NCBI GenBank assembly: GCA_000697665.1
Contig: KL197747.1
Location: 106,719-170,718, forward strand
Direction of reading: 5' to 3'
DNA length: 64,000 nt
From: Jaapia argillacea MUCL 33604
Taxonomy: Eukaryota; Basidiomycota; Agaricomycetes; Jaapiales; Jaapiaceae
Positions 1-64,000 of this stretch are shown here, piece after piece. Below the pieces are notes generated by a model, which was not told where the DNA came from, searched no databases, and saw only the letters and a list, made by a program, of their open reading frames with translations. A program made the position numbers and the translations under genes. Numbering within the stretch: position 1 is the first letter of the stretch; each line of letters opens with the position of its first letter.

Positions 1-30
1 AAAGTAGGTAGGTGTCCTTATATACTACAG

Positions 31-169
31 GAACAATGGGATCTCGAACAATATACTGTAGACAATAATGAACGAGACAATGTCTAAAGACAATGGTGAG
101 CGAGTTAAGGTTCAGAACAATGACGATGAACAATGAAGGTAGAACAATGAACGGGAGAACAATGACGAG
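31..169. repeat. GAACAATG short tandem repeats
   Basis: The octamer GAACAATG recurs at 31, 114, 128, 142 and 156, the last four at exactly 14-bp spacing, with degenerate copies (GACAATG) in between. On the - strand this reads as CATTGTTC repeats followed by TATATAAG near position 20. It is followed at about 215-272 by a GATAA-rich microsatellite. The region looks like upstream promoter or LTR-type sequence running off the window start; no coding potential was seen. The identity of the element is not established. Confidence 0.5.
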
Positions 170-371
170 GCTGTACGAAGCTGTACAAGACGAGTCATTG
201 GATGCTATAAATAGTACAAGGTCCAAGATAAGATAATGTCTGAGATAAGAGAGGATAAGATAAGATAAGATGAAGGAATGCTAAGTATCATAGACAAGGG
301 AAATGATACGAAAGCGAATGAAGTCCGATAGAAAAATGAAAACGACAGTAAATCTACGAGTCCAGACGCGT

Positions 372-1299
372 TCACAACAGAACCCCTGATAGAAGCTGAG
401 ATGAGACATAGAGATAGATGTTGCACGAACGGCTTACTTTGATCAAGTACAGACCCCTGAATATGCCATCGAATGGTCTTGCTTTGTTGTAAGTCCCGCG
501 AAAGAGAAATAGTGGCCAGTCCAACCTGGAAACTGGAACCTCATTAATCATGGCTGTATTTTCCTTCAAGGCCTTGAGGTTTCTACCACCCCGAATCAGA
601 AGAGAAATGGCAGAGGGAGATAGGGGTATGCACTCGTCATTGACGGGTAGTTCAACGGGCCAGAGCAGCTTCGCAGTGGTTTTGTGATTGAATCCGCAAC
701 CGTCCTTCTGGTTACGTGCGATAGGCTGGGTAGTGGACTGAGCCAGTCAACAATAGTCCCCTTGATCTTGTGGGCATCCTCCGAATAGGCAGCCTTTTGG
801 CCGTCGTGGAGCTATGAAAAAGAGAGCCATCTGATATTGGCAGATGTGGAGGGGATGTAAAAATAACTACCTTCTTACCCATGGCAACTATCGTACTCGA
901 CTTGGTCCCTTGATTGTAGAGTGTATCCTCGATATCAGGGTCCATATCGAGGAGAGCCTTGAAGGCTTCGTATTTGTGAATATCACTAGAACATGCTTAT
1001 CAGTCAATCACCACAACAGCAAGAGTAAGAAAGATCGAGTACTCAGATTCATAAACACCCTCGGCATCTTCATCGAAAGCTAGGCCATACCGAATGATGT
1101 CAATGGGATGGTGGAACATGTCCACAGCTCGAGTGAGGTGTTTGCCGATACGGACGAGAGGATCAGTCGGCTGACGACTAGAGGCGGCGAGCTCTGAATC
1201 AATATCACTCTGTTTTCGCTTCTTGCCATGGCTGGGGGGCTCAGGACTTCCTTGAGAAGGCGGGTCAGATGGCGAGGGGGAGGGGGGAGAAGGTGGCAT
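372..1299 (-). pseudogene. DUF6698-type gene, probably the second gene of Plavaka element B (remnant)
   Basis: The start at 1,299 gives a Pro/Ser-rich N-terminus (MPPSPPSPSPSDPPSQG). Later exons carry RIGKHLTRAVDMFHHPIDII, then KIKGTIVDWLSP, then CGFNHKTTAKLLWPVELP. These align in order with the DUF6698-type gene at 6,907-8,448 (AGRNFGRTIDNWRHIGQIL, TVKKAVGNWHEFDPP, CRFRHLGCGRFNCPVYLDYD). DUF6698 proteins are a multicopy Agaricomycete family of unknown function. The C-terminal part expected after about position 440 was not found; sequence to the left is unrelated repeat-rich DNA, so the gene appears truncated. It lies on the same strand as, and downstream of, the Plavaka B transposase once the nested element A is removed. 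Exon limits are approximate. Confidence 0.55.
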
Positions 1300-1865
1300 G
1301 GGTATATGGGGACTGTGTGGGGTTTGATGAGAGGGATTTGTGAATTTGGGAGGCCGATTTAAACGGATAAAAATAAAGTTTAAGCTCAACCGAATCAACA
1401 AACACGACGCGTTGAGCAAACGAACGTCGTAGGCGCATGTGAGGAGTCTACAGAGTCATATCAAATCGCAGGGGCGCCTCATGATACGGCGGTCGGCTCT
1501 CCTAGCCTGCCTCAGCAGCAACATTTCAAATTTCCATATCAAGTGATCCCACATTGGAGCTATTGCGTACCGGATAACAACGTGCGCGCACTCACCTATC
1601 TCGAGGACAGTGAATGGGATACTCCTGAGCTGGGATCCGGTGATGGGGCTTGTGCGAGATTGGCAAGGAGTGTTACAACACCATGGGTAGCTCGCAACAA
1701 TCGTGGCTGATAGTTAGAGCACGGGACACCGATCAAGTTGGAGAGTCTGAGCCCTGCTGACATACCAGTCCAGACACGCAGGCAAGGACGCCAATCATTG
1801 GGGCTGTAGATGGCCAGTCTTGCTTCGAGAGTCATACAGTCAGAACATGATAGCTGAACAAGACC

Positions 1866-1883
1866 GCATCAGGAAATTTCCCC
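1866..1883 (+). repeat. Left terminal inverted repeat of Plavaka A
   Basis: GCATCAGGAAATTTCCCC pairs with the inverted copy at 8,845-8,862 with one mismatch. It lies about 520 bp upstream of the transposase start. Confidence 0.65.
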
Positions 1884-2387
1884 GTGGCTGGTAGTGGCTT
1901 GTAGAATTTGTCAGAGTTTGGCCATCTTGACCGCCATCTGCAAGCTCTTGCATAGGCTCGCCAGCTTGCGAACCTACTTGCAAGTTCGATCACACCATAC
2001 GACCTCATTATAATCTCTTTGCCAGCTTTTGCCTGCTTCCAATCCATTATAATATACCAATCAGCTTTCAGACCAAGACCATGTCAATGCGTGGATTGAA
2101 CTTGGACTCGACTCCGATATCCCTCCCACAACCGTCATGTACTGCTAGCTCCTCTTTGCTGTCAATCTTCTCTCGTTTTCCGCATCACTTCAGGTCTGAC
2201 AGATTAAACACAAACTCACCACGGTCACCCTATGAAGGGATTACTTTCCTGGACCATTTTTCTGTCACTATCATTTTTCACCATTGTCTTCAACCTACCC
2301 TCCTCCCCCTCGAGTCTTTCAACCCTCGAGTCTTTCAACCCTCTCTGTTGCGGCCTCGAGCACCGAGCATCCCTTCTCACCCTTGGG

Positions 2388-5300
2388 ATGCCAAAATGTG
2401 TTTGCGGCGCATACTACGCTCAAGATCAATATCTCAGTCGGCATGAGAAAAAATGTTCCGAGGTCCTGAAACGAGCACGCGATGCATTTGAAGCTGCTCA
2501 GAGTCGAGAGGCAACACAAGATTCCTCGCCTTGACCCCGAACCAGTAAGTTCTTCAAGTGTATTCTCCATAGTTTATGCTGTTCTCGTATTGATATCAAT
2601 TCAGAATCGGATGACTTCCCTGACTAATGATACCACCCCCATGGATGTTGGCAAGGATTCAGTGAGTAACCTACCCTCTGCCCGTTTTCGCTTTGAAATT
2701 CAACTTTGTGCAGCCCACACTGGATGCAACTGCAGATGATGCCCTACCAGAATCGACAACATGGCGATCACACCGTGCCTGGAGACCAACGTGGAAGGTC
2801 ATCGATATGCTCCCAGAAGAACCACCCCCGCCTCCTCCGTCTCCTCCTCCACCTCCTAGTTTACTCCCACCTGACATCAATCACGAAGATCCGCGTTCAC
2901 TACAGCCCGAACTCCCCACCATAACAACGAAGGAGCTCAAGATACCAGCTGATTCCTTTGGGATCTCGAGGATCTATCCTGCAATACCAACCCCTGTGTT
3001 GCCTGTCGGCGATATCAATCCCCTATTCCGTTTACCTCATGTCGCCCTCAGTTCACCTCTCTTCCTCCCTCGTCGTATCAGCGACATCATCCACCCGTAT
3101 CCCAACCTCTCGTCGTGGCGATTCGCTTACCACCACTGGATGGGCTCGAAATCAAAGTCTCTGGAAGATCGTGATGCCCTTCAAGACTTGATCACTCGGC
3201 CGGATTTTCATGCCAGCAATCTGGTGGGGGTTGACTTTCGTCAGCTAGATAAGAAGTTGGAGGAGACACCGTTACCTTGGCAGGATCATCACAACGGATG
3301 GAAGGAATCGACTCTCACCATTGGGATTCCCAGTGGGGTGAAGCAGACTCAGGCCGCCAAGAAAGCTGCAGCGGTGGCAGCTCGCATTGCAGCCACAACG
3401 GAAACCCTGCCGGATGGTCCTGTAGAGATTGATGTTGAGGGGCATCACTTCGAGATCCTGGGGTTCTGGCACCGTTCTATCACCCATATAATTATTTCCG
3501 TCTTTGGACACAATACCGACTTGAAAGACTTCCACTTTCATCCCTTTGAGAAGTGGTACAAGCGACCTGGATCAGACAACCCACCTGAGCGTGTGTATGA
3601 CGAACTCTACACGACCCAAGCATTTCTCGATGCCGACGCCAAAATTCAGTCATTGCCCCACGAACCTTGTTGCAACCTGCCGCGTGCAATTGCAGCGCTT
3701 ATGTTCGCATCAGATAGTACGAATGTTGCGCAGTTTGGCCAAGCGAAACTCTGGCCTGGTTATATGTACATCGGCAACCAATCAAAGTATGTACACACAA
3801 AACCCCAGTCTCGAGCAGCTCACCATATTGCATTCATTCCCTTGGTACGTTGTGGCTGTAACTCAAGATATCTCTGCTTACTTTCAGTTCTTCAGCTTCC
3901 CGCCACAATTCAGGAATTCGTGTGACAAGTCAAAGATGAAAAGGGGGCTTCTGCGCCTCTTCTCGCTCACTGTCAGCGAGAACTCTTTCACACTGCCTGG
4001 GAGAAGTTACTCGACAGGGACTTCCTCGAAGCATATGAACACAGACTTGTTATCAAATGTATGGATGGCATTGTCCGGCGAATATACCCTCGGATCTTTG
4101 TGTACTCTGCCGATTACCCCGAGAAGTACAGATTTCTTTCTATATTATTCTTGCGAATTCTAAGCTCATTTTGATCAGAGTATTAATTGCAACCATCCGC
4201 AACATGGGTGGATGTCCATGCCCACGATGCTTGGTTGCCATCGGCGACTTGGGACTCCTCAGCCACAAACAGGATCGTACATGCCGAACAGACAACGTCC
4301 AAGTTGATAGCGAGGATCGCCAAAAGAAAATTACCACAGCGCGGAAAATAATCTACCATGATGGCTATGTTGTGAACAGCGAGAAGGTCGAAGACATTCT
4401 CAAGGGGGAGTCTCTGGTCCCAACCAAGGTAAGCTCCAACTCTTGTTTCTCTTGTATGCAAATGCTCAGCTTCCCCCACAGAATGTGTTCTTGCCTTTGG
4501 CACAGTTTGGATTTAATTTGTTTCTTATGCTAGCAGTTGATTTGATGCATGAGTTTGAGTTGGGGGTGTGGAAGGCCGTATTCGCTCATCTCGTCCGAAT
4601 CCTCAGGGCTGCAGACCCAACATTGGTGCACGAATTGAATCAACAGTGAGCTCTCTCTGATGAAATGTTGGCCTGATTTGAATTCCTCATTGATGTTCAC
4701 AGCTTCCAGCTCGTTCCTATTTTCGGGAAGTCAACTATTCGGCGCTTCTCTGCCAATGTATCGGAGATGAAGAAACTCGCAGCATGAGACTTTGAAGACA
4801 TGCTTCAGGTAGAATGGTTCACTTTATACAAAGGCTCTCAGGCTCACTTGATTCCAGTGTGCAATTCCATGTTTTGAAGGTCTCCTCCCTTCGCCACACA
4901 ATGAGCAACTTCTCGACCTCCTGTATACACTTGCAGCTTGGCATGCCGTTGCCAAATTTAGACTGCACACCGAGTCCTCCCTCAAGATTCTCAACAAATT
5001 TACAACTTGGCTTGGAAAGGCGCTCCATGTCTTTCAAATTGTAACCTGTGCTGCCTACGAAACAAAGGAGATGGAACAAGAATACACGGCCCATGGTCGA
5101 GCTGAGGCACGTCAGCAATCTCGTCAGGAACCATCAGCCACTCATCCAGTTGCTGCCTCGAGTACTACGGGTCGCCGTCGCCAGACATTCAACCTCAAGA
5201 GATATAAAGTTCATGCTTTAGGTGACTATGTGTCCACGATACGCAGGATGGGTTCCACGGACTCATATTCAACCCAAATTGTGAGTATTCTGTGGATGTT

Positions 5301-6588
5301 GTCGGTCTGATCACAAATACTGATCTGTTCATGTGCAGAGCGAGTTGGAACATCGCCACGTCAAGGTTCGCTATCAGCATACAAACAAGAATCAGGCGAC
5401 TAGCCAAATTGTCAACATGGACGTGTGGGAGGCGGAGCTGACGCGGATGGCGCAGGAGCTAGTAGCCAACGGTGTTGATGTTCCTGGCTTCAAGGAGACG
5501 GTCTCAGGAGATACAGAGGAGGAGATAATGATTGCAACCCATGTCTCAGTTACAAAAGAGCAAAGGTATTGGAACACTCTTTACCTGGGGCTGTGGTTAG
5601 CATATAATACATCTGATCCCGCTTTTTCGGTGAGTACCAAGAATTCCATGCCCTCGATTGTATTATATTTTATTGACTGTGTTCCAATCAGGACTTTCTT
5701 CTGCGCCTCCAATCTCACTTACGAGATCGTCTTGCAGACCACTTGCGGCCCTTAGTTCCAGCTGCGGCGATGACTCCAGACAAGCTTGAATTCTACTTTC
5801 GTGAAGATTGCATTTATGAACATTCAACCATCCACTTTCACTTCACCACGTACGACATGCAGCGGGATCAAGATCTCATCAACCCCAGTACCGACAAATG
5901 CAATATCCTCGTTTCGTTGGGACATCCCAGTGACCCCTCCATTAACCCCCACCCATTTGGTTATGCCTGCGTTCTTGGGATCTACCACGTGCAGCTTGAA
6001 CACAGATTCTCCTGCGACCCAATACGGTTTGACTTCCTGTGGGTTCGATGGTACTCTTATCATGATGCTTGGGGGGGCGGGGATGGTACACGTCGCCTCG
6101 ACCCACTTCAGTTTGTTCCAGGTCATTCCTCCGATGCCATTGGGTTCCTCAACCCCACTCATGTCATTTGGGGATGTCACATTATTCCCGCCTATGACGA
6201 TGGAACTACTACTGAGCTTCTTGGTGCTTCTATTGCTCGGGATCCTGATGGTGACTACAAATACTACTATGCAAACAGGTATGAGGTGTTTTCCTCAATG
6301 AATAGCTTGAACTGATAGTATTTTTGAAGGTTTGTTGATTGAGATATGGCCAGCCGCTATATTGGTCATGGAGTTGGACATGCTCCAGGTAGTCACACAG
6401 AGGCTGAACCATCCCTATACGAGCTAGATGAGACAGACAAGGACGAAGACCTGGAGGCATTGGAAAGGCTGGATGATGAGCGGGAGGATGAAGAGTTGGA
6501 TGTTGATGCACTTGCTGGAGAGTATGATGAGGACATGCCAGAGGGTGAAACTGTGGAGGAAATTGAGGGCCAGTATGAGGAATATTGA
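2388..6588 (+). pseudogene. Plavaka transposase, element A (decayed)
   Basis: The start at 2,388 opens with a C2H2-like finger (MPKCVCGAYYAQ, then SRHEKKC), as in intact Plavaka transposases. The spliced product continues through a proline-rich linker, WPGYMYIGNQSKY, AAHHIAFIPL, IVRRIYPRIFVYSADYPEK, NMGGCPCPRCLVAIGDLG, LMHEFELGVWKAVFAHLVRI, ALGDYVSTIRRMGSTDSY, a C-terminal block (FHFTTYDMQRDQDLINPSTD) and an acidic tail after RYIGHGVGH. These are family-diagnostic blocks in the usual order and match element B. At least three in-frame TGA codons occur where element B or the family has arginine: EFV-TGA-QV near 3,920, KLAA-TGA-DFED near 4,786, and FVD-TGA-DM near 6,340. All fit CGA-to-TGA decay. 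It would encode the DNA-cutting transposase, but this copy looks inactive. Confidence 0.85.
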
Positions 6589-6906
6589 TTGATGAATAGA
6601 AATGCACCTCTCTTGCTGCTCCTTCGCTATGTTTTCACAATTTGAGGTGGGCCCAATTTTCGAGACAATGATTGGGACCCCGTTGCAAAATGAGGCCCAA
6701 TTCGTATCAGGAGTCCATCCACCCATCTTTATCTTATCTCTTGCAGTGGTCACGTTTTCTGAACACGTCGCAGTTTGTTCATTTTCAAAGATTAAAACTC
6801 AGGTGCAGAGACTAAATCTTAACTTTAAGAGCCTCTCTTTCACAGGTGTTCAACTTCCATTCTTGCCCACCAGTGCCATCATCCATCAACCTTCTCTTCG
6901 CCTTGC

Positions 6907-8448
6907 ATGCCCACACCTGCCACCAGTGCTAATCCCCCCAATCTAGGCTCAATCCCACATGTGCCAGATCCACTTCCTCCAGATAACAGCAACAGCGATG
7001 CTGCTATCCCAATCCCCACTGTCCCAATAATGTGAGTCCTCTCACCATCCGCCGCAAACTGCTACCCACTCCTGCTTCATAGTGGGATTGAGGCAGAGAA
7101 TAAAGCCATTATTGCTGCAGGTCGAAACTTCGGCAGAACCATTGATAATTGGCGTCACATTGGCCAGATCCTCACTGATGGTGTCCAGCAAAACCCAAAT
7201 ATCAACTCAAGTCACTATACAGAACGGTGCATCTTTCACAGACTCAGAGCAGAATTCGATCCTCACCTGATTTCAGGCAATGCTGTCATCACGCGATCTA
7301 TGATCTTCTCGTGACCCAGGCGCCCTTCATTCGTGACATCATCCTCACCCATGGTCCCACCGCAATCGTTGAGGTTGCAAGTTTGGTGAGTCTCGGTCAC
7401 ATCCTTACTCTCTGACACTGACTTGCATAGCTCGAGAAAGGTCGCAGTAATGCCTGATCCGACGATGTATCAACTGTCAAGAAGGCTGTTGGAAACTGGC
7501 ACGAATTTGACCCACCCCTTAGCCCCATCGACAAGAGCTTCTGCAGGTTCCGTCATTTGGGGTGTGGACGATTCAATTGCCCTGTGTATCTGGATTACGA
7601 TGATGAAAAGTACTTTTGTTCTTCGTAATTGTCTCGGTCTGTATTAACCTTGTTCTATAGCATTCAAAAAGGTTTGAAGAACAAGAATCCCGTCTATGAT
7701 GTGGGATACAAGAGGTGGCTGAGGCTGTTGTGGCGTGATTGTGTCTTCAATGCCGATGATTTCCATTGTGGTTTTCTCAAGAATGAGCTTATTATTGCGG
7801 TATGTCTGTCAGTGCCTCCATACTCATGTTGAGCTCATTTGCCTTGTAGGTACTCTTGCACATTCTGATTGGACCCTCCACCACTGTCCGCGCAACAGAA
7901 CCTGGCAGTACTCCATCCGAAACCTTTCGGGGGAAGAGGAAGGGAAATGCAGAGAAGCATGGAGTAACGAGTGTTACGACAGCGGCCATTGCATATGGGG
8001 TCATGCTTGTATGTCTCAATCTTCCAATCACTCTTCCGTTGCTCTTTGCTGAACATCATCGTAGCTTTGCTTCGCGCTGTGTAATCAAAAGGCCTTCGGT
8101 TCTGGGGGTGGGAAAGGTGCCAGTTGGCTGTATCGTTCCTTCTATCAAGCTCTAGCATCCTATATCAATGATGATATGCCTGTGGCTGCTCGTCGCGAGC
8201 TCTTCATTTGGCTTAATAGGTGAGTCTCCCATTTGACCTCTTAGTGGCCACAATCTTTTTCTGATGCTCCATATTCTAGCTGAGTATTCCCAGACATTTT
8301 CGAGGACGGCGACCTCTCAGACGACGAGAATGATCCATATTCGACAGCTGCCCTGATGCGTGCTCAAACGAGGTCCCAAGGGGGAGATGGCGGAGTTCTG
8401 TCTAACAATGGAGAAGCAAATGTTTCTGTCCCCCCTGCTGATGGCTGA
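6907..8448 (+). pseudogene. DUF6698-type gene inside Plavaka A
   Basis: It starts MPTPATSANPPNLG at 6,907 (proline-rich), splices near 7,030, then reads GIEAENKAIIAAGRNFGRTI, HHAIYDLLVTQAPFIRDIIL, STVKKAVGNWHEFDPPLSP, GYKRWLRLLWRDCVFNADDF, NEL, TTAAIAYGVMLLCFALCNQK and a C-terminal LSDDENDPYSTAALMRAQTR. The ending resembles that of the DUF6698 protein family found in many copies in Agaricomycete genomes. Its function is unknown. It lies 319 bp downstream of the transposase on the same strand and inside the terminal repeats. One TGA interrupts the frame after EKGRSNA near 7,455, again where CGA is plausible. Confidence 0.65.
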
Positions 8449-8844
8449 AGTGTGATCGTACATCCTGTTCCCCTCCATGTCTGTACGGTATTGTTATTGA
8501 ATAATTATCTGATGTGATATGGCCCATCTTTCCTACTCGTGACCATTACAACGAATGAAGGACAAGCCAATACCACCATATGGATTGATTGCGAACCATT
8601 CATCAGCATACTGTATTTCTGGTAAGCTTAAGACTGACTGGCTGGACACTTGTACGCTCATGCCAGAACTTCACCAGCCGGCTTGCCCTTGCAAGAAGTA
8701 GCAACCTTGTATATATGTGATATCCTGCAAGAAGCGCCATATGACCACCAGACCTTATAATAACCACTACCAGGCTGGTGGAAATTTTATTGATTTCACA
8801 TCTCCCAAGACCTTGTTTTGGTCTTGCAACTACTTGTCAGAGTT

Positions 8845-8862
8845 GGGGGAATTTCCTGATGC
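8845..8862 (-). repeat. Right terminal inverted repeat of Plavaka A
   Basis: The reverse complement reads GCATCAGGAAATTCCCCC, matching the left end at 17 of 18 positions. The neighbouring 81 bp up to the element B stop codon leave almost no 3' flank for B, which supports A having inserted into B. Confidence 0.65.
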
Positions 8863-8942
8863 CAGAGATGTTTGGAAGACCAAGGATAGACATCGTAAGG
8901 AGCTTAGGTCAAGACAATCATAGGAGGTTCAGAGTTCTACAT

Positions 8943-11900
8943 TCAACGTTCAACATTGATCACGATTGGACTGTGGGAACAAGGACCCCAAACACCTATC
9001 CTCACAGAGTCGCCCCCGCTATCAGATTCGCCCTCACCATCCGAGTCTGAGTCACCCTCACTTTCTGAGTCGCCCTCACCTTCTGAGCTGCTTGAGTCAC
9101 TTCCCTGACCAACATCTGCTACTTCTTCAGTCATTGGATCGCCGTCGTCCTCGTCCTCACCCTCGACTTCTTCAGGAAATGCCAACGCTAAGGGCGGTGG
9201 GCTGGCAACTAATTGGGCTCCAAGGTGACCGACTCCTCTCCCGATATATTGCATGATCATGTCGCGATCAACGAATCTACGGTGTCACAGTTGGATACCT
9301 CGGTGAGCACTTTGGGCAACACATAACCCAAACCAATCTCACCGATTGACATAGAACCGTTCCCAGTCATCCTGTTCATCTCCCTGAGAAATCAGTGAGT
9401 ACCGTAATAACATCCTTGTCCGTCCTTCTGCGTAGGCGGGGATAAGATGGCAGCCACGAATGACATCCGCCGGGTCAAGAAAACCAAATGCGTCTTCATC
9501 ACTCTCCGGTATGAACCCAATCCGATCTAACCGCTTTGCTTTCCAACCACTCCACCAATCCAGATCTCGACCGAACCACCGAACGTGCAAAAAATCAACT
9601 CTCCGCACAGGTGGAATCACCCCACTGTCATCAAGTTCGACCACATTCACATGGTAGATTCCAATCACCCTAGCGTACCAGAATGGGTGGCTTGCCACAT
9701 TATCATCATCCTCCTTGGCTAACACCATCACATCACAGCGATCGGTCTTGGGATTGATGTTATCGTAGGCTTGTCGTACGTCGTATGTTGTAAAGTTAAT
9801 ATGCATGGTTCGATGAATATATATCCTGTCATTTTGAAAGACAATGGACTGGCGGTCAGTGTTTGTGAATGGAGTTTCATCCTGTGTGTTGCCGTTTTTG
9901 CGTAGACGCTGGAGAAGATGGTCCTTGAGACGGGTGACAAAATCCTGGGTGGATGCTCAGAATGATGGCATAAGAAAAATTGGGGAGGTCACCATCCCCT
10001 CACCTTCGCAGCCCGATCAGCCGAGTGTGTTCAAAGCCAGTCACCGACACTGAAGTGTTCTTTCTGTGATTTACCAATGGAATGGTGGACTTCGGGAGGA
10101 GTGCTATCGACATCAGGATCACGGAAGTGGATGTCATGCCCGACATGCTTGCCCTTCTTGCGCAGAGCTGCCGTAATTTTGTGCAAGCAAGACTCCCTGA
10201 GATCAATACTCGCCAGTTGGGAGGTAAATTCGTTCTTGCTTGTCCAATCAAATTTGTCCCGATGTAGTGGATAGTGGTTGCATAATCGCCGAGGGAGTGA
10301 AGCTTGTATGTATTGAGATTGAACTCCTTCTTGGCCGGCGGGGTCGACGAGTCTGAGTTATCAGCGGCTGTGTTAGTTTCCGCTGGTGTTCGTGCTGTGG
10401 TTGATGATGCCGCCTTTTTAGCCTTGTTGGCCTGGCGTCGGAGTCGCACAGCCTTCTCTTTTGGTAGCTCGACAGTGTGAAAAGTCTCCTCGGTGGCCTT
10501 GACGAATTTGCGAAGACTTTTGCCGAACTCCACCGTAACTTTATCCATAATGGATAGTGTTGAGTCTGTGTGCATCCAGAGCTTTCTGAGGCCATGGAGA
10601 TATGCTGTAAGAAAGAGAAGATCCATTGCGAGATGGTTGTGCGGATCGGGGAGGAGACCTTCGAAAACGGGAATAATACACTGGTGGTGCTGCTTCAGCA
10701 CGAATCATTTCTAGATATATAATGGGCGAACCTGCAGAACATCCTCGTAATCTCTCGCTGCGAATTGTCTCAATTCACCGACGTTCATGTGGAAGCGACG
10801 GATTGTGTCTTGTCCGAAAACGGGAACCTGACAGAAGCTACAGAAGATTGAGTTGGTATTCCATAAAGGACAGATGAATGTTACAGACCGAGCATTGAAT
10901 TCACCAATCTTTTCCCCTTTCACAGAGTGGAGGAGACGGATCAAGTGAGTCAAGATCGCCTTCCACACCCCCGATTCCCACTCATGCAAAAAATCTGGCA
11001 CGAAGAGCTTGAAGACGTTATTGCAAAAATCTGAGAATGCATTCTGAAAACAAATCAAACTTCGTCAGAAATCGAACCCAAATCCCAATGAAACTCACTG
11101 AAGTTGGAACCCAGGATTCCTCTTGGAGGACACGGTTGACAGCCTTCGAGTTGACAACGTAGTGTTTCTTGTAGATGAACGATCAGGCCAGCTGCACTTT
11201 TCTTCGTCGAGCCTCATCATCGATACATTCGCGAGTCTCACGGCGTCGCATGTCAACCCTCTGGCCGAGCTCGCCAATTCAATCCTTGGGCACCAAACAT
11301 CGAGGACAGGGACAATTTCCGAGGTCTCTAATAGTAGCAAGTAATACCCTGATAGAATAGTAAGATTTGATTGACACTGGTGTGAATGTGACATGGACTA
11401 CTGACTTCTCGGGATAATCAGCAGAATAGCTGAAAAACCGAGGATATAGGCGTCTTAGAACGCCGTCACCACACATGCAGACGATACCATGAATGTATGC
11501 ATGGCGAAAATCTTCATCAAGGAGCAAACGCCAAATGGCGTGGATCAGCTCCCGACAGCAATGAGTGACAAGAGGCAGTCGAGCACTCTTGCCTGAATCT
11601 TCCCGCACGAAGTCTTGAAATGAATCGGGAAGCTGATGGTACCTGTAAGGAGGTGCAACATTTGGAATGGAGATGATAACATACTTTGGGGAAATATGCG
11701 AGGTGATGACAAGACCTTGTGGACGGCTTGCCTCGTGAGTACTTGGATTGGTTGCCAAACATAAGGTAGCCGGGCCACAAGGATGCAGAACCAAAGTCGG
11801 TAAGATGTGTGGAATCAGACCAGATCATCATCACAACAACTGCTCAGGGGAGAGTACACCCGGGCTCTGCTGGAAGACCCTGAACCTTGGTATGAGCATT

Positions 11901-13107
11901 GTGGAAGGAAGGAGACGTGTAAACCTCTCCGTGAACGACCTCTTCGGCTTCTCCAGGAAATGGAGGCTTCCAAATATGCCGATATGGGGTCCATTGAAAC
12001 TTTGCGCTGGCCTCGCTCTCGCAAACAGATCGGATCAATTGGGTGAGGGACTTGTACATCAGGCCTTCAACAACGAAGTTCTTCGGCAAAAGATCCTTCT
12101 GGGGAAATGGTATGGAGATGGGGACCGAAGCTTTTTTCCAGCCTAGCTGCTCGCCAAAAAACGAGGCAGGGTCAGAGGAACCAAGCTCCTGATCAATCTT
12201 GTCCCAGTTCACCCCCGGAAGATCCGCACGATTGAAGTCAGGGTTACCGATAACGTCCTTGACAAGTCGCTTAAGATCCGCCTTCGACTTCTGAGCACCA
12301 CTAGTCCAGTACCAATTGCCAAGCAGATACGCAGACTTGTTTGGATAAGGACCGAAATCAGATAACAACTGAGGGGTCGGATTGCAAACAGGAGTGACGG
12401 GAGGTCCGTCAGCAGAAAGCTCCTCCAATTCAACCCCATCTTCAGGATCTTTCGCAGGAATACCCTCCAAAAATTCTCGAAGCAGACCAAATGAGTTTGG
12501 CTCAGTACGAACTTTCTTGGGTGTGGGGACAGATGGCGGCTCGGGCTGGGGAAGCTCCTCGGAGAGCGGTTCGGTGTCAGAAGTGGGTGGTGAGGAAAGG
12601 GGAAGAGGAGCTGGCCCCTCTGGAAGGATATCGCGAAATCGAGTGGGTAGCTTGCCACGATTCGATCTGACAGGTCGACCGAGAGATGTGATGGGTGCGA
12701 GAGAGTTGTCTACGAGAGGTTGCTGTGGTTGGATGGGTTCGTGCATCGCTGGTTCGTCCATGAACTCAGAGTCCATTACCGAATCGGAATCTACAATTGA
12801 CTTCGACACCCAAAGTCAAATTTTCTCCAATGACCGAAAATGAGAGATCAAAACACACCATACGTGATGATCCCACTGAGGATAGCGCGTAATCCTCGGT
12901 TGAAGATTCGATAATTGCAGTTCTTGATGCCGGTGAAGGCTCGCGTCGACGGGGGCGTTTGCGAGTCCTCAGGACATACTTGTTCAAGTTTCGGGCCTCA
13001 ATAAGGTCTTGCAAGTGTCGTTGGTAGGGCTCGCAAGCATTTTGATGCTTTAGAAGGCTGCCTTCTGAGTTGAAGGGGGGCCGGCTGCAGACACAGGGAT
13101 AGGACAT
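8943..13107 (-). pseudogene. Plavaka transposase, element B
   Basis: It starts MSYPCVCSRPPFNSEGSLLK at 13,107 with a finger-like Cys/His cluster. Blocks follow in family order: SLWPGYLMFGNQSKYSRGKP, SCHHLAYFPK, LPDSFQDFVREDSGKSARLP, VLRRLYPRFFSYSADYPEK, VLLATIRDLGNCPCPRCLVP, DFLHEWESGVWKAILTHLIR, FGQDTIRRFHMN, LRQFAARDYEDVLQ, LHSLGDYATTIHYIGT, RTMHINFTTYDVRQAYDNI and FVDRDMIMQYIGRGVGH. An Asp/Glu/Ser-rich tail ends at 8,943. At least one in-frame TGA is seen after CLVPKD near 11,280. It keeps arginine at three positions where copy A has TGA, so it is less decayed there. Convergent with A. Confidence 0.85.
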
Positions 13108-13259
13108 TGGGCTAGGGGCAACGAAAAGACGGACTTGTCGAGGGGGAGGGAAGGGGTCAGCCAAAACTGTCCAGATTCGATCCTCAGGCCCCAAGTTTCA
13201 AAAAGTTCAATCCCGCATTCGACAAGCCACAAAAGGAAACCCGAGATCGGGTGGTGTGA

Positions 13260-14480
13260 TTTCATTGCTCCGTATGTACAGACAACACAGAGTCACCACA
13301 GGATAGGTTGAGGTCGACAGAGGGGTTTGATTCCAAGTCAGAGGCCCAGCATCGCAAGCCATGACATGTTGTTAGTGGTTGACCGGACTCGAATACTTAC
13401 AAGGTCGGCTCAACCCTCGCGGAGAAATGGCAATGAGCCACGACAATTGGAGTTGGATCGCGATTGATTGCGAGAGTGGCTCAAGTCACCTGAAGATATG
13501 AAAAGACATTGTGTCCCATTCGAAAGAGTGAATGAGATCGAGAAATGCGAGACAGCAAAACACTCGCATATGGCTTGCAAGGGTACGAAAGGATGCCGGT
13601 TGATTGTAAGTGATCCACAATAGTTGCCGATGCATAACACCGCCATACAAGACTGCATCATCCTTCTGCCAAACGGTAACATGCACAACGCAAAGCAAGC
13701 GCCTGGCCGATTTCCTGATGATCAGTGTTGACGCCCATATATAACACTCCGAGCCCATGCCCGTGAAACCTTTCGCAATCCCCCAGTCACTGTCTGGTAA
13801 CTTGTGATGCTACTACGAGTCATTCAAAACCAAAAATCCATCTCGCTATGTCGTTTTCAGCGACGCTAGCATCTTGTGTTAGGGATTCAGGATTCACACT
13901 TTATCGCCGCGTTCGTTGGCCTATTTCTGGTCCTGCTGGGAGTAGTCAGGTACCGGTTGAACGCACCAGCCGAGCGTGAATTTTGATCACATAAATGCTA
14001 GTGGGTCTCCCGCGAGGGCGACACCCCTGCCAACCCCTACCTCTTAATACCGACTCGTCGCCATCTCAGCTTGTTACTGTGACTCTCGCCTTCCCGTTGC
14101 TGGCTTGTCTCCGTAATATCCGGGGCCGCGATGAACGTCTCTGTGGATTTTTTCGAATGCGATGGGGTAGGTGGTTATAGAAGGAAAGAGTCCTCACGCG
14201 TTCAGCTTGCAAACAAGTCCAGGATGCCCGTCCATGCTTCGTTATCCGTCCTGATTTTGGCGTCATGAATACTTGTACTGCTCTGCCTCTTGTATGTGAT
14301 ACTGATGCGTGGATCTCTTACCACGATGCTCTCATCCTCTTCGCAGCCCAGAAGCGAGGCGGTGCAACGACCATGGAACGATATGTACATTCAACATGCC
14401 AGAGTTAGTAGTTCAAGTATTACGAGAACCTAACCATACTCTGACCCTCCGTAGACCTGGTCCATATCGACACCCTCGAC
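13260..14480. other. Region without recognisable gene
   Basis: Apart from the putative right end of Plavaka B near 13,720, nothing here has convincing coding or splice structure on either strand. Confidence 0.5.
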
Positions 14481-14484
14481 AACC

Positions 14485-15632
14485 TCAAGCTGCCTCCCCA
14501 CCCTCCTGACCTCCCTCACCAACAATCCATCCCCACAACCTCATCACCCAGACCAACATCGTAGGCGTCGCTCCCATAACCATCACTCCCAGCACCCCAA
14601 ATGGATTTCCCACCAACCGATATAGTTCCATGATTGTGAGCACGAATATTCCGAAGCTCGGGATTGCGTTCAATACGGCGAAGGTCCGATGTCCAAGGAC
14701 GTCAATATGACTCTATCGTACGTCGTCATCGTGAGGGCATAGAAGGGAGGACTGGATGGAGGTCCACTTACTTTAAGATGGGCAGACTCGTGTAGTTGGT
14801 ATATGGTGTAGAGGTTGTAGGTGAACATGATCAGGGTACCAGCGAGGGCCGTGGNNNNNNNNNNNNNNNNNNNNNNNNNNNNNNNNNNNNNNNNNNNNNN
14901 NNNNNNNNNNNNNNNNNNNNNNNNNNNNNNNNNNNNNNNNNNNNNNNNNNNNNNNNNNNNNNNNNNNNNNNNNNNNNNNNNNNNNNNNNNNNNNNNNNNN
15001 NNNNNNNNNNNNNNNNNNNNNNNNNNNNNNNNNNNNNNNNNNGGCGTCGCTCCCATAACCATCACTCCCAGCACCCCAAATGGATTTCCCAACAACCGAT
15101 ATAGTTCCATGATTGTGAGCACGAATATTCCGAAGCTCGGGATTGCGTTCAATACGGCGAAGGTCCGATGTCCAAGGACGTCAATATGACTCTATCGTAC
15201 GTCGTCATCGTGAGGGCATAGAAGGGAGGACTGGATGGAGGTCCACTTACTTTAAGATGGGCAGACTCGTGTAGTTGGTATATGGTGTAGAGGTTGTAGG
15301 TGAACATGATCAGGGTACCAGCGAGGGCCGTGGCAAAACTATTATTGCTGAATGTCACTTCAACACTACCAAGATCGAAAGGGAAGGTTGAGAGGTCTGC
15401 AGTTGTGAGGAGGAGATGCAAAAGTCATACGCAAAGAATGCGAGTAGCTTTGACAACAATGTCAGACAGCACGAGAGGGTGGTAAGGACAGTCGACTCAC
15501 GATTGTCAGAGCGACTTTTGTCTGGTCAAGTAGGTGCTTGGCCTCAACTTCGAAGGTTTCAGAAGGCTTTTTGAGCATATCGAACTCAGTGAAGAGACTC
15601 AAGACTGCATCCATGAACGATGAGAGAACCAT
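14485..15632 (-). CDS. Small multi-span membrane protein, unrecognised family (assembly-damaged)
   Basis: It begins at 15,632 (MVLSSFMDAVLSLFTEFDML) and continues through LLDQTKVALTI to a donor (GTGAGT). A later exon has SFATALAGTLIMFTYNLYTI, then YQLHESAHLK before GTAAGT. The last exon reads NAIPSFGIFVLTIMELYRLV and MVMGATPTMLVWVMRLWGWI before a stop at 14,485. There are two or three hydrophobic membrane spans and no recognised domain. A gap of 188 Ns and a 291-bp repeated flank split the gene. If the flanks are one overlapping sequence, the exons join as a single ordinary gene. The gene at 18,200-19,508 has a similar exon layout. Confidence 0.5.
14564..15333. repeat. 291-bp sequence repeated on both sides of an N gap
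   Basis: 14,564-14,854 and 15,043-15,333 have the same length (291 bp) and differ at one base that I can see (CCACC against CCAAC). The left copy ends exactly where 188 Ns begin and the right copy starts exactly where they end. This is the signature of two contig ends that overlap but were scaffolded with a gap, rather than a biological duplication. Confidence 0.85.
14855..15042. other. Assembly gap (188 N)
   Basis: A run of 188 N characters. Its flanks are the same 291-bp sequence, so the true distance may be negative. Confidence 0.99.
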
Positions 15633-15639
15633 TTGTAGG

Positions 15640-18190
15640 GTGATCAGAGAGGTGAGGTGTCGATGTTGGGACCAGCATGGCGTAGTGAGAGGTCCCTTTT
15701 AAACACAGAAATCGAGTAAGAGCTGTGCCCGAAGATATTTTGCCTTGCACGAATATACTGTCATTGTAGATCTTCTAGGCGCGAGTTGAAGGTGAACACG
15801 ATCGAACGGCGGAAGGTCATACAAGGACCCATCTCTCCGCAGTCCGCTTTTGGATAGTGAGGAGGATGTGGATCCCAAATCAGGCCAGTCAGCGGCCGCT
15901 TTGGGTCGGTCGTGGTTGATCGAGTTCGAGATAGCGGTGTACACGCGAGGTGAGATAACCCTATGCAAGTTGCGTGGGGAAACACCTGCTTTGGACGTGG
16001 TCGTAACTGGAACAGATAGAAAAGGGAAGGGAGAGGAGGATGTACCTAATTTCGATTTCGTTCCCATCACGTGCCGCACACGGCGTCTCTTGTGGTACAT
16101 AGGTGAGCGTAGATTCGTAGCGCGGTGTGCTTTGATGAGGTGACAGGGGACGGAGGGAGGGATGTCCGCGAGCATAGTTGTGAATCATTCCTAAACTGCC
16201 GGATGCATCCAAAACCCATGCATGCATTCAAAGTTGAAGGTACAAGTATATGCGCGCCCTCCAGAGGTCGGCAATCTAATTCAGTCGGAGAGCGAAGAGA
16301 GGCACTGCAGTCTTGAAGGAAGGAAGACAACGTGACCCTCGCTTTCCACTGAAATCGGAGATATCAAGCGAGCCAAGTGTAGACAGCCAATTGTTCACCG
16401 GCCTCGTCAAATGCCAACATCGTGTATTCAGATCCTCCAGCACGCGTCTCAAATTCCGTTGACGCTCGCCTTTTCATTCCGACAGTTCCCCGCGAGGTTC
16501 AACGGAAGAATCCACCAGAAAAGCGCCGGGCGGACTCTCCATTGACTTCGAAGGAGGCTAGTATCTCGCAGACTCGGGCTCCATTAGCGAGCTTGGACTC
16601 GACCTGAAAGTCGGGATATTTGAGAATGATGAGATTGTCGACTGAGTCCAGAACGAAGTCAGGTGGAAAAGAACGAGAATGAGGCCCCCGAGGACGGAGC
16701 TGAAATCGAGGAGGAAGGTGGAGGTGAAGCCGCTGACTAGTGGTGTGAATGAAGTCGGGCTGGGGTGGGTGTAGTTTGACTGTTCGATATGGGAACCAAC
16801 ACTCTGCCGTTGGGTACGAGGTTGGGGGTATTGTAAGTGTAATTGAATGGACGGACTCTAGACATCCCGACGGACATTCCTCCGTGTCCGCTCCAAGAGG
16901 TCTCCCGGGAAACGATGGAGTGCTACATCACAAAGTGAAAGATTCAAATCGAGGTCCTGGGTTCAAATGCGAAAAGGGCCCTTGACATGGTCAAGAGGCA
17001 TACACCTTCGACACCAGGAGCTTGAAGACCGAGCCCTTGATATTGAGCAGGATAAGCTCCATGATATCGTGTGGAGAGGAGATGGAGCAAATCGGGATGA
17101 GAGTGGAAGCGAGGATACTTACTGATCGAGCCCCAGATGGAGTCATGCAAAAAAGGAAGAGCGCACGAAAGGCATGTTCTCGTGCTCGTTTCGAGTATTC
17201 TCAATGGAAACTGAAGCAACATCAAGGGAGACCATGGCGTGAGCATAATACCTCCAACTGTAATGATAAGCTCAAATTCATCAGGGCTTCCGATGGTGGG
17301 CAAGCTGAGAATAAGGAAAGGATCCCAGGGGAACGTCCTCCAGAGAGAAGAGAGGCCACTCAGTGTTCAAGGCAACTTGGAGGCTAGAGAGTCACCAATG
17401 AGTTTGTGAGGGACGGTAGCAGCAATAAGCGTAGATGCGATCGAGGCCGGAGTGCGTGCAACCGAATGTATGTGCTAGGATGGGCATGGATAATGCAGCG
17501 GCCAAGTCGCGAACAAAAATCGACGCATGCCAGTCAAATAAATGCTTGACGAGGCAGTATCTCGCCGTCGAAGCATCAAAGAAACGCGGGTTTGTCAACA
17601 CAATACCACGGCCAGGAAGATGAGGAGTGTCGAATACCGGAGGACCAGCAGAATCAGAAAACGTCTCGCAGAGTTCCAACTTGAAAGCTCGAGCAACGCC
17701 AGGCACACAATTATCCCATCCATCCCACGCGACCAGCACAGCCACGCAACTCCATCACTTCAACTCGACGGTTCGACTAGGTCTCCGTTTTCAAAATCTA
17801 AGTATCAAGATCAATATTTTCCAGCAGGAATACTTACTTCGACATGGTACTCTACCTCTACCTTACCGAAGTTCCTACTAATTGCACTGCACCGCAGCTC
17901 GGTTCCCATGCTCCTTCTGAGCATAAAGTTGACAATCAGGGGTGCTCGTTCAGTCGACGAAGGCTTGGAGGAGGGTTAATCAAGTGGCACCGTCGTAAAT
18001 TTGTTGTACTTCCATCAGTCCCAGTTTCATCTATGACTTGCCGACGTCTCCAAGGAATGTATTTTCCACGAAACAAAAGAAATCAACAAAGCAAGCGAGC
18101 AAACGAAAACATAGCAAACAGAGAAAAGCATGGGGAAGCATGAGAAAGCGGCGGCGACGACCTCACAGGTGTACAAAAAAGGATACATCT
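15640..18190. other. Gene-poor stretch, possible degenerate membrane-protein exons on the - strand
   Basis: No gene could be assembled. Between 16,944 and 17,745 the - strand has long open stretches with hydrophobic segments (LIITVGGIMLTPWSPLMLLQ) that could be relics of the same membrane family as the genes on either side. No start, complete splice pattern or conserved block supports a functional gene. Confidence 0.3.
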
Positions 18191-18199
18191 GTTTGATCC

Positions 18200-19508
18200 T
18201 CAAACGTTCTCATCCGCCTCGTTTCGCCCACCAAAGACCCCCCTAAGCCGAACCACCACCAACCGGACCAACACCACAACAACCCGCTCCCAAACACCCA
18301 TACAAAATCTGGCACAATATATAGTTATCAAATTCGCCAAGACGAACCCATATACGACGCCGGGAGGAAGAGTAGCATGGAAGCACTCGAGTGTGATGGT
18401 GATGAAGAGTCCGAAGCCGGGTGTGGTGGTGAGGGTGGCAAAGGTCGGGATGCCCAGAGCCTCCACTCGATTCTACAGAGCGAGGTCATGGAAGTTAGCA
18501 TTTCAGATCATTGGGAAAATGGTGGATTTGGTAAGTACTCACTCTAAGCGTTTCGATAGACACATGCTCGAAACGAAACTTGTTGAAGCAGTATGATGTC
18601 ACCATCATGTGATGTCACAGTCACAGACGCGCTGCTTGTCCTTGACAGAACTTGCTAGAATGCGACTTGCACAGTCTCAGTCAGTGTGATGTCATCTGGT
18701 AGGTAGCTGAGTAAGATAGTTAGTCAGTAGATAGAGCAATCCTTTGCCCATCCTTGCATCATCCTTGCTCAGTATTGTGCGATCACAGTTTCTACCCTTT
18801 TCTATGCATTTCTTTCTATGACGTCATGCTATCCTCTGTAGTCTATATAAACTGTGTGGGTTGTGTCCTCAGCTCCTCAGATCAAGTCTTACAAGCCTTG
18901 TCTGAGGAGTAAGTCTCTTATATGATCCTATGTACTTCCTGGACTAACCTGTCTTGTAGTTTATCTCTTTGTACAGGTATTTACCTTTCTAATAGATCAA
19001 GTCTTACAAGGCTTGTCTGAGGATTTATCTCTTTGTACAGATGCTGAGTTCACTGCCTGTGTGCTTCTAACCAGTCGCTTCATTAGATCTTCATCAAAAC
19101 TTGAACGCCAAAGTGATGAGGATGAGACCACATGTTAACATCCATAAATCAGATTTTGCGAGCATGAATTGAGCGCTGCATGTTGATCAGCTCGTTGAAC
19201 CAGCTTAGTGACTCTGATATGAAGAGAAGGACATACCTCAACAGAGCGAATAGCTATAGACGCCCACCATGCACACAACGTCAGAGCCATATCTACATAG
19301 TTCAGAGGCGGAAACCACTTACAAAAGCCAAAAAGGTGTTCCTGTGGTATGTGATATTTTCCAAAGTGGATGTTAGGACCTCGTCGTTGGGGGATCTGAG
19401 CCCCGAGTACTTGTTGACATCAACGAATTCTTGGATGAGCGCAATGACTGATTCTTGGATGGTTTTGGTGGCTTGAGAGACCCAGGAGAGAACAACATTG
19501 GATATCAT
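18200..19508 (-). pseudogene. Small multi-span membrane protein gene, interrupted by an insertion
   Basis: It starts at 19,508 with MISNVVLSWVSQATKTIQES and a first exon of about 65 codons ending FLAF before GTAAGT. A short exon (MALTLCAWWASIAIRSVE) follows near 19,280. The final exon runs from 18,474 (RVEALGIPTFATLTTTPGFG, then LFITITLECFHATLPPGVVY) to a stop at 18,200. The layout parallels the gene at 14,485-15,632. About 540 bp of LTR-like sequence lies between the second and third exons, where a membrane-span exon would be expected. The exon before the last retains only a short piece (KFRFEHVSIETL). Probably inactive; family unknown. Confidence 0.4.
18597..19139 (+). mobile_element. Solo-LTR-like fossil
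   Basis: A roughly 540-bp block with no coding capacity begins TGATGTCACC and ends TGTTAACA. It contains a TATA box (TCTATATAAACTG near 18,843) followed by a pyrimidine/CTC-rich start region. Internally AGATCAAGTCTTACAAG and TTTATCTCTTTGTACAG each occur twice, a short internal tandem duplication. It resembles a solo LTR of a Copia or Gypsy element. Boundaries are approximate and no target-site duplication was confirmed. Confidence 0.4.
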
Positions 19509-19714
19509 TGGAAAGCGATGGGATGTGGAACGAAAGCGAAACTCGACGTGGGGGATCCATGTCGTAGAGTGGCTAGTTACGCAGTCGGTCACCGATGAGC
19601 CATTGTCGGGTGGAAGAAAGCTAGATAACACTGACGACAATAACAAGAACGACAACGACAAAGACAACAATAACCACAGAACCAACCTGGATCCGAACCC
19701 ACATCTCTTCAACG

Positions 19715-19942
19715 TCGAGGTGGTATGGGATGGTATGGACCACTCAAACCACCATACCAGTTGACGTCGTATAGTATCGGTATGGCTTGGTATACAGGCG
19801 CTATGGAGTCTGATCTTCTCGCAACAATGTCGAAGCGGAGCTGATAGCTGATTGGGAGACCAGGGAAGCCTGGTAAACTAGATTGGGAGAGATCTCCATA
19901 TATACATACCAAACGTCCCATGGTATGGACCAGTTCATTGGA
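19715..19942. repeat. GGTATGG-rich repeat cluster
   Basis: ATGGTATGGACCA occurs in direct orientation near 19,732 and again near 19,919, with further GGTATGG/CCATACC units between, some forming short palindromes (CATACC..CATGGTATGG). It may be a small non-autonomous element or satellite remnant. No gene overlaps it. Confidence 0.35.
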
Positions 19943-21936
19943 GGAGGAGGAGCCGTAAGTGAGTCGATGGTATGGTGCGGTCTGGCACTATCGCTCGGCT
20001 ACTGGCGATTGCAAACTAAACAAAGGTGTACTGCGGTGACATCACGCAGAAGTGTTTTGTATGTAGTATCGATTCTTCTTTGACGGAGAAACCGCCTAGC
20101 GTCGTCTCACGAGCTGAACTCGTTGAAGTACCTACATCACAACTTGTTCTCTTGGCCTCACATGTTTGTTCCACCATCGTGATATCTATCGTGTCCTCAC
20201 CTCTCAAATTTCAACCTACTTTCATTCTCGAATGCCATCCACCATCGGTACACAGCGCTACACTACCCACGGGGGCATAGGCCGATGGCGAACCTACGCC
20301 TCCTCCGAGTCGTGTACTGTACTCCCGCCAGTGCGCACTTCCGTCACATTGCATTTGTGATAGTATTAGTCCTTGAAATAGTAACCTTAGGTCAGTATGA
20401 GGGATTGAATTGGACGAAGGAAAAGAGACCTGGAGTCGACCCGGAACCCAGCGTTCGATCTTTTGTACATATTATCAACGCACCAACAGGTGGCAGGACC
20501 CTGGATTATAGTGGGAGGGGTAGGGTACCCGTCCCGGTAAGAATCCTCCTCCAAACGGCGGGAGGTAGGGTTCAGTCCCGGTACAAGTGTCCCCAAATGG
20601 CAGACAACTTGGATGGATAGTCGTCCAGGTAGAGTACCGGGGATCCGGAAAATTTTGGCGACGGACCAGCGAGAGACCAAAAAAACACGGCCTTTTGCCA
20701 CCGACGGACATGTCGGATATGGGAATCCTGGTAAAACGGGTCTCGGAAGCCCCAGAAACTTGGATATGATCCATGTAAATTTGGCATGATTTACTCCAGA
20801 AACCGTACAGTACGCGCATTGGGAGGTCCCCCATGTCCATATCCGACCTACCCATCTATAATGAATTATCTCTCACGTGACCGCCAATAAATCTCGCCCC
20901 GAGTTGTCTGTTGTGTGAAAACTCCTGACGTATGAGGTATTAAGTTGTCCACCTCGTGAGATCTGCAGACTCGATGGCACGCATCAGGTTGGTGAGGAAA
21001 ATCATGAAATTGGAAGGTAGATTAACGCGAAGCCTTTGTGGCAAGGATGGAGAAGATGAGGGGGGTGAGTCGAAGAAGGTTCAGAGGTGAGGAGACAAAT
21101 AGACAAGTCGAGAACAATTTCGATACTTGGCAGATAGATGAGGGACGGAGTGACAAGTCTGGCCAATAACCACTGGCGATGAACTCCTTCCAGTGTTGAT
21201 CTGTGTTTTGGTTCAGCTCGGACAATGGGTCGCGAACAGGTCACTACAACGCCCTTGGGATGGAAGGGGTATTGTGATGCAGACTCCCCATGAGAAGCGG
21301 AGGAGAGCGAGCGCAGTCAATGCCACGACGAAGCAAGAGATCTAGATAGGATCTTCGCAGCGCTTTGGCGTTAGGATGGCGAAAGAATGGTGCTAATTAT
21401 GTTTTGACAGTGAGCGCTGCCGTGAAGAACGGGAGAAACACAAGACGAAAATACCACGCACGGGTGTATGGATTGGACTTGGAGGGCCCGGAACATGCTC
21501 TAATGTCTATTGCCACGAGAGGACGCTGGCTATCTATCTATCTGGGTGTTCCTGCGCCGCAGCGGGCACCAAGGCATCACCCGCAACTCCACAATTTGGA
21601 GAGTTTGCGGTGTGTGCTCCGGGGGAGAAAGCAAGACAAGGAGAGGTTGGTTGACATCGGGGTATCATCGAAACATGTAGAGACAACGTTGAAGGGAGAA
21701 TAATAGTGGAGTTTTGAACCAGACTCGGAGGAAACGAAATACCGCCAAGACAAACTTGAGCCAGGCACATGGTTCGCAAACCAGTTTGATCAATTGACGC
21801 CGACTTGCTGAGTTCGGTTCCTGTCTTTAGACCTGGCAAACATCGCCTCCAATAACCGCCTCAGCCTCACGACAGCAGCGCAATAAAGAGGGGCTCTCCG
21901 TCGTTCGTCGCAGCTCCGTCTTTCCACAACGATATA
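19943..21936. other. About 2 kb without a supported gene, upstream of chitin synthase
   Basis: Open frames exist on both strands but none has splice continuity, a recognised motif or a paralogue in the window. The last few hundred bases probably contain the chitin synthase promoter. A TATA-like or other element could not be chosen with confidence. Confidence 0.4.
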
Positions 21937-24900
21937 ATGGCGCATTATCCAGAGGTATGTCTCCAAAAATCCTGAAGAAAACCGATGCTGAACCCCTAAT
22001 CTGGTTCGGTAGGCAGATGAAGGGCAACGAGGACGATACAACGATGGATACAATCCGTACCCTTCCAACCCGAACCCGTACGACGACCACGCTTTCACAA
22101 ACCCCTACGCACCTCAACAAGCCCAACCTCTCCCAGACCCTTTCGCAAACCCTTCCACTCCACCCCATCCAACCCTCTACAACGCGCATGATCCCTATCA
22201 GCACGCAATCTCACCTGCCCAAGACTACCTCAGTCCCCATTACAACCCAAACGCCCCCGTGGCTCCCTCCTACCCTCCTAGTTCCACTCCTGCCAGTAGC
22301 AGCACTTACGTTGGTGGTGGAGGGTATAGTGGAGGAGGAGGTATCGCACAATCGTATGATAGTTTACCGCAGCAGGAACATGAGGATGATGAACTTGGTG
22401 AAGCGGGTGATATACCGCTGTTGAATAGGAGGCCTGGTGGGGGTGGTGATGATTTGGCTGGGTTGAATGCTGGGGGGCAAGCGGGAATGCCTGGAGGGTA
22501 TGCGGATGGTGGTAGTGATGAGGCCAATAATATTAGGTATGGGAGGATCCCGCAGAGGGTTCCGAGGAGGTACAAGACTATCAAGAAAGTCGAGTGAGTG
22601 GTCTTTTTCGGTTGGGTACTTATTGCGATGTGATCAACGATTGCTGATATTTGGCGTGTACTAAGGCTGTTCCATGGAAACTTCGTCTTGGATTCAGCAG
22701 TGCCGACCAAACTCCTCAATATGTGCGCGAATAGGAACGAGAGGGAGTTTACGCATATGAGGTATAGTGCGGCGACCTGCGATCCTAATGATTTCAAGGG
22801 TACGTCCTCCCTCCCCCCCCTCCATATATGCGCTATCGATCACTTGTCCCTTTGCGTTTTAACTCAAAACCCACAGACGAAGGATTCACTCTCCGCCAAG
22901 TCCACTACGACCCTCCCCGCCGTACCGAGCTCTTCATCGTAATGACAATGTTCGTCCTCTCTCTCCCCTCTCTTTTTGGCGATAAACGCCGACACTCTCA
23001 TCCAGGTACAACGAAGACGAAGAACTCTTCACGCGTACTATGCACGGCGTCGTCAAGAACGTCATCCATTTGACTAAGAGGGACAGGAGTAAGACTTGGG
23101 GGAAGGAGGGATGGAAGAAGGTACGTTTCATCCATTCTTAATCGTCGTTCTTATTCCCATCTTGACGTCCATTGTTGACTGGGTTGGATAGGTCGTGGTT
23201 TGCGTCGTCTCAGATGGTCGTATGAAAGTCAACCAGAGGACGTTGAGTTGTTTAGCCGCTATGGGGTGTTACCAAGATGGAGTTGCTAAGGTGGGTTTCT
23301 CAATATTTCTTTGATTGGGTCGTACGGCGATTCCTTGGGGTTTGGGAGTGTCGTGCGAATGGGTTGTATGGTATTATGGACTAGAAGGCTGCTTTTGTGG
23401 GTCGGGGTTGTACCGGAGCTTGCTCGTAAACAAACGCTGACTTTTTTGGGGGTGAATGGTAGAATATCGTCAATGGCAAGCCTGTGACGGCGCATATATA
23501 CGAGTACACGACACAGAGTACGTCCCCTTCCCCCCTTCTGCACAGAAAAACAACTGACGCTATGTTAAACTCAGTCTCGATCACACCTTCAATGAAAATC
23601 GAAGGGTTCGAACGGGGAGTCGTACCCGTCCAAGTCATTTTCTGTTTGAAGGAGAAGAACCAGAAGAAGATTAATAGTCATCGGTGCGTTTTCCGCCTCT
23701 TATATTTGAATTTTCAACCCCGCTACCTCCGCATTCCACTCGCATCGGGCAAGACTGATACTCAATACGCATATAGGTGGTTCTTCAACGCCTTTGGTCC
23801 AGTCCTCCAACCGAACGTTTGTATTTTGCTCGATGTCGGTACTCAGCCCGGTCCAACGAGTATCTATCATTTGTGGAAGGTACGCTACTACTCCATCTTC
23901 CCTATCATCTCATCTTGACCTATGATACTCACCGGCTTGTTTGAATAGGCATTCGACATTAACAGTAATGTAGGAGGGGCTTGTGGGGAGATTGTAGCGC
24001 TCAAGGGGAAGTATATGACCAATCTGTTGAATCCCCTGGGTACGTCTTCTTCTTCCTACGCCTTGGGGTCGTGGGCGGTCTGTTTATCGGTGTTTTTGGG
24101 GTGATAGTCGCAGCGCAAAATTTCGAGTATAAGATGTCGAATATCTTGGATAAACCTCTGTGAGTCTCCGTTCTTCATCCTACCAGTCATCCCCTCATTG
24201 CGCTAACGTCTCCGACTATAGAGAATCTGTCTTTGGCTATATCTCGGTCTTGCCTGGCGCGTTCAGTGCTTATAGGTATATCGCATTACAGAATGACAAT
24301 GTTGGAGAAGGACCGCTCCAGAAATATTTCTTGGGCGAGAAGATGGTACGCCCTTACCTCTTCAATTACCGTCCCTCTCACTGACTTGTTTGGGTAGCAT
24401 GGCGCAGGGGCGGATATCTTTACTGCTAATATGTACCTTGCTGAGGATCGGGTGAGTACTCCCTATTTGTTGATATGCGGTGTATGGTTCTGGTTTGCTG
24501 ACATTGGTTTGAAAGATTTTATGTTGGGAATTGGTTTCGAAGAGGGGAGGGTCTTGGATTTTGCATTATGTCAAGTCGGCGTATGCTATTACGGATGTAC
24601 CTGATCAAGTGAGTCTCTTTTTCCTCTCGTACTCCCTATCCCACACCCTCAATGCCCATCCGACGTTTTTCTCGTCATTATACTTACCCTCTGTTCCATA
24701 GGTCCCGGAATTGATCTCCCAACGCCGTCGATGGCTCAACGGTTCCTTCTTCGCTGCTATTCACTCGGTCGTCCACTTCCATTACATCTATCGGTCCAGC
24801 CATGGTTTCTTGAGGAAGTTTTGGATTCACGTCGAGATGGTGTATCAGGTTTTCAATTTGATCTTCTCTTGGTTCGCTCTCGTGTGTCCCTTTCATCCTC

Positions 24901-26390
24901 TTACTATCGCCGCGCAGAATGTTGACGATCATTTGGTGGGGTATAGGGCAATTACTACATCTCGTTCAAAATCCTCTCAGAAGCTCTCGAGGACCCGACT
25001 TTCCATATTAGTGGAATAGTCATCGTCAACGTCATACTGGAATACTTTTACCTTGGCATGTTGATCATGTGCTTCATTTTGGCGCTGGGCAATAGGCCTC
25101 AGGGAGCGAAATGGGGTTATACGACGTCGTTTATTGGTTTTGCGATCATTACGGTTTATATGACTGTTCGTAACCTTTCCTTCCGTCAACTTTGTGCTCT
25201 GCTGATTGGTTTTTCTGGACAGTTCGCTGCTTTCTTCTTGGCTTACAAAGGAATCGAGAATGTTGCGCATGTACAAGGCAGACCTATTGTTGCTTCCGAT
25301 ATCTTCAGCAATAGCATTTTTAGGGATATTGTCATATCATTGTCTGCGACGCTTGGGTTGTATGTTCTTGCCTCGTTAATCTTCGTGAGTGTCGGCTTTA
25401 TACCGAACTTGAGCTATGCACTGATGGTGTTTCGTGTCCAGTTCGAACCCTGGCATATGATCACGTCGTTCATCCAGTACTTGTTGATGGCACCGTCATA
25501 TATCAACGTCTTGAACGTTTATGCTGTATGTGTCCCTTTGTCAAATCGTCGATCTGGTCACTCATCCTCCATTGTTGACGTTGCTAGTTCGCCAACGTCC
25601 AGTGCGTTTCTTTCTCACATTGTTTCTCTCAGGACCATTCTTACATTTGTTGTCATCGTGCAGTGATGTGTCCTGGGGTACCAAGGGTGACAACAAGATC
25701 CAAACCGATCTGGGTGTAGTCCAAGCAGGCAAGGGCAAGAATGAAGTCGAAGTGGTGGTGCCTACTACCGAGACCGACATCAACGCCGCCTACGAGGATG
25801 CAATCCATGTATTACAAACTAAACCTCCAAAAGAGGATAGCAAACCAGATGCGGCCACTCAACAAGAGGATTATTATAGGACGTTCAGGACAAAGTGCGT
25901 CCTTGTCGTTTTCATGCCCGCTTGTGATACTGATTATCTTGTTGCCGTGTAGCGTAAGTTTGCAGTACCTGCCTGGTGATCGTGATCGTCTGGATGTGTT
26001 GCTAACAAGTATCGCTTATCTAGGTGTTGCTTTCGTGGACTCTTTCCAACGTCAGTTTCTTTACCTATATCTCTCGAGTATCCACTCATTGGTTTTTTTA
26101 GGCTCTGCTGGCCGCGGCTATAGTGTAAGTCGTGCCACCTCTCCGACCTACGGAACAACTCTGACAGCCTGATTTCATCCAGTACCGCCACGGGGAAGGC
26201 ATCAAGTAAAGGGGCCTCATCGACCGTTAACGGTTACATGGCCTTCGTCCTGTTCTCTGTTGCCGGACTTGCCTGTGCGTAAAGGCCTTACTTCGTCATC
26301 CCCAATCCTAACCCATTGAGTTGGCTTACAGTTATCCGATTCTTGGGCTCATCATTGTACATGATCATCCGTTTATTCGCCGGAGAGTAG
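21937..26390 (+). CDS. Chitin synthase (division 1, class I-III type)
   Basis: Polymerises UDP-N-acetylglucosamine into cell-wall chitin at the plasma membrane. The start at 21,937 encodes MAHYPE before the first intron, then a Pro/Asn/Tyr-rich cytoplasmic N-terminus with a glycine-rich stretch. The catalytic part is split by many short introns: [47 protein letters not shown] (the acidic substrate motif), [33 protein letters not shown] (EDR) and the signature QRRRWLNG near 24,720. The C-terminal half has several membrane spans ([50 protein letters not shown]) and ends [11 protein letters not shown] at 26,390. All catalytic motifs seen are intact. The class within division 1 was not resolved. 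Confidence 0.95.
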
Positions 26391-26734
26391 GTGGCGACAA
26401 GGAGTGGTGGTGTGGCAAGCGTTGTATATTGTACGGGAAAATCGGTCGTGATCTATATTTGTTGCGGACTTCTGTGTCTTCTTGTATCGTTGTCTTGTCT
26501 TTCCCTGTTGTCGACTCTTCACGATCGTTAATGCCAGTATCGCGTTCGCTCCCGGTTTCAAATAGTCTATTATCTCTGCTCTGACTGTCTGAATGGGCAA
26601 TACGCTCCCTTCACAGCGTGTGTGTGATACATATGATACAACGTCAAGTCCTGATAAGTTGGGTCAGAAGGTAGCGGAGTGAGTTGATACGACTGTCCTA
26701 CCTTAACTTTCTTCCCTCCGAAACCCAGCAGCAG

Positions 26735-27867
26735 CTACTGGTACCTCCACAATGCCTCGTTATACGCCACTCTTCCCGCGTCTGCTGCCCACGTCCAAGT
26801 ATTGGACTCCTTGTTCACTGTCCACATGAACCGATTGCGATCTACCCAAAGCGAAATCTGTTGCAACGACGGTGCGTAGACCCGGATCTCTGCCACGATA
26901 GCACGTTGAAAGGGTGGCGGCATGGGTTGAGGGTGCCACGTTGTCAGGTCGAGTTCGAGGACCTTGATCGAGGTAAAGGACATGAGAATCTTGTGGAATT
27001 TATGTCGCTGGGGGTGAATAAAGTGAGCATACCAACACAAGACGAGATCGGGGGAAATGGGCTGACATTGACGCTGATAAAGGGGATTATACCCAAATAA
27101 CGAATATCAGGGATGGAATTCGCGACCGAAGCAAGGGTTTCGAGACCCTTTTCAGGTCGGAGTTCGAGGAGGCTCAAGGAACGAAGTGTCTTTCGACATT
27201 GATATTGGCAGAAAAGGTTGATGAAGGCGGTACTGTGAGGTTCCGCTTCCATATCGATGGCAACTTGCAGGTGGGTGAGTGGACATTGTAGGAGCTCCAC
27301 AGCTACAAGCATAGGCCCATCGAAAGCTCGCAGCGTAGGCAAAGCGCCTGTGGGTAGTGGGGATCTTGGTTCACCCTCTGGTGAATCCGAACATTGTAGA
27401 AACGTCAACTTGCGTTGAGTTTCAAAAAATGCAACTGTATGTTCATCCCATGCTAACCGAAACTTTGCCTCCCGTAATTGGAAAGTGATGTTCCCGGGGT
27501 CGTTTAGGACCCACGAATGTGATAGCGTAGGATCGAAGATGAGGAGGTGCTCGAGGTTGGGCATTGACCCTAAAGCTCTTTGTAAGACCTTCCAGAAGGT
27601 GTCTGGGATGGGACGACGGGAGTAGAGTCGGTCGTCTTGATAGATGAATAGTGAGCGAACGTATGATCCTATGGAGGAGTTTTGGATCGTTTGTAAGAGC
27701 GGGTGGCAGGCTATGAATGGATCGCCTAGCATGAGAGTGTGGTAGAGTTTGGATTGGGCGGGGATGAGGAAACATTTTCGGGTGCGGCAGAGGGCTGGGA
27801 GGTCGGAGGGGCGCGAGAATTGGGCGATGCGAGTGCAAATTTCGGGAGGGAGAGTGTTTGTTGCCAT
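26735..27867 (-). CDS. F-box/LRR-like protein
   Basis: It starts MATNTLPPEICTRIAQFSRP at 27,867, an F-box-like opening (LPPEI..IA.F....DL..LC). A leucine-spaced repeat-like region follows (MPNLEHLLIFDPTLSHSW, LRAFDGPMLVAVELLQ, LRSLSLLELRPEKGLETLAS, IPDIRYLGIIPF). Agaricomycetes have large families of such proteins, presumed SCF ubiquitin-ligase substrate adaptors; the substrate is unknown. The 924-bp first open stretch runs into a second stretch in another frame (ILMSFTSIKVLELDLTTWHP, then IRVYAPSLQQISLWVDRN) ending at 26,735, so an intron or a frameshift lies near 27,000-27,080. I could not fix the splice sites. Confidence 0.7.
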
Positions 27868-28520
27868 GGTGGATCTGGCGCCTGTAGGAGTTGATCTTTC
27901 AGAAATACGCGGACACTTCAGTGGTATAGATCGACCTACGGATCAGAGTCTCACCCTATCGTCCTGATAAACTGGGACTAGGGTCCAGAGATGTAACAAC
28001 CACTTTACTGACGCCTCACAGACGCCTATAGAGAGGAGGGTGGGCTAGTGAGCTAAATGACCCTATGACGTCCTTCTGATCGACTTCAGCCAGCCCTTTT
28101 CGATCTATGTACACTTGCCCACGGTGAGGGGAGAAACTAGGTCGCGATTCGTATCTTGCAACGCTGGGCAGGTTCCTCTGGATAACGAACAAAAGGACCG
28201 TGAGTGTGGGTGTGTGAGCGGTAAAGGGTACGAAATACCTATTTCCTGATCGATTTCTGGAATAGGATGGTCCACCCAGTTCTATACGATGTCTACTGAC
28301 ACTTCTATAGCTCAAGGACGTTAAAGCGATGAGCAAGACACAGTGGAGGTTGACAAGCAAGCAGGAGACGCCCAGCGCCACAGTCAAGTTTGGCGCGATG
28401 ATGGCACCTGGCGTGACTTGCCGTTTCTGAACTTTGACTTTTGATAATTGCTCGTGTTCCGACTCTGCTCTCCTCCTCCTCCGTTTCCCGTCGTCTGCCC
28501 ACCAATCTATCCCTGGCACC

Positions 28521-29583
28521 ATGGGCGAATCACGAACAGAATTGCTCCAATGGCTCAACGAACTCCTTCAAATCAACTATACCAAGATCGAGCAGTGTGG
28601 CACCGGAGCGGCGTATTGTCAGATCATCGATTCCGTCTACGGTGAGTGCGGCTGTGGTTTTTTTCTGCTGGTTCAAGTAGAGGTTTATGGGATATGCTCT
28701 GCGACAGGCGACCTGCCGATGACACGTGTCAAGTTTAACGCAAAACATGAATACGAGTTCATCGCAAACTTCAAGGTCCTCCAGAATGTGTTCAAGGCAA
28801 AGAAGATCGACAAGGCAAGTCGCGTGTTGCACGATGCGGGTTCGATTCATTCATATTAACCCTTCATTTTTCAGCCAATCTTGGTGGATAAACTCGTGAA
28901 ATGCAAGATGCAGTACGTTCTTTGTTCGATCGTTCCCCACTCTCCCAAACCAAATTGTTCGCTAGGGATAACCTCGAATTCCTTCAATGGACGAAACGTT
29001 TCTGGGATTCCAACTACCCAGGACAAGGATATGACCCTGTCGGACGTCGACGTGGCGCACCAACTGACACACCTGCTACCATCGCTCCCCTTGCTCCCAG
29101 TACTCGAGCGACATCTAGCGCCGGCCTTAGCGCAACGGGTTCGCGAGGATCGGGCGGAAAGACTCCCATAGGCGGACGGAGACCGGGTAGTGCTCAATCC
29201 AACGAGGCGCTCCAGGCATTACAGGGCCAAGTTCGGGAGATGTCGACACACATGGAGGGCCTGGAGAAGGAGCGAGATTTCTACTTTAACAAGGTGTGAT
29301 GACATGTGTTTTTTTCTTCGTGGGATGATCTAACGGATTGTAACCTTGGTGAATTGATCTCTTCGTAGCTTCGGGATATCGAGATACTCGTTCAGGCACA
29401 GGCGGAGGTTCTTGAAGCTGCTGGTGAGTCCGATGAGACTCTGAAGAAGATTCAAGAGATTTTGTACTCGACAGAGGTGAGTCTAGGTAATGTCCTCTTG
29501 CTTTTCTACAACTCATGGCACGGCACTAGGAGGGCTTCGAAGTCCCTGAAGGCGGCGTCCTCGACGAAGAAGAAACCTTCTAA
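28521..29583 (+). CDS. EB1/Bim1-family microtubule plus-end-binding protein
   Basis: The start at 28,521 (MGESRTELLQWLNELLQINY) opens a calponin-homology domain: KIEQCGTGAAYCQIIDSVYG, MTRVKFNAKHEYEFIANFKV, LQNVFKAKKIDK, and DNLEFLQWTKRFWDSNYPGQ then GYDP. A Ser/Thr/Pro/Gly linker follows, then the EB coiled coil (QALQGQVREMSTHMEGLEKE, RDFYFNKLRDIEILVQA) and an acidic tail ending DEEETF. The terminal EE-x-aromatic motif is the kind bound by CAP-Gly proteins. EB proteins track growing microtubule ends and recruit partners. The intron after KIDK begins GCAAGT, so it is a GC-AG intron; the others seen are GT-AG. Complete and ordinary in length. Confidence 0.93.
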
Positions 29584-29589
29584 CTTCAT

Positions 29590-32243
29590 ACCTACCACGA
29601 AGCCGCATGAATTCTGTATCGATACCTGGATATACATATACACCCACATCGTCGTTGGACACTCTTGTCTCTTTGCGTCTTTCATTTCCCTCATCCATGT
29701 GTCGCAGTTGTTGTCGTCTTCACCCTTTCTCTCCATCTTCGTTCCCAGTATCTCACTCGTTTATGGTTGAACTACCGACTCGACCCGGAAGCCTCGCACT
29801 TTTTTTTTGTTGCAAGCACTCCGAGACTTGTCCTAATCTTTTCCCTGGCATTTGATATCCTCGTAATGGTCGTGGTCCTGACTAGACGGCTCGAGAATAC
29901 AGCATCGAATATATCTTGATCCTCCCATGTGCGTGTTCGGCTGGAGGTGAAACACGGCGTTGGAGATTGCTGGGTTGTTGGGATGTTTACAAGGGGTGGA
30001 CACCGGAAGATGCCGAGACCTGGGGTAGCGGGGGGGTGGGGGGTCGAGAGGCCCTTACCGGGAATTTATTTTACCTGTAGCACCGACCACCGAAGGGTAG
30101 TATGGTGCACCCCGACTCTCCCAGAGCACCCCGACATGGATGCATACGCTGTATTTCGCTCCTCGAGACTTTCCGACATGGTAGCATTTGACGGCTTTAC
30201 CGCGACCCGCGCCGATTCCCGAGGCATTTGGGATGCACAGGGAAGTTCTCAACGGATCGCGATCCTCTATTTTCTGTTCCAATACCCTATCACCTATCTG
30301 TATCACAACGCTCTGGCTTCCCAATATGCTTTGGTGGCCGTTGGCCATTCTGCCTTGGTAGCTCGTACTTGGCACCATTCGACTCCCGCAACCTCTGATG
30401 ACAACTGCTGTACCTGGCCCACATTTTCACGGAGATTCGTGTCCCCCTCCTACCTGTGCACGCCTAGAACCCCATTGAGCGCTTCAAGTACGTCCTTGAC
30501 AGACCCTTTCTTCGAGAAGGTCAGTCTTGTATGTCCTGCAATTCAACGCTTAACCTGTGCGACAGGTCCGCCGTATATACATATCTCAGCAAAGTGGAGT
30601 TTCCAACCCGTCTCAACACCCTCCACGACACCTGGAATGTCCCACCGCCTGACAGCACCAAGGACAGGCAACCGAACGGAGCACATGATCTAAGTAAAGT
30701 ATATACCCGGGCCAGATCTCGTCTGTGAATCATCCATTCTCTGTATTCTTGATACAGAACAGTCTTGATTCCGATCGGCGTCGGTCGGCCCTTCTCACAG
30801 CGGCGACCCCAACACGAAGCAATCAATCAAGGGCGACAGAACGTTCAACTGAGGTGAGCTTACATCCTCGGCGCCGGCGAATCTTCTAATCCTACGAGCC
30901 CCACTGCTTATCTGAAATGACGATTTGTGTTTGGCAGATAATTCTAGCACCCCGCGGATCTACCTCCTGTACCGACGTCGCCGTAACTGCGTCATATCCG
31001 TCACCTTTGCCACCGGGCTTGTTAGTTCTGCGGCCCATCAGCACTCAAGTTCTCCGTTCCGTTGCACCTGGCATCAGGGACAACAGCCTCGCTTTCTTTT
31101 GAGTTCACCTCTTTTGATAGGTTTTGTTTGCAATGAGACCAATAGACAGGTCGTAGGAAGGGTTCAGTTTCCTCGAGATAATTGCAGCGTTACGACCACC
31201 ACTTGAAGCCCACCCAATTTCGAAGATAGCCTGGTACGTGCAGATCTGCACAACTGCAATCGTCGTCAGCCTCGCTCAGTTTCGCGGATCGGGACCTGGA
31301 TGCTGATTTTCGTTTGTCGTTCTCCAATTGCCTCATCGCTGACCTCAATAGTGGCACTTGTAACAGGTCCTTGGGCGATGTCTTTCACAGATTTGATGTG
31401 TTTTGAACCTTCTATGCACACCCTCGGCCTCGTCGAAAGGGCCGGGTACCACAAGAGAGGTTCAGTTGTATTACCCAAATTAATATCATATTACCAATAT
31501 TACCATATAAAGGCGTGAGAATGCTTACGTAGGGGGTGGGTGGGTCCCTCCGAAGGTCTTACCAGGATTTGGTAACCCCCGGTCTTTTTTACGATTTCTG
31601 TCCACCCCTTGGATGTTTACTTATGTCAAGCAACATCTTCACCGTCATTGTCTCTCTTTACAATTGCCGTCCTTGTACTCGAAGCGTTTTGGACTGTCAA
31701 CGTAGCACGCATCCATCGACCCCCCATTCTCCTCGGTGATCGTTGACTTAGCGCTTCCTTATGCCTCTCGACGGAGACCCAGGAACTCGATCACACAACG
31801 TTTGACTCCAGTCCCGAAACTGTTGCTGTTCCTGCACACTGACGCTGGCTTTGCGCGACCTTATTCTTCTACTTAAGGCTGGGTTGCGATGTGATCCCAA
31901 AGTCATTGTATTCTTGATTCCTCACGACGACGGATCAAATGGACCCATATCTTGTCCATAGGGATATACAAGGATCTACAACTCCTCGCCTCCCATCCGT
32001 CGTCTCTTCTCTTGTTGCGTTGGATGAAGCATATCCGACATGGCAAGCGTTGCGAGGCCGTCACGTTTTCACGAAACATGCATCCCAATCATCATTGATG
32101 GTGGTTCCTGCTTTGTCCTGTTGCGAAGTTGCACTGTCTCCTCACTATCCTGCAGTGCAATCGAGGTCCTTGAAATACCCTTCTCGTTTCCTGGTAGTAT
32201 GAACGACCGGACAACCCTGCTGAGATCCTAACACTGCTTCAAC
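29590..32243. other. Intergenic stretch; one open frame of uncertain status at 29,929-30,693 (+)
   Basis: A 254-codon frame at 29,929-30,693 has no recognised motif, mixed composition and no paralogue in the window. The rest contains only short open stretches. The last few hundred bases before 32,244 probably hold the promoter of the WW-like membrane gene. Confidence 0.35.
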
Positions 32244-34526
32244 ATGTCTCACATCTGGACTCGCGATTCTACATTGGGAGAGGCCGAAGGTGCAGGGCGG
32301 ATACCTCGTCCCCATCATCGGAGTGTGATGCAACCTCCCAGCTTTCCGCCGCAATCAACCATCCCTGGTTGGCCAACTGCGCCACCCACGACCTTCGCGC
32401 CCGCTCCGCCACCCCCACTTCGTCTACCTCTTGAACCCTCTCCTGCGAAACGTTCCCTTAGGTTCTTGATAGACAATGGATACCCATTGCAGTAAGTCCT
32501 CAGCCACGTTTGCAGTCTTCATCGCAACAATGGTTGACTAATGACCACTCTTAGGATACTATATCCTCACTTGATTCAGTGCTGGAAAGCGTATATCAGG
32601 CCAGACGGTAGCGTCTATTTCCGGTACCAGAGTACCACTGGACCTACCATGCGTCTCGTAACTTGCGAAGACATTAGGGACCCTCAAATATACGAAACAG
32701 TTATGGCCTTGACTACGGACCGACTCGACAGAGCTCAAAGGAGTGGTACCTATGATAGATTCCCAGACGATTGGGAATTTGTCGTTGAGAGTGCTGTTGC
32801 TTCGGGAATTGATAATGGGCCTGTCATGAAGTTGGTGTCTCACAAACTTGGTTGGACATTCTTTCTGCAAGCGGATCACAGTGAGTGTGTCCCCGGTTAT
32901 ATTTCGCAATTTGTTTAACGGTTTACTCTCAGGTCTTGAACTAGGGAGCAAGACAGATTACTGGCGCTGTGTCAGTAAATACCCCATGCATCTCCGCACC
33001 TTGCCGTCTGGCTCAGACTTTGACTTTCTTGGAGCGCTGACCTTCGGGGTCAACGGTATGCATCAATCTTTCCACTACCTCATGTTTGGTTGAAGCATCA
33101 CTTATGCCCCTTCTGTCTATAGAGAGGGCTCTTGACTTCCGCGCGACCACCTTTCCCCTGAATGATGACCAAACGCAACGAGCGATTCAACTATATCACG
33201 ATCTGAAAGGTGAGCTGGATTTACTCCTGAACTGTCTTGATCGCATTTATCCCTTCCTGTGCTCCATATAGACGGAGGACCGTCGGCATATCCGATCTTA
33301 GCTTGGCACATAGCTCGAGTTATGACCATTATCGAAGAAAGCCGCGACATAGCCTTGTACGGGACCATGGACTCACGCCTCTATCGCGACGTGGCGATCC
33401 CCAAACCTACCCGGACGGTCCAAGTCATGGATTTGCTGCTTATGTTCTTCTTGTTCGGTGCCCATCGGTGAGTACAATCCTCGCTGTATGACCGGGGGTG
33501 GTTGTTGACGAGAACTGTTCGGGTTAGTATGTATCGCCGGAGATTACAGGCTGCTGCTCCGAAGAAGAATGTTCATCAGTTTGAGTTTCAGAAACTGATG
33601 AGGAGTTTCTTGCTCGAGTGGGCCGGTCAGTGTTCTAATATTCTAATTCGACCCCCGTCGCTGGCCTCTGACCAATTCTCTGACAGATTCAAACCTACTT
33701 GTAAGTGTTGTGCTTTGACCTAAGTACACTCGATATAAACTCTTATTTCCCGTGCTAGGCCACTGTATTCGTTTCGTGAGCTTCTCTTTCTCTTATACTG
33801 GCCTAGCAGTATTCTCATTTGTATTCGCACAGAGCAAACGTGGCATTTTTGGCCATCCCAGTGAGCTAACCCAACCCATACACCGATGTCTCGGCATATT
33901 CACGTTCACATGTTTGGACAGAACATCAACGGCTTACAGAAGACAGCATCTCTTGCCTCCTCCCTATTTTCCTTGACAAGTATCGCAGCTGGAGTACACC
34001 ACGTATGGCAACATCGAGGGAAAGACGCCGTTCAGAGGGAGGAATCGGTACTTCGTTTATTCTCATCATCGTATATCCTCTCTGACTCCTTCAATAGGCT
34101 CAATACATGAAACACATGGACAGCGTTAGCGAGGAGCATGGTCTCACCGTCCTTTCTTGCTTTCTAGCCTTGCCGATAGTTTGTCTTCTATGGTCCATCT
34201 TATGTTTTACAGTCGCCGTCAGCGCCTTATGTTTCCAATCTTCTGGTCGCGTTGCTCAGTCGTTGCTGGGAACTGGGTTAGGCATTCTCGGGATGTTCGT
34301 GGCCTGGACGTTGGTCGTATTCTGGAGGATATGGAAGGATAAGCCTACGGCTGAGATTGGGAAGGATTTGAATAACGAAGATATGGGTTGGAGGGAAGGT
34401 TTTCCTGCGAAGTTTGGGAGGTGGAAGATGAAGGTGAAGGGGTGGATTCCAGCGGTGACTGGGAGAAGTGCAGCCGAACCTGTCGAGAAGTCGTCCGATG
34501 CTGGTTCGGGTTCTCTTTCAGCATAG
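32244..34526 (+). CDS. WW-like domain protein with C-terminal membrane spans
   Basis: It starts MSHIWTRDSTLGEAEGAG at 32,244. A proline-rich N-terminus (PAPPPPLRLPLEPSPAK) is followed by a WW-like unit (CWKAYIRPDGSVYFRYQST), then mostly helical exons (ILAWHIARVMTIIEESRDIA; MDLLLMFFLFGAHRMYRRRL). The C-terminal exon starting near 34,107 has two membrane spans (LTVLSCFLALPIVCLLWSIL; GILGMFVAWTLVVFWRIW) and a charged tail ending at 34,526. It is a lineage-specific Agaricomycete type whose function I cannot name. Its 3' part occurs twice more: a relic at 36,735-36,960 and a fragment at 58,561-58,923 (inverted). Middle exon borders are approximate. Confidence 0.65.
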
Positions 34527-34769
34527 CTTCCAAGCCCCAATGTATCGTCAATGTTTGCCCACGACAATCGGACTACAACCCTTACTTTATTGTTACCCAG
34601 TTCGACGATGGGAAAAAATGAGAACGAAGTTCATCAGGTGAAAGAACACGTACTCTTAGACAGGGGAGTTTTCGCATTGCCATGACTTCGACAACTCTGG
34701 GAGACGACGAGGAACGTGACCTATCGAATTGATCGAAATGGTACAGTAGAGCAGGATTTTCGGAAGGTT

Positions 34770-34945
34770 CGGCAAGTCTGACAGAACCGTTAGTTCAATA
34801 TGCCAAAATCATAGTCGGGAGATCTGGTATCGTACCTCGAGAAAGGATGGGACATCTTCGAGGTCCAACTTCCCGAGCAGCGAGCACCTCAAAAATCACA
34901 TCTCTACGGAGCCGAGCGAAAGGAACGCCTGTCACATTGGTCACA
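34770..34945 (-). pseudogene. F-box exon relic (fourth copy)
   Basis: On the - strand the sequence reads as exon 1 and intron 1 of the F-box genes at 37,217, 43,419 and 56,656: a degenerate RS..SAP, then VLGNLDLEDVLSFLE-like coding, a donor, CTATGATTTTGGC, a branch-like CTAAC, CAG, and the start of exon 2 (ACTTGCCGAA). Nothing of the rest of the gene follows. It sits just downstream of the WW-like membrane gene, the same neighbour relation as at 36.7-38.8 kb. Confidence 0.65.
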
Positions 34946-35131
34946 CGCAGTGTTTGGATGAGGGGCGGCCTTCAACGGGTTGGACCTGAATCGGTTCCGA
35001 TACCACCGAATGCACTGCTCTTCAAATCAGCCCATAAAAGACCAAGTCAACAGCCTTGCCACCGATGGACTTTTTCTTTCGTCTCTATCCCTCCTCCCCT
35101 CCACTTATCTGACACCAATTCTTTCAGCCAT

Positions 35132-36707
35132 ATGACGAACATCTCCGTGGTTGCTTGCTCATATATATGGGGGAATGTAACTAACATAGCGCTCTCCGAT
35201 GACAGCGAAGCTACCGGGCTCTTACATTGCGTCAAGGCGGTATTTGGTGGGCAACAAACAACTTTCTTTGCGGCGTATTGCGCGAACCCTCCAGGAGACG
35301 ATGGTTGTCCATTTGGCTACTGTCCGCAGCCAGACGTTGCAGGTACGTATCGCTCTCAAATCGAACTCTGAAAAATGTAACCTGCTGTACAGGCTTATTC
35401 GTTCGCATTTCTAGTTGAGTCGTTTCTGTTATTCTCCATGATTTTAACTCCGATGATCGATCCTTCTTCCACCGTCAGCATATGTCTGTCAGATCTGTTT
35501 CGGTGAGTCAGTCCAGGGGCGCCCATATAATAGACCCATGATTAACGATACCCTCCGCAGTATACCTCGTCCTCTTCACCCCAAACATTCGCGAGGCCTT
35601 CTGGACACAGCTACTCACCATATACTCGGTCCTCCTATCGTGATCGATAAGCCTCCTCAGACACGAGTTAACACGACCGTCCGCCGTGATTGCGCTTTTT
35701 GTCGCGGGATCTCCTCTGACCATTTCCCTCTGGATTTCTGCAGCCTTCGGGGAACGCCTCTTTCTTTTCCGTCTAGCCGGATTGTTGGGTAGCGAGAACG
35801 CTGCAAATCGAACTCTAGTTCTTTTATCTTTCGTCGTCTGGTTGGTATTGCTGGTCTGGACGTTCTTGCCACCATCCCGTTCCCAGTTCGTCCAGGATTC
35901 GTGTTACGAGCTGGATAACCCCCTCCTCTGGAATATCACCGTCCCCACTTCCATAATTTCTGTCTTCAACATGACCGTAATGTCCAAGGTCCGGTGGCTT
36001 CCTTTCTACGATGTCGGGAGAGCCCTACACGATAGTATCTTCGGACTTCGACGTCGAAAGGAAATGTCAGTCATGTCTTGTTGTCCATAGGCAGGCAGAC
36101 TTACCGAGACTCTTTCCCATAGAGCGCACCCGACCATGATTGAATTCATCCACAAGCTTTATATCTTCTATTGGGGTTTGGGCATTGTTATGGCATGGGT
36201 TTTGTGGGTAGAGTTGAATGTACCAGAGTCGATGGTCAAACAAGATAATCTGTCCTACGGTCAGGTAAATTCATCCATCTCCCCCAGTGCAAACTCCCTC
36301 CTGATTTTCCCCTGTTCATCTCTTTTGCATAACAGATTCTGTCCTTATTCATTCCGCTTCCGGCACTAGTGACGGTGGGGTGCCACATCATATCATTGCC
36401 CTTCCCCCAACGTTTGTTTGAGAAAGTATGCTCCGCATTCACGATGACCCACTCGTCACGACATTCGTCGGGCCATACCCAGGATTCATTGCAACATCCT
36501 CCGCAATTGATCCCCTTGATATATCCATTCCAAGGCATTCCCTTAGAGGAATATATCAATATGGAGGACCGAATGCGGAATCGGCAGGGCCCATGGCGCC
36601 GACCTCGTTTTTGGTTGGCAGCCTTCCGAGGTGTTTATATCTCCTTCGATATCATCCCCGCATTTGTTCGTTCCATGGAGCGACATCCGTATCGTCTTCC
36701 TACCTAG
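35132..36707 (+). CDS. Multi-span membrane protein, unrecognised Agaricomycete family
   Basis: It starts MTNISVVACSYIWGNVTNIA at 35,132. A Cys-rich segment follows (FFAAYCANPPGDDGCPFGYC), then several membrane spans: YLVLFTPNIREAFWTQLLTI, VIALFVAGSPLTISLWISAA, TLVLLSFVVWLVLLVWTFLP, NITVPTSIISVFNMTVMSK, LYIFYWGLGIVMAWVLWVEL and ILSLFIPLPALVTVGCHIIS. It ends at 36,707. One in-frame TGA appears in the stretch near 35,640 (VLLS-TGA-SISLL), so the copy may be inactive or that base may be wrong. Function unknown. It lies between the WW-like membrane gene and a relic of that gene's 3' end. Confidence 0.6.
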
Positions 36708-36734
36708 CATTCTACTTTCCCCCGCCCCTGGACC

Positions 36735-36960
36735 ACCAGGGTTAGGCGTTCTCGCGATGCTTGTGCATGGACGTTGATGGTGTTCTAGCGGAAAGGACTT
36801 GAATAACGAAGATGGAGGCAATGTTTTCTCTGCGAAGTTTGGGAGATGGCAGATGAAGATGAAGACATGGATTCCGACGGTGACTGGGAGAAGTCCAGCG
36901 GAAGGTATCGAGAAGTCTTTTCCAGCGTAGCTTACACCTTCCGATGTATCCTCTATGGAA
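36735..36960 (+). pseudogene. 3'-end relic of the WW-like membrane gene
   Basis: GTTAGGCGTTCTCGCGATG and the following bases match the last exon of the gene at 32,244-34,526 (GTTAGGCATTCTCGGGATG), then GACTTGAATAACGAAGATG, GCGAAGTTTGGGAG and CATGGATTCC, with internal deletions. The 3' end and flank (TTTCCAGCGTAGCTT) match the inverted copy at 58,561 better than the parent gene does. Confidence 0.7.
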
Positions 36961-37216
36961 TGAATGACAAACGGACATTGATTGGGCCATACTGTGACAT
37001 TGGGCGAAACCACAATCACGGTACCTCGGCTAACTTACTCCAGCGGTTGACTATAGACATCAGGCAAAAGTACCCATACTGATAGGCCCCCGAGGGGGGT
37101 TCTTCGATTGCATCACAATTTCGACCAAGTCATGTCAATCCAGCGAAGCAGCAGTTTCAAATTCATCTCACTTTGATTTGAACCTCTCTAAGAGAAGACA
37201 AGGAACTGGTTGTGAT

Positions 37217-38794
37217 CTAAGAATACGAAACGACCCACAGAGTCCAAGACTCGTCAAGAAGAATTAACCGACCCTTACACTCCTCCAAATGAACCGACAC
37301 AATTTCCTGAAGAATGATGTTAGACGGTAACGCCAGGGGCACGGTACGTGTGGTGTGGGTGTCAGGGTCGAAGCGTACGAGATGGAGGGTGGGGGGCGAG
37401 CGAGAGCGAGGGCGGTGATCCTTTGTTGCGATGAGTATGTCATTGGCACAATTGCCCATGCCTATGAGTTCGGCATCGTAGGGGTTGGAAATGACGGAAT
37501 GGCGAAGGGTTTTCTCCACGGCATTCGTAAAGGTGAGCTCGGGGTTAGGGTTGTCTGTACTGGATGTAGGCCAGAAACGAACGATCATCCCGGGATTACC
37601 GAAGGATAGGGAGACGGCGATTACGCCTCGCAAATGCAGGCCAGAGTTATGAAAGCATCCTATACTCGATGTTTTGGTAAAATTTCCATCCATTACGGTG
37701 TGAGGCGGGTTGACACCAGAGGATAGGAGGTCTCGTATGGCATAGTGACAAATGCTGAGTTGTTCCTCCTCCTCTACCATGAGATACAGGTAGTCGCCAA
37801 TAATCGAGGCTTGGAGGCCCGACTCCGCGTCCTTGACGGCGGCAAGTGATGAATCAGGTGTGAAGTGAGTGGGGGAAAAACTAGTGACTTACAGAGGGGA
37901 GAACATGTTGCAGTTGGGATGAGACTTTTGAATCCGAATTCAGATCGTAGATGCAGACACGATACGCTTCTTCCGTCCGGTCACCCAAAACACCAATGTA
38001 GCGGCTATCAAGGAAAAGACATTCCGGAAAGGGCGTAGTAACAGGAACATGAAAGACCTCGCGGAGAGATGGTTGTTGAGCAGAGCCGTGCTTCACCTCC
38101 AAAACTCGGATGACAGAAGGTCTGGTGATCAAGATCAGCCATCTCAGCGACGTGAGACGCAGACTGCATGACTTACCCATTCTCGTCAGGGTCAAAATCG
38201 GGCTCGTCCGAAATCTCGAAGCCAATCAGGAATTTTCCACGCTCAAAGTGGGCGTCGGAATAGAGGAGGATTGTGCGTCCGATATATACCGAAGCCAGAG
38301 ATTTCATGGCTGAAATATCCCAGAGGCAGGCAATACCTCTCCCCCTGATGTGTAGCAGTATAAGATCTGCTCCAGGAATAATTCCCAACACGTCCATATC
38401 CTGGTTGAAACGATGCGAGCGTATTAGGCCGATGGGTTGGGGTTCATCTCGGGCCAAGTTATTTTGTAGTCTGCGAGCGCGCATCGCAGTTGCAATGAGA
38501 CGGTGTAGGTCCATTTTTGTTAAGTCTTCGTCGAAGGAACATGGTAGGGGATGACGACGATCCATTCGCTTCAGTAAGCGAAGCCACAGAGAGCGCGTTT
38601 CTCGTACACTATAAAAGTTTCGGCATGTCTGAAGAATTCATTATCACTGAGCCAAAATCATGATTGAGCCGTGATCTATCATATCGCACCGCTAGAAAGG
38701 ATAAGACATCTTCAAGGTCCACATTCCCGAGGATCTCAAGCATAATATCGCCAGGTAGCTGAGAGAAAGAACGACCCAGTTTGAGGGAGCTCAT
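37217..38794 (-). CDS. F-box protein, cluster copy 1
   Basis: It starts MSSLKLGRSFSQLPGDIMLE at 38,794, a classical F-box. After a 61-nt intron the F-box continues TCRNFYSVRETRSLWLRLLK, so the apparent frame break there is simply the intron. The long C-terminal half looks like a beta-propeller (ILLHIRGRGIACLWDISAMK, LDSRYIGVLGDRTEEAYRVC, IIGDYLYLMVEEEEQLSICH, GVIAVSLSFGNPGMIVRFWP) ending DESWTLWVVSYS. Probably a substrate adaptor of an SCF ubiquitin ligase; the substrate is unknown. It is transcribed away from the kinase at 39,615. Its closest relative is the inverted copy at 56,656-58,232, which shares all intron positions. Appears intact. Confidence 0.85.
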
Positions 38795-39614
38795 GTCAAG
38801 TATCTGGGATGTCATCCAGCAGTAGAGACCCTCCAATCGTGTACAGAAATCAAGTAGGCTGGCCGCTGGTGAACTGTTGCGAGGTTTCGGATGGAACCAG
38901 TGTCAGTCACACTGGTCACATGTTCTACAAATAAATCAATATGTAACGTGTGTGACTGAACGACCCGTCTTTCTTTTCGCGATCAAAGCACCCATGTTGT
39001 TTCCATGCCAGGATTCGTATTGATAATTGCATCACAAAGAATGTGCGAACTAGATGGCCGTCAACAACTCGAGTACAAGGGTCCCGCGATCATGGACAGC
39101 TTTTGTGCTACTTTCCTTCAACAATCTGTGCCTCATTGTCTCACAATAAGGCAGTCGTGTGGGAGGCAGCTACCTGGCCTTTTTGTACGCGTATCAAGTT
39201 CATTTGTGTCCTGACTTAGTCCTGGCGACAAACTTGGGTTTCTGCACGGATCCAGTGTTGCTGGCGCCCACAATGCTTGCATCTTCCAATCGGCTCTGTC
39301 GTTCACACCGCAATGTATAGGTCTTCGTTTCACTTCGATTGACGTGATACACGCACTGATGGCAGCTAAGTCAGAACAACAATGTTTCCACGCACCCACA
39401 AAATACAATGGCAGGCGTCTATCCTACAATTCAACATCGAATTTGCTTCATCATATTGATGCTCGCTGAGATCTGTTGTATTTGCGGAGAACTCGCGAGA
39501 CGTCAATCGGCGTTGATTTCTTCCGCGGTTTTCTGCTCTTTTGTCCTCTCTCTGTGATATAAAGCAACCCTTCCACACAGGAGACCGAAATCCACCGCAA
39601 TCGAACAGCCCAAG
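38795..39614. promoter_or_regulatory. Shared intergenic region between divergent F-box and kinase genes
   Basis: About 820 bp separate the two divergent starts. The counterpart between 55,838 and 56,655 has the same length and recognisable similarity throughout (for example TGTGCTACTTTC, TCACAATAAGGCAGTCGTGTG, GGAGGCAGCTA). The conserved head-to-head arrangement suggests a shared promoter. No specific factor site could be assigned. Confidence 0.5.
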
Positions 39615-42600
39615 ATGAATTTATCTGCGGTCATCCGGACAGATTCGCACAGACAGGTAAGTCCTCAGCTCCGCGCACCTCTGACTCTCTGAGCTTATCG
39701 TGGTGACTCTGGGTTTAGAAGGCGTTTCGCAATTTGAGAGAAGAGAAGTTGAGAGGCCGAGACAAAAAACCTAGTGACGAAGACGAATCTGGTGACGAAG
39801 ACGAACTTAGTGACGAAGACGAACTTAGTGACGAAGACGAACCTGGCGACCAATACCAATATAGTGACCAAGACGAACCTAGGGATGGCGACGAACACCG
39901 CGTTGACTGGTTGTATGTCTATGCACTCGAATGGTCTAATGATGCCACTCAAATTCCATTTCTCAGTATTGTTACGAATGGGGGCGGCCACGGATCCTCT
40001 GAGTTGCTTGATCACGAGAAATCCTTGGAAAAGATTGCCGGGTGAGTGCAGCGTATTGCTCGGATCTTTGGCTCGTATGTTGAAATTGGACTAGATTCAA
40101 AGGTGGTATTGGAGAGGGCATCGGTATACTCACGAGAGTGGCCAAACATAAGGGTTACTTGTTGGTCAGGGACAAGCTTGACGCCAATCTTCAGGAGACT
40201 GTGACGCTAGTCGGCTGGAAGGTAAAGGATATCACCCACCTAAACTTCGAAAGTGGCTGGCTGGAATGGTTAATGGTGAGGCTTCTCCCCTGATGGGTGT
40301 TGCTTTCCTTATCTGTCGACTAGAAACGCAACGGTATTGTAGGAGCCGATCGTTGGGCGATCTCCTGGAGACTCTCTGGGCGCTTGCATGAAGCATGCAA
40401 GGCTAGTGCGAGAGGAACTGTTCGCCTCAAGCTTCTGGGAAATGACATGTTGGACACTCCACTCGAACAACGTTTAAAAATGCCACCTAGTGCAGTGATA
40501 TTCCATACCAAAGTTGCGTGTACGTGTTCGTCACGTGAGGTTTTGGTCCTTTTCTGACACCGCTGTTTTCAGATGCCATGCATAGAATATCCACCCAGCA
40601 AGCGACGCTCAAGCGCGATGATATTGAGATGCTCTTGGTGGCACATCCGTTGGCAATAGGTGATACCCCCACTTCTGGACCATCTAATTTTATTAATGCG
40701 ATCATTCTAGCCCATCTTCTCTTCCTTCCATACGAGCCAAAGTGGAGGTCCTATTTGGTCATCGAGCAGGGGAAAGCCACCCTCTTCACCGACGGACTCA
40801 AGGATTCTGCAAGGAAACATGTCACCAAGGTACTCAAGGTGACAGTCCAGGACTATGGCGCCATCTACGACTATCTTTCGGATCTTGCGAATCACAGCAT
40901 TGAAAAAGGAAAGAGAATCGCAAAAGGAAGCAGCATCGAAAATGGAAGCGGCATACGATTTCAAGTAAGCATCCCTAGTGAAGGTGCTACCACCAACGTC
41001 AGTATTCTCAGAGTTTTTGTCGTCGTAGGTCCGCCTTTCCGAAGATGCCAGCTGGGGCGTCCATGATCTCCTCAAACCAGGCTGCCGCATTGCACCCGAT
41101 AAATTCGTCGAACAGCAGAAGAAGGCTCACGATGCGGAACTTCAGAAGAATTTCCATGCTTGGGTCACTGAAACTAGCAACGTGCTCATCGAATACAACT
41201 CAACAGCCCAGCAGTTGTCCGTATGCGAGCAGCATGCAGTCCATATCTGTCAAGACGAACCCGGTTTTAACGCCCTTGACCGCAGTTGGCCCAATACGGA
41301 CCCGATCCCTTGTCCCGCTGGCGTGGCATTAAGGGAGTTCACCAGAAATCTAATCTGGTTAGCCGCTCTGCTTAATTCTCCTGTGCCCTACGCGAATCTT
41401 CCGCTCCTGCTTGGGGATTCTAGCTTGTGGATTTCTACCCTGCGAAAGGTTGGTCGAACGTTTTAGAGGACGACGAGAAAACTAACGAAGCTTAAACAGG
41501 TACTGTGGCTGTTGCCCACGGATGGCGGATTTCATTCGATATTTCAATTCCGCCGTCGAACCATTCGTCTGTTACGGCGTTTATGCAAGTCGTGGAATGA
41601 CTTCCCCGCAATATGGAATGTTAAGGGCCCTGGTGACATAACACTATCGGCAGACAATCTAAGTCAGCCGGGAGGATACTCGCGAGTCTCTCGCGGTACA
41701 ATGAACGGTAGTGCTGAGGCTAATACCGTTGCTCTGAAAAAGTTGGTAGACAACACCGATCTTCGGAAGGCAAGTTGATGGTTATCCTCTTTCGTTGTCC
41801 AAGGCTCATCTCAACCTTCTTATTCAGAGCATCCTCCGTGAGGCCATTGTTTGGGAACAAGCCGTCCATCCACGCATCGCGAAGTTCCTCGGTTTATTTT
41901 CGGAGGAGCCAGGCAAACTCCCGGATTTGCTTGCTAATAAGTCCTTGTACATGGTTTCGAATTTCATTGAGGGGACGCTCGCGAAAGATTGGGCCGTCCC
42001 GAAAACTACGACGCCGAAGATGATCAACGTTGTGGTGAGTCGGGCGACACGGCCGCCTAGTGTTGGTAACTGACTCTGATATCAGTTACGCGACGTCATC
42101 GATGCATTGCACTATCTCCACAACGAAATGGGGATCGTTCACTGCGATATGCGCGCAGTGAGTTGTTGCCGAAACTTCCTGTCGTACGGTCTATTGAACG
42201 TCTTTCGTTCATCAGGCGAACATTATGGTTGATGAGAAGGACCGTGCTCATCTCATCGACTTTGGACTATCAAATATCCGAATAGACGTAAACTCTCTCG
42301 GTCAAAACCTCGCCACTACCACTCAAGATCTCACAAACGCGAGGTGGCTGCCCCCAGAGATGTTCGTCTCAGACGATTCAGCGCGCTACACCTTTCACGA
42401 CGTGACTACAGATATGTGGGCCTTTGGGTGTGTGATTATGGAGGTTTGTCATCCCATCGATTCTCCCTGTCCTTATGATCGCTGACACGGTCGAGTCCTT
42501 AGCTTTACACGAAGCAAAATCCCTGGCACACAACTCCTGATGGAAAATTACCCGGGATAATTGAACAAGCCGTGAAAGCCAAGGCTGCCTATCCGTGGGG

Positions 42601-42742
42601 GGTGGCGGCTCCGAAAGACATTCCGGAAGACATGGACCCCAAACTGTGGGACTTGGTCGTGAACTGTTGGCGGCAGGACAGTTGTCGTAGGGCGGGAGCG
42701 ACCGTTGCTCTGGCGGTTCTGAAAGATATTTCGCCCACCTGA
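39615..42742 (+). CDS. Protein kinase with long N-terminal region, cluster copy 1
   Basis: It starts MNLSAVIRTDSHRQ at 39,615, then an intron and an acidic repeat of (S/G)DEDE(L/P/S) units. The N-terminal 500 or so residues include GIGILTRVAKHKGYLLVRDK, LLVAHPLAIGDTPTSG and WLAALLNSPVPYANLPLLLG, with no domain I can name. The kinase domain has a glycine loop GGYSRVSRG, VALKKL, the catalytic loop IVHCDMRAANIMVD, DFGLSN, LPPEMF and DMWAFGCVIMEV, then RRAGATVALAVL before the stop at 42,742. HCD replaces HRD (a non-RD kinase), but the catalytic Asp, Asn, DFG Asp and VALK Lys are present, so activity is plausible. It resembles the expanded TKL-like kinases of Agaricomycetes. Copy at 52,774-55,837. 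Confidence 0.85.
39766..39860 (+). repeat. 18-bp coding minisatellite in the kinase N-terminus
   Basis: Units of the form AGTGACGAAGACGAACTT recur about four to five times, encoding a run of SDEDEL-like repeats, followed by diverged units (GACCAATACCAATATAGT). The inverted copy of the gene lacks this array and has a shorter unrelated basic stretch there. Confidence 0.8.
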
Positions 42743-43418
42743 ATCTTACGACGATTGATATGTCTACTTCCTGATACTTCACTGATGTTAACACGATTCC
42801 TTCACCCATGCTTGAACACTTATCTCAAGTACTTTTGAAAGTTTTCAGAGAAAAATACATCAAGACGTTAACGTTGCGCGGCCCCTGCGACATCATCCCG
42901 GGCCTACACGTGAACTGTAAGGTGACCACGACGACTCGCAATCTCGCCCACTCCGGAGAGATGGCTCATTGCGCAGTGGGCACTACAACCCTGTTCACAC
43001 AATATTATCCCCAATTCTTGGCCACCGGTTCTCCAGTTAGGACTAAGCTTCGTGTTCCCTCATTCTGCTTGTGTGCAGCATCGCGCGAGAATTGGCCTCC
43101 ACGATCGAATCCGGCTTGTCACTTCTCTCCAAGGGCAGTGAAACGACAACTGAAAGGCCCCTTCCTTTATCGAGACTCACTACGACAGTTGGCGAAGTGA
43201 CCCAAGAGTTGGCGGCGAGGGAGCTGCAACCATCGAGTCAATTTGAACCCTCACTCGACGAGTTCCCTAGTGGCTAATGATGACGAAAATCAAAAGGAGG
43301 CATTCTTCGATTGCTTCACAATCTCGAACAAGTTCTGTTCTACGCATTGAAAATGTAAAATTTCTGCCATTTTGACTTCACAACTCTTGGGAGTGGGCAC
43401 AGGGAAGGGCCGAGAGGG

Positions 43419-44991
43419 CTAAGCATATGAAACGACCCTCAGAGTCCAAGACTCATCAAGAATAATCAACCGACCCTTCAACTCCTCCAGCTGAATCGAC
43501 ATAATCCTTTCCAGAGGGATGTCGGATGGTAACGCCAGAGGCACCGTACGTGTGGTGCGGGAGCGAGGGTCAAAGCGTACGAAATGGAATGTGCGGACCG
43601 TGCTCGAGTCATCCTCCACATCCTCCATCGTTGCGAGGACTATATCATTGGCACAAATGCCTTTACCAATGTTTCGACGCCGTTGCGGTTCGAAATGGCG
43701 GGTTCGGAAAGTGTTGTCTCCACGGCGTTCGTAAACGTGAGCTGGTGGTTAAGGGTGCTTGTACTGGATGTAGGCCAGAAATGAATGATCATCCCGGGAC
43801 CATTGAAGGATACAGAGACGGCCATCACCCCTCGCGAATGAAGACCAAGATTTTGAAAGCACCTGTGAATTTGCGTTTCGGTAAACGCGCCAACCATCAT
43901 GGCGTTAGGCGGGTTGACACCGGAAATTAGGCCTTGCATGGCAAAGTGGCAAATGGAGAGATGGTCCACCTCTCCCACCAAGAGATACAGACGGTCTCCA
44001 ATGATCGACGCCTGGATGCGCGACTCGACGTCCTTGCGAGCGAGGAATTAGATGTCAAACAAATGTAAAAAAAATCAACAACGTACAGCAGGGAGCGTAT
44101 AGTGCAATTGGGACGAGACGCTTGAGCCCGAATCCATATCATAGATGCAGATACGATAAGCTTCTTCTGTCCAGTCACCCAAAACGCCAAGGCAGCGGCT
44201 ATTGAGGAAAAGACAAGCTGCAGCGGGCAGTGAACGGTACATGAAAGACCTCGCGGAGAGATGGATGTCGATCAGCCCCGTACTTCACCTCCAAGACTCG
44301 GAAGGTGGAAGGTCTACTCATCGGAATCAGCCATGTGAGCAAGGTGGTGATACCGACCCAGACACTTACTTAATCTCGTCACTGTTTGGGTCAAAATCAG
44401 GATCGTCGTCCTCACTTTCGCAGCCAATCAGGAGTCTTCCACATTCAAAGTATGTTTGGCGGATAAAGGAGGACGCGCCCAATATCGTAGCCAGATTCTC
44501 CATGGTAGAGATGTTCCAGAGAGGCATTGCGACTCTCCGAAAGATATAGCAATACAAGGTCGGTTCCTGGGACAATTGTCACAACGTCCAGATCCTCGCC
44601 GAAACAAAATGAACGTATCGGACCGACGTGGATGGCTTCATCTCGGGCCCAGTGATTTTCTAGTCAACGAGTTGCATCGCAATCGCGATGAGACTCTGCA
44701 AGTCCAGTCTTGTCAAGTTTTCGTCGAAGGGACAGGGTAGCGGATAACGGCTGTCCATTCTTTTCAGTAAATGCAGCCACATAGAGCGTGATTCTCGAAC
44801 AACCTGAAAGCTTCGGCACGACTGACCAGGCTTCAAGTTGTTAGTTCAGCATGTCCAAAATCGTGATTGGACTGTGATGTCACCACGAGCAAGGACAAGA
44901 CATCTTCGAGGTCCAGGTTCCCGAGCACCTCTAGAATCACATCTCTAGGGGAGCTGAGAGGAACGACGATATATTTCAGGGGTGCTCATCC
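43419..44991 (-). pseudogene. F-box protein, cluster copy 3 (frameshifted)
   Basis: It aligns end to end with the F-box genes at 37,217 and 56,656, from the start at 44,991 (MSTPEIYRRSSQLP) to FDPRSRTTRTVPLALPSDIP and LDESWTLRVVSYA at 43,419. Relative to copy 2 it has an extra base in the F-box (just after SSQLP, giving TAG) and a lost base after IAIAM near 44,660, also giving an early stop. The intron after DVLSLLV keeps its CTAAC branch site and CAG. It is absent from the inverted duplicate, where kinase and ULD genes are not adjacent. A decayed paralogue. Confidence 0.75.
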
Positions 44992-45218
44992 CGAAAAATC
45001 GAGGAGATGTACCTTGCAATTGGTTGCTCGAATGTGGCACCCACGTCGAACTGCCACATGTGACTACGTGACATGATCAGGTTGAACATCAAAGCGTGAC
45101 AACATCGCCTAGCGCTGAGACATTCCGAGGGACTGTACAAAGGTGTAGTAGCCCTGAGTAACGATAGGAAAAATTGAAATAAATCGAGCAGAGGGAGGAA
45201 GGGAAGAGGAGAATATAT

Positions 45219-46508
45219 CTATTGTTGCCAACTTGTTGCCGATAGTTCCACTTCCTCCCGGATCATGGGGCACACAGAATCACATTGCTTGATACGGGAC
45301 TTTGGGTGGCCAGTTGGCTTCCTCAGAAGTACCAGGTCGATCCGTCGGAACAGTTTTTCTGTCGAGCGAGAAAGTTCTCTAAACCAACCATACTGGCAGG
45401 TGCCGAGGTAGAATCTCTCCGCGGCATTAAAAGTGTCAGCGTCCGCCACTCGATATCTGCCACTGCAGTACTGGCTGAAAATTTGGGTAATGTGACACTC
45501 AGAAAAGTGGATCCCAACGAGATGATTAATGTCATACCATTCAAGCCAATCCCCTACCTCGACTGTGCAACTGTGGGCATGACATCGAGGACATGGAAGA
45601 GATTGTGTTTTGAGGTCTATCAAGACGATGGACATCTCAAGAACCATGCCTTTCCGCACCAAACGTTCCCAACTATGGGGTCTGATGGATCCTCTCCCCC
45701 CTGCCGATATTTTGTACGCATGACCTTCGACGTATTGCTGTCCAGCGCGACCCCGAAAATGGGCCTTGATTACGGAGTCAAATTTCTGAATTAAGAAGGT
45801 GAGATAAGTTGAATTATGTACGAGATGAAACACTGACATCCCATGTGGAGCAGAGCTCCATGGGAAGAATCATGGTAGAGCCCAAAACGTCTTCCAACTG
45901 CACACCATGATGCCGTGAGTACCCGATGGCAGGTGAGGGTTGTCGGACGGCAGTGTATATTTCATTTAACTTGACTTTGATCGACATGTGGTTTTGTCTT
46001 GCTTCGTTCAAGAACTCTTGGACAACCCCATCGGAAAGCCTGATACTCATCAGGATGAGGAAGGTATAAGAAAACAAATAGGTGCCTACATATTCCCGAG
46101 AGTAAGAAGCAGGATGATATTCTGGCGATGCGTTGCCAGCTTCGTCCTCAACTCAACGATCTCCTGCTTCTTGAACAAGCCCCAACCGATCTTCCGCCAA
46201 GAGCTACCTGACCCGCCTCTACCCAAAGCTTTCTTATACCCCTGAATCTTGTCCTCAAACTTGGTCATAATCGATCGACACACTGTCACCTCGGCGTCAA
46301 GACCATCCAAAACGTCGCGGCTAAGAGTGATGTTTTGAACGACACCATTTGTAAAGTTAAGCGCTCGTGACAATGACCGCAGTTCTTCGATTAGATATTG
46401 ATACTCGTATGAGGAGCCTGAGCTTTCGTTGAGTGCGTTGGCGATCGCGATGGCTAGCTGAGCGGCGGCGATGATGTCGCCAAACGAGCTGAAGGTGATG
46501 GGGAACAT
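45219..46508 (-). CDS. Ubiquitin-like-domain (ULD-type) protein, copy 1
   Basis: It starts MFPITFSSFGDIIAAAQLAI at 46,508. The first exon is a helical N-terminal module (LIEELRSLSRALNFTNGVVQ, GGSGSSWRKIGWGLFKKQEI). A second exon follows (LSDGVVQEFLNEARQNHMSI), then the ubiquitin-like part (STMILPMELCSTWD, KFDSVIKAHFRGRAGQQYVE) and a Cys pair (CPRCHAHS). This architecture is common in Agaricomycetes, often in many copies per genome. The N-terminal module resembles the helical leader of fungal NLR-like proteins, but no function is proven. It ends at 45,219 and is transcribed divergently from transaldolase. Copy 2 at 59,390 is similar until about the last 40 codons, where the two C-termini differ completely. 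Confidence 0.8.
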
Positions 46509-46559
46509 GATGAGAGTTGTGGTGTACAGCAATAGGCAGTGCGAGGACGCCAAATTGAT

Positions 46560-46970
46560 TGGTACTCACCAGCGATGAAGTTAGCGCCCGTTACTTACCC
46601 TAAGCGTCAGGTAGAGGTCAAGCAAACAGCCACTCCTCGATGTCGATCGAAGTAGGCGGCGAGGCCGGGCCGCCGTTCTTGGTCGAGTACGTCTTGATTC
46701 AGAAAAAACAACCTGACATCCCACCTCGTCGCCATGCACTTTCAGCTCTGGATTTCCACAGGTCACCTTCACCGTCCAGTCGGTGTTGCTGTCCTACAAG
46801 TAGCGGGTATGTTCAAACGTTCACACCCTAGCCGGGGGTCGGCAAAGTTGGCGTCGGCGTTGGTTTCTGCCCCTCGCAGAGTCCTGACATCATCACATCA
46901 TCACCCGTCCTCTGCATTATAAGTACCCCAAGTTCTGCCTCGATGACCCAACATCTCGCCCGTCCAAAAC
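46560..46970 (+). promoter_or_regulatory. Divergent ULD/transaldolase promoter and transaldolase leader
   Basis: The 460 bp between the ULD start and the transaldolase start are repeated, inverted, at 58,931-59,389. An ATG at 46,943 lies in the transaldolase leader, out of frame with the main start at 46,971, and would open a short overlapping upstream ORF ([15 protein letters not shown]). Confidence 0.6.
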
Positions 46971-48219
46971 ATGACTACCTCTCTGGATCTACTGAAACAA
47001 ACTGGAACGGTCATTGTCACCGATTCAGGGGACTTTGAATGTACGCCCGTCGCCTCTGTTCGTCTCGTAGAGCGAAAGGAGCTCACATATAACCTTTGTT
47101 CATCAGCCATCGATCAATATAAGCCTCAAGATGCAACGACAAATCCCTCCCTGCTGTTATCAGCTGCGAACAAGCCGCAATACAAGCGGCTCGTCGACGC
47201 TGCTATAAAATATGCTCAAGAAAAGGGCGGAAGTCTTGAGGAGCAATCCAGCCTCGCTCTTGACAAACTGGTGCGTCCTAACGATCTGTATATATTCTTC
47301 GTATCTCTGGTGCTGAGTTTGTGGATTGGCAGCTTGTTGAGTTTGGTAGAGAGATTTTGAACATTATCCCTGGTCGTGTATCGACAGAGCTGGATGCTCG
47401 TCTATCCTTCGACAAGGAAGGGAGCAAGCGAAAGGTAAAAATCCGAATCACTTGTTACCTTCATACACTTGTTCTCGTCTTATCGCCACCCTGCTCGTAG
47501 GCTCGCCACATCATCCAACTCTACGAATCCCTTGGCATCCCCAAAGAGCGCATTCTAATCAAGATCGCTTCGACATGGGAAGGTATCCAAGCAGGCCGCG
47601 ATCTCGAAAAGGAGGGTATTCACGTCAACATGACCCTCATGTTTGGTTTTGTCCAAGCCGTTGCATGTGCTGAAGCGGGAGTGACATTGATCTCACCATT
47701 CGTCGGCCGGGTACGCTTTATCTCCCCCTCCAGCACCATCGTGTACTCACTCATACTGTTTGTGATGTCTGGTAGATACTGGACTGGTACAAGCAGCACA
47801 AGCCAGGACCTTCATACGAAGGCGACGAAGACCCAGGTGTCCAATCCGTTCGAACCATCTTCGAATACTACAAACAACACGATTACAAAACAATCGTCAT
47901 GGGCGCTTCATTCCGCAACATTGGTGAAATCAAAGCTTTGGCGGGTGTCGATTTCCTCACCGTCTCTCCCTCCCTTCTCGAAGTACTGAAGAACCAAAAC
48001 GAGGCTGTTCCGAAAAAGTTGGATGCAGAGGCGGCGAAGCGTGGTAAGGCGATGGAGAAGAAGAGTTTCGTGGATAATGAGCCGGAGTTTAGGTGGGAGT
48101 TGTTGCATGATGCTATGGCGTTTGATAAGTTGCATGAGGGGATTAAGAAGTTTGCGGATGATGGGGAGAAGTTGAAGGGCATTTTGATGGAGAAGTTGAA
48201 GGCGGCGGGAAGCAAGTAG
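46971..48219 (+). CDS. TAL1: Transaldolase
   Basis: Transfers a dihydroxyacetone unit between sugar phosphates in the non-oxidative pentose phosphate pathway (cytosol). It starts [20 protein letters not shown] at 46,971. The first intron falls inside FES (GAA T), giving [20 protein letters not shown] after splicing. Further exons read [55 protein letters not shown] then [12 protein letters not shown] (Schiff-base lysine in the KIAST motif), [33 protein letters not shown] and [20 protein letters not shown]. It ends at 48,219. Length and motifs are normal for the family. The duplicate promoter at 59 kb carries only the first 8 bases of the coding region. Confidence 0.96.
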
Positions 48220-48647
48220 GTCAGGGCGTTCAAGTTATGGTCTCAGGTGGATCCGCTTGTACTATCTTTCCCTTTGCGCATGTAGCCATAAGGTTTCTTT
48301 GCTCTCGGGTGGATCCGCAAAGTAAGCTATTGAAAGTGCAAGTCATTGGTTGGCGTCTGACTGGGCGGATTTGCAGTACATCGACACAGAAGCCACCCAC
48401 CGCGGCCGTCCGCGTTTTGAGAGTCCCAGAGAATAAAATACAATCATACGAGACACCAAGATACGACTACGATTGAGCGACGATAAATATTATACAAGCA
48501 GTGTCATCAGCAGCACAACTGTTTTTGTAATGGGGGGTGAGTATAAATTGTAGCCAAATGCAAAGGTCCATCAAGCCGACCAAACAATAATCAAGAAATA
48601 AAACCAAAATATCACCAATAGCAAAAACCGTCCATCGGTCAAAACGT

Positions 48648-50711
48648 TCATCGTCGCTGAGGCCTAGGTCCATAAGGGTTAGGCAACCCGCCACCACCAC
48701 CACCTCCACCACCACCTCCGGAATATCCGCGATTGGGAGCTAACATCGGGATCTCATCTTCGTTCCTATTCCCATATCCTTGGAACGCGTATGGTTGTTG
48801 ATTTGGGGGTATGGAACCCCATGAAGGTTCCCTCTGAGGGAAGGGCGGTCGTGAGACTGTGTTGACGGGTGAGTAAGTTGGTTGTTGGTCTGCGAAGAGG
48901 TATGTCGAGCTTCGGGATTTGGAAGGGTCGGGGGTGGGTGAGGCGTCCCATTGTTGTTGTGGTGGGATGGAATCTGTTAAAGAGGCGACGAGACACGAGA
49001 GGGGTTAGAGTTGTGTGGTAAGGTGGGGAGGGAAAGAAAGACGGACTGGAGTATTTCCTGTCGCCCGCGTCTTGTCGCCATCCGGCAAATGCGACCAGCA
49101 TACCAAAGATGAGACCGAACAATGCAGCGTTATTTCCTAGGATCATAGCAACCATACTGGGTAGCGATTTCCATTCCTCGCTCGTGACCGTACACAAATA
49201 CGAACTCTCCAACCCTCTCGCATTGACATCGTTCGACGCAATATCCTTAAATCAATCAACGTCAACACACACCACACAAGCAACCGAACAAAGAGTGTAC
49301 GCACCAAGATCAAATTCAGGGTACTTAACGAATAATTCCTCATATTCGTCCACACAGCCGGCTCCGTAAACCCAATCTGACTATTCAACAATTGTGTCTG
49401 CAACCTAACCCCTCCAACTCCATTCAAATTCAACACCATACCCGAAGTCAAGTTATCCTCAACAGTAGCTTCAAAAGCACCTCCTATATCCAACATACTG
49501 TCATTCGCCCCTGGGACATCCGAGCGCAACACAATAGGATGTGTAGCCCCGAACCCGCTGTTCTCCGTTCCGGTTGATGGAGTTGGGTTGGGGAGGTAGT
49601 CGATACCGTCTAACCAGATTGATAAGTCGTATGAGGCGGAGGGTGTTATGGAGGTGTCGTTAGGCGGTGGGCCACCTTGTTGGCCGTATGGAGGGAATCG
49701 GATTTGGGGGATGACTCCACTTGCGAAGTTCAATCTAAGGGGGGTTGGAGTGAGAAACGCGATGGAGACGGAGGGACTGTGGAGTGGTGACTGACTGGGG
49801 GAGGAACGCTGCTATTCCGTAGATCTTGTTTTGGACTGCTCCTTGGGCTGTGGTTGACCATCCGGGGAATGAATCTGCGAGGGGGAGTGAGGGTCGATGA
49901 GCATTAGTGGTTTGATAAGTGATCAGAGACGTACCCCTGGTAATGTCGAAGTTTGCACACATTTGGACGATGGTGTCCGGTTTGCCAGAAGGTGCCAAGG
50001 TGGTTATGGCTTTTAACGTCGGTACGGTCGCTTCGGCGCAAACCTCATATTGATAAGATTGACCAGCAAAGTAGTATAGTAACGAGACGAATGTGATCTA
50101 GTATATGCAGTTTGATGAGTAAGATTCTGAGGTATGGGGGTGGGGGAGGGGACTGACGTTCGATACTAGGGGTGCTCCTCCATACAAGAATGATTTGCCT
50201 TGCCCTCCTGGAGCGGTGGTGTTGGTTACTGCCCATCGGAAATTACCCGATGGTGACGTGTATAGGGTGTCTCCGACGCTGATCGTACGAGCTGTACAAG
50301 CGGTGGTGGATGATGAGGAGAAAGTGTCCATCAATATGGAGCTGTAGACTTTGCTCTTTCCTTGCGTGAGGATGTTCTAGAATGTCCAAGGGCGATGGTG
50401 TTAGTATCTAAGGGCAGACTGTTGTCGATGATGGTTGGTTACGCACCCATAGCGTCAGACTTGAATACAGTAGAATCTGTTGGATGATCAGCAGCTCTCC
50501 AGGAGTTCGCGGTCAAGGGTTTGGACTGACCGCAGCAAACGCTAACAACGCAACCGTCCTCTTCTGTCTGAATCCCTTCGACACAGGATACCTAGCAACA
50601 CATAGGGTGTTCAGCACGACCTCCTCCTTCGTTGGGCTGTGCACAGACTCACGATGAAAATGGCAACACCCCCGCCATTCGCCAGAAAACCCCAGTTCGT
50701 TCGGAAGCCAT
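48648..50711 (-). CDS. Membrane glycoprotein of unknown function, basidiomycete-specific type
   Basis: It starts MASERTGVFWRMAG at 50,711. Short exons give an N-terminal hydrophobic segment (RTVALLAFAAILLYSSLTLW), an extracellular-looking domain with many Asn-X-Ser/Thr sites (WAVTNTTAPGGQGKSFLYGG; FPGWSTTAQGAVQNKIYGIA; ASYDLSIWLDGIDYLPNPTP; SMLDIGGAFEATVEDNLTSG), a membrane span (MVAMILGNNAALFGLIFGML) and a cytoplasmic tail rich in Pro/Gln and Gly (RGYSGGGGGGGG). It ends at 48,648. No catalytic motif recognised. Exons are linked by several 50-70 nt introns. Tail-to-tail with transaldolase. Confidence 0.7.
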
Positions 50712-51401
50712 AGTTCAAAAATACGCCAGGGCAGTGATGGTGGAAGGGAAGAGATGTCTACGTTTGCGAACAGTTCATTTTTATCGTGGCGGGCGCTAAG
50801 TGCAGCAGTTAATGGTTACTGAATCAGCTGAGGTGTCCGGGGATAGGCAGCTAAATGTCGTAAGCCGGGGCTGTGAATGAACGTGTTCCTTGGCAACTCC
50901 CCTCCGGTGTTCACCCATCATTGGCCTCGAGGCTCGCCTAGATAATACCGGAGCCCTCGTATCCTTTCCCCTGAACCGCCTCCATGGTTTTGGTCTCCGG
51001 TTTTTGTCAAATTGTCTCGGAGGTGAAGCGCCCAACGTCAGTTTCAGTTTACGCAGAACCGCCATCCGATCGGGAGCCCCTGCACAGCAAACGGGACAAC
51101 TCTAGCTCTCATCTTCAAGTCAGCCCAAGGATAAATATGCAGGAGCACCGTTGGTGGTCGTGTGAGGACCTCATGTCCTTCGCTAGCCTTAGTTCTCGCT
51201 GGTCGTATGCCCTCGTGACTCGGCGTCTTGTCCCTTTGTCTTGAAACGGGTCTCAGATCTAATTGTGCCTCCTTTCTACTCAACCGGCTACAAATATGGA
51301 CAGCCCCTCGTCCTTCTCTTTCCTTCGTTCCATCACCGCCCCGCCAAGGCTCCTCTGAATCATCCCCACTCTCCTGAGACGTATTGACTACGATCTCCAC
51401 A

Positions 51402-52018
51402 ATGCGCACCAATATCGAACGCGTCATCTCCTCCCTCCTCCAAAATGGTAAACCCATCACCCTCTCCACCACTTTCCCCGCCTACATGTCTATGGCGGGG
51501 TTCGGCACGACCCTCTGCGCTGAAGCCCTCGTGGCCTTCGAACATGCAATGGATAAACATCCTGCAAAGACCAACGCCGCTCGGGCTGTCTACGCGGAGG
51601 AAATTCGGCAATTAAAGAAGGAGTACTTTCTTGATAAGTTGGGGTGCTCCGATGGTTATGATGGGGAGATGTTGGTGGCTTGTCTTGGGTCTGACCGCCC
51701 GGGTGATGTTCCGTATGCGGGGGGTTATGGATATGGAGGATTGAGCATGTCGAAAGAGGAGTTTATGCGGCATACTGGGTTGAGTGAAGAGGATTGGGAG
51801 GAGATCACGGTTTCAGAAGAATCCCGACCGCCCTCTGCAAAGAAGCGTTTTCGTATGTACTCCTCGTTTTCATTCCTTTGGGTCCTCTCGTCGCTGACCG
51901 TCTCATCTGTGTAGGAAAAACTAAGAAAACGAAGCGACGTCGACCGAAATCAATAGATAGCTCTTCGTCGAGCGACTGTGATCCGTATGGTCCATCGACA
52001 AGTTCTTTCCTTCTTTAG
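51402..52018 (+). CDS. Small hypothetical protein
   Basis: It starts MRTNIERVISSLLQNGKPIT at 51,402. A helical N-terminal half (FEHAMDKHPAKTNAARAVYA, EEIRQLKKEYFLDKL) leads to an acidic segment (SKEEFMRHTGLSEEDWEEIT). A single intron (GTATGTACTC to TGTGTAG, about 60 nt) precedes a basic tail (KTKKTKRRRPKS) and a Ser-rich end at 52,018. The basic tail could act as a nuclear localisation signal. No family recognised. Confidence 0.6.
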
Positions 52019-52019
52019 T

Positions 52020-52640
52020 CGCCCCCCAATACGTTCTCGATCCACCATTCTCTGCTATCCTACGCAGCTACGCTTATGGCTTTGCCATGTACTTTATGTG
52101 TAGTATGTACTATCGTGTATGTATCGATAATTCTTCGCACTATGATCAACTTACTGTATGTTTTGACGCACTTCATCCGAAACCTCGCCGGAGTTGTGAG
52201 GCACACGTCAAGTCTCGAAAGCTTCGCGATCCTCCCTTGGCGGTGTCGTTCACCAAAGTCCACTTGTAGATGCATGGAGAATGCCCCCACCTGGTCAGGT
52301 GCACCGAATATATGCGACACCCTTACAGTACTCACAATAAGCCCTTCCTCCACCGCAGGTGGTCTGGGTCCCCACAACTTGCTCACTCCCTGGGGTTATC
52401 CGTCACCCTTGACTTAGGAGAAGGCTATACCTCCGCAGATAAGTGCCGCCCGAGTCGAGTACTGATTTCATGGACGGGGCCAAGACTCGACCGATATAGT
52501 TGTCAAGATCGTTGAGAACTTCAATCGTAGTCATCGCACAATGAAACAGGAGAATGTCATCGTGCTGGTAGGATCAGTGTGGGCCACGTATCGACAGTCG
52601 ACAGGTAGTTCTCACATTCCGAGGCTCCAAAAGCCGGATA
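52020..52640. other. Intergenic region before the inverted duplicate
   Basis: No gene seen. Similarity to the flank of the first kinase copy (42,743-42,880) fades near 52,640, which marks this edge of the duplicated block. Confidence 0.5.
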
Positions 52641-52773
52641 CTTGGGTGTGACCAACTCTTCTAATACGTTTTGTTCTGAAGCATTTCAAACCTCACTTGA
52701 GCCAGGGTGTCGGAGAAAGTAGATTGGGTGAAGGTATCAGGTAGGAAGTAGACATATCAAGCCTTTACAAGAA

Positions 52774-55700
52774 TCAGCTGGGCGAAATAGCTCGGAGAGC
52801 TACCAGAGCAGTGGTCGCTCCCGCCCTATTGCGACGGTCCGCCTGCCAACATTCCATGGTCAAGTCCCACAGTCTAGAATCCATGCCTGTCGGAGCCCTT
52901 GACAGCTTCCACGGGAGGGCAGCATTGGCTTCCACAGCTTTTTTGATTTCTGCGGATAATTTCCCATCAGGCGTTGTGTGCCATGGGTTTTCCTTTGTGT
53001 AAAGCTAAGGAGTCAAAAGTGTCAGTGATCATAAGGACAGGAAGAATCAATGGGGGTGACAAACCTCCATAATCACACACCCAAAAGCCCACATATCTGT
53101 CGAAACGTCGTTGAAGGTGTATCGCCCTGGGCCATTGGAGACAAACATCTCTGGGGGCAGCCACCTCGCGTTTGTAAGATCTTGAGTGGTAGTGGCAAGG
53201 TTTTGACCGAAAGAGTTTACGTCTATTCGGATATTGGAGAGCCCAAAGTCGATGAGGCAACCACGGGCCTTCGGGTCAACCATAATGTTGGACTGATGAA
53301 CGAAAGAAGTTCAATAGACCGTACGACACGAAGTTTCGGCAACTACTCACTGCGCGCATATCGCAGTGAACGATCCCCATTTCGTTGTGGAGATAGTGCA
53401 ATGCATCGATGACGTCGCGTAACTGATATCAGAGTCAGTTGCCAACACTAGGCGACCGTGTCGCCCGACTTACCACAATGTTGATCATCTTCGGCGTCGT
53501 AGTTTTCGGGACGGCCCAATCTTTCGCGAGCGTCCCCTCGATGAAATTCGAAACCATGTACAAGGACTTATTAGCAAGCAAATCCGGGAGTTTGCCTGGC
53601 TCCTCCGAAAATAAACCGAGGAACTTCGCGATATGTGGATGGTCGGCTTGTTCCCAAACAATGGCCTCGCGGAGGATGCTCTGAATAAAAAGGTTGAGAC
53701 GAGCCTTGGACGACGTAAGAAGATAATCATCAACGTGCCTTCCGAAGATCGGTGCTCTTTACCAACTTTTTCAGAGCAACAGTATTAGCCTCCGAGTCGG
53801 AAGTAGCGCTCATTGTACCGCGATAGACTCTAGAGTATCCTCCCGGCTGACTTAGAGTACCTTCCGATAGTGTTATGTCATTAGGGCCCTTGACCTCCCA
53901 TATTTTGGGAAAGTCATTCCACGACTTGCATAAACGCCGCAACAGACGAATGGTTCGACGGCGGAATTGAAATATCGAATGAAATTCGGGGTTGCGATTC
54001 TCGCCATCCGTGGGTAATAGCCGCAGTACCTGTTTAGCCTTCGTCAGTACCTTCATCGCCCTCGAAAACGTTCAACCAACCTTTCGAAGGGTGGAAATCC
54101 ACAGGCTGGAATCCTCAAGCAGGAGCGGAAGATTCGCGTAGGGCACAGGAGAATTGAGCAGAGCAGCTAACCAGATGAGATTTCTGGTGAATTCCCTCAA
54201 CTTCTCGCCTGCGGGACAAGGGATCGGGTCCATATTGGGCCAATCACGATTAAGGGTGTTGAAACCGAGTTTGTCTTGACACATATGGATTGCATGCTGC
54301 TCGCATACGGACAACCGCTTGGCTTTTGAGTTGTATTCGGGGAGCACTTTGCTAGTTTTAGTGACCCAAGCATGGAAATTCTTCTGGAGTTCCTTATCGT
54401 GAGCTTTCTTCTCCTTTTCGACGAATGTGTCGGGCGCAATGCGGCAGCCTGGTTTGAGGAGATCATGGATGCCCCAGCTGGCATCTTCTGAAAGGCGGAC
54501 CTACGACGACAAAAACTCTGAGAATACTGACGTTGGTGGCAGAACTTTAACCAGTGATGCTTACTTGAAATCGTACGCCGCTTTCATTTTTGATGCTGCT
54601 TCCTTTCGCGATTCTCTTTCCTTTTTCAATGCTGCGATTCGAAAGATCCGAAAGATAGTCGTAGATGGCGCCATAGTCCTTCACTGTCACCTTGAGTACC
54701 CTGGTGACATGTTTCATTGCAGAATCCTTTAGCCCGTCGGTGAAGAGGGTGGCTTTCCCCTGCTCGATGACCAAATAGGACCTCCACTTTGGCTCGTATG
54801 GAAGGAAGAGAAGATGGGCTAGAATGATCGCATTAATAAAATTAGGTGGTCCAGAAGTGGGGGTATCACCTATTGCCAACGGATGTGCCACCAAGAGCAT
54901 CTCAATATCATCGTGCTTGAGCGTCGCTTGCTGGGTGGATATTCTATGCATGGCATCTGAAAACAGCGGCGTCAAAAAAGGGCCAAAACCTCACGTGACG
55001 AACACGTACACGCAACTTTGGTATGGAATATCACTGCACTGGGCGGCATTTCCAAACGTTGTTCGAGTGGAGTGTCCAACAAATCGTTTCCTTGAAGCGT
55101 GAGGCGAACAGTTTCTCGCACGCTAGCCTTACATGCTTTACGCAAACGCTCAGAGAGGGTCCAGGAGATCGCCCAGCGATCGGCTCCGACAGTACCGTTG
55201 CGTTTCTAGTCGACATATGAGGAAAGTAAAACGTATGAGGGGAGAAGCCTCACCTTTAACCACTCCAGCCAGCCATTTTCGAAGTTTCGGTCAGTGATCT
55301 CCACTATTTGCCAGCCGATTTGCATCGCCGTCTGCTGTAGCTTGGCGTCAAGCTTGTCCCTGACCAACAAGTAACCCTGATAATTGGCCACTCTCGTGAG
55401 TATACCAATACCCTCTCCAATACCGCCTTTGAATCTGGTCCAATCTCAACGAAGGAGCCAAAGATACTCAGCAATGTATTGCACTCACCCGGAAATCTTT
55501 TCCAAGGACTTCTCGCGATCAAGCAACTCAAGGGATCCGTGGCCTCCCCCGTTCGTAACGATGCTGAAACTAGAGTTTGAGTCATACGATTGGACCATTC
55601 GAGTGCATGACATACAACCAATGGACCCGCCTGTCGTCGCCATCTCTAGGTCCGTGCTGGCGCGTAGATTTGGCTCTGTCCCTAGGTTCGTCTCGGCCCG

Positions 55701-55837
55701 CCAATTTTTCCTCTCTCATCTCTCTGAATATCCTCTTGGTCCCAGAGTTACCGCGATGAGCCCAGCGTCAGAAGTGCGCAAAGCTGAGGACTTACCTGTC
55801 TGTCCCAATCTGTCTGGATTGCTGTGGATAAATTCAT
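52774..55837 (-). pseudogene. Protein kinase, cluster copy 2 (N-terminus damaged)
   Basis: It starts MNLSTAIQTDWDRQ at 55,837 and follows copy 1 exon by exon. Kinase motifs are intact where read: GGYSRVYRGTM, VALKKL, DFGLSNIRIDVNSFGQ, LPPEMF, DMWAFGCVIMEV, and RRNRAGATTALVAL before the stop at 52,774. Near 55,600 the exon lacks one base relative to copy 1 (TGTC-ATGCAC against TGTCTATGCAC) and is one base shorter again within the next 40 bp, so the N-terminal frame breaks at a TGA soon after LYVMHSNG. A product would need a downstream start. The acidic repeat of copy 1 is absent. Probably a pseudogene, but the kinase-coding exons remain open. Confidence 0.75.
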
Positions 55838-56655
55838 CTCGGGTTGTTCGATTGTGGTGGGTATCAGCCTCCCAGCTGGAAGGATTGCTTTATATCACGG
55901 AGAGGACAAAAGAGCAGAAAACCGCGGAAGAAATCAACGCCGATTGACGACTCGCGAGTTCTCCGCGAATACGACGGATCTCAGCGAGCATCGATATGAT
56001 GAAGCAGATTCATTGTTGAATCGTAGGATAAACGCCTACCATTGTATTATGTGGTGCGTGGATACTTTGTTGTTCTAACTTAGCCGCCATCAGGGCGTGT
56101 ATCATGTCTATCAAAGTAAAACGAACAACGTATCGATTGGTGTGCGAAAGACAGCCGATGAAAGATGCAGGTATTGTGGGCGCCAGTAACACCAGATCCG
56201 TGCAGAAACCCAAGCATGTCACCAGGACTAAGTCAGGACACAAATGAACTTGACACGCGAACAAAAAGGCCAGATAGCTGCCTCCCACACGACTGCCTTA
56301 TTGTGAGACAACGAGGCACAGATTGTTGAAAGAAAGTAGCACAAAAGCTGTACATGATGGCGGGACCCTTGTACTCGAGTTGTTGACGGCCATCTAGTTC
56401 GCCATTCTTCGTGATGCAGTATGGTTCCTGGCATGAAAACAAGGTGGGTGGTTTGCATCGCGAAAAGGAAGAAAGGGTGTCCAGTCACATGTTCAACTTG
56501 GTCGTGTTCATTGTGATTGGTGCTGATTGGTGTGGTACATGTGACCAGTGTGACTGGCCTGGTTCCCCGCAACCGTTCACCAGCGGCCAGCCTACTTGAT
56601 TTCTGCACACGATTGTAGGATCTCTACTCCTGGATATACATCCTTGATATTTGAG

Positions 56656-58232
56656 ATGAGCTCCCTCAAACCGGGTCGTTCTTTGTCTCAGCTACCTGGC
56701 GATATTATTCTTGAGATCCTCAGGAATGTGGACCTTGAGGATGTCTTATCCTTGCTAGTGGTGCGATATGATAGATCACGGCTCAATCATGATTTTGGCT
56801 TAGGGAACAAATTAATTCTTCAGACCTGCCGAAACTTTTACTGTATACGAGAAACGCGCTCTCTGTGGCTTCGCTTACTGAAGCGAATGGATCGTCGTCA
56901 TCCCCTACCTTGTTCCTTCGACGAAGACTTGACAAAAATGGACCTACAGAGTCTCATTGCAACTACGATGCGCGCTCGCAGACTACGAAATAACTGGGCC
57001 CGAGATGAACCCCAACCCATCGGCCCAATACGTTCGCATCGTTTCAACCAGGATATGGACGTGTTGGGAATTATCCCTGGAGCAGATCTTGTACTGCTAC
57101 ATGTCAGGGGAACAGGTGCTGCCTCCCTCTGGGATATTTCAGCCATGAAACTTGTGGCTTCGATACATATCGGATGCACAATCCTCCTCTATTCAGATGT
57201 TCACTTTGAACGTGGAAGATACTTGATTGGCTTCGAAAGTTCGGACGAGCCTGATTTTGACCCTGACGAGAATGGGTAAGTCATGCGGTCCGCTTTTCAC
57301 TTCGCTGAGAGGCTAATCTTAATAACCAGACCTACTGTTATCCGAGTTTTGGAGGTGAAGCACGGCTCTGCTCAACAACCATCTCTCCACGAGATCTTTC
57401 ATGCACCCGTCACTATCCCCTTTCCGCGATGCCTTTTCCTCGATAGCCGCCACATTGGTGTTTTGGGTGACCGGACAGAAGAAGCGTATCGCGTGTGCAT
57501 CTACGATCTGATATCGGATTCAAAAGTCTCATCCCAGCTACAACATGTGCTCCCCTCGGTACGTCACTGCCCGCCCCCCACTCACTTGACATCTAATTAA
57601 TCACTTGCGTCGTCAAGGACGCGGAGTCGGGCCTCCAAGCCTCGATTATTGGCGATTACCTGTATCTCATGGCGGAGGAGGAGCAACAACTCTGCATTTG
57701 TCACTATGCCATACGAGACCTCCTTTCCTCTGGTGTCAACCCGCCTCCCACCGTAATGGATGGCAATTTTACCAAAACATCGAGCGTAGGATGCTTTCAT
57801 AATTCTGGCCTACATTCGCGAGGTGTAATCGCCGTCTCCGTATCCTTCCGTAATGCTGGGATGATCGTTCGGTTCTGGCCCACATCCAGTACAAACAACC
57901 CTCACCTCGAGCTCACCTTCACGAATGCCGTCGAGAAAATCCTTCCGCATTCCGTCATTTCCAACCCCTACGATTTCGAACTCATCGGCATGGGCAATTG
58001 TGCCAATGACATACTGATCGCGACAAAGGATCAACGTCCTCGGCATCGCTCGCGCCCAACCCTTCATCTTGTACGCTTCGACCCTGATGCCCGCACCACA
58101 CGTGCGGTGCCCCTGGCGCTGCCGTCTGATATCCATCTTGATGAAATTATGTCGGTTCATTTGGAGGAATTCAAGGGTCGCCTGATTCTTCTCGACAAGT
58201 CTTGGACTCTGTGGGTCATCTCGTATTCTTAG
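56656..58232 (+). CDS. F-box protein, cluster copy 2
   Basis: It starts MSSLKPGRSLSQLPGDIILE at 56,656. Exons are 56,656-56,760, 56,824-57,275, 57,330-57,558 and 57,618-58,232, all phase-consistent. The F-box continues across intron 1 (DVLSLLV then TCRNFYCIRETRSLWLRLLK). The C-terminal part looks like a beta-propeller (VLLHVRGTGAASLWDISAMK, LDSRHIGVLGDRTEEAYRVC, GVIAVSVSFRNAGMIVRFWP), ending DKSWTLWVISYS. It is intact and very similar to copy 1. It is divergent from kinase copy 2 across an 820-bp intergenic region, as in the first cluster. A likely SCF adaptor with unknown substrate. Confidence 0.85.
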
Positions 58233-58560
58233 GCCATAGTATTTTCCTGTCTTCTCTCAGGACTGTTCAAACCAAAGTAGGATGTAATGAGGAAACTGCT
58301 GCTTCACTGGATAGACATGATATTGTCGAAATTGTGGTGCAATCGAAGAACCTCTAGTGTGCCTATCAGTATGTGTGTTTTCGCCTGATGTTCGCCATGG
58401 TCAACTACTGGAGTACCCGAGTGCGCATTCAAACGGTTGAGTTTGTGGATTTACAGGGTCGTGCAATTTCACCCAATGTCGAAGTGTCACAATAAAAGGG
58501 GTAGGGGAGCTACGTCCGATTGTCATTCGTTTATATAGACGGTATATTGGAACTTGGAAG

Positions 58561-58923
58561 CTACGCTGGAAAAAAATCCGAACCGGCGTCGGATGGCTTC
58601 AGCTGGACTTCTCCCAGACGCCGTCGAATCCATGTCTCCATATTCCAATTCCATCTCCTAAACTTGGCAGGAAAACCTTCCCTCCATCCCTTATCTTCGT
58701 TATTCAAATCCTTCCCAATCGCAGCCCTAGGTTTATCCTTCCATATCCGCCAGAACATGACCAACGTCCAGGCCAGTTCCCAGCAACGACTGAGCAACGC
58801 GACCAGAAGATAAGGCGCTGACGGCGACTGTAGAACATAAGATCGACCATAGAAGGCAAGCTATCGGCAAGGCTAGAAAGCAAGAAAGGACCATGAGGCC
58901 ATGCTCCTGGCTAACACTGTCCA
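58561..58923 (-). pseudogene. 3' fragment of the WW-like membrane gene at the duplication join
   Basis: The - strand from 58,923 reads TGGACAGTGTTAGCCAGGAG, matching 34,117 onward (TGGACAGCGTTAGCGAGGAG), through LPIACLLWSILCSTVAVSAL to a charged tail (KDLNNEDKGWREGFPAKF). The 3' end and downstream flank resemble the relic at 36,735-36,960 more than the full gene. A deletion of about 26 bp near 58,785 breaks the original frame. Confidence 0.75.
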
Positions 58924-58966
58924 CCCGGAAGTAGTCATGTTTTGGACGGGCGAGATGTTGGGTCAT
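58733..58966 (-). CDS. Chimeric ORF: transaldolase leader fused to membrane-span fragment
   Basis: The ATG at 58,966 is the counterpart of the upstream ATG in the transaldolase leader (46,943). From it runs an uninterrupted 77-codon frame: [15 protein letters not shown] from the former leader and filler, then DSVSQEHGLMVLSCFLALPI and CLLWSILCSTVAVSAL from the membrane gene, ending HVLADMEG. It has one strong membrane span. About 370 bp of the transaldolase promoter region lie upstream. The frame from the old transaldolase ATG closes after 21 codons. Whether it is expressed is unknown. Confidence 0.4.
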   Translation of the reverse strand: MTQHLARPKHDYFRVDSVSQEHGLMVLSCFLALPIACLLWSILCSTVAVSALSSGRVAQSLLGTGLDVGHVLADMEG

Positions 58967-59389
58967 CGAGGCAAGACCTTGAGGTTCTTTATGATGCACT
59001 GGACGAGGTGATGGTGTGACGATGTCAGGACTCTGCGAAGGCAGGAACCAACGCCAAAGCCAACTTTGCTGACCCGTGGCTAAGGCGTGAACGTTTGAAT
59101 ATACCCGCCACTTGTAGGACAGTAAAACCGACTGGGACCGTGAAAGTAACCTATGGAAATCCAGGCTGAAATTGCAGGCAACGAGGTGGGATGTCAGGAT
59201 GTTTCTGAATGACCCAAGAACGCCGGCCCGGCCTCGCCGTGTACTTCGACCGACATCGAGGAGTGGCTGTTTGCTCGACCTCTACTTACCTGACACGCTT
59301 AGGGTAAGTGACGGGGGCTAACTTAATCGCTGGTGAGTACCAATTTGGCGTCCTCGCACTGCCCATTGCTGTACACCACAACTCTCATC
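58931..59389 (-). promoter_or_regulatory. Duplicated ULD/transaldolase promoter
   Basis: The - strand matches 46,520-46,978 through GAGTCCTGACATC, CCTCGATGACCCAACATCTC and GCCCGTCCAAAACATGACTAC, then stops matching at transaldolase codon 3. It still serves the ULD gene on + and now faces the chimeric membrane fragment on -. Confidence 0.75.
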
Positions 59390-60676
59390 ATGTTCCCCAT
59401 CACCTTTAGCTCGTTTGGCGACATCGTCGCCGCCGCTCAGCTAGCCGTCGCGATCGCCAACGCACTCAGCGAAAGCTCTGGCTCCTCATACGAATATCAA
59501 TGTCTAATTGAAGAACTGCGGTCATTCTCACGAGCGCTTAACGCCGCACATGGTGTCGTCCAGAACATAACTCTTAGTCGCGACGTTTTGAATGGCATCG
59601 ACGCAGAGGTGACAGTAACTCGATCGATTATGACCAAGTTTGAGGACAAGATTCAGGGGTATAAGAAAGCTTTGGATAGAGGTGGGTCGGGTAGCTCTTG
59701 GCGGAAGATTGGTTGGGGTTTGTTCAAGAAGCAGGAGATTGTCGAGCTGAGGACCAAGCTGGCAGCGCATCGTCAGAATATCATCCTGCTTCTTACTCTC
59801 GGGAATACGTAGGCACCTATTCATTTTCCTATACCCGCCTCATCCTGATGTGTGTTAGGCTTTCCGATGGGGTTGTCCAAGAGTTCTTGAACGAAGCAAG
59901 GCAGAACCATATGTCGATCAAAGTCAAGTTGAATGAAATATATACAGCAATCCAACAACCCTCACCTTCCATCGGGTACTCACGCCATAACACTGTGCAG
60001 TTGGAAGATGTTTTGGGCTCTACCATGATTCTTCCCATGGAGCTCTGCTCCACGTGGGCTGTCAGTGTTTCATCTCGTACACAATTCAACTTATCTCACC
60101 TTTATGATCCAGAAATTTGACTCCGTAATCAAGACCCGTTTTCGAGGTCGTGCTGGACAGCAATATGTGGAAGGTGGTGCATACGAAATATCAGCAGAGG
60201 GGAAAGGAACCATCAACTCCCGTGAATGGGAACTTTTGGTGCGGAGAGGCATGGTTCTCGAAATGTCTATTGTCATGGAAGGCTCCGGAGCGCAATCCCG
60301 TCCATGTCCTCGATGTCGTGCCCCCAGTCGCACGGTTAAGATAGGGGATTGGGATGAATGGTACGACATTGCACATCTCTTTGGGATTCACTTTTCTGAG
60401 TGTCCCATTATTACAATTTGCAGCCAGTACTGCAATGGCAGGTATCAGGTGGTGTTCGCTGATCTCTCCCCGACGGAAATATTCAGCCCAATTCATGACC
60501 AGGACGTTTCTCAACTCAGCCCTGAAGCTGCAATGTCTCTCTTGACCGAAATATCTCTGTTCCGACGAATCCAAGTGACATGCTGTGCACCGGACCTCTT
60601 TAAGAGCATGCGGGCCTTATATGAATCAATGTGTGCCATAAAAAGGTTGGCAGAAATGGATGAGGTGCACAGCTGA
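59390..60676 (+). CDS. Ubiquitin-like-domain (ULD-type) protein, copy 2
   Basis: It starts MFPITFSSFGDIVAAAQLAV at 59,390. Two introns (after LLLTLGN near 59,808 and after ELCSTWA near 60,060) match copy 1. It contains the helical N-terminal module, GGSGSSWRKIGWGLFKKQEI, LEDVLGSTMILPMELCSTWA, KFDSVIKTRFRGRAGQQYVE and a Cys pair (CPRCRAPS), then WYDIAHLFGIHFSECPIITI. After about FRRI (near 60,575) the C-terminus (CAPDLFKSMRALYESMCAIK) has no counterpart in copy 1; the switch coincides with the edge of the duplicated block. Stop at 60,676. Intact. Confidence 0.8.
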
Positions 60677-60689
60677 CACTATCCTACAT

Positions 60690-61500
60690 TCAAATAGGGT
60701 GGCATCCCATTCAAAGAGAAAGCTGGACATGTTCAGGTTTGTTCTTGGGAATAGAAAGTATACAGTTATATTGTACAAGGAATTAGTATAGATGTGAACA
60801 CAAAATTAAGTGGTGAAAGAGCTCAGGTGGAGTGAGGAAAAGTGCAGATACAATTACAGAGAGGATGAAAAAATGGACCACTGGCATTTGCGATGGTTTC
60901 ATAACTAACTGCTTGTTTATCCTGATGAAATCCACTGGTTTACAGTCAAGCCTCCTTCATTGGTGTGCGTGGTCTGGTTTGCAAGACAACCTGATGACAA
61001 GCTTTTCCTCCACCTAAGCCTGACTGAATTTCTTGGGCTTTTTGACTTATTCAACTCAGAACACCTGACCCTATAAAACATCACAATTGGCACAAATTCA
61101 CGCTTCCCTATTCCGTTGAATAACTGTCTTTGTCAAGATATACTTCAATCCTACTAGCTCACAAAGCCAACATCACTTCACAAGCAACAGAGTTGTGATT
61201 CACCAGTTCCTTCAATCACTGCATACAATCTGTTCATGGCCTATATTCCTGCTACCTCAGTACATGGCCAACTTTCTGTGACCCCAAACACAGGTTTTTT
61301 ACCAAAGCCATGTGACCACTGGCTACTGGAGAGGTCTCCACAACCCTTGTGGCACATGTGACTTTCTTTTAAGGATTAAAGCAAAAATGTCCACAGCAAA
61401 AGAAATAGTGAAACTTTTAATGATCTGAGTTTAGTCTGAATGCCTGACCTTTACAACACTGTAACCATAATCTAACCACTCTACCATAAAGGCTTAGAGT
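60690..61500. other. AT-richer stretch without recognised gene
   Basis: By eye the base composition shifts to AT-rich compared with both flanks. It has a TATA-like TATAAAA near 61,072 and no convincing coding frame. It may be inserted DNA that arrived with, or marks, the duplication edge. Confidence 0.35.
61432..61497 (-). other. tRNA-like promoter motif, possible SINE head
   Basis: On the - strand TATGGTAGAGTGGTTAGATT resembles a tRNA D-arm/A-box, and about 35 bases later AGGTCAGGCATTCAGACT loosely resembles a B-box. Stem pairing is poor, so it is not a functional tRNA. A tRNA-derived SINE remnant is one reading; chance is another. Confidence 0.2.
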
Positions 61501-61503
61501 TAT

Positions 61504-61839
61504 ATGAAATGCATGGCATATGTACCCTCAGGCTCTTATCTGGTGGACTTAGCAGATCTTGGATGTGATTCTCCTGGGCAAGCCATTGACCTCGAGGGTA
61601 TGGCTCTTCAGTTAGGTCTTAAAACCGGGTGGGTTGGTTGTACTGGTAGTTTCTCATAGTTTAGACAGCAGATTTATGCATGGAACATATATGACCTTCC
61701 ATTACATGGAGGTATAGAGACCTTGACTGTAGGTAAATGGGGAAAAAATTTTGGCACAGCTCCGGGACGACATCAAATCTATGTTATTGCTGATTGGCCG
61801 TGTAGTGGGTCTTGTAACTGCGAAGTGTCTCATACTTAG
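61504..61839 (+). pseudogene. Unrecognised small ORF, coding-like, interrupted once
   Basis: From ATG at 61,504 the frame reads MKCMAYVPSGSYLVDLADLG, then DSPGQAIDLEGMALQLGLKT, and further on QIYAWNIYDLPLHGGIETLT and VGKWGKNFGTAPGRHQIYVI, then ADWPCSGSCNCEVSHT to a stop at 61,839. That is about 111 codons in one frame with a single interruption. Composition looks protein-like, but I recognise no family. It could be a remnant of a mobile element or of a lost gene. Confidence 0.35.
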
Positions 61840-62014
61840 TGACCGACTAATGTTTTGAATTGCATCCTACAGGCACCATCTCCCTGGCTTGTACTATTAT
61901 CGTGATTGAATGTCTGAATGATGCCTATCTCCCCAGCAGGGCCAAAACTCCCCATAAACCCCACCCGCCTTTCACTTCCCTCAGCCAAATCCGCAACCAA
62001 ATCTCTCTCAAACA

Positions 62015-64000
62015 TCAAGCCGTCAACGGCGTCTTCGCCATCAAAGCCAGGATATCCCAACCAATATTTGCAGCTGCGATCGAAGTGATCTCATCTAAAA
62101 AATCCCGGAAAATATCATCAACTCGCTGTAATGTGCAGTTTTTAGGGGGAGGAGCAAACCTTGTGTGTCGTAGGCTAATCAGGAGGAGGGCGGCAACGCG
62201 TGAATCAGTCTTTGCTCCATCAAGCACGTGAGATTCGTACCTGGTGCAACTTCTACAATGTCGGCTCCGACGATCTTTAAGCCCTCAAGGCCCATGAGGA
62301 TCTTTTTGATTTCCTATAACAGATCATAACAGTCAATCATCTCGAACCGTGTCAGACCATGATCGCCTACCCTGGTAGTGAAACCGCCAATTTCGGGACT
62401 ACACATGTGATCATTTTTGAGGAAAAGAGCTCGGCAATCGCTACTTCGGACGAGACTTACGTTCCAGTGCTGCGAAAGTTTAGGGACAGAATGGACAGTC
62501 AGTTGAAGGAAGCAAAGATTAGAGGCGAATGAAGACATACGCAGGTGCCATTCCCGGATCAATAACATCGATGTCAAGGGAAACTGAATTCATTCAGACT
62601 TTCAGCTATCATGCGATTAGTATCAGGGACGGGGAAACATCTCACTATAAACTGGGTTATCGCCCACGACTTCACGGATCCTCTTCACGATCCCTTTGTA
62701 ACCGACTTCTTCGATATCTTCTGCATGAGAGATCACAAAGCCAACTGTTTCCAGGGTCAGAAAGGTTTAGCCAGAGTCAACTGCCCCTAGACGAACCTTC
62801 CCGATCATTCTCATAGTCTCCCCAGTCATTGATAGCACCACGAATGCCGACATGCTGGGAGATCAAATGGATGAGATAGGGCTCTTGACGGATGAGAATG
62901 AAGGTGCGAACGATATTCGAGGTATTGGGAGCGAGTAGTCCCTCGTTGTGAGCATACCAGAAGTAGCTACCGTGGGTGACGGGGATCTCTTCGTCGGGTA
63001 GCCAGGGGCCGCTCTATAACCTTATGAGAGCCATCAATTGGGAATCAATTTTGACAACCTACCATAGCTTTGGGTTTCCACGTATCTATGAATATTGTTG
63101 GTGAGTCGCGACTCGGTGGTAGAGGTTATGAAAACCTACCAAGATGACTGTCAAAGTGGATCACGCTGTGATGATGTTGAGGATAGCAGTCTCTTAAGAA
63201 GCAGCTCGGACGTACCTCACGGGACCATAAATCTCTGCTACTCCACGAAGCAGAGGGAGGGTGATCGTATGATCGCCGCCCTGCATTACCAACGTCACAA
63301 TCGGGCACATAAGTTTGAGGGAAAGTCCTTACGAGGGTCAACACACGAGGGTGGAACTTCCCATCCTTGGCGATGCTCGATGCTTTGAACGAATGTGACG
63401 CCTCTCGCGATAACAACTCAGCGTTCGCTATCTCGAGTTGGCGTAAAGCCACTTTGCTGTCCACAAAAGTCATCGCTATTGAATCCAGTTTAATCTCTGA
63501 TTGGAGAATAGGAGGGTTCGATACGTACGAACGTCGCCGCAGTCAGCAACATCTATCAGGTCGCTCACTCGGATTTTGTGGAAGACGTTGATCCTGTCAA
63601 CTCCAAGACGTCGAGAGCCTTGACGGATTCCATTTGGTCCAAAACGAGCACTAAACGTCGAGTGAGACACAACATCGTAGATGAAAGGTCACGTAGCTTA
63701 CCCAGGTCTATAGCTTGTCGCAGTATCGAATGGTGCACCTATGAGCGATTCGCGATCAACCACCTCTCCACGACCTACAAACGAGACCTTGCTCACCTAG
63801 GACAGCAACGTCGTATTTCATTCCTGCATCGCTCCCAAAGCAACGAACAGGGTCAGCTCGAGCGAACGAAACCAGACCGTTCCACGACTCCTTCGCCCAC
63901 GTATCAGAGAAAATCAACTCTGAAGAGAACAATCGGGTAAAGTTGACACGATCCGTATGGCCATCAGAATAATGATATGGCGACGAGTAGAGGGGCGCTT
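62015..64000 (-). CDS. Agmatinase (arginase/ureohydrolase family), 5' end off the window
   Basis: Hydrolyses agmatine to putrescine and urea with two manganese ions (family knowledge). Spliced - strand product: KYDVAVLGAPFDTATSYRPG, ARFGPNGIRQGSRRLGVDRI, GGDHTITLPLLRGVAEIYGP, SVIHFDSHLDTWKPKAM, ITHGSYFWYAHNEGL-like segment, NTSNIHVGIRGAINDWGDYE, SLDIDVIDPGMAPATGTPEI, GGFTTR, EIKKILMGLEGLKIVGADIV, EVAPAYDTQDEITSIAAANI, ending LALMAKTPLTA at 62,015. The metal ligands GGDH, FDSHLD and DID are present. Exons are very small: 63,140-63,165 (26 nt), 63,063-63,085 (23), 62,541-62,579 (39), 62,461-62,469 (9), 62,371-62,398 (28), 62,241-62,313 (73), 62,160-62,174 (15), 62,015-62,094. The N-terminal signal or start was not seen. 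Confidence 0.92.

Follow-up and report, generated by a model that had tools for sequence, protein, structure and literature searches.

An inverted copy of an F-box, kinase and ULD gene cluster with permuted gene order, possibly formed through a DNA circle

The window analysed in this study is a stretch of 64,000 nucleotides that carries a gene cluster twice. Copy 1 includes, in order, a putative membrane gene, an F-box remnant, a further putative gene, a repeated 3' piece of the membrane gene, F-box1 (minus strand), a protein kinase gene (plus), F-box2 (minus), a ULD gene (minus) and a transaldolase gene (plus). An earlier, sequence-only reading had placed the membrane gene, one F-box gene, the kinase, the ULD gene and the transaldolase start in this order, which holds for the genes listed; F-box2, the F-box remnant, the putative gene and the repeated membrane-gene piece were not among them. 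Copy 2 follows downstream, some 5.7 kb from the donor. Gene models were drawn by eye, and the features are as follows.

34,117-34,620, plus: donor block A, formed by the 3' portion of M1, the putative membrane gene; left donor end, with ATG at 34,116 and TGGA at 34,117-34,120
34,620-36,790, plus: segment of copy 1 only (F-box remnant, further putative gene, repeated membrane-gene 3' piece), without counterpart in copy 2
34,764-34,927, minus: remnant of an F-box gene (5' part alone) with 70-79% identity to the three other F-box copies; copy 2 lacks it
36,739-36,917, plus: second, truncated membrane-gene 3' piece (M2), a direct repeat of 34,275-34,492
37,100-38,794, minus: donor block B, F-box1 gene
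39,835-42,782, plus: donor block B, protein kinase gene (Pkinase) and its 3' flank, preceded by coding sequence that may be part of the same gene; block B ends here on the right
43,303-44,989, minus: F-box2 gene, an older paralogue of F-box1, between donor blocks B and C; missing from copy 2
45,436-46,981, both strands: donor block C-D, ULD gene (minus) and transaldolase promoter, ATG and first four or so codons (plus)
46,971-48,219, plus: whole transaldolase gene, once in the window; ATG at 46,971
52,728-58,923, minus: copy 2 block A-B, kinase block, F-box and membrane-gene 3' fragment
58,924-58,927, minus: D/A join, made of about 4 bases without a match (CGGG on the minus strand) or of a TGGA microhomology common to 46,984 and 34,117
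58,928-60,462, both strands: copy 2 block C-D, with the transaldolase promoter and ATG and, from the ULD gene, the 5' part and the ULD domain; the ULD tail has diverged

Pfam searches identified the kinase (Pkinase, E 1.3e-9) and the ULD gene (ULD_2, E 5.5e-12). Two ORF pieces of copy 1 covered profile positions 98-282 of 285 in TAL_FSA, and the N-terminal part of the transaldolase was read by eye. The F-box match (E 0.008) was under the Pfam cut-off. An ORF in the kinase block (40,539-41,063) matched Creatinase_N_2 (E 2.8e-6; 27.9 bits against a cut-off of 29.7), so the 39.8-41.4 kb region may be the N-terminal part of the kinase or another gene. No Pfam family was found above cut-off in the membrane-gene pieces searched, and the putative name was chosen for the hydrophobic look of the sequence; likewise, none of the four ORF pieces tried from 34,620-36,790 gave a match above cut-off.

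BLAST within the window (E down to 0) detected three blocks, all on the minus strand of copy 2: 34,117-34,620 against 58,923-58,464, 36,790-42,782 against 58,716-52,728, and 45,436-46,981 against 60,462-58,928. Copy 2 thus spans 52,728-60,462 and, read on the minus strand, consists of donor block C-D followed by donor block A-B. The order A-B/C-D has become C-D/A-B with the same relative orientation of the blocks; the inverted orientation and the swapped order, both proposed in the sequence-only reading, are confirmed by the three blocks. The joining of the two segment ends within copy 2 was likewise borne out: donor ends A and D meet with a short scar at 58,928/58,923, a join resolved to about 4 bases. 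Identity between the copies is about 88% away from the ends and reaches 0.945 in block A (window 34,138-34,287). A fusion gene at the join was considered and rejected, as the transaldolase ATG is out of the membrane-gene frame and a stop follows soon after. The membrane-gene fragment of copy 2 has a 26-base gap, which is no multiple of three.

The outer ends of copy 2 map to 42,782-42,786 and 45,436 in the donor, about 2.65 kb apart and with F-box2 between them, rather than to the single opening point between kinase and ULD that had been proposed. In a strict circle signature ends B and C would be adjacent in the donor; in present copy 1 they are not, and the signature fails unless F-box2 was gained or lost separately. 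The gap could be of secondary origin. The limits first assigned to copy 2 (52,640 and 60,580) were too generous according to shuffle tests, in which the score of the extension past 42,782/52,728 was reached by 7 of 200 shuffles and that past 45,436/60,462 by 2 of 200. The similarity of the translated ULD tails was not significant (369/2000 local and 319/2000 global shuffles), and that of their nucleotides was significant in a codon-shuffle test (0/1000). Identity falls towards both outer ends, to 0.67-0.70 at 42,545-42,840 for block B and to 0.68 and then 0.49 from 45,527 down to 45,242 for block C, which prevents a precise placement of the insertion points. Neither flank of copy 2 shows a conspicuous trace of the F-box2 region (score reached by 27/50 and 3/50 shuffles). 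F-box2 and F-box1 are 72-74% identical, in contrast to 89% between the F-box genes of copy 1 and copy 2. F-box2 split off before the two copies did; it was therefore probably present at copying and has since been lost, or it moved in later.

Copying ran from copy 1 to copy 2, because the whole transaldolase gene is present at copy 1 only, and donor and copy can be told apart on this basis. The reverse direction was rejected on logical grounds, since it requires the transaldolase start to have landed by chance before its own body. The F-box gene of copy 2 is the faster-changing one (85 versus 55 sites, p 0.014), as expected for a derived copy. The dN/dS ratio was calculated for 16 segments. Nine entered the first sums (four F-box, two ULD and kinase-block segments a, c and e), kinase segments b and d were listed separately, and five were dropped (ULD middle, ULD tail, the membrane-gene segment, kinase c2 and kinase f). 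The ratio was 0.31 for the four F-box segments and 0.41 for the two ULD segments. For the kinase it was 0.32 (a, c and e), 0.50 (all seven segments) and 0.76 (c2 and f, singly 0.69 and 0.80). On average the copied genes are under coding constraint; for the kinase it is weaker than the first selection of segments (a, c and e) implied. The ULD middle segment has in-frame stops and a ratio of 1.21; the first F-box segment alone gave 1.65 on one synonymous change. A single stop in kinase segment c of copy 2 is read as an intron.

Patches of very low synonymous divergence suggest that the copies probably exchanged sequence later; the low-divergence segments used in this test (b and d) were chosen after the values were known. 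At membrane-gene sites copy 2 agreed with M1 in the ratio 19:7 to the left of 34,450 and 18:28 to the right (Fisher p 0.007, with the split point chosen post hoc and gapped columns dropped). A recombinant origin of copy 2 from M1 and M2 was not adopted.

The simplest single account of the locus, which we regard as evenly poised between right and wrong, is that end joining closed a circle, which was then re-inserted lacking the F-box2 segment. The swapped order and the join are explained together, because one closure and one insertion suffice. A donor segment of at most about 12.9 kb (34,117-46,981), lacking or later losing F-box2 and the 34,620-36,790 pieces, would have been copied into a circle, with end joining between a point within the membrane gene and one just past the transaldolase start codon. 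The circle would have opened in the kinase-ULD interval and been re-inserted in inverted orientation at a site some 5.7 kb further downstream, after which the copies would have exchanged sequence and the membrane-gene fragment decayed. What we infer is the circle, the point at which it opened and a history of F-box2 apart from the rest. For the circle already proposed in the sequence-only reading, permutation and join speak in favour, and the outer ends, about 2.65 kb apart instead of adjacent, speak against. In a simulation with free, uniformly drawn ends of the copy, 18.6% of draws gave a gap of 0-2.65 kb, so the near-adjacency of the ends mildly favours a circle. Carriage by a transposon was rejected: in a comparison confined to 52,500-52,780 and 60,440-60,800, the longest shared inverted word has 8 bases (mean of shuffles 8.0), so no terminal inverted repeat is seen there. 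An 11-base direct repeat, AGGTATCAGGT, occurs at 52,732-52,742 and 60,440-60,450 (200 shuffles: mean 8.1, longest 12). It was not taken as a target-site duplication, because donor homology runs past it on the ULD side and, of 2000 window pairs drawn at random, 67 had words as long.

An alternative history, which we consider unlikely, starts from unequal exchange giving A-B-C-D/A-B-C-D; a C-D/A-B fragment would then have moved, inverted, past the transaldolase, and partial deletions would have restored copy 1. It predicts the same D/A junction. Copy 1 has three F-box modules (34,764, 37,100 and 43,303) and two membrane-gene 3' pieces, which show repeated local duplication at the locus, and in PMC7188851 tandem duplication with a further duplication and partial deletion is a typical false positive for circles. 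Against it, no unit of a two-unit array has both a whole membrane gene and a whole transaldolase, so this route needs deletions and, in addition, an extra transposition or inversion. The sole C/A junction in the 64 kb is that of copy 2; between membrane gene and transaldolase neither a direct tandem unit nor such a junction was found, and the repeats there are the smaller F-box and membrane-gene ones of copy 1. A tandem route needs no free circle, and looping-out from an array would give one.

Quite unlikely, in our estimate, is template switching (FoSTeS/MMBIR), by which one repair event at the target would have copied 45,436-46,981, switched to 34,117, run to 42,782 and switched back. This explains the gap between the donor ends without a deletion, a circle or a missing F-box2, and the mechanism, as described in PMC7450558, suits local rearranged copies with short-homology joins. 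TGGA at the join is a possible microhomology, although microhomology is not resolvable at about 12% divergence, and the near-adjacent outer ends become a matter of chance (the 18.6% of the uniform-ends simulation). The spacing of 5.7 kb between donor and copy makes array rearrangement and template switching plausible and counts against a circle. A false connection at the 58.92 kb join is highly improbable. The assembly is imperfect, with one scaffold gap in the window flanked by a 291-base near-identical repeat (14.56-15.33 kb); however, 15,043-64,000 contains no N, and copy 2 carries substitutions of its own to either side of the join, which makes a misassembly of copy 1 reads unlikely. Overall, the circle is favoured over its rivals and falls short of proof.

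Scans for relatives gave 8 pattern matches in viruses, none of them confirmed, and 86 in prokaryotes with one weak relative in a bacterial MAG, which was left out of the analysis. The F-box, kinase and ULD families are greatly expanded in Agaricomycetes. If the circle is true, circle-based gene duplication would reach beyond yeast into filamentous fungi, probably mushroom-forming ones, the mechanism would bear on how these three families multiply, and the locus would offer three predicted joins at which relatives could decide between circle, tandem array and template switching; if an array was rearranged, this is an ordinary segmental duplication. With somewhat less than even confidence, we suggest that this is the first circle-mediated duplication described in a mushroom-forming fungus, an end-joined F-box/kinase/ULD circle that returned to the chromosome next to its donor and has stayed under constraint, and that circles help such families multiply. 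No published example from a mushroom-forming fungus was found in the literature searched, which was covered in part.

Permuted copies of this shape are already known from yeast, cattle and humans. The sequence-only reading named mammals for this shape and knew of no standard mushroom example; a fungal one has been published, region B of wine yeast (PMC3053389), so the shape is not confined to mammals. The change from A-B-C-D to C-D-A-B has been published as the mark by which circle-mediated duplication is recognised (PMC7450558; PMC7188851). Takahashi and Innan applied the identical order test to eccDNA duplications; they add a caveat for duplicates on the same chromosome and exclude as false positives cases with extra tandem pieces around, which the present locus has, although these are smaller than the unit (PMC7188851). 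Human cSDPs show the same A-B/C-D to B-A/D-C order with a short-scar D/A closure, their joins having gains or losses of 1-27 bp or 1-2 bp of microhomology (PMC7450558). They differ in size (22-3918 kb) and in distance, with 0.09-58 Mb between donor and copy or a location on another chromosome; relatives without the copy were available and the insertion was resolved to the base in six cases, whereas here B and C are not adjacent (PMC7450558). For the colour-sidedness KIT translocations of cattle a circular intermediate has also been proposed, for far larger segments of 492 and 575 kb (as cited in PMC7450558). The fungal case, wine-yeast region B, is a 17 kb segment of Zygosaccharomyces bailii integrated via eccDNA; like the present copy it includes several genes, in permuted order and sometimes cut in two, with little or no homology at the joins (PMC3053389). 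Region B was horizontally acquired, is always intact, occurs as young near-identical copies on different chromosomes and has a functional ARS shown (PMC3053389), in contrast to the one old (about 88%), local, inverted copy described here, from which a 2.65 kb piece is missing. A short scar without long homology at the join is common to this copy, the human cSDPs (PMC7450558) and wine-yeast region B (PMC3053389).

Comparison of the 64-kb window with itself revealed three long inverted matches, which link the cluster at 34-47 kb (copy 1) with the region at 52.7-60.5 kb (copy 2):

34117-34620 vs 58923-58464, inverted (self-comparison match 1)
36790-42782 vs 58716-52728, inverted (self-comparison match 2)
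45436-46981 vs 60462-58928, inverted (self-comparison match 3)

On the minus strand, copy 2 has ULD and then the transaldolase promoter with its ATG before the join, and the membrane-gene 3′ part, F-box and kinase after it, an order that matches the donor with its two halves swapped. The inverted, half-swapped arrangement proposed in the sequence-only reading is borne out by these matches and by this gene order. The copies differ at 834 of 6992 aligned columns, i.e., 88.1% identity over 36,860-42,540 and 45,530-46,975, a figure that leaves out the membrane-gene part and the outer ends. Copy 1 has an extra stretch (34,620-36,790) carrying an F-box remnant, a duplicate (M2) of the membrane-gene 3′ piece and a further putative gene (34733-36700, between the membrane gene and F-box1), which was found only in copy 1 and matched no Pfam family above cut-off. 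The membrane-gene part of copy 2 looks like the membrane gene itself (M1) to about 34,450 and like M2 past that point, with agreement M1:M2 of 19:7 and 18:28, respectively (Fisher p 0.007; the split point was picked post hoc, with the counts already in view).

The transaldolase is complete at copy 1 (TAL_FSA in Pfam, E 4.6e-27 and 4e-26 in two ORF pieces, profile positions 98-282 of 285; start read by eye), whereas copy 2 holds only its promoter and first codons, and the membrane-gene fragment of copy 2 has a 26-base gap, which is not a multiple of three. It is therefore concluded that copy 2 descends from copy 1 or from something similar to it. At F-box sites differing between the copies, F-box2, the second F-box gene of copy 1 (43,303-44,989, minus strand), has the copy 1 state at 85 and the copy 2 state at 55 (p 0.014); another reading of this imbalance is conversion between F-box1 and F-box2, since both sit in copy 1.

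At the join (58,928/58,923), copy 2 runs ...ATGACTACTTC, then CGGG, then TGGACAG..., and the donor ends that meet there lie directly past the transaldolase start (ATG 46,971) and at an ATG within the membrane gene (34,116). Because TGGA is present at both donor ends (34,117 and 46,984), the scar can be read as an addition of about four bases or as microhomology of 4 bases, indistinguishable at the present divergence. Differences between the copies are present on either side of the join, which therefore could not have been produced from copy 1 reads alone, and 15,043-64,000 contains zero N; we regard an assembly artefact as very improbable.

The ends of copy 2 correspond to donor positions 42,782-42,786 (kinase side) and ~45,436 (ULD side), separated by ~2.65 kb of copy 1 that includes F-box2, a gene missing from the earlier gene list of copy 1. 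F-box2 shares 73.6% identity with F-box1 and 72.0% with the F-box of copy 2, compared with 88.9% between the latter two, and therefore split off earlier than the copies diverged. In a published circle test, the ends of a copy must be neighbours in the donor (PMC7450558); in present-day copy 1 they lie ~2.65 kb apart. The swapped order and the join agree with the circle-type permutation put forward from sequence, but the spacing of the ends does not. Adjacency would be rescued if the opening of the circle lost F-box2, or if F-box2 entered copy 1 later. No trace of the F-box2 region stood out in the copy 2 flanks, where the score was reached by 27 of 50 (left) and 3 of 50 (right) shuffles.

A single closure and a single insertion of a circle would account for both swap and join but leave the F-box2 discrepancy to be explained, and we give this mechanism an even chance. 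A tandem array followed by rearrangement yields an identical junction, and such histories have been described as a typical false positive for circle calls (PMC7188851); however, extra steps are needed if copy 1 is to remain whole and the inverted junction fragment is to end up past the transaldolase, and this history is rather unlikely. Template switching, which we consider unlikely, accounts for the ~2.65-kb gap between donor ends at no extra cost, but makes their near-adjacency a coincidence of about 0.19.

Identity falls off ahead of both outer ends. The best alignment score was matched in 7 of 200 shuffles beyond 42,782/52,728 and in 2 of 200 beyond 45,436/60,462. The ULD tails retain residual nucleotide similarity (0 of 1000 in a codon-shuffle test); when translated, their similarity was not significant (369 of 2000 local and 319 of 2000 global shuffles). 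Given this decay and these shuffle results, the insertion points cannot be fixed. An 11-base direct repeat, AGGTATCAGGT, was observed close to both ends of copy 2 (52732-52742 and 60440-60450); a word of that length was common to 67 of 2000 random window pairs. Left of copy 2, an ORF (51378-51911) has a weak GHMP kinase C-terminal match under the Pfam cut-off (E 0.011). Right of copy 2, an ORF with no Pfam match contains LDALNECD in its reading frame (63376-63399), which we take to resemble a NACHT Walker B motif.

The coding segments show constraint on average, with dS 0.220 and dN 0.068 for the F-box (four segments), 0.278 and 0.113 for ULD (two segments), and 0.200 and 0.099 for the kinase block (all seven segments); gene models were made by eye, some segments are left out of the sums, and less favourable ratios exist among the segments run. 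Near-identical patches were detected in the kinase block at 40491-40900 and 41756-42246. Two segments picked post hoc (40,575-40,900 and 41,756-42,037) have a dS of 0.05; changes affect 7 of their 139 synonymous sites, compared with 75 of 329 in the remaining five segments (p 1e-6). The lowest-difference 300-column window, at 40,491, has 5 differences (minimum in 500 permutations, 14) and the longest identical run is 112 (reached in 1 of 2000), the permutations being without control for coding constraint. This suggests gene conversion between the copies after duplication, so the true age may exceed that implied by 88% identity. An ORF in this block (40539-41063) has a Creatinase/Prolidase N-terminal domain match slightly under the Pfam cut-off (E 2.8e-6), and may be a separate gene or the N-terminal part of the kinase.

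Elsewhere in the window, two 291-base direct repeats (99.7% identical) flank a 188-base N run at 14564-15333; they most likely represent a contig overlap left unmerged, and the gap is therefore probably false. Two related genes form an inverted pair at 2903-6294 (+) and 9327-12548 (-), with 31-57% protein identity over five stretches; one piece of the 2903-6294 gene matches the Plavaka transposase family in Pfam (E 6.8e-15). A PigL_N match under the Pfam cut-off was also observed; together with the ULD_2 and Plavaka transposase families, it points towards a basidiomycete of the mushroom type.

A rice-blast paper (PMC9694575), in the text consulted, states only that circles can reinsert, and no basidiomycete, fungal or mushroom case other than PMC3053389 was recognised among the literature matches listed. 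Permuted copies of this kind have been described in human segmental duplications (PMC7450558, PMC7188851), in cattle and tilapia (as cited in PMC7450558), and in wine yeast (PMC3053389).
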